In this document: one piece after another, positions 1 through 64,000 of the stretch
Layout: every line of letters begins with the position of its first letter
Numbering within the stretch: the stretch's first letter is position 1
From: Nitratifractor salsuginis DSM 16511
Lineage (GTDB): Bacteria > Campylobacterota > Campylobacteria > Campylobacterales > Sulfurovaceae
Assembly: GCF_000186245.1 (NCBI RefSeq)
Contig: NC_014935.1
Location: 2,037,286 to 2,101,285 of the forward strand
Direction of reading: 5' to 3'
Length of the DNA stretch: 64,000 nt
Position numbers and translations under genes: made by a program
Notes under the pieces: model-generated
What the model saw: only the letters and a program-made list of their open reading frames with translations
What the model was told of the DNA's origin: nothing
Databases searched by the model: none

Positions 1-978
1 TGTCATCAGGCCACCGATGCTGTTACCCCAGAAAGCACTAGTGCTAGCACCTGTACCGGCAGTTTTCATACTGAAGTCACCGTCATTGACATAGGCAGCG
101 ATCAGGCTGGCATCGAAATCACCCCAGCTGGAACCGATCTTACCGGCGATACCGTAAGTGGCATCCTTGCCATTTGCGTCACCATCGACATAGACACCCT
201 GAAGACCCCAGTTGATACTGTCAACATTGCCAACGGCAGATGCCCAGAGAGACCACTCAGCATCACTACTCGTAGCACTGATTGCTTTGGGCAGATAATA
301 CGCAGAAGCGCTCAGAGTCGTATTGGCCAGAGACTTGTTGATGACTGCCAGCATATAGAGACCATCGATATCGCCATTTTCACCGATATGAATAGTTGTA
401 TCTTCATTCACTGCATTGGCAACATAGGCACCGACCAGAGTAGTATCCTGGATATCAGTGTTGGCGATTACGACACCCTCATAAGTGATATCCAGTACGC
501 CGGCATCGCGGTCAGACCATGCCCAGGGAGAAACCGCTTTGGGCAGAGCTTGGCGACCGGCTTTGATGGCTGTGTTGCCGAAGCTGTAGGTCAGGTAAGC
601 TTGAGAAACTTCAGCGGAAGTTGCATCAGATGCCACAACGGCTGCATTATCGGCGATATCAAAACCGAAATCGGTCCAACCGGCAACTTCAGCACCGAAG
701 CCGAAGCCGTAACCCAGTTGTTTCTCAACACCCAGTACTACACTAGTACTGAATTTGTTGTTTTCTTCATCACCAAAATCTACCTTGGTGTGATTCCACA
801 CAGGCATTCCGTTGACAATGCTCAGAGCGTCTCCGTCGAATGAGTTCGCCTCATAACGGAACCCGATCTGTCCCCAGAAATCTGCAGATGCGGGTGCTGC
901 AGGCTCTACGGGAGCGATATCGCCACCGGCGAAGATAATTGCGGAAGCTGCTACTGAGAGCAAAAGACCTTTTTTCAT
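1..978 (-). CDS. Outer-membrane porin, N-terminal part (3' end outside window)
   Basis: Read on the minus strand from an ATG at 978 preceded by an AAGGAG ribosome site, this frame stays open to the left edge, so the C-terminus is missing. The protein starts MKKGLLLSVAASAIIFAG, a typical signal peptide, then a short Ala/Pro-rich stretch and a long region of alternating polar and aromatic residues (for example FWGQIGFRYEANS, YGFGFGAEVAGWTDFGFD, AYLTYSFGNTAIKAGRQALP) like the beta-strands of a general porin. The 'KAGRQALPKA' type segment recalls OprD/major outer-membrane porins of Campylobacterota. It probably forms a passive diffusion channel. Its strong promoter fits an abundant envelope protein. 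The specific substrate cannot be told. Confidence 0.85.
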   Translation of the reverse strand, partial: MKKGLLLSVAASAIIFAGGDIAPVEPAAPASADFWGQIGFRYEANSFDGDALSIVNGMPVWNHTKVDFGDEENNKFSTSVVLGVEKQLGYGFGFGAEVAGWTDFGFDIADNAAVVASDATSAEVSQAYLTYSFGNTAIKAGRQALPKAVSPWAWSDRDAGVLDITYEGVVIANTDIQDTTLVGAYVANAVNEDTTIHIGENGDIDGLYMLAVINKSLANTTLSASAYYLPKAISATSSDAEWSLWASAVGNVDSINWGLQGVYVDGDANGKDATYGIAGKIGSSWGDFDASLIAAYVNDGDFSMKTAGTGASTSAFWGNSIGGLMT

Positions 979-1008
979 TTGAAACTCCTTGTTTTTAGTT
1001 ACAGCGAA

Positions 1009-1038
1009 AGTATAACACCATTTTCGATCTCCTGTCAA
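1009..1038 (-). promoter_or_regulatory. Sigma-70-type promoter of the porin gene
   Basis: On the minus strand TTGACA (1038-1033) and TATACT (1014-1009) are separated by 18 bp, followed by a short leader and an AAGGAG ribosome site before the porin ATG. This is among the closest matches to consensus in the window. Confidence 0.8.
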
Positions 1039-1209
1039 GGAAATTAACGGTATTCCAACTAAAAATAAACAAGAAATTAACAGACAAAGTTCAAAGAATC
1101 CATTATATGGGACTTTTGAGACATATTAAAAAATATACCCATATTGCTATTTATTGATTTTCCGATTAATCAAAGCAAAAATGTACTCTCATTTAAGGAC
1201 TCGGGTGGC

Positions 1210-1656
1210 TTACTTCTTTTTTTTGAGGAGTTTTTGGTTCTCGGGGTTGCTGAGAAGGGCTTCCATGGAATGTGCGGTTTCAGGGGCCTCAAGGGGAGAT
1301 GGCTCGGCGATGTTGATGGCGATGGGATATTCGCCCACGATCACCTGTTTGATCGCCAGCAGCGGCACCGTCACCAGGGCTCCGAAATTCTCCGGACCGA
1401 AGCCCGCCTCGAAGCTGAGCACCTCTTCATCGACACTGCTGCTCTCGAAAGTATAGTTGCTCAGAACAAAAAGCGAAAGCGGTGCCATCCGCTCGGCGAC
1501 CTCTTCGGGAAGAGGCGGCTCGAACTGCAGATACTCCACCTCCGCCGCCACGGCGAACTCGATCCCCTCCTCCAGGAGAAAGGCGATGGTCCGGTAGAGA
1601 TGCTCCCGCTGGATCTGCCGATAGGCTTCGGACTGGAAGGGGTCGTTCTTGGGCAT
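1210..1656 (-). CDS. SspB-like protein (possible ClpXP adaptor), function inferred
   Basis: This is a 148-residue acidic soluble protein starting MPKNDPFQSEAYRQIQREHL. The middle part, 'LSFEAGFGPENFGALVTVPL' followed by 'LAIKQVIVGEYP', resembles the core of SspB (E. coli 'VRFNARFGGIPRQVSVPLAA' then 'VLAIYAREN'). A preceding 'SLFVLSNYTF' strand lies at the matching distance. As in SspB, the C-terminal third is a low-complexity tail; it ends in four lysines, where SspB carries its ClpX-binding motif. SspB delivers ssrA-tagged proteins to ClpXP. The match is by eye only; a plain conserved hypothetical is the alternative. A minus-strand TATAAT at 1692-1687 lies upstream. Confidence 0.55.
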   Translation of the reverse strand: MPKNDPFQSEAYRQIQREHLYRTIAFLLEEGIEFAVAAEVEYLQFEPPLPEEVAERMAPLSLFVLSNYTFESSSVDEEVLSFEAGFGPENFGALVTVPLLAIKQVIVGEYPIAINIAEPSPLEAPETAHSMEALLSNPENQKLLKKKK

Positions 1657-1696
1657 GGGAGGTCCTTTTGCATTTCTTTTAGGCGTATTATACTCG

Positions 1697-1735
1697 GGAG
1701 TAACTAGAAACTAGTAACAAGTAACTAGAAATTTT
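1697..1735. repeat. Heptanucleotide array (AGTAACT/AGAAACT type)
   Basis: About five degenerate 7-bp units (GTAACTA, GAAACTA, GTAACAA, GTAACTA, GAAATTT) stand immediately upstream of the promoter of the SspB-like gene. It belongs to the window-wide family of 7-bp-period arrays. Confidence 0.7.
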
Positions 1736-1781
1736 AGTTTCTCCTACTTTGCCAAGTTTCATTCAAAAGAGGAAGCATATA

Positions 1782-1877
1782 TGATAGTTGGGAACTCTTG
1801 GTGGTTTCTCCCCGACGACAGTTTTTCGCCCTTTCTTCTTTGGGTTCGTTTCTCTTCTTCTTTGTGGCGAAACAAAG
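1782..1877. repeat. Dispersed pyrimidine-rich repeat, copy 1 (right end diverged)
   Basis: This segment shares 'CTTTGGGTTCGTTTCTCTTC' and the following 'TTCTTTGTGGCG' with copies at 2695-2785 and 6767-6877. Its left end (AACTCTTGGTGGT) also matches copy 3. The distal AAGAAGAAAGAAAGG arm present in the other copies is lost. It lies in the 392-bp gap between the SspB-like gene and the aminotransferase, which holds no gene. Confidence 0.75.
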
Positions 1878-1887
1878 ATCAAATCAA

Positions 1888-1996
1888 TTAGCAACCGAGT
1901 AATTGAGAATTGAAAATGGAGAATTATGGTTTGAGAAGAATTCAAAGGAAATAGTCTCAAAAAATCTTAGCACGTAGCACATAGCACTTAACACAG
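1888..1996. repeat. Two heptanucleotide arrays (AATTGAG and TAGCACA types)
   Basis: Around 1888-1925 units AATTGAG, AATTGAA, AATGGAG follow each other. Around 1966-1996 the units TAGCACG, TAGCACA, TAGCACT, TAACACA follow. Two different unit sequences sit within 100 bp, and both keep exact 7-bp phase. Confidence 0.7.
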
Positions 1997-2010
1997 CTCT
2001 ATTCTTGAGA

Positions 2011-2048
2011 CTTGAGGGGCGAAGCCCCGTGCTTGCGACTTGCGACTT
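2011..2048 (-). repeat. Stop-proximal GTCGCA/GGGGC-hairpin module, copy 1
   Basis: On the minus strand, the TAA of the aminotransferase is followed at once by AAGTCGCAAGTCGC, then AAGCACGGGGCTTCGCCCC (hairpin GGGGC-TTC-GCCCC, 2028-2016) and TCAAGTC. The same module follows the stops near 20515, 22484 and 56648. Confidence 0.75.
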
Positions 2049-2633
2049 TTAGACAATCTCCCAATCCTCCAAAACCCGAAACCCCATCATCGCATTCATC
2101 ACCGCCAGCGCTTCATACTCCCCGAGACTTGCGCAGGGGATCTCGGCGGGGATCAGCTTCCCCTCCACCAGCAGTCGTGCCCGGGTGGTGCCCTCCAGCA
2201 GAGGACGGGCGGGGGTGAACCAGCGTCCATCCCGGTAGAGGGCCAAATTGGCGATGGTGGTGTCGGTGAGCAGGCCGTCGCGGCAGAGCAGAAGCTCCTC
2301 CGCTTCGGGGTGCGCCGCTTTGAGCGCATCGAAAGAGCTCCGATCAGCATATTTGAAACGGTAATCATCCTGAAACTCCACCGAGGCGAAGCTCTTGGGC
2401 AGACGAAGGGTATAAGGCAGAAGCTCGACCTTCTCTATATATAATGTATAAAGCACCCTCGCCCGCCAGATCCCCTCTCCGGGAAGATCCCCAAGAAAAT
2501 CGGCCAGATCCAGCTCCTCCTCCGCCCCGAAAAGCTCCCGACGGCTCCGGTTGAAGCGGCGGTTGTGCCAGAGAAGGTTCTGAACCTCACCCCCCTCGAT
2601 ACGCAAGGTTTCCAAAAGTAGAGGAGTTTTCAT
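2049..2633 (-). CDS. Aminotransferase class IV family protein (4-amino-4-deoxychorismate-lyase-like)
   Basis: This 194-residue protein has the class IV PLP-enzyme pattern. 'YRFKYADRSSFDAL' contains the probable PLP-binding lysine, and 'EELLLCRDGLLTDTTIANLA' followed by 'PLLEGTTRARLL' is the substrate and cofactor half typical of PabC/BCAT proteins. It is shorter than PabC (about 270 residues) because the N-terminal domain is reduced, as in a group of bacterial proteins annotated only as class IV aminotransferase. A role in p-aminobenzoate/folate synthesis is likely but no pabA or pabB lies beside it. The stop codon abuts a dispersed repeat module. Confidence 0.85.
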   Translation of the reverse strand: MKTPLLLETLRIEGGEVQNLLWHNRRFNRSRRELFGAEEELDLADFLGDLPGEGIWRARVLYTLYIEKVELLPYTLRLPKSFASVEFQDDYRFKYADRSSFDALKAAHPEAEELLLCRDGLLTDTTIANLALYRDGRWFTPARPLLEGTTRARLLVEGKLIPAEIPCASLGEYEALAVMNAMMGFRVLEDWEIV

Positions 2634-2694
2634 ACGCTCAAACCGCTTAACTTAGGCAAACAAAAGCTCCAATCAAATTTGGGGGTATCAATTT

Positions 2695-2785
2695 GACGAC
2701 AGTTCTTCGCCCTTTCTTCTTTCTTTGGGTTCGTTTCTCTTCTTCTTTGTGGCGAAATAAAGAAGAAAGAAAGGAACAAAGAAGC
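2695..2785. repeat. Dispersed pyrimidine-rich repeat, copy 2
   Basis: This copy is near-identical to 6788-6877 over its core. It carries an inverted repeat, TTCTTCTTTG and CAAAGAAGAA-like arms around GTGGCGAAAT, so either strand can fold into a hairpin. It fills the gap between the aminotransferase start and the phosphate-transporter stop (2634-2856), where I see no gene. Confidence 0.8.
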
Positions 2786-2856
2786 AGGAATGGAAGAGAG
2801 GATTTTTACGTAAGAAGTAATTTTGCAAACGACTTTTGGGAACAAGCTCAAAGGGG

Positions 2857-4446
2857 TCAGAGCATCGCCCCTTTGATGATATAGAAGATCAATGCCGAAA
2901 CCACAGCGGCAGCAGGCACGGTGATGACCCAGGCGGCGACGATCTTCTTGACGGCGCTGCGCTGAACGTAGCGGGTTTTATAGACCCGTTTGAGAGCCTT
3001 GGTCTCGGCCTTAAGCTCCTTCTCCATACCCTCGATGGCTTCGAAGAGATGGACGATGCGCTCATAGTCGGCGTGGGATTTCTCCTCTTTGGCCTCCAGG
3101 GACTTGAGCTCCTCTTTCAGAGCGGAGAGTTTGCGCTTGAGGGCTTCGATCTTCTCACGCTCCTCTTTGATGCGATACTGCAGGCGCTGGGTGCGGTCGA
3201 GCCACTCCCGCAAAAAGCCCACACCGAAGACCCCGCCCAGGGCGATGTGGGTGGAGCTGACCGGCAAGCCCAGCTGCGATGCGATGATGACGGTGATGGC
3301 CGCCGCCAGAGCGATAGAGAAGGCCCGCGCCTGATCGAGCTCGGTGATTTCGCTGCCGACGGTTTTGATGAGCTTGGGGCCGTAGAGGGCCAGCCCCAGG
3401 GAGATCCCCAGAGCACCGATCAGCATCACCCAAAGGGGGATCGCCGCCTTGGTAGAGACAGCGGAGTGGGCCAGGGCGTCGTAGATCCCCGCCAGGGGGC
3501 CGACGGCGTTGGCCACGTCGTTGGCGCCGTGGGCGAAGCTCAGCAGAGCCGCGGCAAAGATGAGGGGAATGGTAAAGAGGCGATTGACGCTCTCCCGCTC
3601 GTCACTGACCAGATGGGCATATTTGGCGATCGCCTTTTTGACGCCGAAGAAGATCGCGATCGCTCCCAGCACGCCGATTGCCGCCGCGGTGGGGAAGCCC
3701 AGCTTGACCAGGTGCTTAAGCCCCTTCATAATGAGATAGGTGATGAAAGCCCAGCCCATCACCGCCACATAGAGGGGGACCATCTTCATCGCGGCGGCTT
3801 TAGTGTCCTTTTGGTAAAAGATGGTCTTTTTGATGGCGTAGAGGAAACCCGCGGCGATGAGGCCGCCCAGGATCGGGGAGATGATCCAGCTGGCGACGAT
3901 CTTGCCCATCGTTCCCCAGTGGACGATGGCGAAGCTACCGGCGGCGGCGATCCCGCCCCCCATCACTCCGCCCACGATGGAGTGGGTGGTGGAGACAGGG
4001 GCCTTGAGCCAGGTGGCCAGGTTGAGCCAGAGGGCAGCCGCCAGCAGCGCGGCGGTCATCGCCCAGACGAAATACTCGGGCTGAGCGAAGGCGGCCGGAT
4101 CGATGATCCCTTTTTTGATGGTGCCGGTGACATCCGCTCCGGCGATGAGCGCTCCCGCCGATTCAAAAATCGCCGCCAGGATCACCGCTCCCATCATCGA
4201 CAGGGCTTTGGAGCCCACCGCCGGACCAACGTTGTTGGCCACATCGTTGGCCCCGATGTTCATCGCCATATAGGCGCCGAAGACCGCGGCAACGGCCAGG
4301 AAGGGGTTGCCGGGGATCTTGTTCCAGGTTGCCAGCAGCACCAGGGCCATGAAGATCAGGGAGAGGCCCAACTTCAGAAAGTCGTTCCGGGTCTTCTTGG
4401 CCGTCTTTTTCTGGATCTTTTCGAAGGTGTTGATTTCCACCGTCAT
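2857..4446 (-). CDS. pit: Inorganic phosphate transporter, PiT/PHO4 family
   Basis: This 529-residue inner-membrane carrier has both PiT signature repeats, 'MNIGANDVANNVGPAVGSK' near the N-terminus and 'FAHGANDVANAVGPLAGIY' after the middle, plus about ten hydrophobic spans. Between the last two spans lies a long charged coiled-coil loop (REEREKIEALKRKLSALK onward), predicted cytoplasmic, an elaboration seen in some bacterial PiT proteins. It imports phosphate with H+ or Na+. The start is uncertain: AAAGGA touches the ATG at 4446, while a GTG two codons later (4440) has normal spacing. It is divergent from a PhoB/PhoR-like pair, with direct repeats between them. Confidence 0.93.
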   Translation of the reverse strand: MTVEINTFEKIQKKTAKKTRNDFLKLGLSLIFMALVLLATWNKIPGNPFLAVAAVFGAYMAMNIGANDVANNVGPAVGSKALSMMGAVILAAIFESAGALIAGADVTGTIKKGIIDPAAFAQPEYFVWAMTAALLAAALWLNLATWLKAPVSTTHSIVGGVMGGGIAAAGSFAIVHWGTMGKIVASWIISPILGGLIAAGFLYAIKKTIFYQKDTKAAAMKMVPLYVAVMGWAFITYLIMKGLKHLVKLGFPTAAAIGVLGAIAIFFGVKKAIAKYAHLVSDERESVNRLFTIPLIFAAALLSFAHGANDVANAVGPLAGIYDALAHSAVSTKAAIPLWVMLIGALGISLGLALYGPKLIKTVGSEITELDQARAFSIALAAAITVIIASQLGLPVSSTHIALGGVFGVGFLREWLDRTQRLQYRIKEEREKIEALKRKLSALKEELKSLEAKEEKSHADYERIVHLFEAIEGMEKELKAETKALKRVYKTRYVQRSAVKKIVAAWVITVPAAAVVSALIFYIIKGAML

Positions 4447-4514
4447 TCCTTTGGGATGAAGTCGATAAACAAGGCTATGGTATCAAAGCTAGCTTTACAC
4501 CCCATTGAAAGCCC

Positions 4515-4533
4515 TGTTACCGTTTTGTTACCG
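4515..4533 (+). promoter_or_regulatory. Direct repeat TGTTACCG, 11-bp period (PhoB/OmpR-type box)
   Basis: TGTTACCG occurs at 4515-4522 and again at 4526-4533, an 11-bp repeat of the kind bound in tandem by OmpR/PhoB-family regulators. It lies in the 162-bp gap between the divergent phosphate transporter and response regulator. A TATGAT candidate -10 for the regulator gene is at 4559-4564. Which of the two genes it serves is not clear. Confidence 0.55.
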
Positions 4534-4608
4534 TCGGGGCGGATCCTATCCGTTCCGTTATGATAAGATTCGTATCAGAGTCACACACCGGGATACGAGA
4601 GAAGATTT

Positions 4609-5286
4609 ATGGAGCGAAGACCCCTCATTCTCATCATCGAAGACGAAGAGGATATCCTCGAACTGGAGGAGTTTCATCTCCAAAACGCCGGGTTTGAGAC
4701 GATGGGGTTCCTCTCTTCCAGAGGGGTCCGGCAGGCATTGGAAGAGGAAGAGGTAGCCCTGATGGTCGTCGACCGCAACCTCCCCGGCGAAGAGGGGAGC
4801 GAACTGATCGCGGCTCTGCGCCGGGAGGGCTTCGGCCTGCCGGTGATCTTCGTCACCGCCAAAGACCGGGACGAAGATGTGGAAGAGGGCTTTAGGTGCG
4901 GCGGTGACGACTATCTGCGCAAACCCTTCAATATGAACGAGCTGGTCTGGCGGGTCAAAGCCCTGCTGCGCCGCGGCCAAGCCTCGGAGGAGGAGATCCT
5001 CCGCCACCGCGCGTTGAAGATGGATCTGCCGGCACGCCGGATCGAACTGGAGGGGGAGGAGCTGAGCCTCACCCGGCTCGAATTCGAGCTCCTGCGCTAT
5101 TTCCTGGAAAACCCCGGCCGGGTCATCAGCCGCGAAGAGCTCCTCGATGAAGTCTGGGATGATAGCGGGGAGCGCGGAGAGAAAACGGTCAACGTCGCCG
5201 TCAACCGCCTCAAGAAGAAGATCGAACGCGACCCCGAAGCCCCCACCATCGAAGCGGTCAGAGGGGCGGGATACCGTCTATGCTGA
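4609..5286 (+). CDS. OmpR/PhoB-family response regulator
   Basis: This 225-residue protein has an N-terminal receiver domain: acidic cluster 'IIEDEED' at 10-15, phospho-acceptor D55 in 'VVDRNLPGEEG', T83 and K105. From about residue 125 follows a winged-helix DNA-binding domain ('LSLTRLEFELLRYFLENPGR', 'REELLDEVWDD', 'NRLKKKIE...IEAVRGAGYRL'). It overlaps the kinase gene by 7 bp and should be phosphorylated by it. Position opposite a PiT phosphate transporter suggests phosphate-responsive control like PhoB, which is inference; osmotic or metal sensing remains possible. Confidence 0.93.
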   Translation: MERRPLILIIEDEEDILELEEFHLQNAGFETMGFLSSRGVRQALEEEEVALMVVDRNLPGEEGSELIAALRREGFGLPVIFVTAKDRDEDVEEGFRCGGDDYLRKPFNMNELVWRVKALLRRGQASEEEILRHRALKMDLPARRIELEGEELSLTRLEFELLRYFLENPGRVISREELLDEVWDDSGERGEKTVNVAVNRLKKKIERDPEAPTIEAVRGAGYRLC

Positions 5287-6695
5287 AGCTCTCCCAACTC
5301 TTCTTCCGCCGGAGTGCGTTGATCCTGACGGTGACCTTCATCCTGGCGGCGCTTACCGGTTACTACCTCCTGCGGCAAATGGAGATCGACACCCACGCGC
5401 GTATGCTGCGCAACAGCCTGACGATCCTCGAGCAGGAGCTCCAAACCCTCCCTCCCGCGAAGATCCCCGCCACCCTGCGCACCATCCACCAAAAGACCGG
5501 CATCCGCATCACCGTCATCGCCCCCGACGGAAAGGTGCTCTTTGAGAGCAACCGCTCTCCCGTGGGGATGGAGAACCACGCCACCCGCCCCGAGATCCTC
5601 CAGGCCAAAAAATCGGGATGGGGCGAAGCGGTGCGCCACTCGGCCACTCTGGATGAGGACCTCCTCTATATCGCCCACCGGGAGGGCGACTCCTACCTCA
5701 GAACCGCCTACTCCCTGGAGCGCATCCACCGTCAGCTCCTACAGCTCTGGCTCAAAGCCCTGGGCTTTTTCGCCCTGATCCTTCTGCTGATTCTCGCCCT
5801 GAGCCTCCGGCTCAATCGCCGAATCCAGGGCGACAGCGACCGCCTCCGCCGCTCCCTGGAGCAGCTATTGGAAAAAAATTACGACGCCGAGATCGATACG
5901 GTCGAGTGCTGCAAAGAGTTCGCCCAGATCCGCAAGATGCTCCGGAAGGTCTCCAAAAAATTGGCGAAACGGGAGCGCCAAAAGGCCAAATACACCAAAA
6001 AACTCAAAACCCTCACCCGGCGCCAGAGCGACATCATCTCCGCCATCAGCCACGAATTCAAAAACCCCGTCGCCGCCATTATGGGCTACGCCCAGACCCT
6101 CCGGGAGAGCCGAAACCTCGATCCCCAGATCCGGGAGCGTTTTTTGGAGAAGATCCACAGCAACGCCGAGAAGATTTCGGCGATGATCGACCGCCTATCC
6201 CTCGCCATCCGCCTGGAGAACCGGGGCTTCACCCCCAAGCGCAACCGTTTCCCCCTCTCTCAAGTCATCAGCTCCGTGCGGGAGACCCTGCTGCAGAAAT
6301 ACCCGGGCCGGGAGATTGTTTTGGAGTGTGAACCCGTCGAGCTGGAAGCCGACCGGGATATGATCGAGCAGGCGGTAATGAACCTGATAGAAAATGCCCT
6401 GAAATACTCCGCTGACAAGGTGATCGTCCGCTGTGATGCCGAAAAACTGGAGGTGATCGACCGGGGAGAAGGGATCGAGCCTGGAGACCTGGAAAAGATC
6501 ACCAAAAAATTCTACCGCGTCGACCGCCTCAGCTGGAACAACTCCATCGGCGTAGGCCTCTACATCGTCAAATACATCCTCCGCCTCCACGGAACGGAGC
6601 TCGAAATACGCAGCGTCCCCGGAGAGGGGTCGGTCTTTGGGTTTTCACTGCGGGGGATGAAAGAGAGGAATGAGAAACTAGAAACTAGAAACTAG
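5280..6695 (+). CDS. Membrane sensor histidine kinase (PhoR-like)
   Basis: 471 residues. Two membrane spans (about 11-31 and 158-176) bracket a 125-residue periplasmic sensor region. A linker with coiled-coil character follows, then the dimerisation box with H258 in 'AISHEFKNPVAAIMGYA', N-box 'MNLIENALKYS' (367-377), G1 'DRGEGIEPGD' (394-403) and G2 'IGVGLYIVKYILRLHG'. It is the partner of the regulator it overlaps. The final residues (NEKLETRN) and the TAG stop are read from a 7-bp array (AGAAACT repeated), so the native C-terminus has probably been replaced by repeat DNA. An intrinsic terminator follows. Confidence 0.93.
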   Translation: MLKLSQLFFRRSALILTVTFILAALTGYYLLRQMEIDTHARMLRNSLTILEQELQTLPPAKIPATLRTIHQKTGIRITVIAPDGKVLFESNRSPVGMENHATRPEILQAKKSGWGEAVRHSATLDEDLLYIAHREGDSYLRTAYSLERIHRQLLQLWLKALGFFALILLLILALSLRLNRRIQGDSDRLRRSLEQLLEKNYDAEIDTVECCKEFAQIRKMLRKVSKKLAKRERQKAKYTKKLKTLTRRQSDIISAISHEFKNPVAAIMGYAQTLRESRNLDPQIRERFLEKIHSNAEKISAMIDRLSLAIRLENRGFTPKRNRFPLSQVISSVRETLLQKYPGREIVLECEPVELEADRDMIEQAVMNLIENALKYSADKVIVRCDAEKLEVIDRGEGIEPGDLEKITKKFYRVDRLSWNNSIGVGLYIVKYILRLHGTELEIRSVPGEGSVFGFSLRGMKERNEKLETRN

Positions 6696-6700
6696 AAATT
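6671..6700. repeat. Heptanucleotide array (AGAAACT) at the 3' end of the kinase gene
   Basis: Units AGAAACT, AGAAACT, AGAAACT, AGAAATT run in exact 7-bp phase through the last codons and stop codon of the kinase gene. Confidence 0.8.
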
Positions 6701-6707
6701 TTGGTTT

Positions 6708-6731
6708 GCGTTGCTTTGCAACGCTTTTTTT
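6708..6731 (+). terminator. Intrinsic terminator, GCGTTGC module copy 1
   Basis: Perfect stem GCGTTGC / GCAACGC with TTT loop followed by seven T, 13 bp after the kinase stop. The same stem occurs at 20671-20694, 22640-22663 and 29475-29496, each after a gene end. Confidence 0.85.
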
Positions 6732-6766
6732 AAAAATAGGAAGTCTATAAGCAGATAAAACAGCTC

Positions 6767-6877
6767 AAACTCTTGGTAGTCTCTAGCGGACGTCAGTGCA
6801 TCGCCTTTTCTTCTTTCTTTGGGTTCGTTTCTCTTCTTCTTTGTGGCGGAACAAAGAAGAAAGAAAGGAACAGAGGA
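6767..6877. repeat. Dispersed pyrimidine-rich repeat, copy 3
   Basis: This is the third copy of the repeat seen at 1782 and 2695, here in the gap between the convergent kinase and MltB genes. It contains the inverted repeat TTCTTCTTTG-TGGCGGAA-CAAAGAAGAA. Its left part (AACTCTTGGTAGT) matches copy 1. Confidence 0.8.
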
Positions 6878-6902
6878 GAACCGAGCGTCGGAAATTAGCG
6901 GC

Positions 6903-7916
6903 CTAATGCCGGCATCGCAGCGCTTCGGCATAGAGCGCGATCGTCACTCCGTAACGTTTCGACGCATTGTAAAGGGTAATGATCCGATAGTTCCGGTCTC
7001 CCAGGAAAAGATCCCACTTCCTGCCGTCACGCAGGCGGAGATAGTAGGCACTCTTCCCCCCGAAGAGCTCGGCGGGAGTGACACCGTAGCGGCGGAGGGT
7101 CGCCAGGGGGTAGAGGCTACGGTAACCGCTGCGAAGGCGCAAGAACCCCTCTCCCCTGTGTCGGGCGCGCACCAGCGTCTTCCGGTTGTTTTTCCATCCG
7201 TTTCGGTGCAAAAAGTTGGCAATCGTTCCGATACAGTCGGCGATAGAGTCGGGATCTTTTCGCCCGTCTCCGTCGAGATCCACTCCGTAGCGCAGCTGAA
7301 TGGAAGGGACCTGCTGCGCACACCCCATCGCCCCGGCGAAGGAACCCCGCAGTTTCAGGGGATCGAGCCGGTTCTTTCGAGCCAGGATCAGCAGCTTCTC
7401 CAACTCTCCCCTGAAAAACTTCTGCTTACGGTTGGGGTTGAAGGCCAAGGTCACCAGTGAATCCCAGACCGGATATTCGTGGCCGTAGCGCCCGAACTTG
7501 CTCTCCACCCGGATAAAAGCGGTGATGATCTTGGGAGCGACCCTATAGCGCCGGGAAGCGAGCGAAAGCCAACGGCGGTAGCGTGACATAAATTTGACAC
7601 CGAGCCTGACACTTTCGTCAACCAGGATCCTGCTTTTGTAACGGTGCCAACTGTAATCGGTAGCCCCCACCTTGTGCCGCCCCCGGTAACGGGCCAGCGT
7701 TTCGGCCTGATGCCGGGCCCGCTTCAACAGCCCAAGAAGTTCCCCTTCGTCAAAGCCGTAACGCTGATGCATCCTCTCAGCAAAAGCACGCGCCGCCGGC
7801 AGACGGGAGTAGTCGATCCGGGCCGGGGAAGGCAAGGTGAACAGCAAGAGCAGAAGCAGAGAAAAGGGAAAAAAGTGGGTAGTCCGTAGTGGGTAGTGGG
7901 TAGATTTTTTCATCAT
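6903..7916 (-). CDS. mltB: Lytic murein transglycosylase, MltB/SLT_2 family
   Basis: 337 residues. The catalytic glutamate lies in 'TAFIRVESKFGRYG' and is followed by the family stretch 'GSFAGAMGCAQQVPSIQLRY' and 'GVDLDGDGRKDPDS', as in MltB. It cleaves glycan strands of peptidoglycan in the periplasm, releasing 1,6-anhydro ends. The N-terminus is a signal peptide with a Leu-rich core (SLLLLLLFTLPSPA) but no lipobox, so it is soluble or membrane-anchored by the signal. The n-region (THYPLRTTHF) is encoded by a 7-bp array and no good ribosome site precedes the double ATG. An unusual start codon cannot be excluded. Confidence 0.9.
   Translation of the reverse strand: MMKKSTHYPLRTTHFFPFSLLLLLLFTLPSPARIDYSRLPAARAFAERMHQRYGFDEGELLGLLKRARHQAETLARYRGRHKVGATDYSWHRYKSRILVDESVRLGVKFMSRYRRWLSLASRRYRVAPKIITAFIRVESKFGRYGHEYPVWDSLVTLAFNPNRKQKFFRGELEKLLILARKNRLDPLKLRGSFAGAMGCAQQVPSIQLRYGVDLDGDGRKDPDSIADCIGTIANFLHRNGWKNNRKTLVRARHRGEGFLRLRSGYRSLYPLATLRRYGVTPAELFGGKSAYYLRLRDGRKWDLFLGDRNYRIITLYNASKRYGVTIALYAEALRCRH
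7877..7905. repeat. Heptanucleotide array (GTAGTGG type) inside the mltB signal-peptide codons
   Basis: On the plus strand units GTGGGTA, GTCCGTA, GTGGGTA, GTGGGTA repeat in 7-bp phase. They lie within codons 4-13 of the MltB frame. Confidence 0.75.
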
Positions 7917-7918
7917 TC

Positions 7919-8012
7919 AAAAGTCGCAAGTCGCAAGATTTTTGGAATATTAGTCATTTGAGATTGTTCAGGAAGATTCTCAATCCAAAATCTAAAATCC
8001 AAAATTCTCAAT
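7919..8012. repeat. Heptanucleotide arrays (AGTCGCA and AATCCAA types)
   Basis: 7919-7937 holds AGTCGCA AGTCGCA AG directly upstream of mltB. 7978-8012 holds TCAATCC AAAATCT AAAATCC AAAATTC TCAATCC. These fill most of the aroC-mltB gap. Confidence 0.7.
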
Positions 8013-8013
8013 C

Positions 8014-8043
8014 CGAAGGTTTACAGCTCGCTGTAAACCTTCG
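8014..8043 (-). terminator. Perfect 14-bp inverted repeat spanning the aroC stop codon
   Basis: Arms 8014-8027 and 8030-8043 are perfectly complementary with a 2-nt loop. The last aroC codons (KVYSEL) and TAA (8023-8021) lie inside it. On the minus strand the following sequence is AT-rich (GATTGAGAATTTTGG), so it probably acts as a terminator. The downstream arm is an exact inverted copy of the coding end. Confidence 0.75.
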
Positions 8044-9100
8044 TCAGGTGTTCCATCCTGCTTCCCATATTGAGCAGGGCCATATCGGCCAGGGTCAGGG
8101 CCATCATCGCTTCGCAGACGATGACCCCCCGGATGGCGACGCAGGGATCGTGGCGGCCTTTGAGCTTGTAGCGGATGCTCTCCCCTTCGGTGGTGAGGCT
8201 CTGCTGCTCTTTGAAGATGCTGGGGGTGGGCTTGAACCATGTGGTGACGTAGATCTCGTCGCCGTTGCTGATGCCGCCCAGGATCCCGCCGCTGTTGTTG
8301 CTCCCGAAGCCCTCCGGGGTAATCGGATCGTTGTTCTCGCTCCCCTTCATCCGTGCGGCGGCGGCCCCTACGCCGACCTCCACCGCTTTGGCGGCGTTGA
8401 TCCCCATCATCGCCTCGGCCAGGATCGCGTCGAGTTTGTAATAGAGGGGCTCGCCAAGGCCCGCCGGAACTCCCACGGCCCGGGTCAGCACAGCCCCGCC
8501 GACGGAATCGTGGGCCTCTTTGGCCGCCAAGACCGCTGCCTCCTGCGCCTTCTCCGCCTCGGGGTCGAGGGCGTTGAGGGGGCTCTTTTTGGCGTGCTCA
8601 AAATCGCAGCGTTTCGCTTCAATCCCGTCGATCTCCACGATCCCCGCTTCCACGGTGATTCCCAACTCCCTGAGCATCAGCTTGGCCACGGCCCCCGCCG
8701 CAACCCGCGCCGCCGTCTCCCGGGCGCTGGAGCGTCCCCCGCCCCGGTAATCCCGGATCCCGTATTTGGTCCAGTAGGTGTAGTCAGCGTGGCCGGGGCG
8801 GAAGAGCTTTTTGACATTCTCGTAATCCCGGCTCTTCTGATCGGTGTTGAAGATCACCATCGCGATGGGGGTGCCGGTGGATTTCCCTTCGAAGACCCCC
8901 GAGAGGATCTCTACCCGGTCGGGCTCTTTGCGGCCGGTAGTCAGGGCGCTCTGCCCAGGACGGCGGCGGTCCAGCTCACTCTGGATAAAGGCTTCGTCGA
9001 TGGCCAGACCCGCCGGCACGCCGTCGAGCACACAGCCGATCGCTTTGCCATGGGATTCTCCGAAGGTGGTCAGTCTCAGTTTCCGTCCGAAGGTGTTCAT
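8021..9100 (-). CDS. aroC: Chorismate synthase
   Basis: 359 residues, full length. It starts [20 protein letters not shown], the first AroC signature. It continues with '[20 protein letters not shown]', '[14 protein letters not shown]', '[20 protein letters not shown]' and the C-terminal '[20 protein letters not shown]'. It converts 5-enolpyruvylshikimate-3-phosphate to chorismate using reduced FMN, the last step of the shikimate pathway. The ATG overlaps the rnc stop by 4 bp (ATGA) with AAGGAG upstream, so it is translationally coupled in the rnhA-rnc-aroC operon. The stop lies within a palindrome. Confidence 0.97.
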
Positions 9101-9777
9101 CCCCGCTCCTTACGCAGTTTCTGCAGGGCGATCTCGGCGGCTTTCTGCTGGGCCGCCTTTTTGCTGCGCCCCTTGGCCGAGGCGATGGTTTCGCCATCCA
9201 GCTTCACCGCCACTTCAAACTCTTTGCGGTGGTCGGGCCCACTGGAGCCGATCATCTCATAGTCGGGCGTCACGCCGTGGGTCGCCTGGGTCAGCTCCTG
9301 CAGCGCCGTCTTGTAATCTTTGCAGAGGGTATCCAGATCGATACGGGGGTAGGTCTCGTCCAGCAGTCTGACGACGATGGAGCGGGCATTCTCCAGTCCC
9401 GCCTCCAGGTAGATCGCCCCGATGACCGCTTCGAAGGCGTTGGAAAGCAGGGAGGGTTTGCTGCGGCCCTGGTTGTTCTCCTCCGCCGGAGAGAGGTAGA
9501 TGTAGCGCCCCAGGTCGATGGCCCGCGCCAGGGTGGCGAAGCCGCTCTCGTTGACCAGGGAAGCCCGGATCTTGGAGAGGACCCCCTCGTCACTTTGGGG
9601 GAATTTGTGGAAGAGAAACTCCCCCACGATCAAATCCAGCACCGCGTCGCCCAGAAACTCCAGGCGCTCGTTGTTGTAGGGCTTTTTGTAACTCTTGTGG
9701 GTCAGCGCCTCGACTATGAGCTGAGGGTTCTTGAACTCATAGCCCAGGCGTCGTTCCAATTCGTGATAATTTTCCAT
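9097..9777 (-). CDS. rnc: Ribonuclease III
   Basis: 226 residues from the ATG at 9777, which has AAAGGA upstream. Longer in-frame starts would run through rnhA and are rejected. RNase III signature '[15 protein letters not shown]' (36-49) with E40 and D44, second acidic pair in '[13 protein letters not shown]', and a C-terminal double-stranded-RNA-binding domain ending '[20 protein letters not shown]'. It processes rRNA precursors and structured mRNA. The long stem flanking the 23S gene in this window is the kind of substrate it cuts. It lies between rnhA (5-bp gap) and aroC (4-bp overlap). Confidence 0.97.
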
Positions 9778-9782
9778 AAAAT

Positions 9783-10241
9783 CTATCCTTTCGTTTGACG
9801 TGCATTCGCTTTTTGCCGTTCGGCTTCGCTGCGGGCCAATTCGTCGCAGCGCTCGTTCTCGGGATGGCCGTTGTGCCCCCGCACCCAGGTGGCGTGGACC
9901 CGATGGGGTTTGGAAACTTCGAGGTACTCCTGCCAGAGGTCGGGGTTTTTGACCTTTTTGAAGCCGCGGGCGATCCAGCCCGGCAGCCACTCGTTGATCG
10001 CCTTGGCCACATAGCTGCTGTCGGTGACCACTTCAACGTTGCAGGGCTCTTTGAGGAGCTTGAGCCCCTCGATGACCGCCCGGAGTTCCATCCGGTTGTT
10101 GGTGGTCATCGCTTCGCCGCCGACGTACTCTTTGCGTTTGCCCCGGTACTCCAGGATCCCGGCGTAGCCGCCGGGGCCCGGATTGCCCAGGCTGGAGCCG
10201 TCAGAGTAGAGTGTCACGGTTTTCAGGCTGTTGCTGGACAA
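9783..10241 (-). CDS. rnhA: Ribonuclease HI
   Basis: 152 residues with all four catalytic acids: D14 in '[18 protein letters not shown]', E52 in 'NNRMELRAV', D74 in 'VVTDSSYV' and D133 in 'NERCDELAR', plus the basic-loop histidine in 'RGHNGHPEN'. It degrades RNA in RNA-DNA hybrids. The start lies 41 bp inside the end of the upstream TPR-protein gene, in another frame, so the two are probably coupled. Confidence 0.96.
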
Positions 10242-11235
10242 GGTGTTCCTCGACTTTCAGGGTATTGAGCGCCAGGCAGGAGGGGCAGCGGACGAAGGAG
10301 ACCGGGAAGCTCTGCTTGCACTCCCGGCAGAGATATCCGAAGCTCAGATCCCCCTCCACGTAGCCGCTGCGCCGGGCGGCCGCGAGCATATCCACGGCGA
10401 AAATCCCCGTCGGCTGCTGCGGAGCCTCCTCCAGGTCGCCCCGGGCGTAATAGAGCGCCTGCAGGGCAGGTTCGGAGGCAATTATATCCAATCGAAGCTG
10501 CGCCGGGGGGAGGAACCAGAGCAGATCGAGGATCTCGGGCAGCCGCTCCGAAGAGCAATGCTTCCAGGCCCGGTCCGTATCGAGCCGGAAAAGCTCCGAG
10601 AGCACCGGCCGGTAGAGCCTCGGTTCCTCCTCCAGCAACGCCTCCAGTGCTTCGGCTTTCTGAGCGGGGAGCCTCTGGGGGTCGTGACGAATCTGCAGAA
10701 AGCGCAGGTGCTCTTCCATCTCCCCGGTCTCCACCCCCTGGGCGGCGAGGGCTTCCAGGGCTTCTTGTGCCTTGTCGAAGTCCCGCAGGGATTCATAGAT
10801 GTACTCCAGCCGCGTCAACACATCGCTGCGCCTCGGATGCCGGGCGATGATCTCCAGAAAGATCTCCTCCGCCCGCTGATAGAACCCGGCCCGCAGATAG
10901 ACGCTGCCGAGATAGATCAGCAGCTCGTCGTCTTTGGTATGGCGGATCAGGTAGAGGCAGATGCTGATCGCCTTGGAATAGTTGCCGCTCTGCTCGAAGG
11001 CTTTGGCCAGAAGGAGCAGCGGCTTGGCCATCCCCTCTTCAAACGGGACCTCCTCCTCTTCGAGGCTGCAGCTGGCACTGTCGAACTTGTCCAGAAAGGA
11101 GTAGAGACTCTTTTGCAGCCGCTCCCGCCGATAGAGGCTCCAGGCTTGGGCCACCATCGCCACGGCAATGGCGATGAGCACAATGAGAATGATACTGAAG
11201 ACGGGATCGTGGTAACTGGGAAGAAATCCGTTCAC
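10201..11235 (-). CDS. LapB-like membrane TPR protein with C-terminal zinc-ribbon
   Basis: 344 residues from a GTG start with GAGGT upstream. It has one N-terminal membrane span (about 11-31), a run of TPR-like helices ('SKAISICLYLIRHTKDDELL', 'QRAEEIFLEIIARHP', 'DKAQEALEALAAQGV'), and a C-terminal rubredoxin-type metal site with cysteines at 303, 306, 317 and 320 ('LCREC' and 'CPSC'). This order (membrane anchor, TPR, rubredoxin-like knuckle) is that of LapB/YciM, which controls LpxC proteolysis and lipopolysaccharide synthesis in E. coli. Orthology is inferred from architecture; residue similarity looks low. It is first gene of the rnhA-rnc-aroC operon. Confidence 0.75.
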   Translation of the reverse strand: MNGFLPSYHDPVFSIILIVLIAIAVAMVAQAWSLYRRERLQKSLYSFLDKFDSASCSLEEEEVPFEEGMAKPLLLLAKAFEQSGNYSKAISICLYLIRHTKDDELLIYLGSVYLRAGFYQRAEEIFLEIIARHPRRSDVLTRLEYIYESLRDFDKAQEALEALAAQGVETGEMEEHLRFLQIRHDPQRLPAQKAEALEALLEEEPRLYRPVLSELFRLDTDRAWKHCSSERLPEILDLLWFLPPAQLRLDIIASEPALQALYYARGDLEEAPQQPTGIFAVDMLAAARRSGYVEGDLSFGYLCRECKQSFPVSFVRCPSCLALNTLKVEEHLVQQQPENRDTLL

Positions 11236-11323
11236 CGTACCTCTTTTTTGAAAGATATTATATCCGGTCTCTTGAAACCGAGCAACCGAGAAATGAGTAA
11301 CCAGTAATTTTTATCCACCGCCC

Positions 11324-11400
11324 CAACGACCAACGACCAACGACCAACGACCAACGACCAACGACCAACGACCAACGACCAATACACCAATACACCAATG
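11324..11400. repeat. Heptanucleotide array, 8 x CAACGAC
   Basis: Eight perfect CAACGAC units (11324-11379), followed by CAATACAC twice and CAATGCC. It is the longest perfect array here and lies directly upstream of the dnaG -10 element. Confidence 0.9.
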
Positions 11401-11410
11401 CCCAAACTGC

Positions 11411-11416
11411 TATAAT
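11411..11416 (+). promoter_or_regulatory. TATAAT -10 element before dnaG
   Basis: TATAAT preceded by TGC stands 7 bp before the dnaG ATG. No -35 match is visible because that position lies in the heptad array. Transcription from here would give a very short or leaderless mRNA. Confidence 0.5.
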
Positions 11417-11422
11417 CCTCCT

Positions 11423-13093
11423 ATGATTGATCCCTCCTCTATTGAAGCCCTCAAACAGTCCATCGACATCGTCGATGTCATCGGCAACTATCTCGAACTC
11501 AAAAAGGCCGGGGCCAACTACAAGTGCAACTGCCCCTTCCACGGCGAGAAGACCCCCAGCTTCAACGTCAACCCCCAGCGGCAGATTTACCACTGCTTCG
11601 GCTGCGGCGTGGGGGGAGACGCCATCAAGTTCGTGATGGAGTACGAAAAGCTCAGCTACCCCGAGGCGATCGAAAAGATCGCGGCGATGTACAACTTTTC
11701 CCTCCGATACACCCAGGGCAAAGGGCAATACGGCGAAGCCAAGCGTGTGCTGGAGCTGATGCAGCAGTTCTACACTTCCCAGCTCGACCACCAGCCCCAG
11801 GCCCTGGAGTATCTGCGCTCCCGGGGTGTGACCCAATCCTCCATCGAGGATTTCGGCATCGGCTATGTCCCCGGCGGGGAGGAGGTGATGGCCTTTTTGC
11901 GTTCCCGGAGCATCCCCCTGCCTCTGGCGGCGGAGGCGGGCATCGTCGCCCAGGGGGAGCGCGGCGAATTCTACGCCCGGCTCAATCGGCGGGTCACCTT
12001 CCCCATCTACTCTCCCGCCGGGGCGCTGGTGGGCTTCGGCGGCCGTACCCTGGGAGACCACCCTGCCAAATACATCAACTCCCCCCAGACCCGGCTCTTC
12101 AACAAATCCCGCCTCCTCTACGGCTACCACCGGGCCAAGGAGCACATCTACCACCAAAAAGAGCTCATCGTCTGCGAAGGGTATCTCGATGTGATTATGC
12201 TCCACCAGGCGGGCTTCCGTACCGCCGTCGCCACCCTGGGAACCGCCCTGACCGCCGAACACCTGCCTCTGCTGCGCAAAGGCGAGCCCGCCATCACCCT
12301 GGCCTACGACGGCGACAGCGCCGGGGTCGCCGCGGCCCTCAAAGCGGCCCGGCTCCTGGCCCCCCACGGTTTCGAAGGCTCGGTGGTTCTCTTCCCCGGC
12401 GGGCAGGACCCGGCCGATATGGTCCATCAGGGGGATCTGCAGGGGCTCAAAAAGCTCCTGGGCAGCGGCACACCCCTGATTCCTTTCGTGCTGGAGAAGA
12501 TCGCCGCCGCCCACGACCTGAACAATCCCAGGGAAAAGGAACGGGCCTTCGGTGAAGCCAGGAGCTTCCTGGAGACCCTCAGCCCCATCATCCGCGAGAG
12601 TTACATCCCCCAGGCCGCTACCCTGCTGGGGGTCCACGCCGCCCTCTTTACCCCCGGGCGCAACCGCAACCGCCGCCAGGAGGAGTTCGGCACGTCTACC
12701 CGGAGCAAGGAGGATCCCGCCTGGCAGGCGATTCTGCGCACCCTGCTGGAGAACGAGCGGCTCATCGACGAAGTGCTGGACCTCATCGACCCGAGAATGG
12801 CGGGGGAGTATCAAGAGGCTTTCCAGGCACTGATCCAGGGGGAGCGGGAACACCCCCGCCTGCGGGGAATCGCCATCGCCGAAGAGGTCCATCCCCTGGA
12901 CGAAGAGGCCTTTTGGCGGACCCTGCGGGCCCAGATGGAGCGTTTCTACCGTCTCAAACTCCAGGAGATCACCCGCAATCCCCGGCTTCCCTATCAGGAA
13001 AAGAGCTACTGGATTCGCAAAATCAAAACCGATATACTTCCCCGACTGAAAAAAGGAGAACTTGTCCCTTATGCGAGCGATTTCACTCTTTAG
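11423..13093 (+). CDS. dnaG: DNA primase
   Basis: 556 residues. N-terminal CHC2 zinc-binding motif (C37, H40, C58, C61 in 'CPFHGEKTPSF' and 'YHCFGCG'). The catalytic TOPRIM core follows with 'LIVCEGYLDVIMLHQAG' (glutamate) and 'LAYDGDSAGVAAAL' (DGD metal site). The C-terminal region matches a DnaB-binding domain. It makes RNA primers for the replication fork. No canonical ribosome site is seen. The next gene begins within or just before its last codons. Confidence 0.96.
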   Translation: MIDPSSIEALKQSIDIVDVIGNYLELKKAGANYKCNCPFHGEKTPSFNVNPQRQIYHCFGCGVGGDAIKFVMEYEKLSYPEAIEKIAAMYNFSLRYTQGKGQYGEAKRVLELMQQFYTSQLDHQPQALEYLRSRGVTQSSIEDFGIGYVPGGEEVMAFLRSRSIPLPLAAEAGIVAQGERGEFYARLNRRVTFPIYSPAGALVGFGGRTLGDHPAKYINSPQTRLFNKSRLLYGYHRAKEHIYHQKELIVCEGYLDVIMLHQAGFRTAVATLGTALTAEHLPLLRKGEPAITLAYDGDSAGVAAALKAARLLAPHGFEGSVVLFPGGQDPADMVHQGDLQGLKKLLGSGTPLIPFVLEKIAAAHDLNNPREKERAFGEARSFLETLSPIIRESYIPQAATLLGVHAALFTPGRNRNRRQEEFGTSTRSKEDPAWQAILRTLLENERLIDEVLDLIDPRMAGEYQEAFQALIQGEREHPRLRGIAIAEEVHPLDEEAFWRTLRAQMERFYRLKLQEITRNPRLPYQEKSYWIRKIKTDILPRLKKGELVPYASDFTL

Positions 13094-14057
13094 CGGCGGC
13101 CTGGACAGTATGCTGGCCGTCAAACTGATGACCGAACAGGGCATCGACGTCACCGCCCTCTATGTCCACATCGGCTTTGGCAGCACCGGCGACGTGAGCG
13201 AGCAGCTCAAACGGCGGGCCGAGCTGGCCGGCGCCGATTTTCGGATGGTGGATGTACGGGAGGATTACATCCAGAACATTCTCTTCGACCCCGTTTACGG
13301 CTACGGCAAAAACTTCAACCCCTGCATCGACTGCCACGGCTATATGTTCAAGATCGCCCGGGCCCTGATGCCCGAAGAGGGGGCCTCGTTTCTGGTCACC
13401 GGCGAAGTGGTAGGCCAGCGCCCCATGAGCCAGCGCCCCGATGCCCTGAGACAGGTGAGCAAGCTGGCCGGGGACAATGAGGACAAGCTGATCCTCCGCC
13501 CCCTCTCGGCCAAGCTCCTGCCCCCCACCAAGCCCGAGCTGGAGGGCTGGGTCGACCGGGAGAAACTCCTAGATATCAACGGCCGGAGCCGGGAACGCCA
13601 GCTGGCGATGGCGGCGGCCTACGGATGGGAAGACTACGAGAGCCCCGGCGGAGGCTGCCTGCTTACCGATCCCGCCTTCAGCCAAAAGCTGCGGGACTTC
13701 ATCGCCCACGAAGAGTTCGGTGTCGAGGATATCGATCTGCTCAAATACGGCCGCCATTTCCGCCTGCCTGACGGAGCCAAACTGGTGGTAGGCCGCCACA
13801 AAGAGGACAACGAAGCCCTGCTCAAGGTCGTCAATCCCGACTACATCCCGGTCCGCCTGCCGGTAGCGGGCCCCTACTCCCTCCTCTACCACGGCGCCAC
13901 CCAAGCCGACCGGGAGCTGGCCGCCCGCATCGCCCTCACCTACGGCAAAAGCCTGCCGGGAGAGCGCTATGAAGTGAAAGTGGGTGACGAAATTTATGAG
14001 GTCGAACCCTTCACGAGCAAAGCAGAAGCCCAAAAATATTTCGTCCTCAAACTCTGA
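13071..14057 (+). CDS. PP-loop ATPase, tRNA thiolation-type
   Basis: 328 residues from ATG 13071; a TTG at 13062 is an alternative start (AAGGAG at 13053-13058 lies between optimal distances for both). The N-terminal PP-loop 'SLFSGGLDSMLAVKL' binds ATP. Cysteines in 'NFNPCIDCHGYMF' and 'SPGGGCLL' resemble those of ThiI/MnmA-type sulfurtransferases. Many bacterial members are annotated as tRNA 4-thiouridine or 2-thiouridine synthase-like proteins. The target is unknown here. The gene overlaps the 3' end of dnaG. Confidence 0.8.
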   Translation: MRAISLFSGGLDSMLAVKLMTEQGIDVTALYVHIGFGSTGDVSEQLKRRAELAGADFRMVDVREDYIQNILFDPVYGYGKNFNPCIDCHGYMFKIARALMPEEGASFLVTGEVVGQRPMSQRPDALRQVSKLAGDNEDKLILRPLSAKLLPPTKPELEGWVDREKLLDINGRSRERQLAMAAAYGWEDYESPGGGCLLTDPAFSQKLRDFIAHEEFGVEDIDLLKYGRHFRLPDGAKLVVGRHKEDNEALLKVVNPDYIPVRLPVAGPYSLLYHGATQADRELAARIALTYGKSLPGERYEVKVGDEIYEVEPFTSKAEAQKYFVLKL

Positions 14058-14118
14058 GAGGGTTTCCTTTCAAGTTTTTTTAAACTTCCCTCGGCTATAA
14101 TGCCGTCACTTCTTTCCC

Positions 14119-14194
14119 GGGCCCTTAGCTCAGCTGGGAGAGCGCCACGCTGGCAGCGTGGAGGTCACCGGTTCGATCCCGGTAGGGTCCACCA
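14119..14194 (+). tRNA. tRNA-Ala(GGC)
   Basis: A 76-nt cloverleaf with encoded CCA. The acceptor stem is GGGCCCT/AGGGTCC, the D-loop arm TTAGCTCAGCTGGGAGAGC, the anticodon stem CCACG/CGTGG with loop CTGGCAG (anticodon GGC at 14152-14154), and the T-loop GGTTCGATCCC. A TATAAT at 14096-14101 is its likely -10 element. Confidence 0.97.
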
Positions 14195-14395
14195 TTCCCC
14201 AATTTATCCCAATCCTAAGCAACTCAGCAACCTGCCAAAAAATGGCTCATTAAGGCCCATCTCTCTACTTTTTCTATCCCTACTGGCTCAGGCCAATTTC
14301 ACGTAAATCAAAAAATTTTAGGGGTAACTTTTAGGGTAACTTCTATCAATCAGGCCAAAAACAATTCTCCATTTTCCATTCTCAATTCTCAATTA
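14195..14395. other. Gene-free tRNA flank with short repeats
   Basis: About 200 bp with no credible gene. It contains a 12-bp-period direct repeat (GGGGTAACTTTTA, GGGTAACTTCTAT at 14321-14345) and at 14369-14398 a 7-bp array of ATTCTCA type. No integrase or attachment duplication is visible. Confidence 0.5.
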
Positions 14396-14794
14396 CTATT
14401 CCCATCCATCATTCTTCACCCGTTCCCGATGCTTCGCTTTGCGGTAACTGCTGCGGTTCTTCATCTTTTGGAGGCGGTTGAGATTACTCATCTCCGCTTC
14501 ACGCATCCCGTCCAATTCCCGATCGTCGAAATCTTTCCGGTCGATCCGCCGGAAAAAGCTCCGGTAATGATTTTCACTCTCCCGCAGATATTCGCTGTCG
14601 AGGCGGATCTGATCCAGCTCGTCGAGGCGTTGCATCAGCTCGGTGAATCGCTGCCGGAATTTCAAAGCGCTGGTATCGGGATGGCGGAGGAGGCGGAAAA
14701 GATTCTTGCCGATCTTTTCCAGGTGGGCGATGTATTTTTGGCGTTGGTACTTTTCGATCTGTTTGGGGGTGTAACGTCTGCTTTGGGAGCTCAT
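14396..14794 (-). CDS. Hypothetical charged, helical protein
   Basis: 132 residues, very rich in Arg, Lys, Glu and Asp, predicted mostly helical ('KQIEKYQRQKYIAHLEKIGK', 'MQRLDELDQIRLDSEYLRES'), with no membrane segment, signal peptide or recognised motif. Its ATG overlaps the stop of the upstream L,D-transpeptidase lipoprotein gene by 4 bp, so the two are probably co-translated. It may be a cytoplasmic protein with a role related to the envelope, but this is only context. I do not recognise the family. Confidence 0.7.
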   Translation of the reverse strand: MSSQSRRYTPKQIEKYQRQKYIAHLEKIGKNLFRLLRHPDTSALKFRQRFTELMQRLDELDQIRLDSEYLRESENHYRSFFRRIDRKDFDDRELDGMREAEMSNLNRLQKMKNRSSYRKAKHRERVKNDGWE

Positions 14795-15357
14795 CGCTCG
14801 ATGATGATGGGGGTGCCGACCTTGACGGCGCTCCAGAGCCAGTCGAGGTCTTTGTTGGTCAGGGCGATGCAGCCGTTGGTCCAGTCGTGTTTGAGGGTGT
14901 ATTCGTCACCGTGGCCGTCACGGTTCCAATAGGGCTGGCCGTGGAAGGTGATGTAATCCCCGGGTTTGACCCCGAGCTTTTTGGCGCGGGCAAGATCCTC
15001 GGTGTTGGGATAGGAGATGGTCATCGCGCGGTATTTCAGAGCGTGGCAGCGCTTGTCGACGATGCGGTAATGGCCCACAGGCGTACAGAAGTCTCCCTGC
15101 TGCACCTTGGGGCCCCTGCTCATAGTGTTTTTCCCCAGAGAGCTGCGGAAAACCTTGATCACTTTGCCGTTGTGATAGACATAGACCTTGTGCTCCCGCT
15201 GTTTGATGACCACCTTGTCGGCGGCCCGATCGGGTCGGAAAGGAATCGGCTTGCAATCCTTGGCACTGTATCGCCCTCCGGGTTTGCCGGTTGGGGCGCC
15301 GCATCCCCCCAGCCACAAAGCCAATGCTGCTGTCAAGCCTATAACGATTTTACTCAT
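14791..15357 (-). CDS. L,D-transpeptidase (YkuD) lipoprotein
   Basis: 188 residues from ATG 15357 with AAGGA upstream. The signal peptide ends in a lipobox 'LGGCG' with lipidated Cys19. The YkuD domain spans about residues 45-188, with catalytic 'HDWTNGCIAL' (H157, C163). 'KVYVYHNGKVIKVFRSSLGK' and 'PVGHYRIVDKR' are the usual N-terminal strands. Such enzymes make 3-3 cross-links or attach proteins to peptidoglycan, or trim stem peptides. Longer in-frame extensions upstream lack a ribosome site and are rejected. Confidence 0.9.
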   Translation of the reverse strand: MSKIVIGLTAALALWLGGCGAPTGKPGGRYSAKDCKPIPFRPDRAADKVVIKQREHKVYVYHNGKVIKVFRSSLGKNTMSRGPKVQQGDFCTPVGHYRIVDKRCHALKYRAMTISYPNTEDLARAKKLGVKPGDYITFHGQPYWNRDGHGDEYTLKHDWTNGCIALTNKDLDWLWSAVKVGTPIIIER

Positions 15358-15435
15358 AATGATCCTTGAAAAGTGATAACGGTATCTTAGCATAGAAAGT
15401 ATTGATTTTATGGGGGAAAATGGGTAGACGAAGTG

Positions 15436-15453
15436 GCACGGGAATTCCCGTGC
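15436..15453. promoter_or_regulatory. 18-bp perfect palindrome downstream of tpx
   Basis: GCACGGGAATTCCCGTGC begins 17 bp beyond the tpx stop. It has no T-run on either side, so it is a weak terminator candidate; it may protect the tpx mRNA 3' end or bind a protein. Confidence 0.5.
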
Positions 15454-15469
15454 TGAAGGAGAAGGTACC

Positions 15470-15988
15470 TTACTTGGCGGCCGCCGCTTTGGCCGCTTCG
15501 AGCGCTTCCTGGTAGTTGGGCTCTTCGGTGATCTCGGGGACCAGCTGCTTGTAGACGATGTTGCCGTCACGGTCGATGACGAAGATTGCCCGGGCGGTGA
15601 CACCGGCCAGGGGGCCTTCGGCGATGAGTACACCGTACTCGTTGGCGAAATCTTTGTTGCGGTAGTCGGAAGCGACGGTCAGATTCTCGATCCCCTCGGT
15701 AGAGCAGAAACGCTTGGCAGCGAAGGGGAGGTCCATAGAGACGACCGTCACTTCGAGCCCTTCGATTCCGGCAGCCTCCTGGTTGAACTTGCTGGTCTCC
15801 ATCGCGCAGATGGGAGTGTCCAGAGAGGGAACGGCGATGATCAGCTGAGCGTTCTCTTTGGCGCCGCCGACGGTGATGTCACTCAGGTCATCCGATTTGA
15901 CCACCTGAACCTCGGGAGCCTTGTCTCCGACGTTCTTCTCTTTTCCTGCCAGTTTGACTTCGTTGCCTTTGAGTGTAACAGTTGCCAT
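15470..15988 (-). CDS. tpx: Thiol peroxidase (2-Cys atypical)
   Basis: 172 residues, usual Tpx length. Peroxidatic Cys61 lies in 'AVPSLDTPICAMETSKFN' and resolving Cys95 in 'FAAKRFCSTEGIENLTVAS'. It reduces hydrogen and alkyl peroxides in the cytoplasm with thioredoxin as donor. The ribosome site is AAAGGA. The end is an Ala-rich tail (ALEAAKAAAAK). A TATACT -10 at 16057-16052 and a perfect FNR-type box about 60 bp upstream of the predicted transcription start suggest control by a CRP/FNR-family regulator. Confidence 0.96.
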   Translation of the reverse strand: MATVTLKGNEVKLAGKEKNVGDKAPEVQVVKSDDLSDITVGGAKENAQLIIAVPSLDTPICAMETSKFNQEAAGIEGLEVTVVSMDLPFAAKRFCSTEGIENLTVASDYRNKDFANEYGVLIAEGPLAGVTARAIFVIDRDGNIVYKQLVPEITEEPNYQEALEAAKAAAAK

Positions 15989-16051
15989 GGGTATCCTTTT
16001 GAAATAGTTTTGATAGGACGCTTACCTGTAATCGGGTAATGCACTGAGAAG

Positions 16052-16057
16052 AGTATA
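16052..16057 (-). promoter_or_regulatory. Predicted -10 element of tpx
   Basis: Minus-strand TATACT lies 64 bp upstream of the ATG. No strong -35 is seen, which fits activator dependence through the upstream FNR-type site. Confidence 0.5.
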
Positions 16058-16098
16058 GCTTAAATTGGAGTTCTTTTGTCCTATTTGATGAAAAAAAC

Positions 16099-16112
16099 TT
16101 GATTTTGATCAA
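16099..16112 (-). promoter_or_regulatory. FNR/CRP-family binding site, TTGAT-N4-ATCAA
   Basis: TTGAT TTTG ATCAA is a perfect match to the FNR consensus and extends to 7-bp arms (ACTTGAT/ATCAAGT). Its centre is about 60 bp upstream of the predicted tpx transcription start, the usual class I activator distance. Confidence 0.65.
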
Positions 16113-16167
16113 GTGTTACCCTGAGTGGCAGGCGGGGAATAATGGGAAGAGGGAACTTCCCTGAAAT

Positions 16168-17364
16168 TTACATCCCGGGGATGCGGGGGATTTTTCCCAG
16201 TTTCGAATTGCGGCAATACCAGCCCCAGCCCTTCTTGAGCCAGTGGCCGATGACGGGCATAGGCACCATCTTGCCTCCTTTGTTGTCGCGGTAGACAAAG
16301 GCGGCCCCGTCGCCGGTATCCATCACACAGAGGATGTTGAGGTGTTCGAGATACCCTTTGCGCTCCTCTCTGCCCTGCTCGATCGCGTCGATATTGAAAG
16401 CGACGTTTCGGGCCATCACCTCGGCGATATGCCCCTGCTTGGCCCGCCAGTCGGGTCCGTCGATCGCGGCGGAGTCTCCGATGGCGAAGACATTGTACCT
16501 TTCGGGGATGTCGTCGAAATTGTGCTGCACTTCACAATAGTCGTTGATACGGATGAGCCCCGCCTCGTTGAGGGGCAGATCGGAATTTTGGAAAACCGGA
16601 TGCCCATTCCCGGCAGGGATGAACATCGTGAAGTCGCTCTCCAGTTTGCTCTCATCCTCGAAGACAATGCCGTCGGCTTCGAAGCGCTGAATCTTCTTTC
16701 CGAAATGGGTATGTATATCGAGCTTTTTGAAGAAGACCCCCATCATCTTCAGCGCCTGGGGTCCCATACGCGCCCCCGGCTCTTTCATTGGAGCGAAAAA
16801 GGTCAACTCGAAGTTTTGGCGGATTCCCAGCTTCTTGAGCCGATTGTGGACATTGAAGAGGACTTCAAAGGCCGGCCCTCCCCGGACGTTACTGGGGTCT
16901 TTGGGATTGCCGCCGAAGCCCATAGCGATCTTGCCGCTTCCTTTGGCGATCAGCGCATCGAGACGCTCTTTGATCTGGAGGGACTCTTCCGGTTTGCCGC
17001 AGATGGAGAGAAAGTGCTCGTTTCCTTCGTGCTTGACCTTGCCGCTGCCGATGGCGATCACGAGATAATCCCCGCTGTATTCGCCCTTTTCTCCGATGGC
17101 TTTGTGCTCTTTAGAGCGAATCTCCGTGATCCGGTCGATGACCAGTTCAAAGCCGTGGGCTTTCTGCAAATCCTTGAGCGGGACCGCGATATCCTCGAAC
17201 TTCGCTTCTCCTGTGGGGATCCAGATCGACGTGGGGTAGATGTAGAAATAGTCCCGATCGCTCACCAGGGTTACGGGATAGCCCTTTTTTCGGAGAAAGA
17301 TCGCTGTCTCAATCCCGGCGAACCCTCCGCCGAGAACCAAAACCTTTTTATCTTTCTTATCCAT
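16168..17364 (-). CDS. FAD-dependent oxidoreductase, sulfide:quinone oxidoreductase-like
   Basis: 398 residues from ATG 17364, with AAGGAG 5 bp upstream (a GTG two codons earlier is too close). N-terminal Rossmann motif 'VLVLGGGFAGIETAIFLRKK'. A second FAD contact lies at 'YNVFAIGDSAAIDGPDWRAKQGH', as in SQR/NDH-2 proteins. The C-terminus is amphipathic and aromatic ('HWLKKGWGWYC'), suiting peripheral membrane binding. SQRs oxidise sulfide and pass electrons to quinone. Only a few cysteines are present ('ICGKPE', 'DYCEV', 'NILCVMD'), so the substrate is uncertain and a type II NADH dehydrogenase-like role is possible. Confidence 0.82.
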   Translation of the reverse strand: MDKKDKKVLVLGGGFAGIETAIFLRKKGYPVTLVSDRDYFYIYPTSIWIPTGEAKFEDIAVPLKDLQKAHGFELVIDRITEIRSKEHKAIGEKGEYSGDYLVIAIGSGKVKHEGNEHFLSICGKPEESLQIKERLDALIAKGSGKIAMGFGGNPKDPSNVRGGPAFEVLFNVHNRLKKLGIRQNFELTFFAPMKEPGARMGPQALKMMGVFFKKLDIHTHFGKKIQRFEADGIVFEDESKLESDFTMFIPAGNGHPVFQNSDLPLNEAGLIRINDYCEVQHNFDDIPERYNVFAIGDSAAIDGPDWRAKQGHIAEVMARNVAFNIDAIEQGREERKGYLEHLNILCVMDTGDGAAFVYRDNKGGKMVPMPVIGHWLKKGWGWYCRNSKLGKIPRIPGM

Positions 17365-17423
17365 ACTCACTCCTTGTGGTATTTGATCTTCTTATCTTTT
17401 ATATAAGTCGATATATTTTAACC

Positions 17424-17458
17424 AAAAAAAACCCCGCGGCCGGATTTGGGCCGAGGGG
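17424..17458 (-). terminator. Intrinsic terminator of ccoG
   Basis: On the minus strand CCCCTCGGCC and GGCCGCGGGG pair (one mismatch) and are followed by a run of eight T. It lies 25 bp beyond the ccoG stop. Confidence 0.9.
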
Positions 17459-17483
17459 TGAAGTTGCCAAACTGGAAGCTTTC

Positions 17484-18959
17484 CTATTTTTGTTTGCGGG
17501 CCTTTTCGACCTCATCGTAGGGAGGATAGACGAAGACCGTCTTACGGGTAACGGTGACACGCTTGGGATCATCCGTTGCATAGGCGTGGATCGTGATGGG
17601 GATCGGCGTATCTTTCTTGGTATTTTTCGCCAAGACTTTATCCGTCTCCAGGACGACAACTTTTTTCTTCTTCATCCGTGCACCCAGCTCGAAGCTGCCT
17701 TTGGGGCGGACGATCTTGATCTCGGGATGGTCTACCACTTCGAAGGTGTAGCGGTGAGGCTTATCCTCGGTATTCTGGAAGAGGAAGAGATAATCGTTCT
17801 CGACGATACCGCCCGGATGAACCTTATAGAGGCGTGTCGTTTTGTTGACGTTGAGGAGCATATGCTCTTTCTTGCTTCCCATAACAAAGAGGGCCACCAG
17901 CACGATCGCCAGAACCGTGAAGTAGGCGATGACCTTGGGACGGAAAATCCGGGTTTTCCCCTCGTGCAGGACCGCTTCGCGTTCACTCGACCAGCGCACC
18001 AGCGAGGGCTTGCCCAGAGCACCCATGACTTTGGTACAGGCATCGACACACTCGAGACAGTTGATACACTCCAGCTGCAGACCCTTGCGGATGTCGATGT
18101 GGGTAGGACAGACCTTTACACAGCTTTCACAGGCGGTACACTCCGCCTCCGGTTCCCTCTGATGCAGCTCCTTGACCGATGTGACCACTTTGTGGCGGTT
18201 GTTCCCGGTCCCTTCGTAGATGTGCCCTCCGCGGACAGGGTCGTAGACCGCCATCAGGGTATCATCGTCATAAAGGACCGACTGGACCCGGCTGTAGGGG
18301 CAGATGTAGACACAGAAATTCTCTTTGATGAAAACGATATCCGCGATCAAGAAAAGGGCGATTCCGATCCAGAAGCCCATCAACACGGTATGGTTGGCAG
18401 GATCGGTGATGTAACGGAAGAAATCCTCGGGCGGAACGAAATACCAAAGGAAATCGGCCGCGGCGATGAAGGCCAGGATCGACCAGAGCAGGATCGCGAT
18501 GAGACGCTTGATCTGGTTTTCGGGCTTGGACATATCGGGTTCGATCTGCTTGTTGTTGATCCGCTTGCGCAGATGGAGCAGTTTGGTTTCGAAAAGGTCC
18601 CGGTAAATGACCCGGAAGATGGTCTGGGGACAGGCCCAACCGCACCAGACCCGGCCGCCCACACTGGTCATGGCAAAAATACCCAGGAAGAGCAGCATCA
18701 GCAGGAAAGGCATCAGATAGAGCTCCTGCATATCAAAGCGAACGAAGAAGAAGTGAAGCTGCTTATGGTCGAAGTTCAGCAAAAAGAAGTGGTTGCCGTT
18801 GATCCGGATCCAGGGAAGCACCAAAGCGATCGTCGAGATGATCCCGAAGGTCCAATAGCGCTTGATCCGATAGGGGACCCAACCCTTGAGATAATCTTTG
18901 GCCCGATTTTTCTTCTTGGGCTTGGGTGTCGCACCGGCATTGAGCGTTGCGTCTTGCAT
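17484..18959 (-). CDS. ccoG: Cytochrome c oxidase accessory protein CcoG (FixG/RdxA)
   Basis: 491 residues, ATG with AAAGGA upstream. About five membrane spans, 'RVWCGWACPQTIF' (C106, C110) and 'FCVYICPYSR' (C216, C220) as in NapH/FixG, and a 2[4Fe-4S] ferredoxin domain with cysteines 274/277/280/284 and 298/301/304/308. The C-terminal periplasmic Ig-like domain is typical of FixG. It helps deliver copper to the cbb3 oxidase by reducing Cu(II). No cco structural genes are in the window; the neighbour upstream is a recombinase-like protein. A strong terminator follows. Confidence 0.96.
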   Translation of the reverse strand: MQDATLNAGATPKPKKKNRAKDYLKGWVPYRIKRYWTFGIISTIALVLPWIRINGNHFFLLNFDHKQLHFFFVRFDMQELYLMPFLLMLLFLGIFAMTSVGGRVWCGWACPQTIFRVIYRDLFETKLLHLRKRINNKQIEPDMSKPENQIKRLIAILLWSILAFIAAADFLWYFVPPEDFFRYITDPANHTVLMGFWIGIALFLIADIVFIKENFCVYICPYSRVQSVLYDDDTLMAVYDPVRGGHIYEGTGNNRHKVVTSVKELHQREPEAECTACESCVKVCPTHIDIRKGLQLECINCLECVDACTKVMGALGKPSLVRWSSEREAVLHEGKTRIFRPKVIAYFTVLAIVLVALFVMGSKKEHMLLNVNKTTRLYKVHPGGIVENDYLFLFQNTEDKPHRYTFEVVDHPEIKIVRPKGSFELGARMKKKKVVVLETDKVLAKNTKKDTPIPITIHAYATDDPKRVTVTRKTVFVYPPYDEVEKARKQK

Positions 18960-18999
18960 CGTGATATCCTTTGTCGTGGAATCGTTATTTTACTTACGT

Positions 19000-19656
19000 T
19001 TAGTCTTGTTTGAGCGTGCAAGCCATGACCGGCTTTTCCGCCTCCGCCATCTGATGGGTCTTCTTAGCCTCTTCCAGCCAGGAATCGTCCAGGATTTCCT
19101 TGAGACGCCTCGATTCGATATAGTCCTTGAGCGAACTGCGGCTCACCCCCAGCTCCCGGGCCAAAGCGCTGACACTTTTGTCCGCTTTGAGCCCGGACAT
19201 GATCTGGGGAAGATAGACATCGAATTTGGAGGCGGAGCGTCGGCCTTTCGGGCGTCCGACCCGATGATCCTTCTCCCGGGTCTGGCGCTGCTCATCCAGC
19301 CGCATCAGCACCGGCAGAATCGTCGCGAGCCCGGTCTGGCGTTCGACCACCAGGCCCGGAGAGACCAGGTGCAGGGTAATCCCGTGGGTGAGCATGCAGT
19401 TGATCACCACAATGCCCTCTTCCACCGTTTCACCCAATACACCGATCTCTGCGACGACCAGCTGATCCCCCTCCTGAAGCGAGTGTAAAAAATCCTGAAA
19501 TTTCTTACGCTCTTTCAGAGGACGGCCCGCCCGCTCAAATTCAATCATCTCTTTCTCAAGGGTCAACTGTCGTTGCTCGGCATAGGCCATGATCGCGGCC
19601 CGCTGCTGCAGTAACGATTCGTCGCCGGAGAGCTGTCTGATGAGTGCAACTGTCAA
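19000..19656 (-). CDS. Serine-recombinase-like protein without catalytic loop; probable DNA-binding regulator
   Basis: 218 residues from a TTG start with a strong AAGGAGG site 5 bp upstream. The N-terminal 110 residues follow the resolvase fold: 'ALIRQLSGDESLLQQRAAIM', 'AGRPLKERKKFQDFLHSL', 'GDQLVVAEIGVLGETVEE'. Where active resolvases have LDRLGR this protein has IGVLGE (71-76), losing the Asp and both Arg. The position of the active-site R8 is Gln. A linker rich in basic residues (HRVGRPKGRR) leads to a helix-turn-helix at 161-182 ('SVSALARELGVSRSSLKDYI'). It is probably recombination-dead and a regulator, perhaps of ccoG just downstream. Confidence 0.8.
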   Translation of the reverse strand: MTVALIRQLSGDESLLQQRAAIMAYAEQRQLTLEKEMIEFERAGRPLKERKKFQDFLHSLQEGDQLVVAEIGVLGETVEEGIVVINCMLTHGITLHLVSPGLVVERQTGLATILPVLMRLDEQRQTREKDHRVGRPKGRRSASKFDVYLPQIMSGLKADKSVSALARELGVSRSSLKDYIESRRLKEILDDSWLEEAKKTHQMAEAEKPVMACTLKQD

Positions 19657-19696
19657 AACAACCTCCTTACCCTCAGCCGAACTATAGCGCCCAAAT

Positions 19697-19721
19697 GATG
19701 AAATAATTCTTAAATTTCATC
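19697..19721. promoter_or_regulatory. Inverted repeat GATGAAAT-N9-ATTTCATC (candidate operator)
   Basis: Perfect 8-bp arms at 19697-19704 and 19714-19721 lie just upstream of a minus-strand TATAGT (19686-19681), where the -35 of the recombinase-like gene would be. This is a suitable place for autoregulation by that protein. A T-run after the right arm leaves a plus-strand terminator as alternative. Confidence 0.45.
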
Positions 19722-19764
19722 TTTTTTTACGTCATTTCTTCGTTATTTCGTCACGTTGATGTGC

Positions 19765-19770
19765 TATAAT
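19765..19770 (+). promoter_or_regulatory. Extended -10 (TGTGCTATAAT) of moaC
   Basis: TATAAT with an upstream TG lies 24 bp before the moaC ATG. There is no clear -35, as expected for an extended -10 promoter. Confidence 0.55.
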
Positions 19771-19794
19771 CAAAAGAAAACAAGGATTTCCCGG

Positions 19795-20271
19795 ATGGAA
19801 TTGACGCATCTCGATGAACAGGACAAGCCGAAAATGGTCGACGTCAGCGCCAAGGACGACACACTCCGCAGCGCCACGGCATCAGGCATGATCGAAATGA
19901 GCCCTGATGCCTACCGGGCGGTAGTGGAGAATACCGCCAAGAAGGGCCCGGTACTGCAGACCGCCGTCATCGCGGCGATCCAGGGGACCAAACGTACCCC
20001 CGAGCTGATCCCGATGTGTCATCCTCTGATGCTCACTTCCGTCAAGACCGAGATCGAAGAGCTGCCCGAGCTCCCCGGCTTCAAACTCTACGTCACCGCC
20101 AAGCTCACCGGCAAAACTGGCGTGGAGATGGAAGCCCTCACCGGCGTGAGCGTCGGCCTGCTGACCATCTACGATATGCTCAAAGCCATCGACAAGGGGA
20201 TGGTGATCCGTCAGATCCGTCTCGAGTCCAAAACAGGAGGCAAAAGTGGAGACTATCAACGAAAAGCTTGA
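19795..20271 (+). CDS. moaC: Cyclic pyranopterin monophosphate synthase MoaC
   Basis: 158 residues from ATG 19795 with AAGGA upstream. Family motifs are '[20 protein letters not shown]', '[20 protein letters not shown]', '[12 protein letters not shown]' and '[20 protein letters not shown]', with the active-site Lys/Asp near the C-terminus ('[11 protein letters not shown]'). It forms cPMP in molybdenum cofactor synthesis together with MoaA. It overlaps the following DUF493 gene by 26 bp. Confidence 0.97.
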
Positions 20272-20515
20272 AAAAGAGGAATTGAGCTACCCCCGCCAAT
20301 GGGGCTTCAAGATCATCGGACGGGACAAAGAGAAGCTCGCCGCCGCCGTCAAAGAGGTCCTGGGCCACAAAGAGCACCTCTCCTCCCCCGGCAACGCATC
20401 GCGCACCGGCAAATTCCACAGCCACAACGCCAGCTGCCACGTCGAGAGCAAAGAGGAGCGCGACAAACTCTTCAAAGCGTTCCAGGACCACGAGGATGTG
20501 GATATGGTAATTTAG
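20246..20515 (+). CDS. DUF493 (YbeD-like) family protein
   Basis: 89 residues from a GTG start at 20246, with AGGAGG 5 bp upstream and inside the 3' end of moaC. The sequence '[20 protein letters not shown]' and '[20 protein letters not shown]' fits the DUF493 fold, a small ferredoxin-like cytoplasmic protein of unclear role, fused to or near lipoate genes in some bacteria. Its TAG stop is followed immediately by a GTCGCA/GGGGC repeat module. Confidence 0.85.
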
Positions 20516-20714
20516 TCGCAAGTCGCGGGCACGGGGCTTCGCCCCTCAAGTCTCAGGTGAATTGGTCACTGGTCATTAGTCATTGGTCATTGGGGATTAT
20601 TAAAAGCCATTAAAGGCGATTAGGGGATAGAATAGCCATTGCTGATTTCTCGAGTCTCGACATTCAATTCAAAAAAGGCGTTGCTAAGCAACGCGAACCT
20701 CAATTCCTAATTCC
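20516..20714. repeat. Composite intergenic repeat between convergent genes, copy 1
   Basis: Almost the whole 199-bp gap matches 22485-22697. It starts right after the TAG with GTCGCAAGTCGCGGGCAC, a GGGGC-TTC-GCCCC hairpin (20533-20545), a TGGTCAT-type heptad array, an AAAGCCATTAAAGGCGATTA segment, the GCGTTGC hairpin, and a CTCACTC heptad array that runs into the PqiA stop. No gene is present. Confidence 0.85.
20671..20694 (-). terminator. Intrinsic terminator, GCGTTGC module copy 2
   Basis: On the minus strand GCGTTGC-TTA-GCAACGC is followed by C and six T. It lies about 20 bp beyond the stop of the PqiA-like gene. Confidence 0.85.
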
Positions 20715-21545
20715 TCACTCCTCACTCCTCACTCCCTCAAGCATTTTCTCCGCCGCCAGACTGGCCGCCAGGGAGAGGATCACATAGGCGAGGAAAAAGT
20801 AGATCCCGATCTCCGCTTCGGCCCGGCTGACATCGGTGCCCCGGGAGGTCAGAAAGACCAGCAGCAGCGCCACGACGAAGACATCGAGCATCGACCATTT
20901 GCCCAGATGTTTGAAAAAACGCACCATCTTCGCGGCGAAAGGGCGGGTTTCATAGAGAGAGACGAAGAGCAGGGAGAGGGTCTTGAGCGCGGGGAGCAGC
21001 ACCGAAAAAAGCAGAATCACCCCGGCGATGGGCCAATTGCCCTCGTGAAAAAGCTTCGCCACCGAACCCAGGATCCCTTTGGATTCGAAGGAGAGCACCA
21101 CATCCCCCAGATACTCTACGTTTTTGTGGACCGTCACCATCAAAATAGGAGTGATCAGGCCGTTGATGAGGGCGATAAGGGCGGCAACGGAGAGTAGGCC
21201 CGTTGCCAGGCGGATCGGCAGGAAAAAGGCGCTCACGAGGGCGGACAATGCCGTACCGGCGAACCAAAGGACAATGCGCCGAGCCTTTTGCCGGGCTTGT
21301 TCTTGCTGGGCCTCGAGGCGTTGGAGCTTTTCTCGTAGATCGTTTTTTACCATCCCGAAGGTCAGCGTGCTGGCCAAATCCTTGAGCCGTGACTGGGCCA
21401 CCTGCTCCGCCTCCATCATTTTGGCGCTCTCGGCGGAGGCCTGTTCATAGGCGATCGCTGCGCGATACCCCTCTTTGCCCAGCCAGGCCATCGTCACCAC
21501 CAGAGCCGCTGTCCAGATCAATCCCAAAATCGTTTGCCATTTCAT
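20715..21545 (-). CDS. PqiA-family membrane protein (paraquat-inducible protein A-like)
   Basis: 276 residues. An N-terminal span, a coiled-coil segment of about 60 residues (EAEQVAQSRLKDLASTLTFG onward), then the PqiA domain with 'FESKGILGSVAKLFHEGNWP', 'VLLPALKTLSLLFVSL' and 'FKHLGKWSMLDVFVVALLLV', and about five membrane spans in all. PqiA/YebS proteins work with MCE proteins in lipid transfer between envelope membranes; no MCE gene is adjacent. The coiled-coil insertion is unusual. The last residues (VRSEE) and TGA are read from a GAGTGAG heptad array. Confidence 0.85.
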   Translation of the reverse strand: MKWQTILGLIWTAALVVTMAWLGKEGYRAAIAYEQASAESAKMMEAEQVAQSRLKDLASTLTFGMVKNDLREKLQRLEAQQEQARQKARRIVLWFAGTALSALVSAFFLPIRLATGLLSVAALIALINGLITPILMVTVHKNVEYLGDVVLSFESKGILGSVAKLFHEGNWPIAGVILLFSVLLPALKTLSLLFVSLYETRPFAAKMVRFFKHLGKWSMLDVFVVALLLVFLTSRGTDVSRAEAEIGIYFFLAYVILSLAASLAAEKMLEGVRSEE

Positions 21546-21594
21546 AGGCCGATTATAGCCAAAGGGATATAATCCGGAATGGTCATTGTGAGAG

Positions 21595-21630
21595 GGTTGA
21601 GCGTTAAGCGCTGAGCGTTGAGAGGTTTTA
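21595..21630. repeat. Heptanucleotide array (TGAGCGT type)
   Basis: Units TTGAGCG, TTAAGCG, CTGAGCG, TTGAGAG lie between the divergent PqiA-like and IMPase genes. The 156-bp gap otherwise has no gene. Confidence 0.65.
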
Positions 21631-21701
21631 TTGCTCGGTCACCTGGTTGCCCGTTAGGTTATTTTGTAAAATTGATTGAGAGTTGTTGGGAGAGATAAAT
21701 A

Positions 21702-22484
21702 ATGTCTGATATTAAATTGTTGAAGCTAATTGCGCGGGAAGCGGGGGAAATTGTCCGCCGGGGGTATCATTCCCACAAAGAGATCCATCACAAAGGGGTG
21801 GTGGACCTGGTAACCCAGTATGACGTCGAAACGGAGCGTTTCCTGCTCGATGCTCTGAGCGAAGCCTTCCCCGACCATACCCTGGTGGGAGAAGAGAGCT
21901 ATACAGGTAGCTGGGATCTGGAGCGGGCGATCTACATCGATCCGATCGACGGCACCACCAACTTCGTCCACGGCATCCCCCACCTGGCTGTCTCCCTGGG
22001 AGTTTGGGAAGGGGGCGAAGCGACAATGGCCGTGGTTTACAACCCCATCCTCGACGAACTTTATTGGGCCGAAAGGGGCCGGGGGGCCTGGCTGGGAGAG
22101 GAGCAGCTCAGGGTCTCCGAGGACCAGACATTGCAAAATGCCCTGATCGCCACCGGCTTTCCCTACGCCAAGGTCAATCGGGGAGCGGAGTATCGCTGGG
22201 TGGTCGACGCCATTGCCGAAATCCTCCCCCGGATCCAGGACCTACGCCGCCTGGGCTCCGCCGCCTGCGATCTGAGCTATCTAGCCCGGGGGATCTTCGC
22301 CGCTTTTTACGAAATCAATCTCAAACCCTGGGATGTCGCGGCGGGAATTTTATTGGTCCAAGAGGCCGGAGGGAGAGTCAGCAACCTGGCAGGAGAGCCC
22401 TACCGCTTCGGCGACAGGGGGATCGTCACCGGTACCCCGGCGATTCACCGGGCATTGTTGGAAGCTCTACCGCCTTATATATAG
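21702..22484 (+). CDS. suhB: Inositol monophosphatase family protein (SuhB-like)
   Basis: 260 residues with the complete IMPase metal site: 'LVGEES' (61-66), 'YIDPIDGTTNFVHGIP' (78-93) and 'LKPWDVAAGILLVQEAGGRV' near the C-terminus. It dephosphorylates inositol-1-phosphate or related sugar phosphates with Mg2+; in enterobacteria the homologue SuhB also affects rRNA transcription. The precise substrate is not shown. The stop codon TAG is followed at once by a GTCGCA repeat module. Confidence 0.92.
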   Translation: MSDIKLLKLIAREAGEIVRRGYHSHKEIHHKGVVDLVTQYDVETERFLLDALSEAFPDHTLVGEESYTGSWDLERAIYIDPIDGTTNFVHGIPHLAVSLGVWEGGEATMAVVYNPILDELYWAERGRGAWLGEEQLRVSEDQTLQNALIATGFPYAKVNRGAEYRWVVDAIAEILPRIQDLRRLGSAACDLSYLARGIFAAFYEINLKPWDVAAGILLVQEAGGRVSNLAGEPYRFGDRGIVTGTPAIHRALLEALPPYI

Positions 22485-22697
22485 TCGCACGTCGCAGGCA
22501 CGGGGCTTCGCCCCTCAAGTCGCAAGTAATTGGTCACTGGTCATTAGTCATTGGTCATTTGGGATTATTAAAAGCCATTAAAGGCGATTAGGGGATATGA
22601 ATAGCTATTGCTGATTTCTCGAGTCTCGACAATCAATTCAAAAAAGGCGTTGCCGAGCAACGCAAACCTCAATTCCTAATTCCTAACTCCTAACTCC
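22485..22697. repeat. Composite intergenic repeat between convergent genes, copy 2
   Basis: Near-duplicate of 20516-20714, in the same orientation and again between convergent genes (IMPase and GlnRS). The order is the same: GTCGCA units, GGGGC hairpin (22502-22514), TGGTCAT heptads, the AAAGCCATTAAAGGCGATTA segment, GCGTTGC hairpin, and a TAACTCC heptad array. Confidence 0.85.
22640..22663 (-). terminator. Intrinsic terminator, GCGTTGC module copy 3
   Basis: On the minus strand GCGTTGC-TCG-GCAACGC is followed by C and six T, 35 bp beyond the GlnRS stop. Confidence 0.85.
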
Positions 22698-24974
22698 TCA
22701 CTCTCCTGAAAGCTTCCGCTTTAGGAGCTCATTGACTACCCTCGGATTGGCTTTGCCCCCAGTAGCCTTGAGCACTTGCCCAACGAAGAAACCGAAGAGC
22801 CGTTCATTGCCCGCGCGGTATTTCTCCACATTCTCCGGATTGGCGGCGATCACCTCATCGACGATGGGGGCGATCTGATTCGGGTCGCTGATCTGGCGGA
22901 GCCCCCGCTCCTCCACATAGGCCAGAGGGTCCACCCCTTCTCTCTCCATCGCTTCGAAGACCTCTTTGGCGATCTTGCTGGAGATCTCCTCCGCTTCGAT
23001 CATCCCCGCCAATTGGGCGATCTGCTGCGGAGTGAAGCGCAAGGTCTCCACACCTTGCTCCTTGATCGCTTTGGAGACTTCGTTGGCCACCAGGTTGGCC
23101 AGGGTAGAGAGGGCCTCAGTCTCCTCCATCGCCCGCTCGAAGAAGACTGAAAGGGCCTCGTCCCTGGCCAGGATCTCCGCCACAGTGGTCCCCAGGCCCA
23201 ATTCACCCGTGTAACGCTCGAAACGTACCTGCTGCTCGGCGTTCATCGGCGTGACTTCTCCCTCTTTTTGGGGGACTTTGCTCTGCTCTTTCTTCGCCGG
23301 TTTTTGCTCTTTCGCAGCCGGCTTCTTTTGGCTCTTTTTGGCCCAGGAGTCTTTGAGGGGAACGATCCGGTTGAAGACGGGATGCCCCTCCTCGGACGCC
23401 ACCGGATCGAGATAGAAATACCCCTCCCGCTCGAACTGGAAGCGCTCGTCGGGCTTTTCGGCCAGGACGGAGGGCTCGATCAGTGCCTCGGGGATGATCT
23501 TCAGCGAATCGGGGTTGAGGTCTTCGGGCCCCTGGGGATTTTCGACTCTAAAGAGCCGGTCATAGAGCCGCACCTCCACCCGGTCGGCCCGCTTGGCCTC
23601 CACCCACTGGATGGCGCTTTTGACTTTGATGCCGCTGGTATCGCTGCCGCTTCGGGAGTCGGGGTAGTACTCGGCCCGAATCTCTATAATCTCACCCTCC
23701 TCATCCTTGATTACTTCTTTGCAGCGGATGATGTAGGCGTGTTTGAGCCGCACCGGCTGATCGGGGGTGAGGCGGTAGTAGCCCTTGGGGGGATTCTCTT
23801 CGAAGTCGCTTCGATCGATGTATATCTCCCGGGAAAAGGGGAGCTTGCGGCTGCCTTCTTTGGGCACATCGTGGGGGTAGTAGGATGCGTCGATCTCTTC
23901 GGAACCCTCATAATTCTCGATAACCACCTTCAGCGGGTTCAGCACGCACATCACCCGCGGGACCTTGGGGTTGAGGTCGTCCCGGATGGCGAACTCCAGC
24001 AAAGAGACATCCACCACGGAGTTGGCCTTGGCCACCCCGATCATTTCGCAGAAATTGACGATGGATTCGGGGGTGTATCCCCGACGGCGGTATCCGGCGA
24101 TCGTGGGCATACGGGGATCGTCCCAGCCCTCCACCGCTCCCTTTTCCACCAGCTCTCTGAGCTTGCGCTTGCTCATCACGGTATAGTTCATATTGAGCCG
24201 GGCGAACTCGTACTGATGGGGGCGGGGCGGTTTGACCTGCAGGGTATCGAGAATCCAGTCGTAGACTTCCCGGTTGTTCTCGAACTCCAGGGTGCAGAAG
24301 GAGTGGGTGATCCCTTCGATGTAGTCGGAGAGACAGTGGGCGAAGTCATACATCGGATAGATATGCCACGTCTCCCCCGTCCGGTAGTGGGGAGTGTGGC
24401 GGATGCGGTAGAGCAGCGGATCGCGCATCTTCATATTGGGCGAAGCCATATCGATCCTGGCCCGGAGCACGTGGGCCCCCTCGGGGAATTCCCCTTTGCG
24501 CATCCGCTCGAAAAGCTCCAGGTTCTCCTCCACACTGCGCTCGGCATAGACACTGCGCCGCCCGGGCTCGGTCACGGTCCCCCTGTATTCGCGGATCTCC
24601 TCTTCGTTCAGGCTGTCGACGTAGGCTTTGCCCATCCTGATCAGCTCCACAGCATAGTCGTAGAGTCGCCCGAAGTAGTCGGAAGTGAAATAGAAATGCT
24701 CTCCCCAGTCGAAACCCAGCCACTTGACGGCATCTTTGATCGCCTCGACGTAGCGCATCTCCTCCGTCTCGGGGTTGGTATCATCCATCCGCAGATGGCA
24801 GCGCCCGTTGTAATCCCGCGCGATGCCGAAGTTGAGCACGATCGATTTGGCGTGCCCGATATGGGGAAAGCCATTGGGCTCGGGAGGAAAACGGGTGACG
24901 ACCTCTTTGTATTTCCCCTCCGCCAGATCACGTTCTACAATCGCACGCAGAAAATCTTTTCTCTTTTCACTCAT
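22698..24974 (-). CDS. glnS: Glutaminyl-tRNA synthetase with C-terminal YqeY/GatB-tail domain
   Basis: 758 residues. The class I core has 'RFPPEPNGFPHIGHAKSI' (HIGH motif), 'LRMDDTNPE', 'FCTLEFENNREVYDW' (GlnRS type), and 'NYTVMSKRKLREL' (KMSKS loop), followed by the anticodon beta-barrels. A Lys/Gln-rich linker (about 546-576) joins a 182-residue tail ending in 'NPENVEKYRAGNERLFGFFVGQ' and 'VLKATGGKANPRVVNELLKRKL', the GatB/YqeY tail that helps bind tRNA, as in the Deinococcus enzyme. It charges tRNA-Gln directly. Well-studied Campylobacterota make Gln-tRNA through GatCAB, so this may be acquired. The TGA is embedded in a heptad array. Confidence 0.95.
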   Translation of the reverse strand: MSEKRKDFLRAIVERDLAEGKYKEVVTRFPPEPNGFPHIGHAKSIVLNFGIARDYNGRCHLRMDDTNPETEEMRYVEAIKDAVKWLGFDWGEHFYFTSDYFGRLYDYAVELIRMGKAYVDSLNEEEIREYRGTVTEPGRRSVYAERSVEENLELFERMRKGEFPEGAHVLRARIDMASPNMKMRDPLLYRIRHTPHYRTGETWHIYPMYDFAHCLSDYIEGITHSFCTLEFENNREVYDWILDTLQVKPPRPHQYEFARLNMNYTVMSKRKLRELVEKGAVEGWDDPRMPTIAGYRRRGYTPESIVNFCEMIGVAKANSVVDVSLLEFAIRDDLNPKVPRVMCVLNPLKVVIENYEGSEEIDASYYPHDVPKEGSRKLPFSREIYIDRSDFEENPPKGYYRLTPDQPVRLKHAYIIRCKEVIKDEEGEIIEIRAEYYPDSRSGSDTSGIKVKSAIQWVEAKRADRVEVRLYDRLFRVENPQGPEDLNPDSLKIIPEALIEPSVLAEKPDERFQFEREGYFYLDPVASEEGHPVFNRIVPLKDSWAKKSQKKPAAKEQKPAKKEQSKVPQKEGEVTPMNAEQQVRFERYTGELGLGTTVAEILARDEALSVFFERAMEETEALSTLANLVANEVSKAIKEQGVETLRFTPQQIAQLAGMIEAEEISSKIAKEVFEAMEREGVDPLAYVEERGLRQISDPNQIAPIVDEVIAANPENVEKYRAGNERLFGFFVGQVLKATGGKANPRVVNELLKRKLSGE

Positions 24975-25086
24975 AATTTCGGACCTTTTAGTGCTGGTAA
25001 TTTGCTTTGTATTTTATCCAATCATCCTCTGTATAGATGCGCTTCACAACACTCCTACCGCAAAGCGACCCATCTGTGCATAAACT

Positions 25087-26031
25087 CTAATGACCTAAAA
25101 CTTGAAAATAGATCAGCAAAGTCTTCTGGAAAAAATTGTCATTGTCGTCGCTGACCATCACGAAACGATCGGGCCCTACTTTGGCCAAGCCTTCGAAATT
25201 ATCCACAGCCCACCCTTTGGAGCTGTCTAGGCGGGCCAGGGTTTTCGTGGGGCAGAGGCCGTGGCGGCAGCGGTCGATCTGCACTTCCCGCAGGGTGATC
25301 ACCATCGGCTCCAGCAGGCCGTTATAGGCCCGCTCCAGGACCAGAAAGTTCCCATTGTCCAGAACCTCCAGGGCGGTAATGGCACTATGGCGTTCTTTCC
25401 CACGCCTAAAGCTCCATTGCCGACCCCGGAGGGAGTAGAGATGCTGCAGACTCTTTTTCGACGCTTTGACCGGATACTCCGCAGCGGTCACCAGCCCGTA
25501 TTTCGGATGCCAGGCCAGGGCTTCGAGCCCCTTGTTTTTGCTGCGGAACCTGCTCTGCCGATCGATGACGCGCGGGAGGGGCAAATATTTGACGATCCGG
25601 CCGTCATAGGTGATGCGGGCGATACGGGGCTTTTCCTCGAAGCTGACATAAAGCCGCCCTTTCCCGTCCAGTGCAAGCCCTTCACTGTCCCGACGCCATT
25701 TTTTGAGTTTTTTTCCGTTTTTCCTGCGAAGTCTCGAGGCATCGAGGGGGGTCAGTTCACGTATCTTCTCCGGCCCGAAGAGGGCGCGGAAACGAAAAAG
25801 CTTCCCTTCGTCGCTGACCATAAAAAGCCAGTGGCGCTTTTTCAGATAGGCCAGATCGGAGATTTCGGCGAAGTGTTTCCCGTCGATCTCGGGGTAGATC
25901 AGCTCTTTCTGATCCAGGATCCGCAGAGATCCGACCCGATCGCTCTTTTGCCCCTCAGGACAGATATTGACCGGATAGACTTCCGCCGACACGAAGCTCC
26001 AGAGCCCCAGGAGCAGCAGGAGAATGCGCAC
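25087..26031 (-). CDS. Esterase-like activity of phytase family, exported protein
   Basis: 314 residues from a GTG start just after the lspA stop, with AGGGG upstream. Signal peptide MRILLLLLGLWSFVSA. The beta-propeller-like phytase-like domain has 'EISDLAYLKKRHWLFMVSDE', 'DSEGLALDGKGRLYVSFEEK', 'NKGLEALAWHPKYGLVTAAE' and 'DNFEGLAKVGPDRFVMVSDD'. Many members are periplasmic proteins of unknown substrate. It is last in the glmM-lspA operon, which suggests co-transcription rather than shared function. Confidence 0.85.
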   Translation of the reverse strand: MRILLLLLGLWSFVSAEVYPVNICPEGQKSDRVGSLRILDQKELIYPEIDGKHFAEISDLAYLKKRHWLFMVSDEGKLFRFRALFGPEKIRELTPLDASRLRRKNGKKLKKWRRDSEGLALDGKGRLYVSFEEKPRIARITYDGRIVKYLPLPRVIDRQSRFRSKNKGLEALAWHPKYGLVTAAEYPVKASKKSLQHLYSLRGRQWSFRRGKERHSAITALEVLDNGNFLVLERAYNGLLEPMVITLREVQIDRCRHGLCPTKTLARLDSSKGWAVDNFEGLAKVGPDRFVMVSDDNDNFFQKTLLIYFQVLGH

Positions 26032-26032
26032 T

Positions 26033-26479
26033 TTAACCCCTGGAGCGCCGATGCTCGCGCCAGCCGCTCCAGAGCAGCCAGGCGATGGAGAGGTCGATCA
26101 TTACATCGGCATAGTTAAACACGGCAAAGTCGAATCCGCAGTGCCAATAGACATAATCCACCACCGCCCCGTGGGCGAAACGGTCCCAGAGATTCCCCGC
26201 CGCAGCCCCCAGCAAAAGGCCCAGAGCAAAAGCGTGGCGGCGGATCCACCCTTCCCGGAGGAAAAAGAGAAAGAGCCCGCCGACAAGCAGAAGCTGCAAC
26301 CACTTAAGCCAGGAGCCGAGAAAGGCAAAAAGGCTGAAAGCCACCCCCCGATTGAGATGGAGTTCCAAAGAGAGGCAGCGGCTCTGCCACTGGTAGCCTT
26401 CCAAAAAGAGTTCCTTGATCCCCTGATCGATGATGAAAGTCCCCAGCGCCGCCAGGAAAAAGACCGCCCAGTTCCTCAC
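26033..26479 (-). CDS. lspA: Lipoprotein signal peptidase (signal peptidase II)
   Basis: 148 residues, four membrane spans. Conserved '[16 protein letters not shown]' and '[15 protein letters not shown]' carry the catalytic aspartates (D108 and D125). It cleaves prolipoproteins after lipidation at the inner membrane. The window has a lipobox protein (the L,D-transpeptidase at 14791) as an example client. GTG start overlaps the glmM stop (GTGA), so it is coupled. Confidence 0.96.
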
Positions 26480-27822
26480 CGGACCAATTCCCGCCGGAAG
26501 AGAGCTTCCGCCTCCTCCATCGCCTCTTCCAGGGCTTGGGCATCTTTGCCTTCGATGAGGAGGCGGATTTTATTCTCCGTCCCGGAATAGCGGAAGAGGT
26601 GACGCATCCCGGCCGCTTCGATCTTTTCTTGAAGCTCCGCCAGCCCCCGGATCTCCTCCAGCGGCCGTTTCGTCGCTACATTCAGATTGACCAGTTTCTG
26701 GGGATAGAGTTCGAAAGGGTTGAAGGCTTCGCTGGCCCGTTTGCCGCTGCTGACCAGATAGGCCAGAGCCTGTAGGGCGCTGGAGATCCCGTCGCCGGTC
26801 TTGGCAAAATCGCTGAAGATGATGTGCCCGCTCTGCTCCCCGCCGAAGTTGAGCCCTTTTGACTGCATCATCTCCACCACGTTTTTGTCTCCCACGGCAC
26901 TGCGGTAGAGGGTGATAGCGTGCCGGGCCAGATAGTCGTCAAGCGCCTGGTTGCTCATCACGGTCGCGACCATTCCGTCGTTGCGCAAGGTGCCCTGCTC
27001 TTTGAGATAAATCGCCAGGACCCCCATCAGCTTGTCCCCGTCGATCACTTCACCCCGCTCATCCACCATCACCAGACGGTCGGCATCCCCATCCAGGGCC
27101 ACCCCCACGTCGGCCCGGTAGCGCAGGACCTCTTTGGCCAGATATTCCGGGTGCATCGCCCCGCACCCTTCGTTGATGTTGAAACCGTTGGGCTCATCGC
27201 CGAGGACCACCACATCGGCCCCCAGTTCGCTCAAAACCGTGGGGGCCACCCGGTAGCCCGCCCCGTTGGCGCAGTCGACGACCACCCGCAGTCCGGAGAG
27301 GGTCAGGGATCTCGGAAAGGAGTTTTTGATGTGGACGATGTAGCGTCCGATCACATCGTCGATCCGCTTCGATTTGCCGATCTCTTTCCCGGTCTTCTGG
27401 GCCCTGGCGATCGCCTCGTCGTCCTGATAGATCGCTTCGATCTTCTCTTCGACTTCCCGATTCAGCTTGTTCCCCTCGGCATCGAAAAACTTGATCCCGT
27501 TATCATAATAGGGGTTGTGGCTGGCGCTGATCATAATTCCGGCATCACAGCGCATATTTTCGGTCAGGAAAGCCACCGCCGGTGTCGGCATCGGCCCGAT
27601 CTGGATCACATCGTACCCCACGGCGGTCAAGCCGGAGACGATAGCGTTTTCGATCATATAGCCGCTGCGGCGCGTATCTTTGCCCACCAGAATCTTGTTG
27701 GTCCGTGAATGGGGGCGGAAATAGGCTCCTGTCGCCATCGCCAAGCGCATCGCCGCCGGTGCCGAGACTTTGACCCCTGCCTTGCCCCGCACCCCATCCG
27801 TACCGAACAGTTTTCCCATCAT
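26476..27822 (-). CDS. glmM: Phosphoglucosamine mutase
   Basis: 448 residues. '[14 protein letters not shown]' N-terminus, phosphoserine S101 in '[19 protein letters not shown]', Mg-binding '[14 protein letters not shown]', sugar-binding '[19 protein letters not shown]' and phosphate-binding '[15 protein letters not shown]'. It interconverts glucosamine-6-phosphate and glucosamine-1-phosphate, feeding UDP-GlcNAc for peptidoglycan and lipid A. Two adjacent ATG codons open the gene; AAGGGA precedes. lspA is translationally coupled. Confidence 0.97.
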
Positions 27823-28002
27823 CGTTCCCTTCTTACTTCAAATCGAGCTTTTTTGAGAGATATTCTATCCAAAGGGGAGGATTTTTTCACTTTTTCATTT
27901 TCGATTTAGCTTTTTTTGGGTAATATTCGCCCACTCAATAGACCCTGCATCCAGGCAGACTATTTCCGAAGCAGAATATTTTCAAATAAAAGGACTGAGT
28001 TT

Positions 28003-28272
28003 ATGGCACATCACAAGTCAGCGAAAAAACGCATCAAGCAGACCGTCAAGAAGACTGAGCGCAACCGCTATTACCGCACCCGGATGAAGAACATCATCCG
28101 CGCCGTCCGCGAAGCGGCAGAGGCCGGAGACAAAGAGAAGGCGCTGGAGGCGTTCAAAATCGCCAACAAGCAGCTCCACCATTACGTGAGCAAAGGCTTC
28201 CTCAAAAAGCAGACCGCTTCCCGCAAGGTCAGCCGCCTGCACAAGCTGGTCAACAACATCGAAGCCGCCTAA
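28003..28272 (+). CDS. rpsT: 30S ribosomal protein S20
   Basis: 89 residues from ATG 28003, with AAAAGGA upstream. '[20 protein letters not shown]' and '[18 protein letters not shown]' are typical, with the C-terminal helix '[22 protein letters not shown]'. It binds 16S rRNA early in 30S assembly. It is followed by a small terminator and then prfA, a common neighbour. Confidence 0.97.
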
Positions 28273-28303
28273 CCTCCCCTCCCCCATCCAATCTGTATAC
28301 CCT

Positions 28304-28327
28304 CCCGGTTTTGTGCCGGGATTTTTT
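28304..28327 (+). terminator. Intrinsic terminator/attenuator between rpsT and prfA
   Basis: CCCGG (28304-28308) pairs with CCGGG (28316-28320), followed by A and six T. The stem is short, so read-through into prfA is likely. Confidence 0.7.
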
Positions 28328-28354
28328 CCTATTTCTATTTTTCAGGACTGAATA

Positions 28355-29422
28355 ATGTTCAAAGAGAAACTTCAGCCGTTTATCGACCGCTACGAAGAGA
28401 TCAACCGCCTTCTGAGTTCTCCCGAGATCGCCGCCGATGTCAAAAAGATGACCGAGCTCAGCAAAGAGCAATCCTCCATCGCCCCGCTGGTGGAAAAGGC
28501 ACAAAAATATCTGGAGATCAGCGAAGCGATCGAAGAGAACAAGGCGATGCTCTCCGATCCCGAATTCGGAGAACTGGCCAAAGAGGAGCTCTCCGAGCTG
28601 GAACCTCAACTGCCCAGGCTCGAAGAGGAGATCAAAGTCCTGATGATCCCCAAAGACCCCAACGACGATAAAAACATTTACCTGGAGCTGAGAGCCGGGG
28701 CCGGCGGGGACGAGAGCGCCCTCTTCGTCGAGGATATGTTCAAAATGTATCTGCGTTTCGCCGAGCGCCAGGGGTGGAAAGTTGAGATCGTCAGCTCCTC
28801 CGAAGGGACCGCCGGCGGCTACAAAGAGCTCATCGCCCTGGTCAAAGGCGAAGGGGTCTATAGCAAACTCAAATTCGAAGCCGGCACCCACCGGGTCCAG
28901 CGGGTCCCCGCCACCGAAACCCAGGGGCGGGTCCACACCTCCGCCATCACCGTCGCCGTGATCCCCGAGGTGGAGGATGTGGAGATCGACATCAAACCCA
29001 ACGAGATCAAGATGGATGTCTACCGCTCCAGCGGATGCGGCGGCCAGAGCGTCAACACCACCGACTCCGCCGTCCGCCTCACCCACCTCCCCACTGGCAT
29101 CGTCGTCGCCATCCAGGATGAGAAATCCCAGCACAAAAACCGGGACAAAGCGATGAAGGTCCTCAAAGCGAGGGTCCACGAAGCGATGATGCGCGAACAG
29201 ATGGAGGAGACCGCCGGGCAGCGCAAACTCCAGGTGGGCTCCGGAGACCGCAGCGAAAAGATCCGCACCTACAACTACCCCCAAAACCGCATCACCGACC
29301 ACCGCATCGGCCTGACCCTCTACGCCCTGGACGATGTGATGAACAACGGCACCCTGGAACAGGTCATCGACCCCCTCATCGCCCACGCCCAGGCGGAAGC
29401 TATCCAGGAGGCCGGTTTATAA
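28355..29422 (+). CDS. prfA: Peptide chain release factor 1
   Basis: 355 residues. The catalytic GGQ lies near residue 228 in '[20 protein letters not shown]', and the stop-codon-reading PxT region is '[19 protein letters not shown]'. It releases peptides at UAA and UAG. Its final codons (IQEAGL) and TAA form the left half of a 32-bp perfect palindrome. Confidence 0.97.
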
Positions 29423-29435
29423 ACCGGCCTCCTGG
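29404..29435 (+). terminator. 32-bp perfect palindrome spanning the prfA stop codon
   Basis: The sequence 29404-29435 equals its own reverse complement; the TAA (29420-29422) is at its centre. There is no T-run directly after it; a second hairpin terminator follows at 29475. It may block 3' exonucleases or aid termination. Confidence 0.75.
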
Positions 29436-29470
29436 AGTGAGGAACGAGGAATTAGGAGAGAGGAACTACG
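29436..29470. repeat. Heptanucleotide array (GAGGAAC type)
   Basis: Degenerate units GTGAGGA, ACGAGGA, ATTAGGA, GAGAGGA, ACTACGG in 7-bp phase separate the prfA palindrome from the GCGTTGC terminator. Confidence 0.65.
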
Positions 29471-29474
29471 GTTT

Positions 29475-29496
29475 GCGTTGCTTCGCAACGCTTTTT
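29475..29496 (+). terminator. Intrinsic terminator, GCGTTGC module copy 4
   Basis: GCGTTGC-TTC-GCAACGC followed by five T, 53 bp after the prfA stop. Another 7-bp array (TTAACAC, TTAGCAC, ATAACAC at 29499-29520) follows it. Confidence 0.85.
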
Positions 29497-29529
29497 CTTA
29501 ACACTTAGCACATAACACAAAATGGCCCA

Positions 29530-30894
29530 TCATCGTCCCGCGATGCCGAGCTTTCTCTCAAAGCCTTTCACCCCGCTCAGCAGCCAGATCTTTGCCCTCT
29601 GGACCCGGATCTGACTCCGGATTGCAGCGGCACGGGCACGAGCCCTGGCCAGATCGGCGATGGAGCGGCTCAGCTCATCGGCACTGGCGAGCTGATTGTC
29701 AAAACGACCCAGTGTCAGCTTGTAATACTCCTCCTGGGCCTTCACCTGCATCCGGGCGCTCCTGAATTTGGAACGCAAAGCCCTCAGTTCGGTAAAGGCG
29801 TTGTCGATCTCCGTAGCGACCCGCCAGCGATAATCCAACAGGGATGAAGCGGCGGAAAGCTTCTTGTATCGGGCTGCCTCCACCGTATGCCGATCGCTGC
29901 CGCCGTTGAAGAGATTCCAGGAGACATTGACTCCCAGATAACTCTGGTCGGCATTGGTAAATCCGTCCCCGTTCAGCGCTAAAGTATCCCCGTGCCGCTT
30001 GAGCCCCGCCGCCACACCGACGGTAGGATAGTAGCGGCTTTCGGCCAGACGGATCTGGGCGTCATCGACCCTCAGGAGCGTCTGAAGCACCCGGATATCA
30101 CTGCGATAGCGGTAAGCCAGTTTTTTCACCCTCTTTCTGGAGGAGGGATCGGGCAGAGGGATCGAACCGTGAATGGAGTGCACCGTTGTCCCGCTGAGAT
30201 AGGAGAGTTGATTAAGCAGCTGTTCTTTTTGGGATTCGGTTTGCGTTATGGCCGCCTCTACGTCATAGACTTTCGCCTTGATATTATAAAGATCCGCCGG
30301 AGGAAGCAGGCCGTGCTTATAGAACCCCTCCGCTTTTTTCAGGGCACTAAGCGTCGCACGTTTTGCCTCTCTCTCGGCCGCCAGAGCCGCTTCGGTCGCT
30401 TCGATGGCTCCGTAGAGCTGCGTCGCGTTCAGGATCAGGTTGCGGCGCAGATCCTGAACCTTCAGCTTCGCCCGCTGGGCCTCCAGGCGGCTCCGCTCGA
30501 TCTGTGCACTGATGGCGAAGCCGGTAAAAAGCGGATAACTCAGACGTAACTCCCCGACGAATTGGCGGGTTTTCCCCATAGGCAGCGGTTGGCTAGGAAA
30601 CATAGGAAAATGCAATATCATCTCGGGGGTATCTTTGAGCCACGCCCCCTGCACCGAGAGATCGATACTGGGCAGGTTCTTCCCCTCAGCCGCCGACGCC
30701 ATCTCCCCCGCTGCGCGCTCCATCAGTTTCGCACTCTGCATCGCGGGCGTTTCGGCGATATGCCGGATGATCTCACGATAGCTCTGGGCCTGAACCGAAA
30801 GCGTCCCCAGCAACGAAGATACGAACAAAAGAGCTGCCGGCCCTCGCCGCAAACTCCCCCCAATGCCCAATGCCCAATGCCCAATGCCTCTCAT
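29530..30894 (-). CDS. TolC-family outer-membrane efflux protein
   Basis: 454 residues from ATG 30894, which has AAGGAG 5 bp upstream and follows the MFS stop by 1 bp. A signal peptide is followed by two outer-membrane efflux repeats with long coiled helices ('AAEREAKRATLSALKKAEGF', 'LTLGRFDNQLASADELSRSI') and the beta-strand 'YLGVNVSWNLFNGGS'. It should form the outer-membrane exit duct for the MFP-MFS pump upstream. The first dozen codons (MRGIGHWALGIGG) are read from a GGCATTG heptad array, so the signal-peptide n-region is repeat-derived. Confidence 0.92.
   Translation of the reverse strand: MRGIGHWALGIGGSLRRGPAALLFVSSLLGTLSVQAQSYREIIRHIAETPAMQSAKLMERAAGEMASAAEGKNLPSIDLSVQGAWLKDTPEMILHFPMFPSQPLPMGKTRQFVGELRLSYPLFTGFAISAQIERSRLEAQRAKLKVQDLRRNLILNATQLYGAIEATEAALAAEREAKRATLSALKKAEGFYKHGLLPPADLYNIKAKVYDVEAAITQTESQKEQLLNQLSYLSGTTVHSIHGSIPLPDPSSRKRVKKLAYRYRSDIRVLQTLLRVDDAQIRLAESRYYPTVGVAAGLKRHGDTLALNGDGFTNADQSYLGVNVSWNLFNGGSDRHTVEAARYKKLSAASSLLDYRWRVATEIDNAFTELRALRSKFRSARMQVKAQEEYYKLTLGRFDNQLASADELSRSIADLARARARAAAIRSQIRVQRAKIWLLSGVKGFERKLGIAGR
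30859..30890. repeat. Heptanucleotide array (CAATGCC) in the TolC-family start region
   Basis: Plus-strand units CAATGCC, CAATGCC, CAATGCC, CAATGCC, nearly perfect. Read on the minus strand they encode the first residues after the start Met of the TolC-family protein. Confidence 0.85.
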
Positions 30895-30895
30895 A

Positions 30896-32458
30896 TCATC
30901 TCCTTTTGATTCCAAACGGGTTTTTGACAAAAAGCAGCAAAACAAAGACCGACCCCAAAATACCCCAATAACCCGCGTGCATAAAGGTGTTGTAGAATCC
31001 GTAATTGTAACTCATAAAAGCCTCGTAGTTGCCGAAAATCGCCTTGACCTGCGCCATCGTGATCCCCAGACTCTCCTGCATTTTCTGCAGGAAGTAGCTC
31101 AAATATTCGACATTTTGCAACTCCTCCATCCTCAGAAAGTGCAGGTTTTTGAAATACTCCATATTATTCGTCGCCAGGGCCGTGCCGAAACTGCCGCCGA
31201 CGAAGCGGAAGTAATCCATCAGCACGATCGCCAGCTCCCCCTTGTGTGCCGGGGCACTTTGGAGCACCATCACCGTCACCGGGGCAAAAAAGAGCCCCAT
31301 CCCGATCCCGAAAGGAATCGTCAGTGCCATCGCCTGGTGCAGGGGAGTGTAGTAGTTGAGTGTCGGCAGGAAGAGGATGGAGGTCGTCACATAAAAAAAG
31401 GCGGCGATCGCCACCGTCTTCTTCGCCCCAATCTTGTCGGCCAGCATCCCCGCCAGCGGAGAAAAGAGCCCGATAAAGACGGCAAAAGCGAAGACGGCTA
31501 TCCCCGCATCCAGCGTGGGGAGCATCTTGATATGCTCATAATAGACCGGCAAGAGATAGAAATATTGATACATCGAAAAGCCGAGAATGAAGAAGTAGAT
31601 CATCATCCCGTTGGCAAAGACCGGATTTTTGAAAAGAGAAAAGTCGATGAGCTTATCTTTGGCGTTAATCTCGCTCAGGGCATAGAGGGCGAAGCCGATC
31701 AGGGTGCAGAAGAAGAGCACGCCGATCTCAATCGAGTTGAACCATCCCAGCTGCTGGCCGCGGCTGAGCATCACCAGCAGAGAGATCGTCGCAAACGATA
31801 AAAGTATGAAACTGACGAAATTGAAGCGGAGTTTCTGGAACATCGACTCTTTGGGCAGGTAGATCAAGCCTGCCAGCACCAGCAGCAGCCCCACCGGCAC
31901 ATTAACGAAAAAGACCATCCGCCAATTGTAATACTCGGTCAGATACCCGCCGATTGTAGGGCCCAAAGCCGGAGCAAAGCTCACCCCCAGGCCGAAGATC
32001 CCCATCGCCAAGCCCTGCTTCTCGGGCGGGAAGTAACTGAAGATCATAATATGGCTGGTCACCATAATCAGCGCCTCACCCACCCCCTGAATAATCCGAA
32101 AGATGATGATCTCTTCCAAAGAGTCGGAGAGCCCACAGAAAAAAGAGGCCGCGGTAAAAAGGGCCACCCCGCCCAAAAAGACTGCCTTGGCCCCGAAACG
32201 TTTGATGAGATATTCGGTGATGAGCAACGCAATCGCCGCGGCGACCATATAGCTGGTGATGATCCACTGCACCCCGTACATATCGGTCGCCAGGGGACCG
32301 GTGAGCTTGGGGACGATCACATCCACCACCGTCGTATCCAGGATCGCCATAAAAGCTCCCGTCATCACGATGATAGAGAAGATCGCCCGCTCACCCGGAG
32401 TGATCTCCCAGGGTTTCTTCCCACTTTGAAGCGTTGTATCTTCCGCCGGTAGGGCCAT
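30896..32458 (-). CDS. DHA2-family (EmrB/QacA) drug:H+ antiporter
   Basis: 520 residues with 14 hydrophobic spans. DHA2 motifs: 'FMAILDTTVVDVIVPKLTGP' (D1 type), 'QWIITSYMVAAAIALLITEY', 'FRIIQGVGEALIMVTSHIMI', and motif C 'GLGVSFAPALGPTIGGYL'. It expels amphiphilic compounds with proton influx. It sits between a membrane fusion protein and a TolC protein, so the three should form an EmrAB-TolC-type tripartite pump. The operon is divergent from a TetR gene. Confidence 0.93.
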   Translation of the reverse strand: MALPAEDTTLQSGKKPWEITPGERAIFSIIVMTGAFMAILDTTVVDVIVPKLTGPLATDMYGVQWIITSYMVAAAIALLITEYLIKRFGAKAVFLGGVALFTAASFFCGLSDSLEEIIIFRIIQGVGEALIMVTSHIMIFSYFPPEKQGLAMGIFGLGVSFAPALGPTIGGYLTEYYNWRMVFFVNVPVGLLLVLAGLIYLPKESMFQKLRFNFVSFILLSFATISLLVMLSRGQQLGWFNSIEIGVLFFCTLIGFALYALSEINAKDKLIDFSLFKNPVFANGMMIYFFILGFSMYQYFYLLPVYYEHIKMLPTLDAGIAVFAFAVFIGLFSPLAGMLADKIGAKKTVAIAAFFYVTTSILFLPTLNYYTPLHQAMALTIPFGIGMGLFFAPVTVMVLQSAPAHKGELAIVLMDYFRFVGGSFGTALATNNMEYFKNLHFLRMEELQNVEYLSYFLQKMQESLGITMAQVKAIFGNYEAFMSYNYGFYNTFMHAGYWGILGSVFVLLLFVKNPFGIKRR

Positions 32459-32460
32459 CG

Positions 32461-33588
32461 TTATTTCCTCTCGATGGCGACGGTCGCCCCCATCCCCGCC
32501 CGGAGCAGCGGATCGAGCTCTTTGAGTCTGATCCGGACGTTGAAACGCTGATCGAGTTTAGTGAATTCCCCGCTGGCGATGTCCCGGGGCACGAGGCTGA
32601 AGGTCGAAGCGGAGGTTGGGGCGATCGATTCGACGCTCCCTTCGAATTTCTTTCCTTCGAGGGCATCCACGCTGATCTCGACACGGTTGCCGGGTTGCAC
32701 ACCTTTCATCTTCTTTTCAGAGAGGAGCACTTCACAATAGAGGGCTTTGGGGTCGGTAATCGCATAGACCGGAGAACCTTTTTTGATGACCTTGGGGGCA
32801 TCGAAGAACTTTTTGGCGACGATACCGTCAAAGGGGGCGTAAAGCCGGGTATAGGCGATCTTGTGATCCAAATCCTCGATCGCGCTATGCAGGGCTTTTC
32901 GCTGCTCCTGCAAAGAGGCGATGGTTTTGCTCAATTCCGCTATCTCTTTTTCGTTGACCTTGGAGAGTTTGAAAGCGTTTTGTGCTTTTTTCAAATTCTC
33001 TTTCTGCGCATCCAGCGCCATCTCCATCGCTTCGATATTCTTCACGAGCGCATCGTGTTCCGCTTTGACGGTCTCATACTTTTCACCTTCGATCAGCCGT
33101 TTGGCCAAGAGGTCGGCGAAACGCGCCAGATCCTTTTGAAGCTTGGCCAGACGCACTTTGGCCGCTGCGATCTTCAGTGCCATCGAGTCGATATTTTTAC
33201 GCGTAGCGTTCACATCGTTGCGTGCGATATCGCTTTGAAGTTTCAAGACTTTTTCGAGGCGGTTCTTCCGCAATGACGCCGCTTCGATCTTCTGCTCCAG
33301 TGCCTCGAGGCGATGGGTCATCCGTGTTTTGGCGGTAAGGAAGTCTGTCGGATCGATGCGCGCCAGAAGTTCACCTTTGTGTACCGCTCGATTCTCTTCT
33401 TTCTTCATTTCGATCACCTTGCCCCCCACTTTGAAAGAGAGGGTCGCCAGCCGGTCGCTTTTGATAAAGGCGGCGTCGCTGACGGCGTTGACAGTCCGGT
33501 AATGGATATATCGGTATCCGATGACGACCAGAATCAACACCAGAAGCAGCAAAAGCAGCGAACCGAATTTTTTCGACATAAATACCAT
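32461..33588 (-). CDS. EmrA-like membrane fusion protein (HlyD family)
   Basis: 375 residues. An N-terminal membrane anchor (about 8-27), a lipoyl half-motif 'KVGGKVIEMKKEENRAVHKG', a long alpha-hairpin with strong coiled-coil pattern (about 90-245), the second half 'TRLYAPFDGIVAKKFFDAPK', and beta-barrel ending 'RFNVRIRLKE'. It bridges the inner-membrane MFS pump and TolC. A second ATG three codons later is an equally good start. It is first gene of the operon. Confidence 0.92.
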   Translation of the reverse strand: MVFMSKKFGSLLLLLLVLILVVIGYRYIHYRTVNAVSDAAFIKSDRLATLSFKVGGKVIEMKKEENRAVHKGELLARIDPTDFLTAKTRMTHRLEALEQKIEAASLRKNRLEKVLKLQSDIARNDVNATRKNIDSMALKIAAAKVRLAKLQKDLARFADLLAKRLIEGEKYETVKAEHDALVKNIEAMEMALDAQKENLKKAQNAFKLSKVNEKEIAELSKTIASLQEQRKALHSAIEDLDHKIAYTRLYAPFDGIVAKKFFDAPKVIKKGSPVYAITDPKALYCEVLLSEKKMKGVQPGNRVEISVDALEGKKFEGSVESIAPTSASTFSLVPRDIASGEFTKLDQRFNVRIRLKELDPLLRAGMGATVAIERK

Positions 33589-33604
33589 CCATCGGGCTAA
33601 ATTA

Positions 33605-33619
33605 GTGAATTATATTCAC
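33605..33619. promoter_or_regulatory. Inverted repeat GTGAAT-TAT-ATTCAC (candidate TetR operator)
   Basis: Perfect 6-bp arms with a 3-bp centre lie in the AT-rich 112-bp gap between the divergent efflux operon and the tetR gene. A second imperfect repeat (ATTCTTA...AAGAGAAT, 33634-33651) lies nearby. TetR operators are palindromes of this size between divergent genes. Confidence 0.5.
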
Positions 33620-33700
33620 AAAAGTATTAATTTATTCTTATTTAAGAGAATATGGTTATCATTTCTTTTATGAACTTCACCTACGCATATAAGTGATACG

Positions 33701-34309
33701 ATGAAAGAGAAAATCCGCCAGAAAGTCCTGGAAACCAAAAAAGAACTGATCCTCGATGCCGTCTCCGACTATTTTGAAGAAGTGGGTTTTGCCGAACCCA
33801 AGATGCAGGAGATCTCCAAAGCCGTCGGCATCTCCGTCGGGGCGCTCTATAAATATTTCCCCTCCAAAGAGGCCCTCTTTTTCGCCTATGTTTCCCATCA
33901 GATCGTCAAATTCCATCGGCAGATCACCGAGGCGTGCCGGGATATCGACGACCCCCGCCGATGCCTCATCCTCTATATCCAACACAAATTCGCCACCTTC
34001 GCCTCCAAACGAAAAGCTCTGGAGGATCCGGTCATAGGCGATCCCCTCTTTTTCGTCAAGATGAATACCCACAAGGAGAACCCCGCCTCACCGATCTATG
34101 AATTTCTGGCCATACAGTTTGAAAGATTGGCACACAACACCCCGCTCAAAACCGCCAATCATATGAAGACAGCCTATCTCTTCAACGCCGCGACAATGGG
34201 ATACATCGAATATTGGCTCAATTTCGGCGGGGAGCTCGAAGAGAAAGCCGAAGAGGTCTTCGAACGCTTCCTGACAGGTATCCGGGAGAGAGAGGAGGAG
34301 CGCCGATGA
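33701..34309 (+). CDS. TetR-family transcriptional regulator
   Basis: 202 residues. N-terminal helix-turn-helix 'KMQEISKAVGISVGALYKYF' preceded by 'ILDAVSDYFEEVGFAEP', and a divergent helical ligand-binding domain. It is divergent from the MFP-MFS-TolC operon and directly upstream of, and overlapping by 4 bp, the patatin gene of the second exporter operon. It probably represses one or both until a lipophilic effector binds. Confidence 0.93.
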   Translation: MKEKIRQKVLETKKELILDAVSDYFEEVGFAEPKMQEISKAVGISVGALYKYFPSKEALFFAYVSHQIVKFHRQITEACRDIDDPRRCLILYIQHKFATFASKRKALEDPVIGDPLFFVKMNTHKENPASPIYEFLAIQFERLAHNTPLKTANHMKTAYLFNAATMGYIEYWLNFGGELEEKAEEVFERFLTGIREREEERR

Positions 34310-35208
34310 AAAAAACTAATGGTAAAAAGATCTCTCTCGTACTGGGCAGCGGCGGGGCCCGCGGCTATGCCCATATCGGCGTCATCGAAGAGCTGGAACG
34401 GCAGGGCTACGAGATCGTCTGCATCAGCGGCGCTTCGATGGGGGCGCTCATCGGAGGCTTGCACGCCGCGGGGAAACTCCAGGAGTACAAAAAATGGGTG
34501 CTGGGCCTGGATGCCCTGGATGTGATGGGCCTGCTCGATTTCAGCTGGGACAGTCGGGGAATGGTGCGTGGCGACAAAGTCCTGCGCAAACTCGAAAAGA
34601 TCCTCGGCAAAGCCCGTATCGAGGAGCTCCCCATCGACTACACCGCCGTAGCCACCGATCTGAGACGCAACCGCGAAGTGTGGTTCCAGGAAGGCGATCT
34701 ACTCGAGGCGATCCGTGCCTCCATCGCCATCCCCTCCTTTTTCACACCGGTCGAAAAGGACGGGATGCTTCTGGTCGACGGAGGAGCCGTCGACCCGCTC
34801 CCCGTCGCCCCCACGATGGCTTCTCACAGTGACCTCACCATCGCCGTGAGCCTTTTCGGTGAGGGCCCTGCGCCCAGGATCGATATGCCCGAAGAGGTCC
34901 GTCTCAAAGAGTCGAAGCTCGACGAGATCGCTTCCGAGATCATTGCCCGGACTAGGCGATGGTTCGAAACACGGACAAGTGACGAAGAGAAGGAAGAGGA
35001 GAAGTCCTACCACCTTTTCGATATCATCGACAAGACCATCGATTCGATGCAGAAGACCCTGCTGGGTTACCGCCTGGGGGGCTATCCCCCCGATCTGATG
35101 ATCGAGATCCCTCAGGAGGTCTGCGGAGCCCTCGATTTCCATAAAGCCTGGGAAGTGATCGAAACGGGCCGGTTCTATGCACAGCGGGCACTGGAAAATA
35201 TAGGATGA
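34306..35208 (+). CDS. Patatin-like phospholipase (RssA type)
   Basis: 300 residues from ATG 34306, with AGGAGGAG upstream; ATGA overlap with tetR. Oxyanion-hole 'VLGSGGARGYAHIGVIEEL', nucleophile elbow 'ISGASMGALIGGL', and catalytic Asp in 'LLVDGGAVDPLPV'. It hydrolyses acyl ester bonds of lipids at the cytoplasmic face of the membrane. Its place in an exporter operon that ends with a PAP2 phosphatase suggests a lipid-related task. The true substrate is unknown. Confidence 0.92.
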   Translation: MKKTNGKKISLVLGSGGARGYAHIGVIEELERQGYEIVCISGASMGALIGGLHAAGKLQEYKKWVLGLDALDVMGLLDFSWDSRGMVRGDKVLRKLEKILGKARIEELPIDYTAVATDLRRNREVWFQEGDLLEAIRASIAIPSFFTPVEKDGMLLVDGGAVDPLPVAPTMASHSDLTIAVSLFGEGPAPRIDMPEEVRLKESKLDEIASEIIARTRRWFETRTSDEEKEEEKSYHLFDIIDKTIDSMQKTLLGYRLGGYPPDLMIEIPQEVCGALDFHKAWEVIETGRFYAQRALENIG

Positions 35209-35238
35209 AAGCACAGGGCGTATTTTTAAGGAGTCTCT

Positions 35239-36396
35239 ATGGAACTAGTTAAAAAGTATTGGATCGGCCTTCTGGTTCTGATCCTGGTAGGCATCGCGGC
35301 CGTTCTGATCTATCTCAAGCTCCACCCCAAAGAGCTCCCAGCCAACCTCGTTGCCGGCACTGGCCGTATCGACGGGGATCTGGTCAATCTGAACACCAAA
35401 TATCCGGGCAGGATCGTCTCCCTCAATGTGGATGATGGGGTCCCGGTCAAGAATGGGATGCTCGTCGCCCGGCTGAGCAGCAAAGAGTTTGAAGCCCAAA
35501 AGCAGAGCCTCGAAGATCAGATCGCCGCCAAGAATAAGGAGCTCAAAGCCAAGGAGATCGAACTGAGTATCAACGAAACCAAGATCCCCCAACTCCTCCA
35601 CAAAGCCCAAGCGGCCCTGAAGGCAAAGGAAAGCCAACTTCAGGAACTCGAGAACTCCATCGCTTCCCAGCGCGCACTTGTGGAGCAGGATCGGCGGGAT
35701 CTTGAGCGGATGCAAAAGCTCTATGCCCAAAAACTGATCGAAAAACACAAACTCGAAGAGATCCGACTCAAGTACGATGTGGATCACAATGCCCTCCAGG
35801 CCCTCGACGATAAACGCAAACAGCTCCTTCAAGCCATCGCCATCGCCAAGAGTGACCTCTCCGATGCCATCGCCGCTCAAAAATCCCTCGATGCGATGCG
35901 CGAGGGTGTCGCGGCCCTCCGAAAAGGGATCGCCGCCCTGGAAGCCTCCAAAGCGCAGGTAGAAGCGATGATCGAAGAGCTGACCCTCAAAAGCCCGCTG
36001 ACCGGTTTTACCGTCGAAAAGATCGCCAATACCGGTGAAGTGATCGGCGCAGGAATGCCCGTGGCCACCCTCGTCGCCCCCGAATCCCTCTACCTGAAGA
36101 TCTTTGTCGATACGATCGAAAACGGCAAGATCAAACTCCACGACAAGGCGGAGATCTTCCTCGACGCCTGGCCCGACCGGCCCATTCCGGCGGAAGTGGT
36201 CCGCATCGCCCAAAAGGCGGAGTTCACCCCCAAGGAGGTCAGCGTGCGCAGCGACAGAATCCAGCGAGTCTTCGCCGTGCATCTTAAGCCCCTCAAACCC
36301 GACCCCTTGCTCAAGCTGGGCCTTCCGGCGATAGGGGTGATCTCCCTCGACGGCAAGGGGCTCCCCCGCTCACTCGACGAACTCCCGCCGCTATGA
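35239..36396 (+). CDS. Membrane fusion protein of ABC exporter (YbhG/YhiI-like HlyD family)
   Basis: 385 residues, ATG with AAGGAG upstream. An N-terminal span (about 9-27), 'GTGRIDGDLVNLNTKYPGRI' lipoyl half, a long alpha-hairpin (about 85-245) with heptad pattern, 'LTLKSPLTGFTVEKIANTGE' second half, and a C-terminal beta-barrel. It links the dual-ATPase ABC transporter encoded next to an outer-membrane channel, possibly the TolC protein of the divergent operon, as this operon has none. Confidence 0.92.
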   Translation: MELVKKYWIGLLVLILVGIAAVLIYLKLHPKELPANLVAGTGRIDGDLVNLNTKYPGRIVSLNVDDGVPVKNGMLVARLSSKEFEAQKQSLEDQIAAKNKELKAKEIELSINETKIPQLLHKAQAALKAKESQLQELENSIASQRALVEQDRRDLERMQKLYAQKLIEKHKLEEIRLKYDVDHNALQALDDKRKQLLQAIAIAKSDLSDAIAAQKSLDAMREGVAALRKGIAALEASKAQVEAMIEELTLKSPLTGFTVEKIANTGEVIGAGMPVATLVAPESLYLKIFVDTIENGKIKLHDKAEIFLDAWPDRPIPAEVVRIAQKAEFTPKEVSVRSDRIQRVFAVHLKPLKPDPLLKLGLPAIGVISLDGKGLPRSLDELPPL

Positions 36397-36447
36397 TGAA
36401 CCCTCTTGGCTCTTTTGACCAAATAACCTCATCCGGGAAGTGGATCG

Positions 36448-38067
36448 ATGGCGCTGCTTGAAGTCCGTGACGTCACCGTCCGATACAAAAAACGCATCGG
36501 CATCCAAAAGGCCTCTTTGGAGGCGGAGCGCGGCGAAATCATCGGCTTCATCGGCGCCGACGGCACGGGAAAGAGCTCCCTGATGCACGCCATCGCCGGG
36601 GTGATCCGCTTCGAAGGGGAGATTATTTACGACGGTACCCTCTACCGCTCCCCCAAAGAGGCGGAAAAGGTCAAACCCTCCATCGGCCTGATGCCCCAGG
36701 GCCTGGGGCTGGTGCTCTACGATACGCTGAGCGTGGGGGAACATTTGGAATTTTTCGCCGATATTCGGGGAATTAAGCGGGACAAAGCCTTCTTCGCCTA
36801 CCGCGACAAGCTCCTGCATATGGCGGGATTGAGCGAATTTACGGACCGTCTGGCCGGCCATCTCAGCGGGGGAATGATGCAGAAGCTCTCCCTCATCTGC
36901 ACCCTGCTCCATCGCCCCAAACTCCTGATCCTCGACGAGCCGACGACGGGAGTCGACCCCCTTAGCCGCTTGGAACTCTGGGAGATCCTCGACAACATTC
37001 GCAAGGAGGAGGGAACCGTCGCCCTGGTGAGCACCGCCTATATGCAGGAGGCCGCCAAGATGGACAAGGTGCTACTCTTCGACGAGGGGCGGATCATCGC
37101 CCGGGGACGCGCTGACGAGCTGGTCGCCTCCATCGCCCCCTATGTCTACCGACGAACCGAATGCGACGACTGCATCAGTGCCCACGACAAGAGCTACTCC
37201 CTTACTCCGTTGAATGCCCCCCACGCCCAAGCCACACTGGAGGACCTCTTCTTCGTCAACGCCCTCAAACGGGGCAAACGCCCGCCCAGGATCGAAATCA
37301 ATGAGCGCAGCGAAAAGATCGACTTGCCCGAAGTCGTGATGGAAGCCAAGGGCTTGACCAAACGCTTCGGAGACTTCGTCGCCGACGATCACATCGATAT
37401 GCAGCTCAAACGGGGTGAAATCCTGGGACTTCTCGGGGCCAACGGGGCGGGCAAGACCACCTTCATCAAAATGCTGCTGGGGCTCTACCCCATCGACGAA
37501 GGGGAGCTGACCCTGCTGGGCCGCCCGATCCGAAGCGGCGAAGACCGGCAGGCCCTCAAAGCCAAGATCGGTTATGTCAGCCAGCACTTCGCCCTCTACA
37601 AGGATATGACGGTGCGGGAAAACCTGATCTATTTCGCCAATATGCACCGCCTCCCCGTCGCCACGGCGCTGGAGCGGATCGGACGCTACGCCAAGGAGCT
37701 GGGCTTCGAAGAGTATATGGACGATCTGCCCACCTCCCTGCCCCTGGGGGTCAACCAGCGCTTCTCGATCGCCGCGGCACTGCTGCACGAGCCGGTGGTC
37801 CTCTTCCTCGACGAACCCACCTCCGGAGTCGATGCCATCGCCCGGGCCCAATTCTGGGAAATGCTCCGCCTCCTCAAGGAGAAATGGGGCATCTCGATCC
37901 TGATCACCACCCACTATATGAGCGAAGCGGAATTCTGTGACCGGGTCGTCCTACTCAAACGGGGTAAAAAGATCGCCGACGACACCGTCGCAAATCTCCA
38001 CAAAAGGTTCCCGGAGGCCCGGAGCTTCGAAGAGATCTTTTTGCACTTCTACAAGGAACAGGAATGA
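36448..38067 (+). CDS. ABC transporter, two fused ATPase domains (YbhF/RbbA-like)
   Basis: 539 residues. Domain 1 (1-230): Walker A 'GADGTGKSS', signature 'LSGGMMQKLSL', Walker B 'LLILDEPTTGVDP'. Domain 2 (about 300-539): Walker A 'GANGAGKTT', Q-loop 'GYVSQHFALYKDM', signature-like 'LPLGVNQRFSI', Walker B 'VLFLDEPTSGVD'. The second signature is degenerate, common in this subfamily. It powers the ABC-2 permeases encoded by the next two genes. It overlaps the next gene by 4 bp. Confidence 0.94.
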   Translation: MALLEVRDVTVRYKKRIGIQKASLEAERGEIIGFIGADGTGKSSLMHAIAGVIRFEGEIIYDGTLYRSPKEAEKVKPSIGLMPQGLGLVLYDTLSVGEHLEFFADIRGIKRDKAFFAYRDKLLHMAGLSEFTDRLAGHLSGGMMQKLSLICTLLHRPKLLILDEPTTGVDPLSRLELWEILDNIRKEEGTVALVSTAYMQEAAKMDKVLLFDEGRIIARGRADELVASIAPYVYRRTECDDCISAHDKSYSLTPLNAPHAQATLEDLFFVNALKRGKRPPRIEINERSEKIDLPEVVMEAKGLTKRFGDFVADDHIDMQLKRGEILGLLGANGAGKTTFIKMLLGLYPIDEGELTLLGRPIRSGEDRQALKAKIGYVSQHFALYKDMTVRENLIYFANMHRLPVATALERIGRYAKELGFEEYMDDLPTSLPLGVNQRFSIAAALLHEPVVLFLDEPTSGVDAIARAQFWEMLRLLKEKWGISILITTHYMSEAEFCDRVVLLKRGKKIADDTVANLHKRFPEARSFEEIFLHFYKEQE

Positions 38068-39176
38068 ATCTCGGCGTCATCAAAGCCTATATGCTCAAAG
38101 AGTTCAAAGACTTGATCCGATCGAAGATGATCTATATGGTCTACATTTTGCCGGTGATGATCCTCATCCTCTTCGGCTACGGCATACGTCTGGAGGTCAC
38201 CCACGCCCGGACCCTCATCATCGACAATGACCGGAGCCACCTCTCCCGTGATCTCATCAGCCGTTTCGAACACTCCAAATATTTCAATACCCGTCTGGTC
38301 TCGATTACGGAGCAGGAGGCACTCCATCGCATCAAGCAGGCCAAGGCCGAGATTCTCATCCTCATCCCTTCCTCCTTCGAAAAGCGGCTGCTGCACGGAG
38401 ACAAAACTCAGATCGCCGTCTTCGTCGACGGGGCCTTTCCCGTGCGCGCGACCACGATGCAAAACTATGTCGAGGGGGTCATCTATCACGCCGCGATGAG
38501 CACGATGCCCAAAGCCGCCCTCAAGCTCATCACCATCGATAACCGAAATCTCTTCAACCAGGCGATGCGGGATGAGGATGCGATCGTCCCCGGGCTCATC
38601 GGATTGATCCTGCTGGTCGCCCCCGCCATTCTCGCCGCATTGCTGGTGGTCAAGGAGAAGGAAGAAGGAACCATCTTCAACTTCTACGCCTCTCCCGTCA
38701 AAAAGAGTGAACTCGTCATCGCCAAGATCCTTCCTGTCTTTCTCCTGCACTCATTGAATATTTTCCTCCTTTTCCTCCTGGCGACCTGGCTCTTCGCCGT
38801 TCCTTTCCGGGGAAGTTTTCTCCTCTACTGGGGAGCCTCGGAGCTCTATGTCCTCATCAGTATCGGCATCGGCCTGCTCGTCTCCATCCTCACCCGTACC
38901 CAGATCGTGGCCGTGGTCCTGACGGTCATTATCACCATCATCCCCGGCTTTCTCTACTCAGGAATGCTGATGCCGATCTCTTCGATGCGGGCCGAATCGA
39001 AAATCGAAGCCCACATCTACCCGGTGATGTATTACAACCATATCGTCTACGATACCTTCCTGGTGGGCCAGGGGATCGCCTCGCCGAAGGTCGCGCTCTA
39101 TCTGGGCGTGCTTATACTCTATGCCTTTTTCCTTCTCTTTCTGGGAACCTTTTTTATGCGAAAGGAGCTCCGATAA
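38064..39176 (+). CDS. ABC-2 type permease (YbhS/YhhJ-like), first
   Basis: 370 residues. One N-terminal span (about 22-40), a large extracytoplasmic domain with 'LIIDNDRSHLSRDLISRFEH', then five C-terminal spans, ABC-2 motif 'LVVKEKEEGTIFNFYASPVK'. It pairs with the following permease as heterodimer. ATGA coupling with the ATPase gene. Confidence 0.92.
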   Translation: MNLGVIKAYMLKEFKDLIRSKMIYMVYILPVMILILFGYGIRLEVTHARTLIIDNDRSHLSRDLISRFEHSKYFNTRLVSITEQEALHRIKQAKAEILILIPSSFEKRLLHGDKTQIAVFVDGAFPVRATTMQNYVEGVIYHAAMSTMPKAALKLITIDNRNLFNQAMRDEDAIVPGLIGLILLVAPAILAALLVVKEKEEGTIFNFYASPVKKSELVIAKILPVFLLHSLNIFLLFLLATWLFAVPFRGSFLLYWGASELYVLISIGIGLLVSILTRTQIVAVVLTVIITIIPGFLYSGMLMPISSMRAESKIEAHIYPVMYYNHIVYDTFLVGQGIASPKVALYLGVLILYAFFLLFLGTFFMRKELR

Positions 39177-40255
39177 TGCGCACAATGCTTTCTTTGATTA
39201 TGAAAGAGCTCATCTCCTTTTTACGCTCCTGGGGCTTGGTAGCCGTGGTGCTCTACTCCTTTACCTTCGATATCTACATCGCCGGCAAGGGGATCGAAAT
39301 GCAAGCCAAGAATGTCGCGGTGGGCTATGTAGACGATAGCGGCGGCGGGCTCAGCCAAAAGATCCTCAGCCGCCTCCACCGGCCCGAATTTCAGCCTCCG
39401 GTGCGCTTTCTCTCTCAAAAGGCCCTCAGCGACGCCATCTTCAACCGGGAAATAATGGTGGGGCTCGTTTTCGATCAAGACTTCGCCAAGCGATACCGCG
39501 CCACCGGCCACACCCAGCTAAATATCCTCCTCGATTCGATCGCCGCAACCCAGAGCTTCCAGGCTCTCTCCTATCTGCAGAATATCCTGCTCGACTATTC
39601 GAAGACCGATCTACCTGTCGATCTGGCGGTGCATAAGCTCTTCAACCAGAATGCCACCACCTCCTGGTTTATGGCCCTGGCCGAAATGCTCTCGATCAGC
39701 ACCCTCCTGGGGGTCATCCTCACCGCCGCCGTTTTCGTCCGTGAAAAAGAGAACGGCACCTGGGACATTATGCTGCTAATGCCCATCGATCCAAAACTGA
39801 TCATCCTGGCCAAGAGTTTTTCCCAGGTGCTCATCATTATGGCGGGAGTCGTCATCGCCACGGGAATCGTGCTCTTCGGTGCTTTTGATGTGCCGATCAA
39901 CGGATCAATCTGGGTCTTTTTCCTCCTTTCGTTCCTCTATGCCTTCACCAGCGCGGGCATCGGGCTTTTCGTCGCCGCCGTCTCACGGACAATGCTAGAG
40001 GTCGCGATGGTCGCCATCCTCATTATGATGCCGCTGATCTTCCTCAGCGGCGCCTGGACACCCATACACGCGATGCACCCGCTGCTGCAGAAACTCTCAC
40101 TCATCTCTCCTCTGCGTTACTACATCGAGGGGAGTGAAAGCATCTTCTTCAGAGGCACCGCCGTCACAGACCTCTGGCCCTATTTCCTCGGAGTAACCAT
40201 CCTGGGCCTCCTTCTCTATCTCTACGGCTTTAGAAAGATCGGTAAACTTTTCTGA
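39176..40255 (+). CDS. ABC-2 type permease (YbhR-like), second
   Basis: 359 residues with the same layout as its neighbour: N-terminal span, extracytoplasmic domain 'VAVGYVDDSGGGLSQKILSR', 'VREKENGTWDIMLLMPIDPK' at the ABC-2 elbow, and five C-terminal spans. ATG shares a base with the previous TAA, so tightly coupled. Confidence 0.92.
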   Translation: MRTMLSLIMKELISFLRSWGLVAVVLYSFTFDIYIAGKGIEMQAKNVAVGYVDDSGGGLSQKILSRLHRPEFQPPVRFLSQKALSDAIFNREIMVGLVFDQDFAKRYRATGHTQLNILLDSIAATQSFQALSYLQNILLDYSKTDLPVDLAVHKLFNQNATTSWFMALAEMLSISTLLGVILTAAVFVREKENGTWDIMLLMPIDPKLIILAKSFSQVLIIMAGVVIATGIVLFGAFDVPINGSIWVFFLLSFLYAFTSAGIGLFVAAVSRTMLEVAMVAILIMMPLIFLSGAWTPIHAMHPLLQKLSLISPLRYYIEGSESIFFRGTAVTDLWPYFLGVTILGLLLYLYGFRKIGKLF

Positions 40256-40890
40256 TGATTTTTTATGAAAGGGCAGAGATGGGTCTGCGACGTTTTTTCA
40301 GCTTGAGCGCCTGGGGAGGGTTGCTTATCTTCCTGGCAATGGCGATATCGGTCATCAGCGGCCTCACCCAAGCCTGTGATCAAAGCGTCTCCGAAACCAT
40401 CAAGCGATTCCATCAACCCCTTGTCGATCAGCTTGTCATTTTCTTGACAAAGCTGAACTCCCCTTTGGCCCTGCTCTTGGTCACCCTGATTATGGGGGTT
40501 ATGCTTCTCTACAAAAAAAGAAAGCTCCAAGCAGTGATTTTCGTCGCCGGGCTCTGGGGAACCGCCTTGGCGACAACCCTTGTCAAAGAGCTCGTCAAGC
40601 GGCCCAGGCCCACCGATCGACTCGTGGAGATCCACAGCCCCTCTTTCCCCTCCTGGCACAGCGCCACCTCTATGGCCCTGGCCCTGCTCTTTCTGGCCTG
40701 GCTCTATCCCCGGTATAAAAATAGGGCATTCCCGGTACTTCTCTGGCCCCTTCTCATCGGCCTGAGCCGCATCTGGCTCAATGCCCACTGGTGCAGCGAT
40801 GTTCTGGCCGGATGGGCTCTCGGTGCTTTTGTCACGTCGACAATACTATTCGTCTATACGGGGAGGAAAAGCTATTCGCAGAATTCATAG
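40255..40890 (+). CDS. PAP2-family membrane phosphatase
   Basis: 211 residues with six spans and the complete lipid-phosphatase signature: 'KELVKRPRPTD' (KX6RP), 'PSWHSATSMA' (PSxH) and 'SRIWLNAHWCSDVLAGW' (SRX5HX3D). It removes phosphate from lipids such as phosphatidic acid or undecaprenyl pyrophosphate on the periplasmic face. TGATG overlap with the permease gene makes it the last member of the exporter operon; with the patatin gene it suggests a lipid substrate. Confidence 0.92.
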   Translation: MIFYERAEMGLRRFFSLSAWGGLLIFLAMAISVISGLTQACDQSVSETIKRFHQPLVDQLVIFLTKLNSPLALLLVTLIMGVMLLYKKRKLQAVIFVAGLWGTALATTLVKELVKRPRPTDRLVEIHSPSFPSWHSATSMALALLFLAWLYPRYKNRAFPVLLWPLLIGLSRIWLNAHWCSDVLAGWALGAFVTSTILFVYTGRKSYSQNS

Positions 40891-40898
40891 ACAGAGGT

Positions 40899-41330
40899 TT
40901 ACTTTGGGCGCTTTTTCCCCCGTTCTTTTATCAACAAATCACTTCGCCGCCTCAATCGTTTGGCTCCCCTGAATTTCTCCAGACGCTCCATCACCGCATC
41001 CCGCTCAGTCTCTTTCACAGGATTTTCAGAGTTCTTTGGGCTTTTTCCGACTCGACTGTTTTTACGCCGTTTATCCGTTCCCTTACCCAGCCCCAGATTC
41101 ATCACCCCATAGACCAGCAAGGCTGCTGAGATCAGATCCAAAGCCCACTTCCCCAGAAGGAAATAAAAGACCAGATCCTTCTGATCCGTAGAGAGAGCAT
41201 AATCTTTCAAATCCTGATACACGGCATCTGAACTATAGATCCCGGCCAAGCCCAAAAAGACAAAGATCAAAGAGCGGAGATTTCGTTTGAAGAAATAGGA
41301 GAGCGCGGCCCACTTGAGATAATGATACAT
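40899..41330 (-). CDS. Hypothetical membrane protein
   Basis: 143 residues. Two hydrophobic segments (about 18-35 and 57-80) followed by a strongly basic C-terminal half (KGTDKRRKNSRVGKSPKN, AKRLRRRSDLLIKERGKKRP) predicted cytoplasmic and suited to bind nucleic acid or acidic lipid. It lies 3 bp downstream of another small membrane-anchored protein, so they form an operon. I do not recognise the family. Confidence 0.7.
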   Translation of the reverse strand: MYHYLKWAALSYFFKRNLRSLIFVFLGLAGIYSSDAVYQDLKDYALSTDQKDLVFYFLLGKWALDLISAALLVYGVMNLGLGKGTDKRRKNSRVGKSPKNSENPVKETERDAVMERLEKFRGAKRLRRRSDLLIKERGKKRPK

Positions 41331-41333
41331 CGT

Positions 41334-41585
41334 TCAAAACAAGCTGATACCCAGAAGTGCCAACAGAGCGATCAAACCCCGAGACTTATACTCACTGATC
41401 AGCTTATCCTCCTCATCAGCGATGATAACCTCCAGCTCTTCATCGCTCAGACTATTAAGGTCAACTCCACTCTCGATCAACCTGGCACGCGTCCGCAGCA
41501 GCGCCCTGTCCCGCAGGCGCTCATAAAATTTATCGCGACTTTTTTTGGGAAGATAGGAGAGTTTCTCGACAACCCATCTCTGCAT
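41334..41585 (-). CDS. Small tail-anchored hypothetical protein
   Basis: 83 residues, ATG with AAGGAG upstream. A helical charged body (LPKKSRDKFYERLRDRALLR, 'LSDEELEVIIADEEDKLISE') and a single C-terminal hydrophobic segment (GLIALLALLGISLF) that would anchor it in the membrane. No known domain seen. It is first of a two-gene operon with the next membrane protein. Confidence 0.7.
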   Translation of the reverse strand: MQRWVVEKLSYLPKKSRDKFYERLRDRALLRTRARLIESGVDLNSLSDEELEVIIADEEDKLISEYKSRGLIALLALLGISLF

Positions 41586-41801
41586 CGACCACTCCTTAGT
41601 ATACTAATAAAAATCATTCTAACACAGAAAAGAAAACATAGAAGGAATAAAGCTCATTTGAGTAAAGATATCAGATGGAGCGGAGCGTTATAACAATAGG
41701 ATAGTAATAAAGGAAAAGAAGCTATAAAAAGTCACTGATACTTCATAGAGTAGATAAAAAGAATTTTAATGGGGGAGATTAAAAAGAGGATTAATATCTC
41801 A
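41586..41801. other. AT-rich gap between small membrane-protein operon and 5S rRNA
   Basis: About 216 bp with low GC and no gene. It holds the promoter region of the 41585 gene (AGTATACTAA next to its ribosome site) and should hold the end of the rRNA transcript; I see no convincing hairpin with a T-run. Confidence 0.5.
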
Positions 41802-41918
41802 GGGTGGCGTCGACCTACGTTCCCACAGACGTAGTCTGCAGTATCATCGGCGCTGAGAGGCTTAACTTCCGGGTTCGGAATGGAGCCGGGTGTGACCCTC
41901 TCGCCAGCGACACCACCG
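41802..41918 (-). rRNA. rrf: 5S ribosomal RNA
   Basis: The 10-bp terminal helix forms between 41917-41908 and 41812-41803 (GGTGGTGTCG with CGACGCCACC). The internal 'CCGAACCCGGAAGTTAAGCC' is the conserved 5S core. Ends are estimated to within a few bases. Confidence 0.93.
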
Positions 41919-42016
41919 AGAGAGAGAAACACATCGTAATGTGCTTGTCTCTCTCGGGAGAGGTAACTTAGTATTGTTAAGAGTCCGGGTAATGCATACA
42001 CGATCAAACGCTCAAG

Positions 42017-44970
<2,954 letters not shown>

Positions 44971-45171
44971 ACGCATCAAACAATGTTGCTTCTGAGTGTT
45001 TCGCTTGGAAGAATTCTTCTTTCGAAGATTTCTGTTTACAGTGTAATTGTTCGCAAATTCTTTTTCAAGTCTTTGCGGCATTACGTCAGACTCTTAACAA
45101 TGCTAAGTTAAATAACCTTAGACCGAAGTCTAATTGAAATCTTCCGCAAAAGATTTCAATCAAACTTCACC

Positions 45172-45247
45172 TGGTGGAGAATGCCGGGATCGAACCGGCG
45201 ACCTCCTGCGTGCAAAGCAGGCGCTCTCCCAGCTGAGCTAATTCCCC
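45172..45247 (-). tRNA. tRNA-Ala(TGC)
   Basis: A 76-nt cloverleaf with encoded CCA in the 16S-23S spacer. Acceptor GGGGAAT/ATTCTCC and anticodon loop TTTGCAC (TGC). Confidence 0.97.
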
Positions 45248-45252
45248 ATCTC

Positions 45253-45329
45253 TGGTGGGCGTACCTGGACTTGAACCAGGGACCTCACCCTTATCAGGGG
45301 TGCACTCTAACCGGCTGAGCTATACGCCC
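45253..45329 (-). tRNA. tRNA-Ile(GAT)
   Basis: A 77-nt cloverleaf with encoded CCA, 5 bp upstream of tRNA-Ala in the transcript. Acceptor GGGCGTA/TACGCCC and anticodon loop CTGATAA (GAT). Confidence 0.97.
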
Positions 45330-45452
45330 TCTTTCTCTACTCTCTCAAAGAACACGCTGTGATCTTTGACAACCGAATATCGGCTCACAATCAACCGTCT
45401 ACCCTCAGGGCTCTGACGACACTCCCGTGAGAAAGTGCCGTGCGTACTCTTG

Positions 45453-46968
<1,516 letters not shown>

Positions 46969-47177
46969 AAAATGGACATTCAATCCAGTGTCTCAAGATG
47001 AAATCACTATTGTGTTTCTATCTCGATTGTTTTTATTGAAAAAAACCTATCGGATAGACGGTTGATTGTTTACTTATATTCGGTTGTCAAAGATCACGTT
47101 CAAACACTCTCAAGATCCCATACTTTGGGTATCTCTCTCAGATCGCTTTCAATCGCTCTCTGTGTTTGAGGACGCGT
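46969..47177 (-). other. rRNA leader region
   Basis: About 210 bp between the rRNA promoter and 16S 5' end, with no gene. It includes inverted sequence similar to the region after 16S (ATCTTTGACAACCGAATAT at 45361 matches 47078-47096 in inverse orientation), as expected for the 16S processing stem. Confidence 0.65.
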
Positions 47178-47206
47178 ATTATAGACAATTCTCCACCTCT
47201 TGTCAA
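47178..47206 (-). promoter_or_regulatory. Consensus rRNA operon promoter
   Basis: On the minus strand TTGACA (47206-47201) and TATAAT (47183-47178) are 17 bp apart, a perfect consensus. It is preceded by an AT-rich UP-element-like stretch (47211-47243) and followed by a GC-rich discriminator (ACGCGTCC), as in stringently controlled rRNA promoters. Confidence 0.92.
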
Positions 47207-47401
47207 GGGGTTTGCAGGAAAATATGAAAAAATTTTCGAAATTTCTCGCGGACTTACATTATATAGATATAGATTATAAATCCGGGTTTTTATATACTCA
47301 AAATCGATCATCCCGCTTAAACATGTCACTCTTAGAAGCACTGCTTATCCTAGAGGGGACGTATAATTTCCCGTCGTTAACCTTGACGATAAAATTCGTG
47401 C

Positions 47402-47407
47402 TATAGT
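47402..47407 (+). promoter_or_regulatory. Extended -10 before the Bax inhibitor-1 family gene
   Basis: TGCTATAGT lies 28 bp before the ATG. A TTAACC 19 bp upstream is a poor -35. The rest of 47244-47400 holds no credible gene. Confidence 0.45.
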
Positions 47408-47434
47408 TCCTCAAATTTTAATAAAGGAGTAGCC

Positions 47435-48133
47435 ATGTCTCTTTATGACCGTGACTATGCCAAACCCGCAACCGAGCTCCGCGCGACCGGCGCGATGGAG
47501 AGCTCCCGTGTCGAATTTTTGAAAAAAACCTATCAGCTTCTCGCTGCCAGCATGCTTGCTGCCGCCGTGGGGGCTTATGTCACAATGCCTTTTGCCCAGG
47601 CCGTTTATGAATACCGGTGGTTCATCTTCGGTGCCGAACTGCTTGTCCTCTTTTTCGGCCTGGGGCTTTCTCGGGGTAAACCGGGACTGAATCTCCTGAT
47701 GCTCTTCCTCTTCACCTTCCTGACCGGTGTCTCTCTGGTCCCTCTTTTCGCCTCATTGATCGGATTGGGCAAAGGAGCCATCATCGGCAATGCTTTTTTG
47801 ATGACCTCGGTGCTCTTCGGAGCGCTGAGCCTTTTCGCCATCAATAGCCGCAGCGATTTTTCCAGTTGGGGCAAACCCCTCTTCATTACCCTGATCGTGG
47901 TTATCGTGGCTTCTCTGATCAATATATTCTTCCTGAAAAGCCCAATGATCGACATACTCATTACCGCAGGCGTACTTCTTCTCTTCGGGCTCTTTACCAT
48001 CTACGACACCCAGAATATCGCCAACGGCGCCTACGATTCTCCGGTCGATGCCGCCGTATCACTCTATATCGACTTTTTGAATATGTTCACTGCGATTTTG
48101 CAACTCCTGGGGATTTTCGGTAGTGATGAATAA
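47435..48133 (+). CDS. Bax inhibitor-1/YccA family membrane protein
   Basis: 232 residues with seven spans, AAAGGAG upstream of the ATG. The signature is in the last spans, 'LFGLFTIYDTQNIANGAYDS' and 'AAVSLYIDFLNMFTAILQLL'. Bacterial members are inner-membrane pH-sensitive Ca2+ leak channels or FtsH-associated proteins. The cellular role is not settled. The next gene overlaps its end. Confidence 0.93.
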   Translation: MSLYDRDYAKPATELRATGAMESSRVEFLKKTYQLLAASMLAAAVGAYVTMPFAQAVYEYRWFIFGAELLVLFFGLGLSRGKPGLNLLMLFLFTFLTGVSLVPLFASLIGLGKGAIIGNAFLMTSVLFGALSLFAINSRSDFSSWGKPLFITLIVVIVASLINIFFLKSPMIDILITAGVLLLFGLFTIYDTQNIANGAYDSPVDAAVSLYIDFLNMFTAILQLLGIFGSDE

Positions 48134-48560
48134 GCAGGAGACCGATCGGCTTCAACGTATTGTCGATGCCAATCTCAACCGTTTGAAGGAGGGGTTGCGC
48201 CTCCTCGAAGATATACAACGCTACTTTTTCGACCGTTCCGAATACTCCTACCGATTCAAAGAGCTGCGCCATTCTCTCCAGGCCGCCTATGATGTCGAGC
48301 GTCTCCAATACCGGGATATCGAAAACGATGTGGCCAAAGAGACGACGGAGAGTGAGCTTAAACGCTCTCGGATCTCGGACCTTATGATCGCCAATTTTTC
48401 CAGAGCCCAGGAGTCTTCCCGTGTCTTGGAGGAGGTTTTCAAGCTCCTCGATCCAAAGCTCTCTCCCCTTTTCAAAAATATACGTTATGAACTCTATGCT
48501 CTTGAAAAGGAGCTCCTGGGCCTTCCCCGGAAGAAGAGTACTTCAAACTCCAGCGACTGA
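48126..48560 (+). CDS. ThiD2-like helical domain protein (thiamine biosynthesis), stand-alone
   Basis: 144 residues; GTG 48123 is an alternative start. 'LQRIVDANLNRLKEGLRLLE', 'DIQRYFFDR', 'RFKELRHSLQAAYD' and 'NFSRAQESSRVLEEVFKLLD' match the helical domain fused to the N-terminus of ThiE in Aquifex and cyanobacteria, which has been proposed to be an alternative HMP-phosphate kinase (ThiD2). Here it stands without ThiE. The start overlaps the Bax-inhibitor-1 gene by 8 bp and its end overlaps the convergent bioC by 67 bp. Confidence 0.7.
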   Translation: MNKQETDRLQRIVDANLNRLKEGLRLLEDIQRYFFDRSEYSYRFKELRHSLQAAYDVERLQYRDIENDVAKETTESELKRSRISDLMIANFSRAQESSRVLEEVFKLLDPKLSPLFKNIRYELYALEKELLGLPRKKSTSNSSD

Positions 48561-49219
48561 GAGGGATATTCACGCACCAGCCGACGTGCCTGGGCAACAC
48601 TCAGACGTGAGGTCCCGCCGCTGACGCCGCTTCCTTTGATGTAGTGAAAGAGTTCTTTACGATTTTCAAAATCGAGACGATACTCCCGGCGTTCGATACG
48701 ATAAACGGTATAATATCTCTCCAATACTCCCTGGACCGTATCAAAATCCCTGATCGGCGAATCGAGACCCAGATAACTGTGAAGTGAACGGAACGTTCCT
48801 GAAGTGAAGATGGCAAAAGCGGCCTCTTCCCCTATGGCAGAGAGTTGCCGGAGCGTCCGGTCCAAATCTTTGGTCCATTGCAGCGCCGAAGAGGAGAGAA
48901 CCGTCTGGATATCTCTCGTCCCAAGCTGCCGGAGGAACTCAACGTCATTGAAGTCTCCCTGCAGGATGAAAATCTTTTCATCCTGGGGATGTCGGCAGAG
49001 CATCGAAGATGAGAGATCGACACCGATGAAAGTTTTGAAATCGACATTGCTTTGAAGAAGTTGCCGGCAGAGTTCCCCGGTTCCGCAGCCGAGATCGAGG
49101 ATATGACCAGGGTTGTTCGGCAAGTAATCCATGACCAGATGTCGGGCCACATCGCGCTGTATGAGATTGTATTGCCCGTAGGTATCGGCAGCGCGGCTGA
49201 AGGCTCGAATGACTCTCAT
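48494..49219 (-). CDS. bioC: Malonyl-ACP O-methyltransferase-like protein BioC
   Basis: 241 residues. Starts 'IRAFSRAADTYGQYNLIQRD', the BioC opening. SAM motif I is 'ILDLGCGTGELCRQLL', then 'VLSSSALQWTKDL' and the family block 'ELFHYIKGSGVSGG'. It methylates malonyl-ACP to start pimelate synthesis for biotin. Plain SAM-methyltransferase is the fallback. Convergent overlap of 67 bp with the ThiD2-like gene. Confidence 0.85.
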   Translation of the reverse strand: MRVIRAFSRAADTYGQYNLIQRDVARHLVMDYLPNNPGHILDLGCGTGELCRQLLQSNVDFKTFIGVDLSSSMLCRHPQDEKIFILQGDFNDVEFLRQLGTRDIQTVLSSSALQWTKDLDRTLRQLSAIGEEAAFAIFTSGTFRSLHSYLGLDSPIRDFDTVQGVLERYYTVYRIERREYRLDFENRKELFHYIKGSGVSGGTSRLSVAQARRLVREYPSQSLEFEVLFFRGRPRSSFSRA

Positions 49220-49303
49220 GATCTCTTTTTATGATAATTTAGGTATAATCGCGCCAAATTATACCCAAAGCCATCCCCTTGGCAGAATGGGAAAGAGGCC
49301 AAT

Positions 49304-49648
49304 ATGACATCGACCCTTATGATCGTACAGATTATTCTTTCAATCCTTATCACCATCACGATCCTCCTGCAGAAAAGTGACAGCATCGGCCTGGGAGCCT
49401 ACAGCGGAAGCAACGAATCCCTCTTCGGGGCCAAAGGGCCCAGCGGCTTTCTCGCCAAAGCGACTTTTACCCTGGCGCTGTTGTTTGTGATCAATACGCT
49501 GGCTCTCGGTTACCTCTACAACAAAGAGAGCAATCGTTCCGTCACCGATACCCTCTCAAAACAGAAGACAAGCGTTCCTGTCCCGGCGCCTGCGCCAAAA
49601 AGCGCTCCCCAAGCCCCCGCCGCACCGACAGAAAAAACTTCCAAATAG
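49304..49648 (+). CDS. secG: Preprotein translocase subunit SecG
   Basis: 114 residues with two spans and the SecG block 'ITILLQKSDSIGLGAYSGSN' and 'LFGAKGPSGFLAKATFTLAL'. A long Ala/Pro-rich tail (VPVPAPAPKSAPQAPAAPTE) is cytoplasmic or periplasmic low complexity. It assists SecYEG export. A TATAAT at 49244-49249 is the likely promoter; frr and pyrE follow. Confidence 0.95.
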   Translation: MTSTLMIVQIILSILITITILLQKSDSIGLGAYSGSNESLFGAKGPSGFLAKATFTLALLFVINTLALGYLYNKESNRSVTDTLSKQKTSVPVPAPAPKSAPQAPAAPTEKTSK

Positions 49649-49784
49649 ATCCCAACCCCACTCTCGGGTTCTCATCAAGCATTGGATGCAGTGAGACCTC
49701 TTTGGGGTTCTACGCTTCCTGCGTAAGCAAAAAGAGGCTAGAATATCCCCATTTAAACCATACATAAATTTCAAGGAGCGGTAG

Positions 49785-50342
49785 ATGATCGAAGAGATTT
49801 TTGAAGAGACACGTGATCATATGGACAAAAGCATCGAAGCAATGAAGAGGGATTTCGCGACCCTTCGGACGGGAAAGGTAACCACCCAGATCGTCGATAA
49901 TATCAAAGTGGACTATTACGGAACGCCGACTCCCCTCAATCAGGTGGGGAACGTCACCGTGACCGATGCAACGACCATCGCTATCAATCCCTGGGAAAAA
50001 TCGATGCTTCCCGCCATCGAAAAGGCGATCCAGGAAGCCAATATCGGCGTCAATCCCAACAACGACGGAGACTTTATCAAGCTCTTCTTCCCTCCGATGA
50101 CCGTCGAGCAGCGCCAGGAGATCGTCAAGCAGGCCAAGCAGATGGCGGAAAAGGCAAAAGTGGCCATCCGCAATGTCCGCAAGGAGTCCAACAACAAGAT
50201 CAAGCGCCTCGAGCACGACAAAGAGATCAGCGAGGATGAGATGAAGCGTGCCCTGGATCAGATCCAGAAGCTCACCGATGAGTTTATCGCCAAAGTCGAT
50301 GAATCCCTCAAGGCCAAAGAGGCCGATATCCTTCGGGTCTGA
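49785..50342 (+). CDS. frr: Ribosome recycling factor
   Basis: 185 residues, full length, starting [20 protein letters not shown], with '[20 protein letters not shown]' and '[20 protein letters not shown]'. It splits post-termination ribosomes with EF-G. pyrE follows after 3 bp. Confidence 0.97.
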
Positions 50343-50345
50343 TCG

Positions 50346-50951
50346 ATGGATGTAGAAAAGATTTACAAGGACGCCGGCGCTCTGCTGGAGGGCCATTTCA
50401 TCCTCTCCAGCGGCAACCACTCCAACCGATATCTCCAGAGTGCCAAGGTTCTTGAGGATCCCAAGCGTGCAGAGCTGCTGGCCAAGGAACTGGCCCGACT
50501 CATCCAAGAGAGCGGCCTCGAAGTAGAAACGGTCTGTGCTCCCGCCCTGGGCGGGGTGCTGGCAGGATACGAGCTTGCCCGAGCCCTCGGAGTGCGCTCC
50601 ATTTTCGTTGAACGCAAAGAGGGGCAGATGCAGCTGCGTCGCGGATTTGAAGTTCACCCCGGAGAAAAAGTGCTGATCTGTGAAGACATCATCACTACTG
50701 GCGGTTCCGCGATGGAGGCGGCCAAGATCATCGAAAGCCTTGGGGCCGAGATCGTAGGTTTCGCCGCCCTGGCCAATCGGGGATTCTGCAGCCGCAGCGG
50801 AAGCGGCAAAGCAGCCAAGCCGGAGTGCAAGCTCCCCGCCGATAAGCCTTTTTTCGCCCTGGATGATTTCGAATTCGAAATGTATTCTCCGGAAGAGTGC
50901 CCTATGTGCAAAGAGGGAAGCGAAGCCGTCAAACCCGGCAGCCGCAGTTAA
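50346..50951 (+). CDS. pyrE: Orotate phosphoribosyltransferase
   Basis: 201 residues. PRPP-binding motif '[20 protein letters not shown]', '[20 protein letters not shown]' and '[19 protein letters not shown]'. It makes OMP from orotate in pyrimidine synthesis. The C-terminal '[18 protein letters not shown]' with CxxC is typical of this long-form clade. A weak CGGG/CCCG hairpin with six T follows the stop. Confidence 0.97.
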
Positions 50952-51100
50952 CGGGGGCTCTTCCCGCTTTTTTCTCCTCCACTATCCCAGAGTGGTCTAC
51001 ATATCTTTTATTCCAAACTGGATCAATACCTATTTAGATCGTAATAAAAACTTGGAAATTATTTGGAGAGTCATCGGCCCGTTTGGGTCCGATTATGAAG

Positions 51101-51652
51101 TTACTTTTCTTTCTTGGGAGTCACGTACATAGTGATATAGCGTCCCTCCTGGTGAGGGGCTTTTTCCATAACACCGATATCTTCGATCATCGGCCAGACA
51201 CGTTTGAGGACTTCCACTCCCAATTCAGGATTGGCCATTTCACGGCCCCGCAGGAAAACCCTCAGTTTGACATGTTTGCCCTTTTCAAGGAACTCCCGTG
51301 CATGTTTGACTTTGTAGGCGATGTCGTTATCGGCGATCTTGCAAGAGAATTTTACCTCTTTGACTTCGATCTTCTTTTGGTTTTTCTTCGCCTCTTTTTT
51401 CTTCTTCTCTACCTGGTACTTATGTTTCCCGTAGTCCATAATCTTGGCGACCGGCGGAGTGGCATCAGGGGAGATAAGGACCAGGTCAAGCCCTTTCTCT
51501 TCGGCAATCTTGAGCGCATCTGCCCGGGGGATGATCCCGTATTGCTCTTTGTCGTCACCGACGACGCGAAGTTCGCGTGCCCGTATGGCGTCATTCATAA
51601 TGACGCTGTCCTCTCTTCTTTTCCCCCGTGTGTTGCGCTGTTGTTTACTCAA
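51101..51652 (-). CDS. infC: Translation initiation factor IF-3
   Basis: 183 residues, starting at a TTG (51652) whose bases overlap the thrS stop (TTGA); GAAGGG lies 6 bp upstream. '[20 protein letters not shown]' N-terminal domain, linker '[20 protein letters not shown]', C-terminal domain '[20 protein letters not shown]'. IF-3 rejects rare start codons and usually autoregulates through its own non-AUG start; TTG fits this. Confidence 0.96.
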
Positions 51653-53466
51653 ATTTTCCCTTCTTGAAGTTCTTTGCTTAATTGTAGCATAAAATCATCG
51701 GCTGACAGATTGTACTGCTCCTTTTTACGGCGGTCCCGGACGGCTACGGAACGGTTTTTTACCTCTTCATCTCCCACGATCACCACGTAGGGGACTTTCT
51801 GTTTCTCCGCCAGGCGGATTCGCTTGTTCAGCGAATCGTTGCGGTCATAGATCTCGCTGTCGATCTCCCGCTCCATCAGGGCTTCGGCCAACTCTTTGGC
51901 ATAGGCGGTATGCTCCGCGGCAATGGGAACGAAGATCACCTGGGTCGGGGCGATGAAGAAGGGAAACTCTCCGGCATAATGCTCCGTCAGGATGGCAATG
52001 AAGCGCTCGAAGCTTCCCAGGATCGCCCGGTGAATCATTACCGGACGCTTGCGGGTATTGTCCTCGGCGACATACTCCACGTCGAAACGCTCAGGGAGGT
52101 TGAAATCCACCTGCACCGTACCGCACTGCCATTTCCGTCCGATGGCATCGGTGATCTTGACATCGATCTTGGGACCGTAGAAAGCTCCGCCCCCCTCGTC
52201 GATCCCATACTCCAAACCGTTCTCGTCCAGCGCATCCTTAAGCGCCTGGGTAGCTACCTCCCAGACTTCGTCGTCTCCGATCGCCTTTTCGGGCTTGGTG
52301 GAGATCTCCATCGTGTACTCGAAGCCGAACTTCTTCATCACCGCATCGACGAACTCCACCACTTCCAGAACCACCGGCTTGATCTGTTCGGGGGTACAGA
52401 AGATATGAGCATCGTCCTGGGTGAATTCCCGCACCCTCAGCAGACCGTGGAGCACCCCGCTCTTTTCGTGGCGGTGGACGACGCCGTACTCGAAATATTT
52501 CAGCGGAAGGTCCCGGTAACTCTTGGTGGAGTTTTTGAAGATCAGGATATGTCCGATGCAGTTCATCGGCTTGAGGCCGTACTCCTGGCCGTCGATCTCC
52601 GTCAGGTACATATTCTCCCCGTAGCAGGCGTAATGGCCGCTGGTGCGCCACATATCGGCTTTGAGAATCTCGGGGCCCCGGACCGGCTCATAACCCCGGC
52701 GACGATGGGAGCGCCAGAGGATCTGCTCCAGTTTGCTGCGCAGACGCGCCCCCTTGGGGAGCCAGAAGGGCAGCCCCGCTCCGGCCTCTTCGTTGAACAT
52801 AAAGAGTTCGAGCTCGGTGCCCAGCTTGCGATGATCGCGCCGTTTGGCCTCCTCCATCATCTGCTGCCACTTTTTGAGGGACTCCTTGTCGGCAAAGGCG
52901 ATGCCGTAGATGCGGGTGAGCATCTCGGCATTCTCATCTCCGCCCAGATAGGCTCCCGCGACCCGGGTCAGCTTGAAGTTGTGCAGAAAACGGGTGTTGG
53001 GGACGTGGGGACCGCGGCAGAGATCTTCAAAATCTCCCTGGCGGTAGATGGAGACGGTTTCGGAAGGGATGTTTTTCAATACCGCCTGTTTGAGATCGTC
53101 GTTTTTGAACTTTTCGACCGCTTCGGCTTTGCTGATCTCGTACTTTTCGATGGGGAGCTTCTTTTTGACCAGCTCTTTCATTTTTTTTTCGATCTTTTTG
53201 AGGTCCTCTTCCCCGATCTTTTCGGAAGTACGGAAGTCGTAATAGAATCCCTCATCCACGACGGGCCCGACGAAGAATTGGGCATCGGGATAGAGTTCCC
53301 GGATCGCCTGTGCCATCAGGTGGGCTGTGGAGTGACGGATGATCTCCAGCGCCTCCGGAGAATTGTCAAAGAAAATCTCCCGGCACCCTTCGCAGGAATC
53401 GCCAGCACTCTGGGTATCGACAAGCTCTCCCCTGTCATTGATATAGCCTATGATGTTTTCACTCAC
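51649..53466 (-). CDS. thrS: Threonyl-tRNA synthetase without TGS domain
   Basis: 605 residues from GTG 53466, which has AAAGGG 6 bp upstream; a GTG at 53484 would add six residues. It lacks the N-terminal TGS domain of E. coli ThrRS and opens with a short remnant ([20 protein letters not shown]). The editing domain ('[14 protein letters not shown]', 'CRGPHVPNT'), catalytic core ('[12 protein letters not shown]', '[19 protein letters not shown]', '[13 protein letters not shown]') and anticodon domain follow. It is coupled to infC. Confidence 0.95.
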
Positions 53467-53566
53467 TGTAAACCCTTTTGTCACGATCGTTTGTGCAGAT
53501 TATAATGGGGCCGATTATAGCAGATCGGCATTAGAATTTAGAGGGGACAACTCCCCGATCAGAGCT

Positions 53567-54568
53567 CTAGGCCAGAGTCACACCCCGCTCGCCACTGACC
53601 AGTTCTCCGATGACATAGGCATCGGTCCGCTCCAAAATCGCGTCGACGTGCTCGGGCTCTGCGACCCAGATCATCCCCACTCCCATATTGAAGGTGCGGA
53701 ACATCTCCTCTTCCTCCACGTAGTTGGCCATATATTCAAAGATCGGCAGGATGCGGATCTTGGACCGGTCGATGACCGCGTGGACATTCTCGGGCAGGAC
53801 TCGGGGGAGGTTCTCTACGATCCCGCCGCCGGTGATATGGGCCAGGGCCACGAGATGCTCTTTGCACGCTTTGAACTCCCGGACATAGATACGGGTCGGT
53901 TCCAACAGCACATCGATCAGCGGACGACCCTCGAACTCCTCGTCAAAGGAGAGGCCCAGCTTTTCGAAAAGAAGTTTGCGCACCAGGGAGAAACCGTTGG
54001 AGTGGATCCCCGAGCTGGGAAGGGCCAAAAGGATCTGTCCGGGGCGCACCAGGCTGATCCGGTCCATTTCGCTGCGCTCGGCGATCCCCACGGCGAAACC
54101 GGCCAGATCGAAGTCCTTTTCGCTGTACATCCCCGGCATCTCGGCCGTTTCTCCGCCGATGAGAGCACATTCGCTCCGGCGGCACCCTTCGGCGATGCCG
54201 GCGATGACTCTCTGAGCATCCCGGGGCACGAGTTTTCCGGTGGCGTAATAGTCCAGGAAGAACATCGGCGTCCCGAAGTTGCATATGAGGTCGTTGACGC
54301 ACATCGCCACCAGATCGATTCCCACACCGTCGAGCTTGCCACTCTCGATGGCCAGCTTGAGCTTGGTCCCCACCCCGTCCGTGGCGGAGAGGAGGACCGG
54401 CTCCCGGCACCCCTGGGGGAGTGCGTAGGCCCCGGCGAAAGAGCCGATACCCCCGATGACATTCTCATCGAAAGTCGATTTGACCTCCGCCTTGATCGCT
54501 TCGACGAACTGATTCCCGGCATCGATATCGACACCGGCATCCTTGTAGCTTATCTTTTCATTGCTCAT
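53567..54568 (-). CDS. purM: Phosphoribosylformylglycinamidine cyclo-ligase
   Basis: 333 residues. 'ISYKDAGVDIDAGNQFVEAI', 'LLSATDGVGTKLKLAIES', 'ALIGGETAEMPGMYSEKDFD' and 'ALAHITGGGIVENLPRVLPE' are PurM blocks. It forms AIR in purine synthesis. Its ATG overlaps the stop of the small membrane-protein gene. Confidence 0.97.
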   Translation of the reverse strand: MSNEKISYKDAGVDIDAGNQFVEAIKAEVKSTFDENVIGGIGSFAGAYALPQGCREPVLLSATDGVGTKLKLAIESGKLDGVGIDLVAMCVNDLICNFGTPMFFLDYYATGKLVPRDAQRVIAGIAEGCRRSECALIGGETAEMPGMYSEKDFDLAGFAVGIAERSEMDRISLVRPGQILLALPSSGIHSNGFSLVRKLLFEKLGLSFDEEFEGRPLIDVLLEPTRIYVREFKACKEHLVALAHITGGGIVENLPRVLPENVHAVIDRSKIRILPIFEYMANYVEEEEMFRTFNMGVGMIWVAEPEHVDAILERTDAYVIGELVSGERGVTLA

Positions 54569-54780
54569 TTGGGCTCCTTTCCGTCAGCGTCGCAGGGAGG
54601 GATGAACTGCCGCAGAATCTCGAGGGAGAGACACTTGCCGGTAAAACCGCCGACCAGCAGCAGAACGATCACCGCCAACTGTACGAGAAAGGCGATCCGG
54701 GGTTGGCTGACCGCCAATCCCATATTGATTCCCAAAATAATGGCCAGAAAAATACGCTGCATCCGCTCGGCACACATCAT
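54565..54780 (-). CDS. Small membrane protein (DUF2892/YgaP-like), tentative
   Basis: 71 residues or slightly fewer, with two hydrophobic spans ('IFLAIILGINMGLAV', 'AFLVQLAVIVLLLVGGF') and a C-terminal 'TGKCLSLEILRQFIPPCD'. The layout resembles DUF2892 inner-membrane proteins, where a Cys follows the second span. ATGA overlap with purM. The start may be at either of the first two ATG codons or ATG 54762. Confidence 0.6.
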   Translation of the reverse strand: MMCAERMQRIFLAIILGINMGLAVSQPRIAFLVQLAVIVLLLVGGFTGKCLSLEILRQFIPPCDADGKEPK

Positions 54781-54820
54781 CTTCGACGCTCCTGTGTAAA
54801 TATATCGGATTATAGCGCAG

Positions 54821-55135
54821 CTACCCGTTGAGCTTCCTTCCCAACTTGGCTTCGACGGAGGCTTTTTTCTTCTGCAGCCGACCTACCGGCCCTTTGCGAT
54901 AGTCGATCTTGAGCACGCTGTAGATGCGGTTGCAATCGGATTCCAATTCGGCATGAGCTTTTTCGATCAGGGTAAAAATCTCGCTGACCGTTTCGGCTTC
55001 GATGATGGTCCCCATAGGTGTGAGCTGATAGGGCAAACCGCTGCGATCGACGAGATCGAGGACCCGCGCCACAAAGGCGCTCTTGGATTCGGTCTGGTCG
55101 GTGGGGAACATAGCAAATTCGACGAGGGCGGACAT
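54821..55135 (-). CDS. MTH1187/YkoF-family thiamine-binding protein
   Basis: 104 residues from ATG 55135 with AAAGGAG upstream. 'SALVEFAMFPTDQTESKSAF', 'YQLTPMGTIIEAETVSEIFT' and 'CNRIYSVLKIDYRKGPVGRL' fit the DUF77 fold, a small tetrameric ferredoxin-like protein that binds thiamine. Its role in the cell is not established. It is divergent from the BaiN-like gene. Confidence 0.88.
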   Translation of the reverse strand: MSALVEFAMFPTDQTESKSAFVARVLDLVDRSGLPYQLTPMGTIIEAETVSEIFTLIEKAHAELESDCNRIYSVLKIDYRKGPVGRLQKKKASVEAKLGRKLNG

Positions 55136-55207
55136 CAAGGCTCCTTTGGAAATGTCGGATTTTGGATGATGGATGATGAATCGGACGTTATAATGCCATA
55201 TGCGAAC

Positions 55208-55250
55208 AAAAAACGAAAAATTCCTCACTCCTCACTTCTCACTCCTCACT
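55208..55250. repeat. Heptanucleotide array (CTCACTC) in the leader of the BaiN-like gene
   Basis: Units TTCCTCA, CTCCTCA, CTTCTCA, CTCCTCA, CTTCGAC in 7-bp phase lie between a TATAAT (55189-55194) and the ATG at 55271. The frame is open through it, so an alternative start at 55193 would place the array in the protein. Confidence 0.75.
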
Positions 55251-55270
55251 TCGACATCGGGCAATACCCG

Positions 55271-56482
55271 ATGCTGATCGTTGGTGCCGGTGCCGCGGGC
55301 TTGGCGGCAGCCATCACGGCGGCAAGAAGAGGGATGCAAGTTACCCTGCTGGAGCAGAACAAAGAACCGGGCAAAAAGATCCTGGTCAGCGGCAACGGCC
55401 GCTGCAACATTGCCAACCACCATCCCGAGCCCCATCGTTTTCATTCCAACGATCCCGATTTTCTTCGCAAAGCCCTCAAAGGATTCGATGCTGAACGTAT
55501 CTCCGGCTTTTTGCAGAGCCTGGGGCTCGAAGTGGAAGAGGAAGAGGAGGGCAAACTCTTTCCGATGGGACGCCAGGCTGCCAGTGTCGTCAAGCTCTTG
55601 ACAAGGGAATGTCAACGTCTGGGTGTGAAGCTTGTCACCGATTGTCACGTAGAAGAGATCATCAAAGAAAAAGAGGGCTTCCTCATAAAAAGCAGCTGCG
55701 GAATTTTTCGGGATATCTCCCTGCTCCTGGCCGGGGGAGCGCCCGCCGCACCCCAGCTGGGCGGCAGCAACAGAGGAATGCTTATGGCTCAGAGTCTGGG
55801 CCACAGACTCATCCCGCCCCGTCCGGCCCTGGTGGCGCTGGAGAGCGAAGAGGCTTGGCCCAAAAAGGCGGCGGGGGTCAAAGTCCGTGCCAGAGTCAGA
55901 CTGGCGGCATCGGGACAGACGGTCAAAGAGAAGGATGGCGATCTGCTTTTTACCGATTACGGGGTAAGCGGTTTGGCGGTTTTGGATCTGAGCCGGGAGG
56001 CGAGCCTGAGACTGGCAGAATGGGAACCCTGTGACCTGCTTATCGACCTCCTGCCCCAATGGAGTAAAGAGCGCTTGACAGCATTCTTGACAAAGCGTAT
56101 CGATCCCCATCGCCGGCTCCCGATCGATCTTTGGCTGGAAGGGGTACTGCATCGCAAACTGGTACCGATCATCCTGGAGAAAAGCGGCCTCAAACTCTCC
56201 GACGAATCACAACTCAACCGCAAAAGCATCGGCCGACTCGTCTATGCCGTCAAAAACCTCAAGCTTGCCGTTACTCAGACCCGGGATTTCCGCTACGCCG
56301 AAGTGGCGACCGGAGGCATCGACGTCACTCAGGTCGATCCGGAGACGATGGAATCCCGACTCGTTCCCGGACTCTATTTCGCCGGCGAAATCCTCAACGT
56401 GGACGGGGATCGGGGCGGCTTCAACTTCCACTGGGCGTGGACGAGCGGGATCAGAGCGGGAATATCAATTGATGATGGATGA
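55271..56482 (+). CDS. BaiN/HI0933-family flavoprotein
   Basis: 403 residues from ATG 55271. FAD motif 'LIVGAGAAGLAAAITAARRG', the family block 'GKKILVSGNGRCNIAN', 'LFPMGRQAASVVKLL', 'LLLAGGAPAAPQLGGSNRGM' and C-terminal 'GLYFAGEILNVDGDRGGFNF' and 'WAWTSGIRAG'. Related BaiN enzymes reduce 3-oxo-delta4 bile acids; the role in most bacteria is unknown. No ribosome site is seen; an ATCGGG/CCCGAT inverted repeat abuts the start. The last residues (DDG) and TGA come from a TGATGGA heptad array. Confidence 0.9.
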   Translation: MLIVGAGAAGLAAAITAARRGMQVTLLEQNKEPGKKILVSGNGRCNIANHHPEPHRFHSNDPDFLRKALKGFDAERISGFLQSLGLEVEEEEEGKLFPMGRQAASVVKLLTRECQRLGVKLVTDCHVEEIIKEKEGFLIKSSCGIFRDISLLLAGGAPAAPQLGGSNRGMLMAQSLGHRLIPPRPALVALESEEAWPKKAAGVKVRARVRLAASGQTVKEKDGDLLFTDYGVSGLAVLDLSREASLRLAEWEPCDLLIDLLPQWSKERLTAFLTKRIDPHRRLPIDLWLEGVLHRKLVPIILEKSGLKLSDESQLNRKSIGRLVYAVKNLKLAVTQTRDFRYAEVATGGIDVTQVDPETMESRLVPGLYFAGEILNVDGDRGGFNFHWAWTSGIRAGISIDDG

Positions 56483-56647
56483 TGGATGATGGAAGATTAT
56501 GGATTATGGATTGCTGAGAGATCAGAAATGGTTGTCCTTCTTCTTTAATCGCCTTTAATGACCCCAATGACCAATGCCTAATGACCAGTGACTAAAACAC
56601 TTGCGACTTGAGGGCCGCAGACCCGTGCTTGCGACGTGCGACTAAAG
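56463..56647. repeat. Heptad arrays and decayed GTCGCA/GGGGC module (typA 3' gap)
   Basis: 56468-56500 carries ATGATGG units. 56550-56600 carries AATGACC, AATGCCT, AATGACC, AGTGACT. 56602-56647 is a decayed copy of the stop-proximal module (GTCGCACGTCGCAAGCACGG on the minus strand, hairpin reduced to GGG/CCC). The segment 'CATTAAAGGCGATTA', seen in both composite repeats, also recurs here in inverse form. No gene is present. Confidence 0.75.
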
Positions 56648-58471
56648 TCAGCTCTGCGCCGCGGCTTTCTTATCCCGGGCGGCCCGGCGGCGGGCGGCGG
56701 AATCGAGATACTTTTTGCGGATGCGGATGTTTTCGGGGGTTACTTCGACCAATTCGTCATCTTCGATCCACTCCATCGCCTGCTCCAGGGTCATTTTGCG
56801 GGGCGGGACCAGCTTGATGGCGTCGTCGGCACCGCTGGTGCGCATGTTGGTCAATTGTTTCCCTTTGAGGGGATTGACTTCCAAGTCACCGGGACGGGCG
56901 CTCTCTCCAATCACCATTCCATTATACACCTTCGCCTGAGGCTCGATAAAGAGGGTACCACGGGCCTGAAGGTTGAAGAGGCTGAAGGCGACTGCGACAC
57001 CGTTGTCCATAGAGACCAGCGCTCCCTGGGTTCGGCTCTCGACGCTGCCGGTATAGGGGCGGTACTCCAGGAAGGAGTGGTTCATGACCCCTTCACCTTT
57101 GGTATCGGTGAGGAATTCGCTGCGAAAGCCGATGAGGCCCCGGGCGGGAATCTCGAATTCGATCCGGACCGTGCCGTCGGGCATCGGGGTCATGGAGCTC
57201 ATCTCGGCTTTGCGTTTACCCAGCTTTTCGATGACCGTTCCCTGATGCTCTTCGGGGACATCGATGACCAGATGCTCGAAAGGCTCCATGCGAACCCCGT
57301 TCTCCTCTTTGATGACGACTTCGGGACGGGCCATGAGAAACTCGAAGCCTTCCCGGCGCATATTTTCGGCGAGAATGCCGATCTGCAGCTCTCCCCGTCC
57401 GGAGACTTTGAAGCTGGCATCCCCCAGGGGCTCCATCTTCATCGCGATATTGGTCTCCATCTCTTTTTCGAGGCGCTCGCGGATCTTGTTGGAGGTGACG
57501 TGTTTGCCCTCGGTACCCGCCAGCGGGCCGTCGTTGACACTGAAGATGACTGAAAGGGTCGGCTCTTCGATGTGCAGAGGATCGAGAGGCTGAGGATTGG
57601 CGGAATCGGCGATCGTATCTCCGACGTCGATGTCGTTGAATCCGGCGATGGCGACGATATCGCCCGCTTCCGCCTCGTCGATTTCGACACGATCCAACCC
57701 GCGGAAACCGATGAGCTTGCTTACGCGGCTCTTGGTCTTTTCTCCGTCGGCTTTGAGGAGCGTATACTCGTCACCCTTTTTGATCCGACCGTTGAAGATC
57801 CGGCTGATCCCGATCCGCCCGACGAAATTGTCGTAGTCAAGCGTAAAGACCTGCGCCTGGGTCGAAGCGTCGGCTGATCCTTCGGGATAGGGGACGTGCT
57901 CGATGATCGCTTCAAACAGGGGCGTGAGATCTTTGTTCTCATCTTCAAGATTCCATTTGGCATAGCCGTCGCGGGCGGCGGCATAAAGCACCGGGAACTC
58001 CAGCTGTTCGTCATTGGCATCCAATGCCACGAGCAGGTCGAAGACCTCATCGACCACCCGCTCGGGCTCGGCGGCGGGCTTGTCGATCTTGTTGACGACA
58101 ACGATAGGCTTGAGGCCCAGTTCGATCGCTTTTTTGAGGACGAATTTTGTCTGGGGCATGACCCCCTCCTGGGCATCCACCAGCAGCAGAACGCCGTCGA
58201 CCATCTTGAGCACCCGCTCCACTTCGCCGCCGAAGTCGGCGTGGCCCGGGGTGTCGATGATGTTGATCTTGTGATCTCCGTAGGTGATGGCGGTGTTTTT
58301 GGAGAGGATGGTGATCCCCCGCTCTTTTTCGATGTCGTTGTTGTCCATCACCCGCTCGTCCACTTCCTGGTGGGCGGCAAAGGTCCCGGATTGCTGAAGC
58401 AATCCGTCAACCAGAGTTGTCTTGCCGTGGTCGACGTGCGCAATAACGGCGATGTTCTTGATTTTTTGCAT
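56648..58471 (-). CDS. typA: Translational GTPase TypA/BipA
   Basis: 607 residues. G1 '[17 protein letters not shown]', switch '[15 protein letters not shown]', G3 '[20 protein letters not shown]', G4 'VNKIDKP', and C-terminal TypA block '[20 protein letters not shown]'. A ribosome-binding GTPase for 50S assembly and stress or cold growth. Confidence 0.97.
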
Positions 58472-58647
58472 TCTTGTTCCTATCGTAAAGTGCGCGCATT
58501 ATATCGAAATCGTCGCGGGCCATTGGTCGTGGATCGTTGAAGGCCCATATTATCGTAATGAGAGCCAATTTGGACTACAAAAGAAAATTGCAGGCGGAAT
58601 CATTCTGAATGTATTCGGAAATTCCATCGGCATTTGTTAGGATGATC

Positions 58648-58680
58648 CCAACGACTAAGGACCAATGGCCAACGACTACA
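58648..58680. repeat. Heptanucleotide array (AACGACT type) at the dgt stop
   Basis: Units AACGACT, AAGGACC, AATGGCC, AACGACT lead up to and include the dgt stop codon (minus-strand TAG at 58678-58676). Confidence 0.7.
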
Positions 58681-59782
58681 GAGAGATCCCGTAGATTTCG
58701 TGGTAACTCTTCATCGCATAGCGATCGGTCATAGAAGCGATCATATCGGCCACGACCCGGCGGGGATTGCGCCGGTCGAAAAGCTCCCGCTGGGAAAAGG
58801 GAAGCAGATCCGGTTCCTCGACATAGGCACGATAGAGAGCGCGCACGCACTGCTTTCCGGCGTACATATTCCGCACGATCTTTTCGTGGCGGTAGAGGCG
58901 CTGAAAGAGCCGCTTTTTGAGGCGCTTGAGTTCTGAGCCTGTTTCGGCGGAGAAGCCGACGGGGAGAGGTTCTTCCGCGGGAATCGCGGCGCAGAGAGGT
59001 CTCTCTCCGCGATAGCGTTGGACCCCTTTTTGGGAAGCGGTAATGAAATCCTCCACCAAAAGGCGGATAAGCGAAGCGACGAAGCGATGACGGTAGAGAT
59101 GATCCTCCCAAGCGACTCCTTCGCGCGCCACCATCCGGTGAACCCGATCGACGATCTCCAAACCCTCCAGATCCCCGAAACCGATCAGGCCGTATTTGAT
59201 CCCGTCGTCGATATCGTGGCTGGTATAGGCGATCTCGTCGGCATGATCGACGATCATTGCCTCCAGGGAGGGGTGCCGATCCAGAGCAAAGGCTTCACGG
59301 ATCCAGTCGGGGTAGAAGGGTTTGTCGTAGGGGTAGGAGTGTTTGAGAACCCCTTCGAGGGTAGCGAAGGTGAGATTGAGGCCGTCGAAGTTTTTATAGC
59401 GTTTCTCGAGGGTAGTCAAAACCCGGAAGGATTGGAAATTGTGCTCAAAACCGTTGGGGTGGCCATCCTCTTTGAGCAGGCGGTCCAGCTCGTCCCCGCC
59501 TACGTGACCGAAGGGGGTATGGCCCAGGTCGTGGGAGAGGGCGATCACCTCCGCCAGGGTCTCATCCAGACCCAATTGCCTCGCCAGAGTCCGGGCGATC
59601 TGACTCACCTCCAAAGTGTGGGTCAGGCGGGTGCGGAAATAATCCCCCTCGTGATTGAGGAAGACCTGGGTCTTGTACTCCAGACGGCGAAAAGAACCGC
59701 AGTGCAATACCCGGTCCCGATCCCGGGAAAAAGGTTCACGAAAATCCTCTTCCAGCGGAAAAAAACGATCATAAGGCCCCAT
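58676..59782 (-). CDS. dgt: dGTP triphosphohydrolase (dGTPase)
   Basis: 368 residues from ATG 59782; longer extensions would run antisense through thyX. HD-domain metal site: H in 'TRLTHTLEVSQIARTLA', HD in 'VIALSHDLGHTPFGHVGGDE', and D in 'MIVDHADEIAYTSHDIDDGI'. 'DRDRVLHCGSFRRLEYKTQV' is the dGTPase opening. It splits dGTP to deoxyguanosine and triphosphate. Divergent from thyX, another dNTP-metabolism gene, sharing a symmetrical promoter region. Confidence 0.95.
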   Translation of the reverse strand: MGPYDRFFPLEEDFREPFSRDRDRVLHCGSFRRLEYKTQVFLNHEGDYFRTRLTHTLEVSQIARTLARQLGLDETLAEVIALSHDLGHTPFGHVGGDELDRLLKEDGHPNGFEHNFQSFRVLTTLEKRYKNFDGLNLTFATLEGVLKHSYPYDKPFYPDWIREAFALDRHPSLEAMIVDHADEIAYTSHDIDDGIKYGLIGFGDLEGLEIVDRVHRMVAREGVAWEDHLYRHRFVASLIRLLVEDFITASQKGVQRYRGERPLCAAIPAEEPLPVGFSAETGSELKRLKKRLFQRLYRHEKIVRNMYAGKQCVRALYRAYVEEPDLLPFSQRELFDRRNPRRVVADMIASMTDRYAMKSYHEIYGISL

Positions 59783-59813
59783 TATTTTTGCCCATCCTCG
59801 ATTAATCAATTTA

Positions 59814-59837
59814 GCTATAATTGTGCACAATTGTAGC
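59814..59837. promoter_or_regulatory. Symmetrical divergent promoter between dgt and thyX
   Basis: A 24-bp palindrome with one mismatched pair. Its left part gives plus-strand TATAAT (59816-59821) for thyX and its right part gives minus-strand TACAAT (59835-59830) for dgt. The core AATTGTGCACAATT is perfect. Confidence 0.6.
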
Positions 59838-59857
59838 ACTTTAGAGAGGGAGAAGGG

Positions 59858-60490
59858 ATGCAGGTCAGTCTTTTGCACTACACACCGTTGGAGGTCTGTG
59901 CCCACGCCATTCGTACCTGTTGGCAGAGCTTCGACAAAAGCGACGAAGGCGGGGAGAAGGACCGGGCGCTGATCGACCGGGTGGGCAACAAATACAAACA
60001 CGCCTCGACCCTGGAGCATCTGGTTTATACCTTTTATATCCAGGGAGTAAGCCGGGCCCTGCTCCAGGAGTTGGCCCGTCACCGTATGGCCAGCCTCAGC
60101 GTCAAAAGCACCCGCTACACCCTCAAAGAGCTCAAGGAGTGCGCCCCCTTCGATGAAGAGGATTTCGAAGGAGCCTCCCGCTTTATCGTCCTGACCCATC
60201 ACGAGGCGGTGGACCGGGCATCGATCCGGGCCCTGAACAACCTGCAAGCCCTGCTCAAAGAGGGAGTGAGCAACGACTATGCCAAATTCGCCCTCCCCGA
60301 ATCCTACAAGACCGAACTGACCTGGACCATCAATGCCCGAAGCCTGCAGAATTTCCTGACGCTGCGGAGTAACAAAAGCGCTCTCTGGGAGATACGAAAA
60401 CTGGCCTATACCCTCTACGATCACCTGCCCGAAGATCATAAATACCTTTTCGACGAGTCCCTTTATCCGGAGCGTGAGCTCGAAGAGTAG
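59858..60490 (+). CDS. thyX: Flavin-dependent thymidylate synthase
   Basis: 210 residues, with the ThyX motif 'RHRMASLSVKSTRY' (74-87), 'KHASTLEHLVYTFYIQGVSR' and C-terminal 'INARSLQNFLTLRSNKSALW'. It makes dTMP from dUMP with FAD, NADPH and methylene-THF. Common in Campylobacterota in place of ThyA. Confidence 0.97.
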   Translation: MQVSLLHYTPLEVCAHAIRTCWQSFDKSDEGGEKDRALIDRVGNKYKHASTLEHLVYTFYIQGVSRALLQELARHRMASLSVKSTRYTLKELKECAPFDEEDFEGASRFIVLTHHEAVDRASIRALNNLQALLKEGVSNDYAKFALPESYKTELTWTINARSLQNFLTLRSNKSALWEIRKLAYTLYDHLPEDHKYLFDESLYPERELEE

Positions 60491-60551
60491 CGTTTCCTGT
60501 ATCCAATATGCTTCCACAAACAAAAAAATCATCCATATTTGAGGTTTTATA

Positions 60552-62279
60552 ATGACAAAAAAAGTTTTTCTACTCCTATTTCTAGGCTGGGGAGTCCTGA
60601 TGGGAGCGCCCGCTCCTACCCCAGAGAGCGATCTTCTCGGCACGCAGATCCAGACAACCCTCGATTCGAAGCTCCACAGCCCCTACCGGACGCAGATCGC
60701 GGAGCTCTACCGTCTCAACGGTTTCAAAGCGCTCTGGGTGGGTCCGGAAAATGCCGCCAACTACGCTGCGCTGCTCCACGCCCTGGAGAACCCGCTCTAC
60801 AACTACAACCACAAAGATTTCAATCTCAATGAGATCAAACGCCTCTCTTTCCTCCTGGACAACGGAGAATTACCTCCCGCCAACGTCCCCGCGGCCAGGG
60901 CACGCCTCGATGTGCTGATGAGTGACGCCCTGATGCGACTGCTCCATTTTATTCGGGTGGGGGATGTGGATTGGCCTCTGGTCCAGCAAAAGCTCAAACG
61001 GCTCAAGGAGACCCAGGATGTCCAGGCAGCCTGGGATATCCGCCCCAAGAAGCTCCCCGAGACCAAAGAGCTCTACCAGGTACTCAATCAAAAAGAGTTG
61101 GCTCCCTATCTTCGCAAGCAGCTCCCCCTGGAACCACGCTACCGAAAGCTCCTGGCTCTACTGGCCAAATACCGTACGATGCCGAACTTTCCCAAACTCT
61201 CCTACGGCCGGACCCTGCGCATCAACAGCACCGACAGCCGTATCCCCCAGATCAAGCGGATGCTGAAATTTTTCGGCGATTATCCAAAACACTTTGCCGA
61301 AGACAATCAATTCGACCGCCCCTTTGCCCAAGCGATCCGCAGCTTCCGCAGCCGTTTCAAGCTCCCTCCCGGCAACACCGTGGACAACAAGGTGATCCAG
61401 GCCCTCAACACGACGAAGAAGGAGTACCTCCGGAAGATCCTGGTCAATCTGGAGAAACTCAAACTCTACCCGCACCGTTGGGAACCCGACTATGTCGAAG
61501 TCAATGTCCCCGAATTCAAGATGCGCTTCTATCGCAACGGACAACCGATCTTCAGCAGTGATGTGGTGGTGGGACGCATCGACAGGCCGACGCCCATCTT
61601 CGACAGCAAAATGACCTATATGGTCCTCAACCCCACCTGGACCATCCCCGACAATCTGGTCCGCCGGGATCTGATCCCGATGCTGAAAAAAGAGCCCGAC
61701 TATCTGCAAAAGCACAACATCCACGTCTATACCAGCTACAAACCCAACGCACCCGAGGTCGAACTCGACTTCGAGAAGCTCTTCAGCTATGAACACGATA
61801 CCCGGCCCATCCCCTACCGTTTCGTCCAATTCCCCAGCGATCAAAACGCCTTGGGACGGGTCAAATTTATGTTTCCCAACAAATACTCGGTCTATCTCCA
61901 CGATACCGACAACAAAAAGCTCTTCGGCTACCGCTATCGCGTCTTCAGTTCCGGGTGTATGCGGGTTGCCAAGCCTTTCGATTTTATGGACCTGTTGCTC
62001 CATTACGCCCGGGGAAACTACTCGGAAGGAAAGATTCAAGAGATCTTAGCCAGCAACAAACCGACGACCATCCGCCTGAAAAAGGCGATTCCCGTCCATA
62101 TCGTCTATTTCACGGTGCGCCGGGAGGGGAAAAAGGATTATTTCTTCTACGATATCTATCTCTACGACAAAATGATCTGGGAATCGATGGAGGGGCACAA
62201 GAAGGCAAGCTTCAGAGTGCCGGAAAAACGCCTCAACCCCCTACGCAAAGAGCGTAAGAGACGGCGTCATTTCTTTTGA
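60552..62279 (+). CDS. L,D-transpeptidase, YcbB/LdtD type
   Basis: 575 residues. A signal peptide (KVFLLLFLGWGVLMGAPA), a helical scaffold domain, a peptidoglycan-binding-like region (about 230-290, 'DRPFAQAIRSFRSRFKLPPG') and the YkuD catalytic domain: 'MVLNPTWTIPDNLVRRDLIP' and catalytic Cys near 468 in 'RVFSSGCMRVAKPFDFMDLL'. It makes 3-3 peptidoglycan cross-links in the periplasm. It is the second L,D-transpeptidase in the window. Its 3' end overlaps the convergent gene by 13 bp. Confidence 0.92.
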   Translation: MTKKVFLLLFLGWGVLMGAPAPTPESDLLGTQIQTTLDSKLHSPYRTQIAELYRLNGFKALWVGPENAANYAALLHALENPLYNYNHKDFNLNEIKRLSFLLDNGELPPANVPAARARLDVLMSDALMRLLHFIRVGDVDWPLVQQKLKRLKETQDVQAAWDIRPKKLPETKELYQVLNQKELAPYLRKQLPLEPRYRKLLALLAKYRTMPNFPKLSYGRTLRINSTDSRIPQIKRMLKFFGDYPKHFAEDNQFDRPFAQAIRSFRSRFKLPPGNTVDNKVIQALNTTKKEYLRKILVNLEKLKLYPHRWEPDYVEVNVPEFKMRFYRNGQPIFSSDVVVGRIDRPTPIFDSKMTYMVLNPTWTIPDNLVRRDLIPMLKKEPDYLQKHNIHVYTSYKPNAPEVELDFEKLFSYEHDTRPIPYRFVQFPSDQNALGRVKFMFPNKYSVYLHDTDNKKLFGYRYRVFSSGCMRVAKPFDFMDLLLHYARGNYSEGKIQEILASNKPTTIRLKKAIPVHIVYFTVRREGKKDYFFYDIYLYDKMIWESMEGHKKASFRVPEKRLNPLRKERKRRRHFF

Positions 62280-63280
62280 CAGACCGTACTGATGTCTTGT
62301 TTGTTGAGCTTGAGTTTCCCTTGGGAAATGATATCCTGGACGATGCGGTAACCGTGATTTAGGGCTATGGCGATGCTGCCGCCGCTCTTGAAGGCGATAT
62401 CTCCCGCAATGTAGATCCCCTCGACACTGGTTTCCAGATTCTCCTTGAAGACCGGCTCACCCGTCGCATCCAGCTGCAGGTTGGCGTTTTTGAGGAAATC
62501 TACGGGGGTGGTGCCTCCGATGGCATAGATCACCCGGTCGTAGACCTCTTCACTCCCGTCTTTGAAGTGGACTTTGACCTTCCCGTGCTCATTCTCCAGG
62601 CCTTCGATATCCACCCCCAGTTTGGGACGGACCTTCCCGCTCTCAAATGCCTCCTTGATCAGCTTCTGATTGGTGGGATTGGGACGGGTCAGCTCCTCCC
62701 GGCGGTAGTTCAGCGTCACATCGTTCGATTCTGCCAGCTCCACCGCATACTCCGTCGCGGTATCCCCCCCGCCGACGACAAGGATCTTCTCTCCCTTGTC
62801 GCACTGGTCGAGATTGAAATTGACCTTCTTTCTGATAGAAGGGGGAATCTTGTAGGAGGGTTTGTTGGGTTTTCCCATCCGTCCGATGGCGATGACGATA
62901 TAGCGCCCGCGGAACTCTCCGCAGCCGGCCCGGACGGTGAAGATCCCATCCTCTTCTTTGGTGATCTTGTCCACTTCGCAATTAAAGTGGCTGTCGATGA
63001 CGTGCTGATCGATGAGGCAGTCGAAGAAGTCCAGGGTACTCTCCTTGGTCCCGTCCATGAAGGGGATGCTCCCCTCCATCTCCACGATCTGCCCCTGCCA
63101 ATCCTTGTCCACCCGCTTGTTGTCCTTGTAGAATTTACGGATCGTGTCGGAGTGGTTGTCACTCTTTTCCAAAAGCAGGATCTTTTCGATCCCCAGAGCC
63201 CGTGCCTCGATCGCCGTGCCGATCCCCCCGGGACCTCCTCCGATAATGATCAGATCGTAAATCGTCTCTTCTTGACTCAT
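62267..63280 (-). CDS. YpdA-like NAD(P)/FAD-dependent oxidoreductase
   Basis: 337 residues. FAD motif 'DLIIIGGGPGGIGTAIEARA', NAD(P) motif 'KILVVGGGDTATEYAVELAE', 'RVIYAIGGTTPVDFLKNANL' and C-terminal 'GIYIAGDIAFKSGGSIAIAL'. It belongs to the thioredoxin-reductase superfamily but lacks the CxxC redox pair, like YpdA (bacillithiol disulfide reductase) and ferredoxin-NADP reductases. The substrate is unknown here. AAAGGAG precedes the ATG. Confidence 0.88.
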   Translation of the reverse strand: MSQEETIYDLIIIGGGPGGIGTAIEARALGIEKILLLEKSDNHSDTIRKFYKDNKRVDKDWQGQIVEMEGSIPFMDGTKESTLDFFDCLIDQHVIDSHFNCEVDKITKEEDGIFTVRAGCGEFRGRYIVIAIGRMGKPNKPSYKIPPSIRKKVNFNLDQCDKGEKILVVGGGDTATEYAVELAESNDVTLNYRREELTRPNPTNQKLIKEAFESGKVRPKLGVDIEGLENEHGKVKVHFKDGSEEVYDRVIYAIGGTTPVDFLKNANLQLDATGEPVFKENLETSVEGIYIAGDIAFKSGGSIAIALNHGYRIVQDIISQGKLKLNKQDISTVCQKK

Positions 63281-63302
63281 TTTTTTCTCCTTTAACTTTA
63301 AT

Positions 63303-63779
63303 TTATTTTCTCAGCCTCACCCGCTGGGCGTGGGTAATGGCAATGGCCATAGCGTCGGTGATATCCAGAGGCTTGATTTCCCGACGGATCCCCAAAAGCC
63401 GTTTGACCATAAAGGCCACCTGCTCTTTGGCCGCCTTACCGTTGCCCGTCAGCGCCTTTTTGACCTGCAGCGGCGTATACTCGTAGAAGTAACCCACCTC
63501 CTGGAGCACCTTGAGGCTCAAAGCCCCCCGAAACTGGGCCAGCTTCAGGACCGTCTTGGGGTTGAAAGCATAAAAGATATCCTCGATAGCCACCTCATCG
63601 GGATGCTGCTTCTTCAGTAGAAGGTCCAGCCCCTCGGCCAACTCCACAATCTGCTCCTGGAGCGTCCCCGGTGCAATTTTCAGCAACCCCGCCTCCAAAA
63701 GCTCCATCTTCCCCCTTTCATAATGGAGAAAGCAGTATCCGAGGTTCCGGCTTCCCGGATCGATTCCCATGATAACCAT
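63303..63779 (-). CDS. ruvC: Crossover junction endodeoxyribonuclease RuvC
   Basis: 158 residues from ATG 63779; ATG 63770 is an alternative. Catalytic D7 in '[13 protein letters not shown]', E66 in '[13 protein letters not shown]', D139 and D142 in '[14 protein letters not shown]'. It resolves Holliday junctions with RuvAB. AAGGA is 13 bp upstream. It lies 22 bp downstream of the YpdA-like start. Confidence 0.95.
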
Positions 63780-63862
63780 CGAGTTTTTCACATCCTTTTC
63801 AACGACGCAGCGAGACACATTTAGAGTATTGCTCCGGCAACCATTAACCCACATCTGTGAGG

Positions 63863-63952
63863 GAGCTTTCACTCGATGGCGACAAAGGAGCACCCAACCC
63901 CGTAGGGGCACCGCAGGTGTTTGCGACTGCCAGAGCTGTCGAGTGAAAACTC
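63863..63952 (+). other. 90-nt highly structured element, possible leader RNA or dispersed repeat
   Basis: A 14-bp stem (63863-63876 with 63939-63952, one mismatch) encloses nested helices TGGC/GCCA (63877, 63929), CACC/GGTG (63891, 63916) and a CCCC-GTA-GGGG hairpin (63898-63908). It lies between divergent ruvC and a gene start at 63968. It matches no riboswitch I know by sequence. Confidence 0.5.
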
Positions 63953-63967
63953 TGACTGGAGTGAAAA

Positions 63968-64000
63968 ATGATATTTGCCGGTTTAATACTATGGGCACAT
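63968..64000 (+). CDS. Start of a gene cut by the right edge
   Basis: ATG at 63968 with GGAG 6 bp upstream opens a frame [11 protein letters not shown] to the window edge. Eleven hydrophobic residues suggest a signal peptide or membrane span. Identity cannot be told. Confidence 0.4.

Follow-up and report, generated by a model that had tools for sequence, protein, structure and literature searches.

Heptanucleotide arrays of changing unit and near-constant length at gene borders in Nitratifractor salsuginis

In a 64-kb stretch of the Nitratifractor salsuginis genome (the window, 64,000 nucleotides), short arrays with a period of 7 bp lie in the gaps between genes, and the repeated unit differs from gap to gap. 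What keeps the period while the sequence changes? The preliminary description had reported intergenic period-7 arrays with differing units, and these were borne out by rows of Tandem Repeats Finder (TRF) and by a lag-7 scan, which returned 15 segments in the window. TRF rows coincide with, or lie no more than about 20 bases from, the places that it had named, with the exception of 58648, which has no TRF row and on reading is a degenerate run. The arrays and hairpins are listed below; arrays were detected by both TRF and the scan unless stated otherwise.

1702..1731, degenerate heptad array of AACTAGT type; by letter counts C-rich on the plus strand and thus outward, against the orientation rule given below
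1968..1995, degenerate heptad array of TAGCACA/TAGCACG, about 4 copies
2032..2048, period-7 row (TRF)
6673..6698, plus strand, heptad array of AGAAACT, 3.7 copies, covering the 3′ end of ORF 5280-6695, a histidine kinase
6708..6724, inner hairpin GCGTTGC-TTT-GCAACGC, then a T-run
7874..7903, plus strand, heptad array of GTGGGTA/AGTGGGT, 4.3 copies, G-rich on the plus strand
7921..7937, period-7 row (TRF)
7982..8005, minus strand, heptad array of AATCCAA, 3.4 copies, G-rich on the minus strand, partner of 7874-7903
8014..8043, outer stem-loop with 13-bp arms and loop CTCG; it extends across the stop of ORF 8021-9100 (minus strand), the chorismate synthase gene
11323..11382, minus strand, array of CCAACGA, 8.6 copies, the longest in the window, with perfect copies, between a TPR-repeat ORF and dnaG
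14364..14394, minus strand, heptad array of ATTCTCC, 4.4 copies, on the stop side of ORF 14396-14794 (minus strand)
20563..20593 (TRF row 20561-20593), plus strand, heptad array of TGGTCAT, 4.4 copies, G-rich on the plus strand
20678..20694, inner hairpin GCGTTGC-TAA-GCAACGC
20702..20735 (TRF row 20712-20735), minus strand, heptad array of CACTCCT, 4.9 copies, over the stop of a PqiA-domain gene
22531..22559 (TRF row 22529-22559), plus strand, heptad array of TGGTCAT, 4.1 copies, in a gap that nearly duplicates the one at 20.5 kb
22647..22663, inner hairpin GCGTTGC-CGA-GCAACGC
22671..22703, minus strand, heptad array of AACTCCT/CACTCCT, 4.7 copies, at the stop of a tRNA-synthetase (E/Q) plus GatB_Yqey gene (scan)
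30859..30888, minus strand, heptad array of CCCAATG, 4.3 copies, just before the stop side of an MFS gene (30896-32350, minus strand)
55222..55252 (TRF row 55222-55250), minus strand, heptad array of TCCTCAC, 4.1 copies, upstream of an HI0933-like gene
55255..55273, start-side stem-loop CATCGGG-CAATA-CCCGATG; ATG 55271 of the HI0933-like gene lies in its 3′ arm
56471..56512, plus strand, heptad array changing from GATGATG to GATTATG, at the stop of the HI0933-like gene
56564..56592, minus strand, degenerate heptad array of CCAATGA, 4.1 copies (TRF only, below the scan threshold)

To measure the signal more widely, we used the window together with 40 stretches of 20 kb, a sample of 864 kb or 41% of the N. 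salsuginis genome. With a segment score of at least 12, lag 7 yielded 97 intergenic segments and 21 in called coding sequence. Lag 8 yielded 11 and 4, lag 6 yielded 0 and 3, and lags 1-5 yielded none, while the harmonics of 7 were represented by 60 and 13 segments (lag 14) and 16 and 10 (lag 21). The predicted excess over other periods thus holds for this part of the genome. In the first 464 kb, intergenic lag-7 runs of at least 12 matches numbered 30, compared to 0.2 when the gaps were resampled with an order-2 Markov model. Arrays occur at 0.69 per kb between genes and 0.029 per kb in called genes, an approximately 24-fold difference; the claim that they are rare in coding bodies holds in the main, although some lie inside folC and an E2-like ORF. 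Genes were called with a custom caller that misplaced at least one start, so arrays in coding sequence are over-counted: since the Pfam domain of the HI0933-like ORF (54953-56482) begins only at residue 107, the real start is likely ATG 55271. We rejected a general 7-periodicity of gap DNA; once segments scoring at least 9 were masked, the residual gap DNA had no lag-7 excess, indicating that the arrays are discrete. The cut-offs (segment score 11-12, 0.35/0.65 of the gap, stems of at least 6 bp) were chosen by us.

Array length is narrowly distributed. In four species, 299 of 435 arrays are 27-35 bp long, with a mode near 31 bp, or about four units. The distribution of perfect runs shows a gap at 14-17 matches, followed by a second mode at 18-27, unlike a short-to-long decay. 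One possibility, which we hold to be well short of an even chance, is that these are ordinary heptanucleotide microsatellites, in which the polymerase slips by 7 nt wherever selection allows, and gene-border sequence gives rise to hairpins and orientation as side effects. Neither the four-unit mode with few perfect arrays of 3 units, nor the inward orientation, nor the stems flush with arrays (both described below) is predicted by this explanation, and the lack of lag-7 excess outside arrays also counts against it, though the mask takes out every segment scoring at least 9. Consistent with microsatellites, three arrays are long (8.6, 15.1, and 27.6 copies), the relative G008 has long arrays of a single family, and exact changes of 7 bp occur, as detailed below. 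In addition, an over-representation of heptameric repeats in many bacteria has been reported, as has a polymerase-contact hypothesis (PMC4692102).

The units differ from place to place yet are not arbitrary. The 258 arrays examined for unit type fall into 52 rotation classes, and on the G-rich strand only 75 of 1806 unit letters are C. Three-frame stop codons were rejected as the role of the 7-bp unit (stops on the inward strand in 162 of 258 units, compared to 169 when letters were shuffled). A G-quadruplex element, as proposed for Xanthomonas and Nostoc repeats, is favored by the four-unit mode and the orientation, both of which match those described in PMC4692102, and 159 of 435 arrays contain a two-G-tract pattern. 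Since a G3 pattern is present in only 5 of 435 arrays, and frequent units such as AACTAGT and AATTGAG lack GG, we regard this as the least probable of the alternatives.

The claim that the period is kept while the unit changes gained support from relatives, which were compared as draft genomes. N. salsuginis and G001 each have arrays at two matching positions within FolC, but the units differ, and more generally orthologous sites retain an array while its unit varies between species. In the near-copy gaps of the window, whole units of 22671-22703 are replaced relative to 20702-20735 at nearly equal length. Clean +7 and -7 bp differences separate close species in one gap, few arrays being comparable in this way. 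When an array contains two unit types, the variants sit in blocks (14 of 21 arrays; 6.3 expected). Presence varies between relatives as well as unit and copy number. Of 232 orthologous gaps of N. salsuginis and G001, 19 have arrays in both, 15 and 14 in one only, and 184 in neither; the long array at 11323..11382 is absent from the corresponding gap in G001 and G009. Seven alignments contained no clear target-site duplication or precise empty site, and arrays present on one side may be either gains or losses.

Orientation follows a rule. The G-rich, C-poor strand runs from the gene border into the gap in 180 of 189 stop-side and 103 of 113 start-side arrays of the four species, leaving nine and ten, respectively, that point the opposite way; 70 mid-gap arrays and 14 ties were left out of this count. 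Neighboring arrays mostly face inward (RY 61, RR 21, YY 13, YR 3, and three with ties). Within one gap, R and Y units are unrelated (3.92 compared to 4.06 with shuffled partners), and units of two arrays flanking one gene were likewise no more alike than shuffled. We therefore rejected unit pairing in both settings; similarity within RR or YY pairs was left out, strands being mixed there. The ends of array pairs are not matching terminal repeats now.

In sense terms, the same data mean that arrays after stops are purine-rich and those before starts pyrimidine-rich. This would suit RNA devices, in which pyrimidine-rich arrays before starts, with a stem-loop holding the Shine-Dalgarno sequence or start, serve as ribosome standby or S1 sites, while those after stops, rich in purines, act on the 3′ end. 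However, the start palette is the reverse complement of the stop palette in sense terms: read inward, 61 of 69 start-side units are found in the stop-side palette, compared to 16 of 69 on the other strand, indicating that the symmetry belongs to the DNA and not to sense RNA. Also at odds with RNA devices are the arrays within folC and the E2-like ORF, the mismatch between arrays around one gene or gap, and the variation of units between species. We consider RNA devices unlikely, despite several features of the flanking stems that would fit them.

These stems were scored when perfect and at least 6 bp long, and were found in all four species. An outer stem accompanies 122 of 405 arrays, mostly flush or nearly so (52 flush; shuffled flanks, 5). 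An inner stem accompanies 141 of 405, 93 of them 6-10 bp away (shuffled flanks, 6), a count that is biased in G007, where 16 of 20 stretches came from contigs picked for carrying the hairpin. Part of the arrays show a full module: an outer stem-loop flush against one side, the array itself, an interval of about 8 bp, and an inner hairpin. Both stems are present at only 49 of 405 arrays, most having none or one; in these 49 they lie a median of 41 bp apart, a spacing only slightly tighter than expected by chance (as tight in 52 of 2000 shuffles). The palindrome GCGTTGC-N-GCAACGC occurs in 35 copies in N. salsuginis, in 11-60 in eight genus mates, and in none in four others of the genus. The features that favor RNA devices are a T-run behind 45 of 131 inner stems, a perfect inverted repeat of at least 10 bp at 20 of 92 start codons beside arrays compared to 1 of 748 in array-free gaps, and stem arms that vary in step with coding sequence in some orthologues, as in relatives' versions of the stem at 8014..8043. 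Binding of S1, Csp, or Csr has also been suggested for TAACTGA repeats (PMC4679880).

Outer stems also bear on a scenario in which arrays are scars left by end repair: at a break, the 3′ ends would snap back to form a stem-loop with the gene edge, gain telomere-like G-rich heptads, and rejoin. The G-rich strand would then be the 3′ end growing into the gap, as the orientation counts allow. Among arms of at least 9 bp, 32 of 38 meet the array within -5 to +3 nt; at all 7 start sites compared, orthologues without an array also lack the arm (two of these have less than 40% protein identity, and two share one orthologue); and units at the two ends are independent. The conserved inner hairpins go unexplained, reverse transcriptase (PF00078) was found neither in N. 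salsuginis nor in eight other searched hairpin-bearing genomes of the genus, and we know of no enzyme that adds diverse heptads. We judge end repair very improbable.

Our best reading is that the elements are REP-like inserts with heptad spacers, rewritten by 7-nt slippage. Somewhat more probably than otherwise, the arrays are the approximately 31-bp spacers of a small non-coding gene-border element, often an inverted pair, likely rewritten by gain and loss of whole 7-bp units, which lets the unit drift but keeps period and length. Replication slippage would add or remove whole units, perhaps as the polymerase stalls at the stem-loops; concerted evolution would let units drift at a nearly neutral rate; stem spacing may keep array length; and the elements may move or copy themselves. 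Counting against this reading are the scarcity of arrays with both stems and the weakly constrained stem spacing, the unrelated R and Y units of one gap, the 19 arrays of opposite orientation, the alignments without duplication or precise empty site, and the lack of a mobilizing gene tied to the trait.

That lack refers to the domains searched (PF01797, PF00817, and PF00078). As candidate trans factors, the RAYT-type Y1 transposase (PF01797), DinB (PF00817), and reverse transcriptase were all rejected since their presence does not follow the trait. PF01797 is present in G000, G001, G009, and G011 but also in hairpin-free G003 and G008, and was not found in G002, G005, G006, G007, or G010, several genomes being incomplete drafts. 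Confinement of the trait to one clade proved too strong a statement. In a survey of the dnaG locus that kept 80 of 248 loci, six had a lag-7 segment: five in close relatives (L039-L043) and one in a more distant member of the Campylobacterales (L101). Of 120 genomes of the family, 21, spread over five genera, contain three tandem copies of AATGAGG, with 27 + 49 matches in G124. G027, from another genus, has R..Y arrays.

Cyanobacterial heptanucleotide STRRs are tandem and intergenic, with several units per genome, and on these points the Nitratifractor arrays resemble them. Period-7 excess, mostly intergenic position, and, in one gap, whole-unit change in copy number place the arrays among heptanucleotide SSRs/STRRs, supporting the suggested kinship with repeats of other bacteria. 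Like REP/BIME elements, Nitratifractor has small, conserved, dispersed intergenic palindromes, often in inverted pairs, but with heptad spacers and with no Y1 transposase that tracks the trait. Unlike MITE-like elements, its pairs lack matching terminal repeats: units at the two ends resemble each other no more than shuffled partners do.

A period of 7 is in itself not new. PMC4692102 cites heptads of cyanobacteria, including three Calothrix heptanucleotides, and describes the closest published match in the literature examined, the intergenic heptamer repeats GGGAATC of Xanthomonas and GGGGA(C/T)T of Nostoc. The Xanthomonas repeats form convergent pairs (70 in Xcc, 75 in Xac), are scarcer than expected between divergent genes, and vary in length and sequence among related species; four units are proposed to supply the four G-tracts of a quadruplex. 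Nitratifractor arrays share the peak at four units and the G-rich strand heading from ORF to gap, but have many unit classes instead of one unit type and are nearly without G3 tracts; neither a flush outer stem-loop nor an inner hairpin at about 8 bp is described in the sections consulted. The TAACTGA direct repeats of marine Beggiatoaceae (PMC4679880) resemble the Nitratifractor heptamers in being direct, in two to six copies, and mostly intergenic with few in ORFs; they differ in having one unit, mostly upstream of starts in one direction, with related heptamers rarely repeated. A megablast search for GGGGATT repeats in plasmids gave no match. No description of Nitratifractor heptamers was found in open-licence papers, and the genome paper does not contain the word "tandem." Beyond the preliminary description, we observed the 27-35 bp length, inward G-rich strand, inverted pairing, flanking stem-loops, and intragenic arrays.

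A bolder and rather doubtful idea is that the arrays belong to a mobile, protein-free spacer family in which only geometry is conserved: a hairpin with an inverted copy of the target gene edge, a flush C-poor heptad array of about 31 bp, and a second hairpin about 41 bp on, with the Xanthomonas and Nostoc repeats as a frozen-unit version. If true, heptad repeats across bacteria would make up a single class of elements, each writing a copy of its target next to itself.

In published work, the preference for four units had been linked to quadruplexes formed by a single G-rich unit. In Nitratifractor, more than 50 unit classes share the same length, place, and orientation, and most of them are unable to form a G3 quadruplex. 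Sequence is thereby separated from geometry, and slippage, quadruplex, and RNA accounts become testable in one genus, whose hundreds of loci are natural replicates for asking what heptamer repeats of bacteria do and how they originate.

The genome that holds the window is a single contig of 2,101,285 bases. The heptad arrays (runs of tandem 7-bp units) that a preliminary description had reported in the window were recovered by both TRF and a separate lag scan. Across 864 kb of N. salsuginis, lag 7 was singular, with 97 intergenic and 21 "coding" segments; lags 1-5 gave 0/0, lag 6 gave 0/3, and lag 8, the one short period besides 7 that is enriched in gaps, gave 11/4. Signal at lags 14 and 21 represents harmonics of 7. 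Markov resamples of the gaps yielded almost no lag-7 arrays, and two relatives showed the same pattern as N. salsuginis (intergenic/"coding" 59/5 in G001 and 47/2 in G009). The N. salsuginis genome also has a minor 8-bp counterpart to the arrays, of the CAACCGAG/CCGAGTAA type:

window 11290-11320, 8-bp relative
stretch L129 7780-7900, 8-bp relative
stretch L134 4130-4155, 8-bp relative

Array length is narrowly distributed. Of the 435 arrays collected from four species, 299 measure 27-35 bp and 85 fall below that range; 36 span 36-45 bp and 15 exceed this. Perfect runs in gaps fall into two groups, of 8-13 and 18-27 matches, separated by two runs at 14-15 matches and none at 16-17. Long arrays (8.6, 15.1 and 27.6 copies) are rare in N. 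salsuginis, and the three longest of the sampled genome are all preceded by TTTTTATCC(A/G)C(C/T)GC:

window 11310-11323, motif before a long array
stretch L132 near 13290, motif before a long array
stretch L134 4187-4200, motif before a long array

The units themselves are diverse. Read on whichever strand has G in excess of C, 258 arrays from three species comprise 52 rotation classes, most commonly AATGAGG (29), AGGAGTG (28), ATTTTGG (23) and AAGATGG (17); unit letters on that strand are G 681, A 564, T 486 and C 75, and 196 units have no C. Leaving out 70 mid-gap arrays and 14 ties, the G-rich strand points away from the gene border and into the gap in 180/189 stop-side and 103/113 start-side arrays, which in sense terms is purine-rich after stops and pyrimidine-rich before starts. 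Successive arrays less than 200 bp apart mostly face inward (G-rich strand on + then -, 61; both +, 21; both -, 13; - then +, 3; with a tie, 3). Among gaps of 60-600 bp, arrays occupy 158/604 codirectional, 40/114 convergent and 16/190 divergent gaps.

With each array read inward from its gene border, an outer stem (at least 6 bp, at most 25 bp from the array) accompanies 122/405 arrays, flush in 52, and an inner stem, frequently GCGTTGC-N3-GCAACGC, accompanies 141, lying 6-10 bp away in 93; shuffled flanks gave 5 and 6, respectively. Species by species, outer stems number 30/129, 50/144, 23/82 and 19/50, and inner stems 29/129, 56/144, 36/82 and 20/50. The 49 arrays with both have a median stem-to-stem distance of 41 bp (36-47 bp in 41). 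A T-run follows the inner stem in 45/131.

The gene edge frequently serves as one arm of the outer stem. Perfect inverted repeats of at least 10 bp cover 20/92 array-side start codons versus 1/748 starts in array-free gaps, and 10/165 versus 5/552 stops. The start-side arm was missing from the orthologue in 26/26 comparisons; the stop-side arm was found in 3/17. In several orthologues, stem arms vary in step with the coding sequence, a pattern that could reflect either hairpin selection or copying. The longest ORF at window 54953-56482 begins too early, its HI0933-like domain starting at residue 107; the likely gene start is ATG 55271, immediately after an array and stem-loop.

When the same gaps were compared between relatives, array presence, unit and copy number all varied. 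For N. salsuginis and G001 (~82% protein identity), 232 orthologous gaps had arrays in both (19), one only (15 and 14) or neither (184); for G001 and G007 (94.7%), 90 gaps gave 10, 2 and 6, and 72. In one G001-G007 gap, one array has cleanly gained a single unit and a second array has lost one. Units in orthologous gaps of different species frequently differ, as do, in frame, those of arrays at two places in FolC of N. salsuginis and G001. Near-copy gaps at 20.5 and 22.5 kb of the window have whole units replaced at almost equal length; these copies (20500-20760 and 22470-22730, 2 kb apart) match almost end to end, with ends at arrays. Arrays with two unit types show block order in 14/21 (6.3 expected). 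A transposase-bearing insertion apparently lies inside an array at N. salsuginis L201 1330-2985. Arrays within ORFs encode repeated heptapeptides, among them MEDGRWK, LLTPHSS and NEELGMR:

stretch L170 (G001) 1800-2900, ORF-internal arrays
stretch L129 7517-9001, ORF-internal arrays

N. salsuginis and eight other members of its genus carry the GCGTTGC/GCAACGC hairpin (11-60 copies), which was not found in genus genomes G003, G004, G008 and G012. Three genomes from a different genus hold 22, 40 and 4 copies, and seven further genomes 1-2 each. Three tandem copies of AATGAGG occur in 21/120 family genomes; the reversed control was zero in every row. G008 instead carries long GGCATTG/TTATTGG-type arrays at contig ends; its draft contigs L217, L218, L220, L221 and L222 terminate in them, with units of a single family, a sign that such arrays may interrupt assembly. 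Searches for a RAYT-type Y1 transposase, DinB (PF00817) and reverse transcriptase (PF00078) tied no trans factor to the trait. The Y1 transposase has seven matches in the N. salsuginis genome, all of equal score.

Excerpts of published work describe heptad repeats of matching mode, place and orientation elsewhere (PMC4692102, PMC4679880, PMC4060949, PMC3733652, PMC6749651, PMC9879509); among openly licensed papers, our search found nothing on such repeats in Nitratifractor. The earlier proposal that length is kept and sequence is not holds in that geometry stays while sequence changes. Whole-unit gain and loss, possibly by slippage, would homogenise arrays, the elements may be mobile, and the spacing of the stems may have a role. 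In our reading, the arrays are spacers that separate two stem-loops, in elements that appear and vanish at gene borders.
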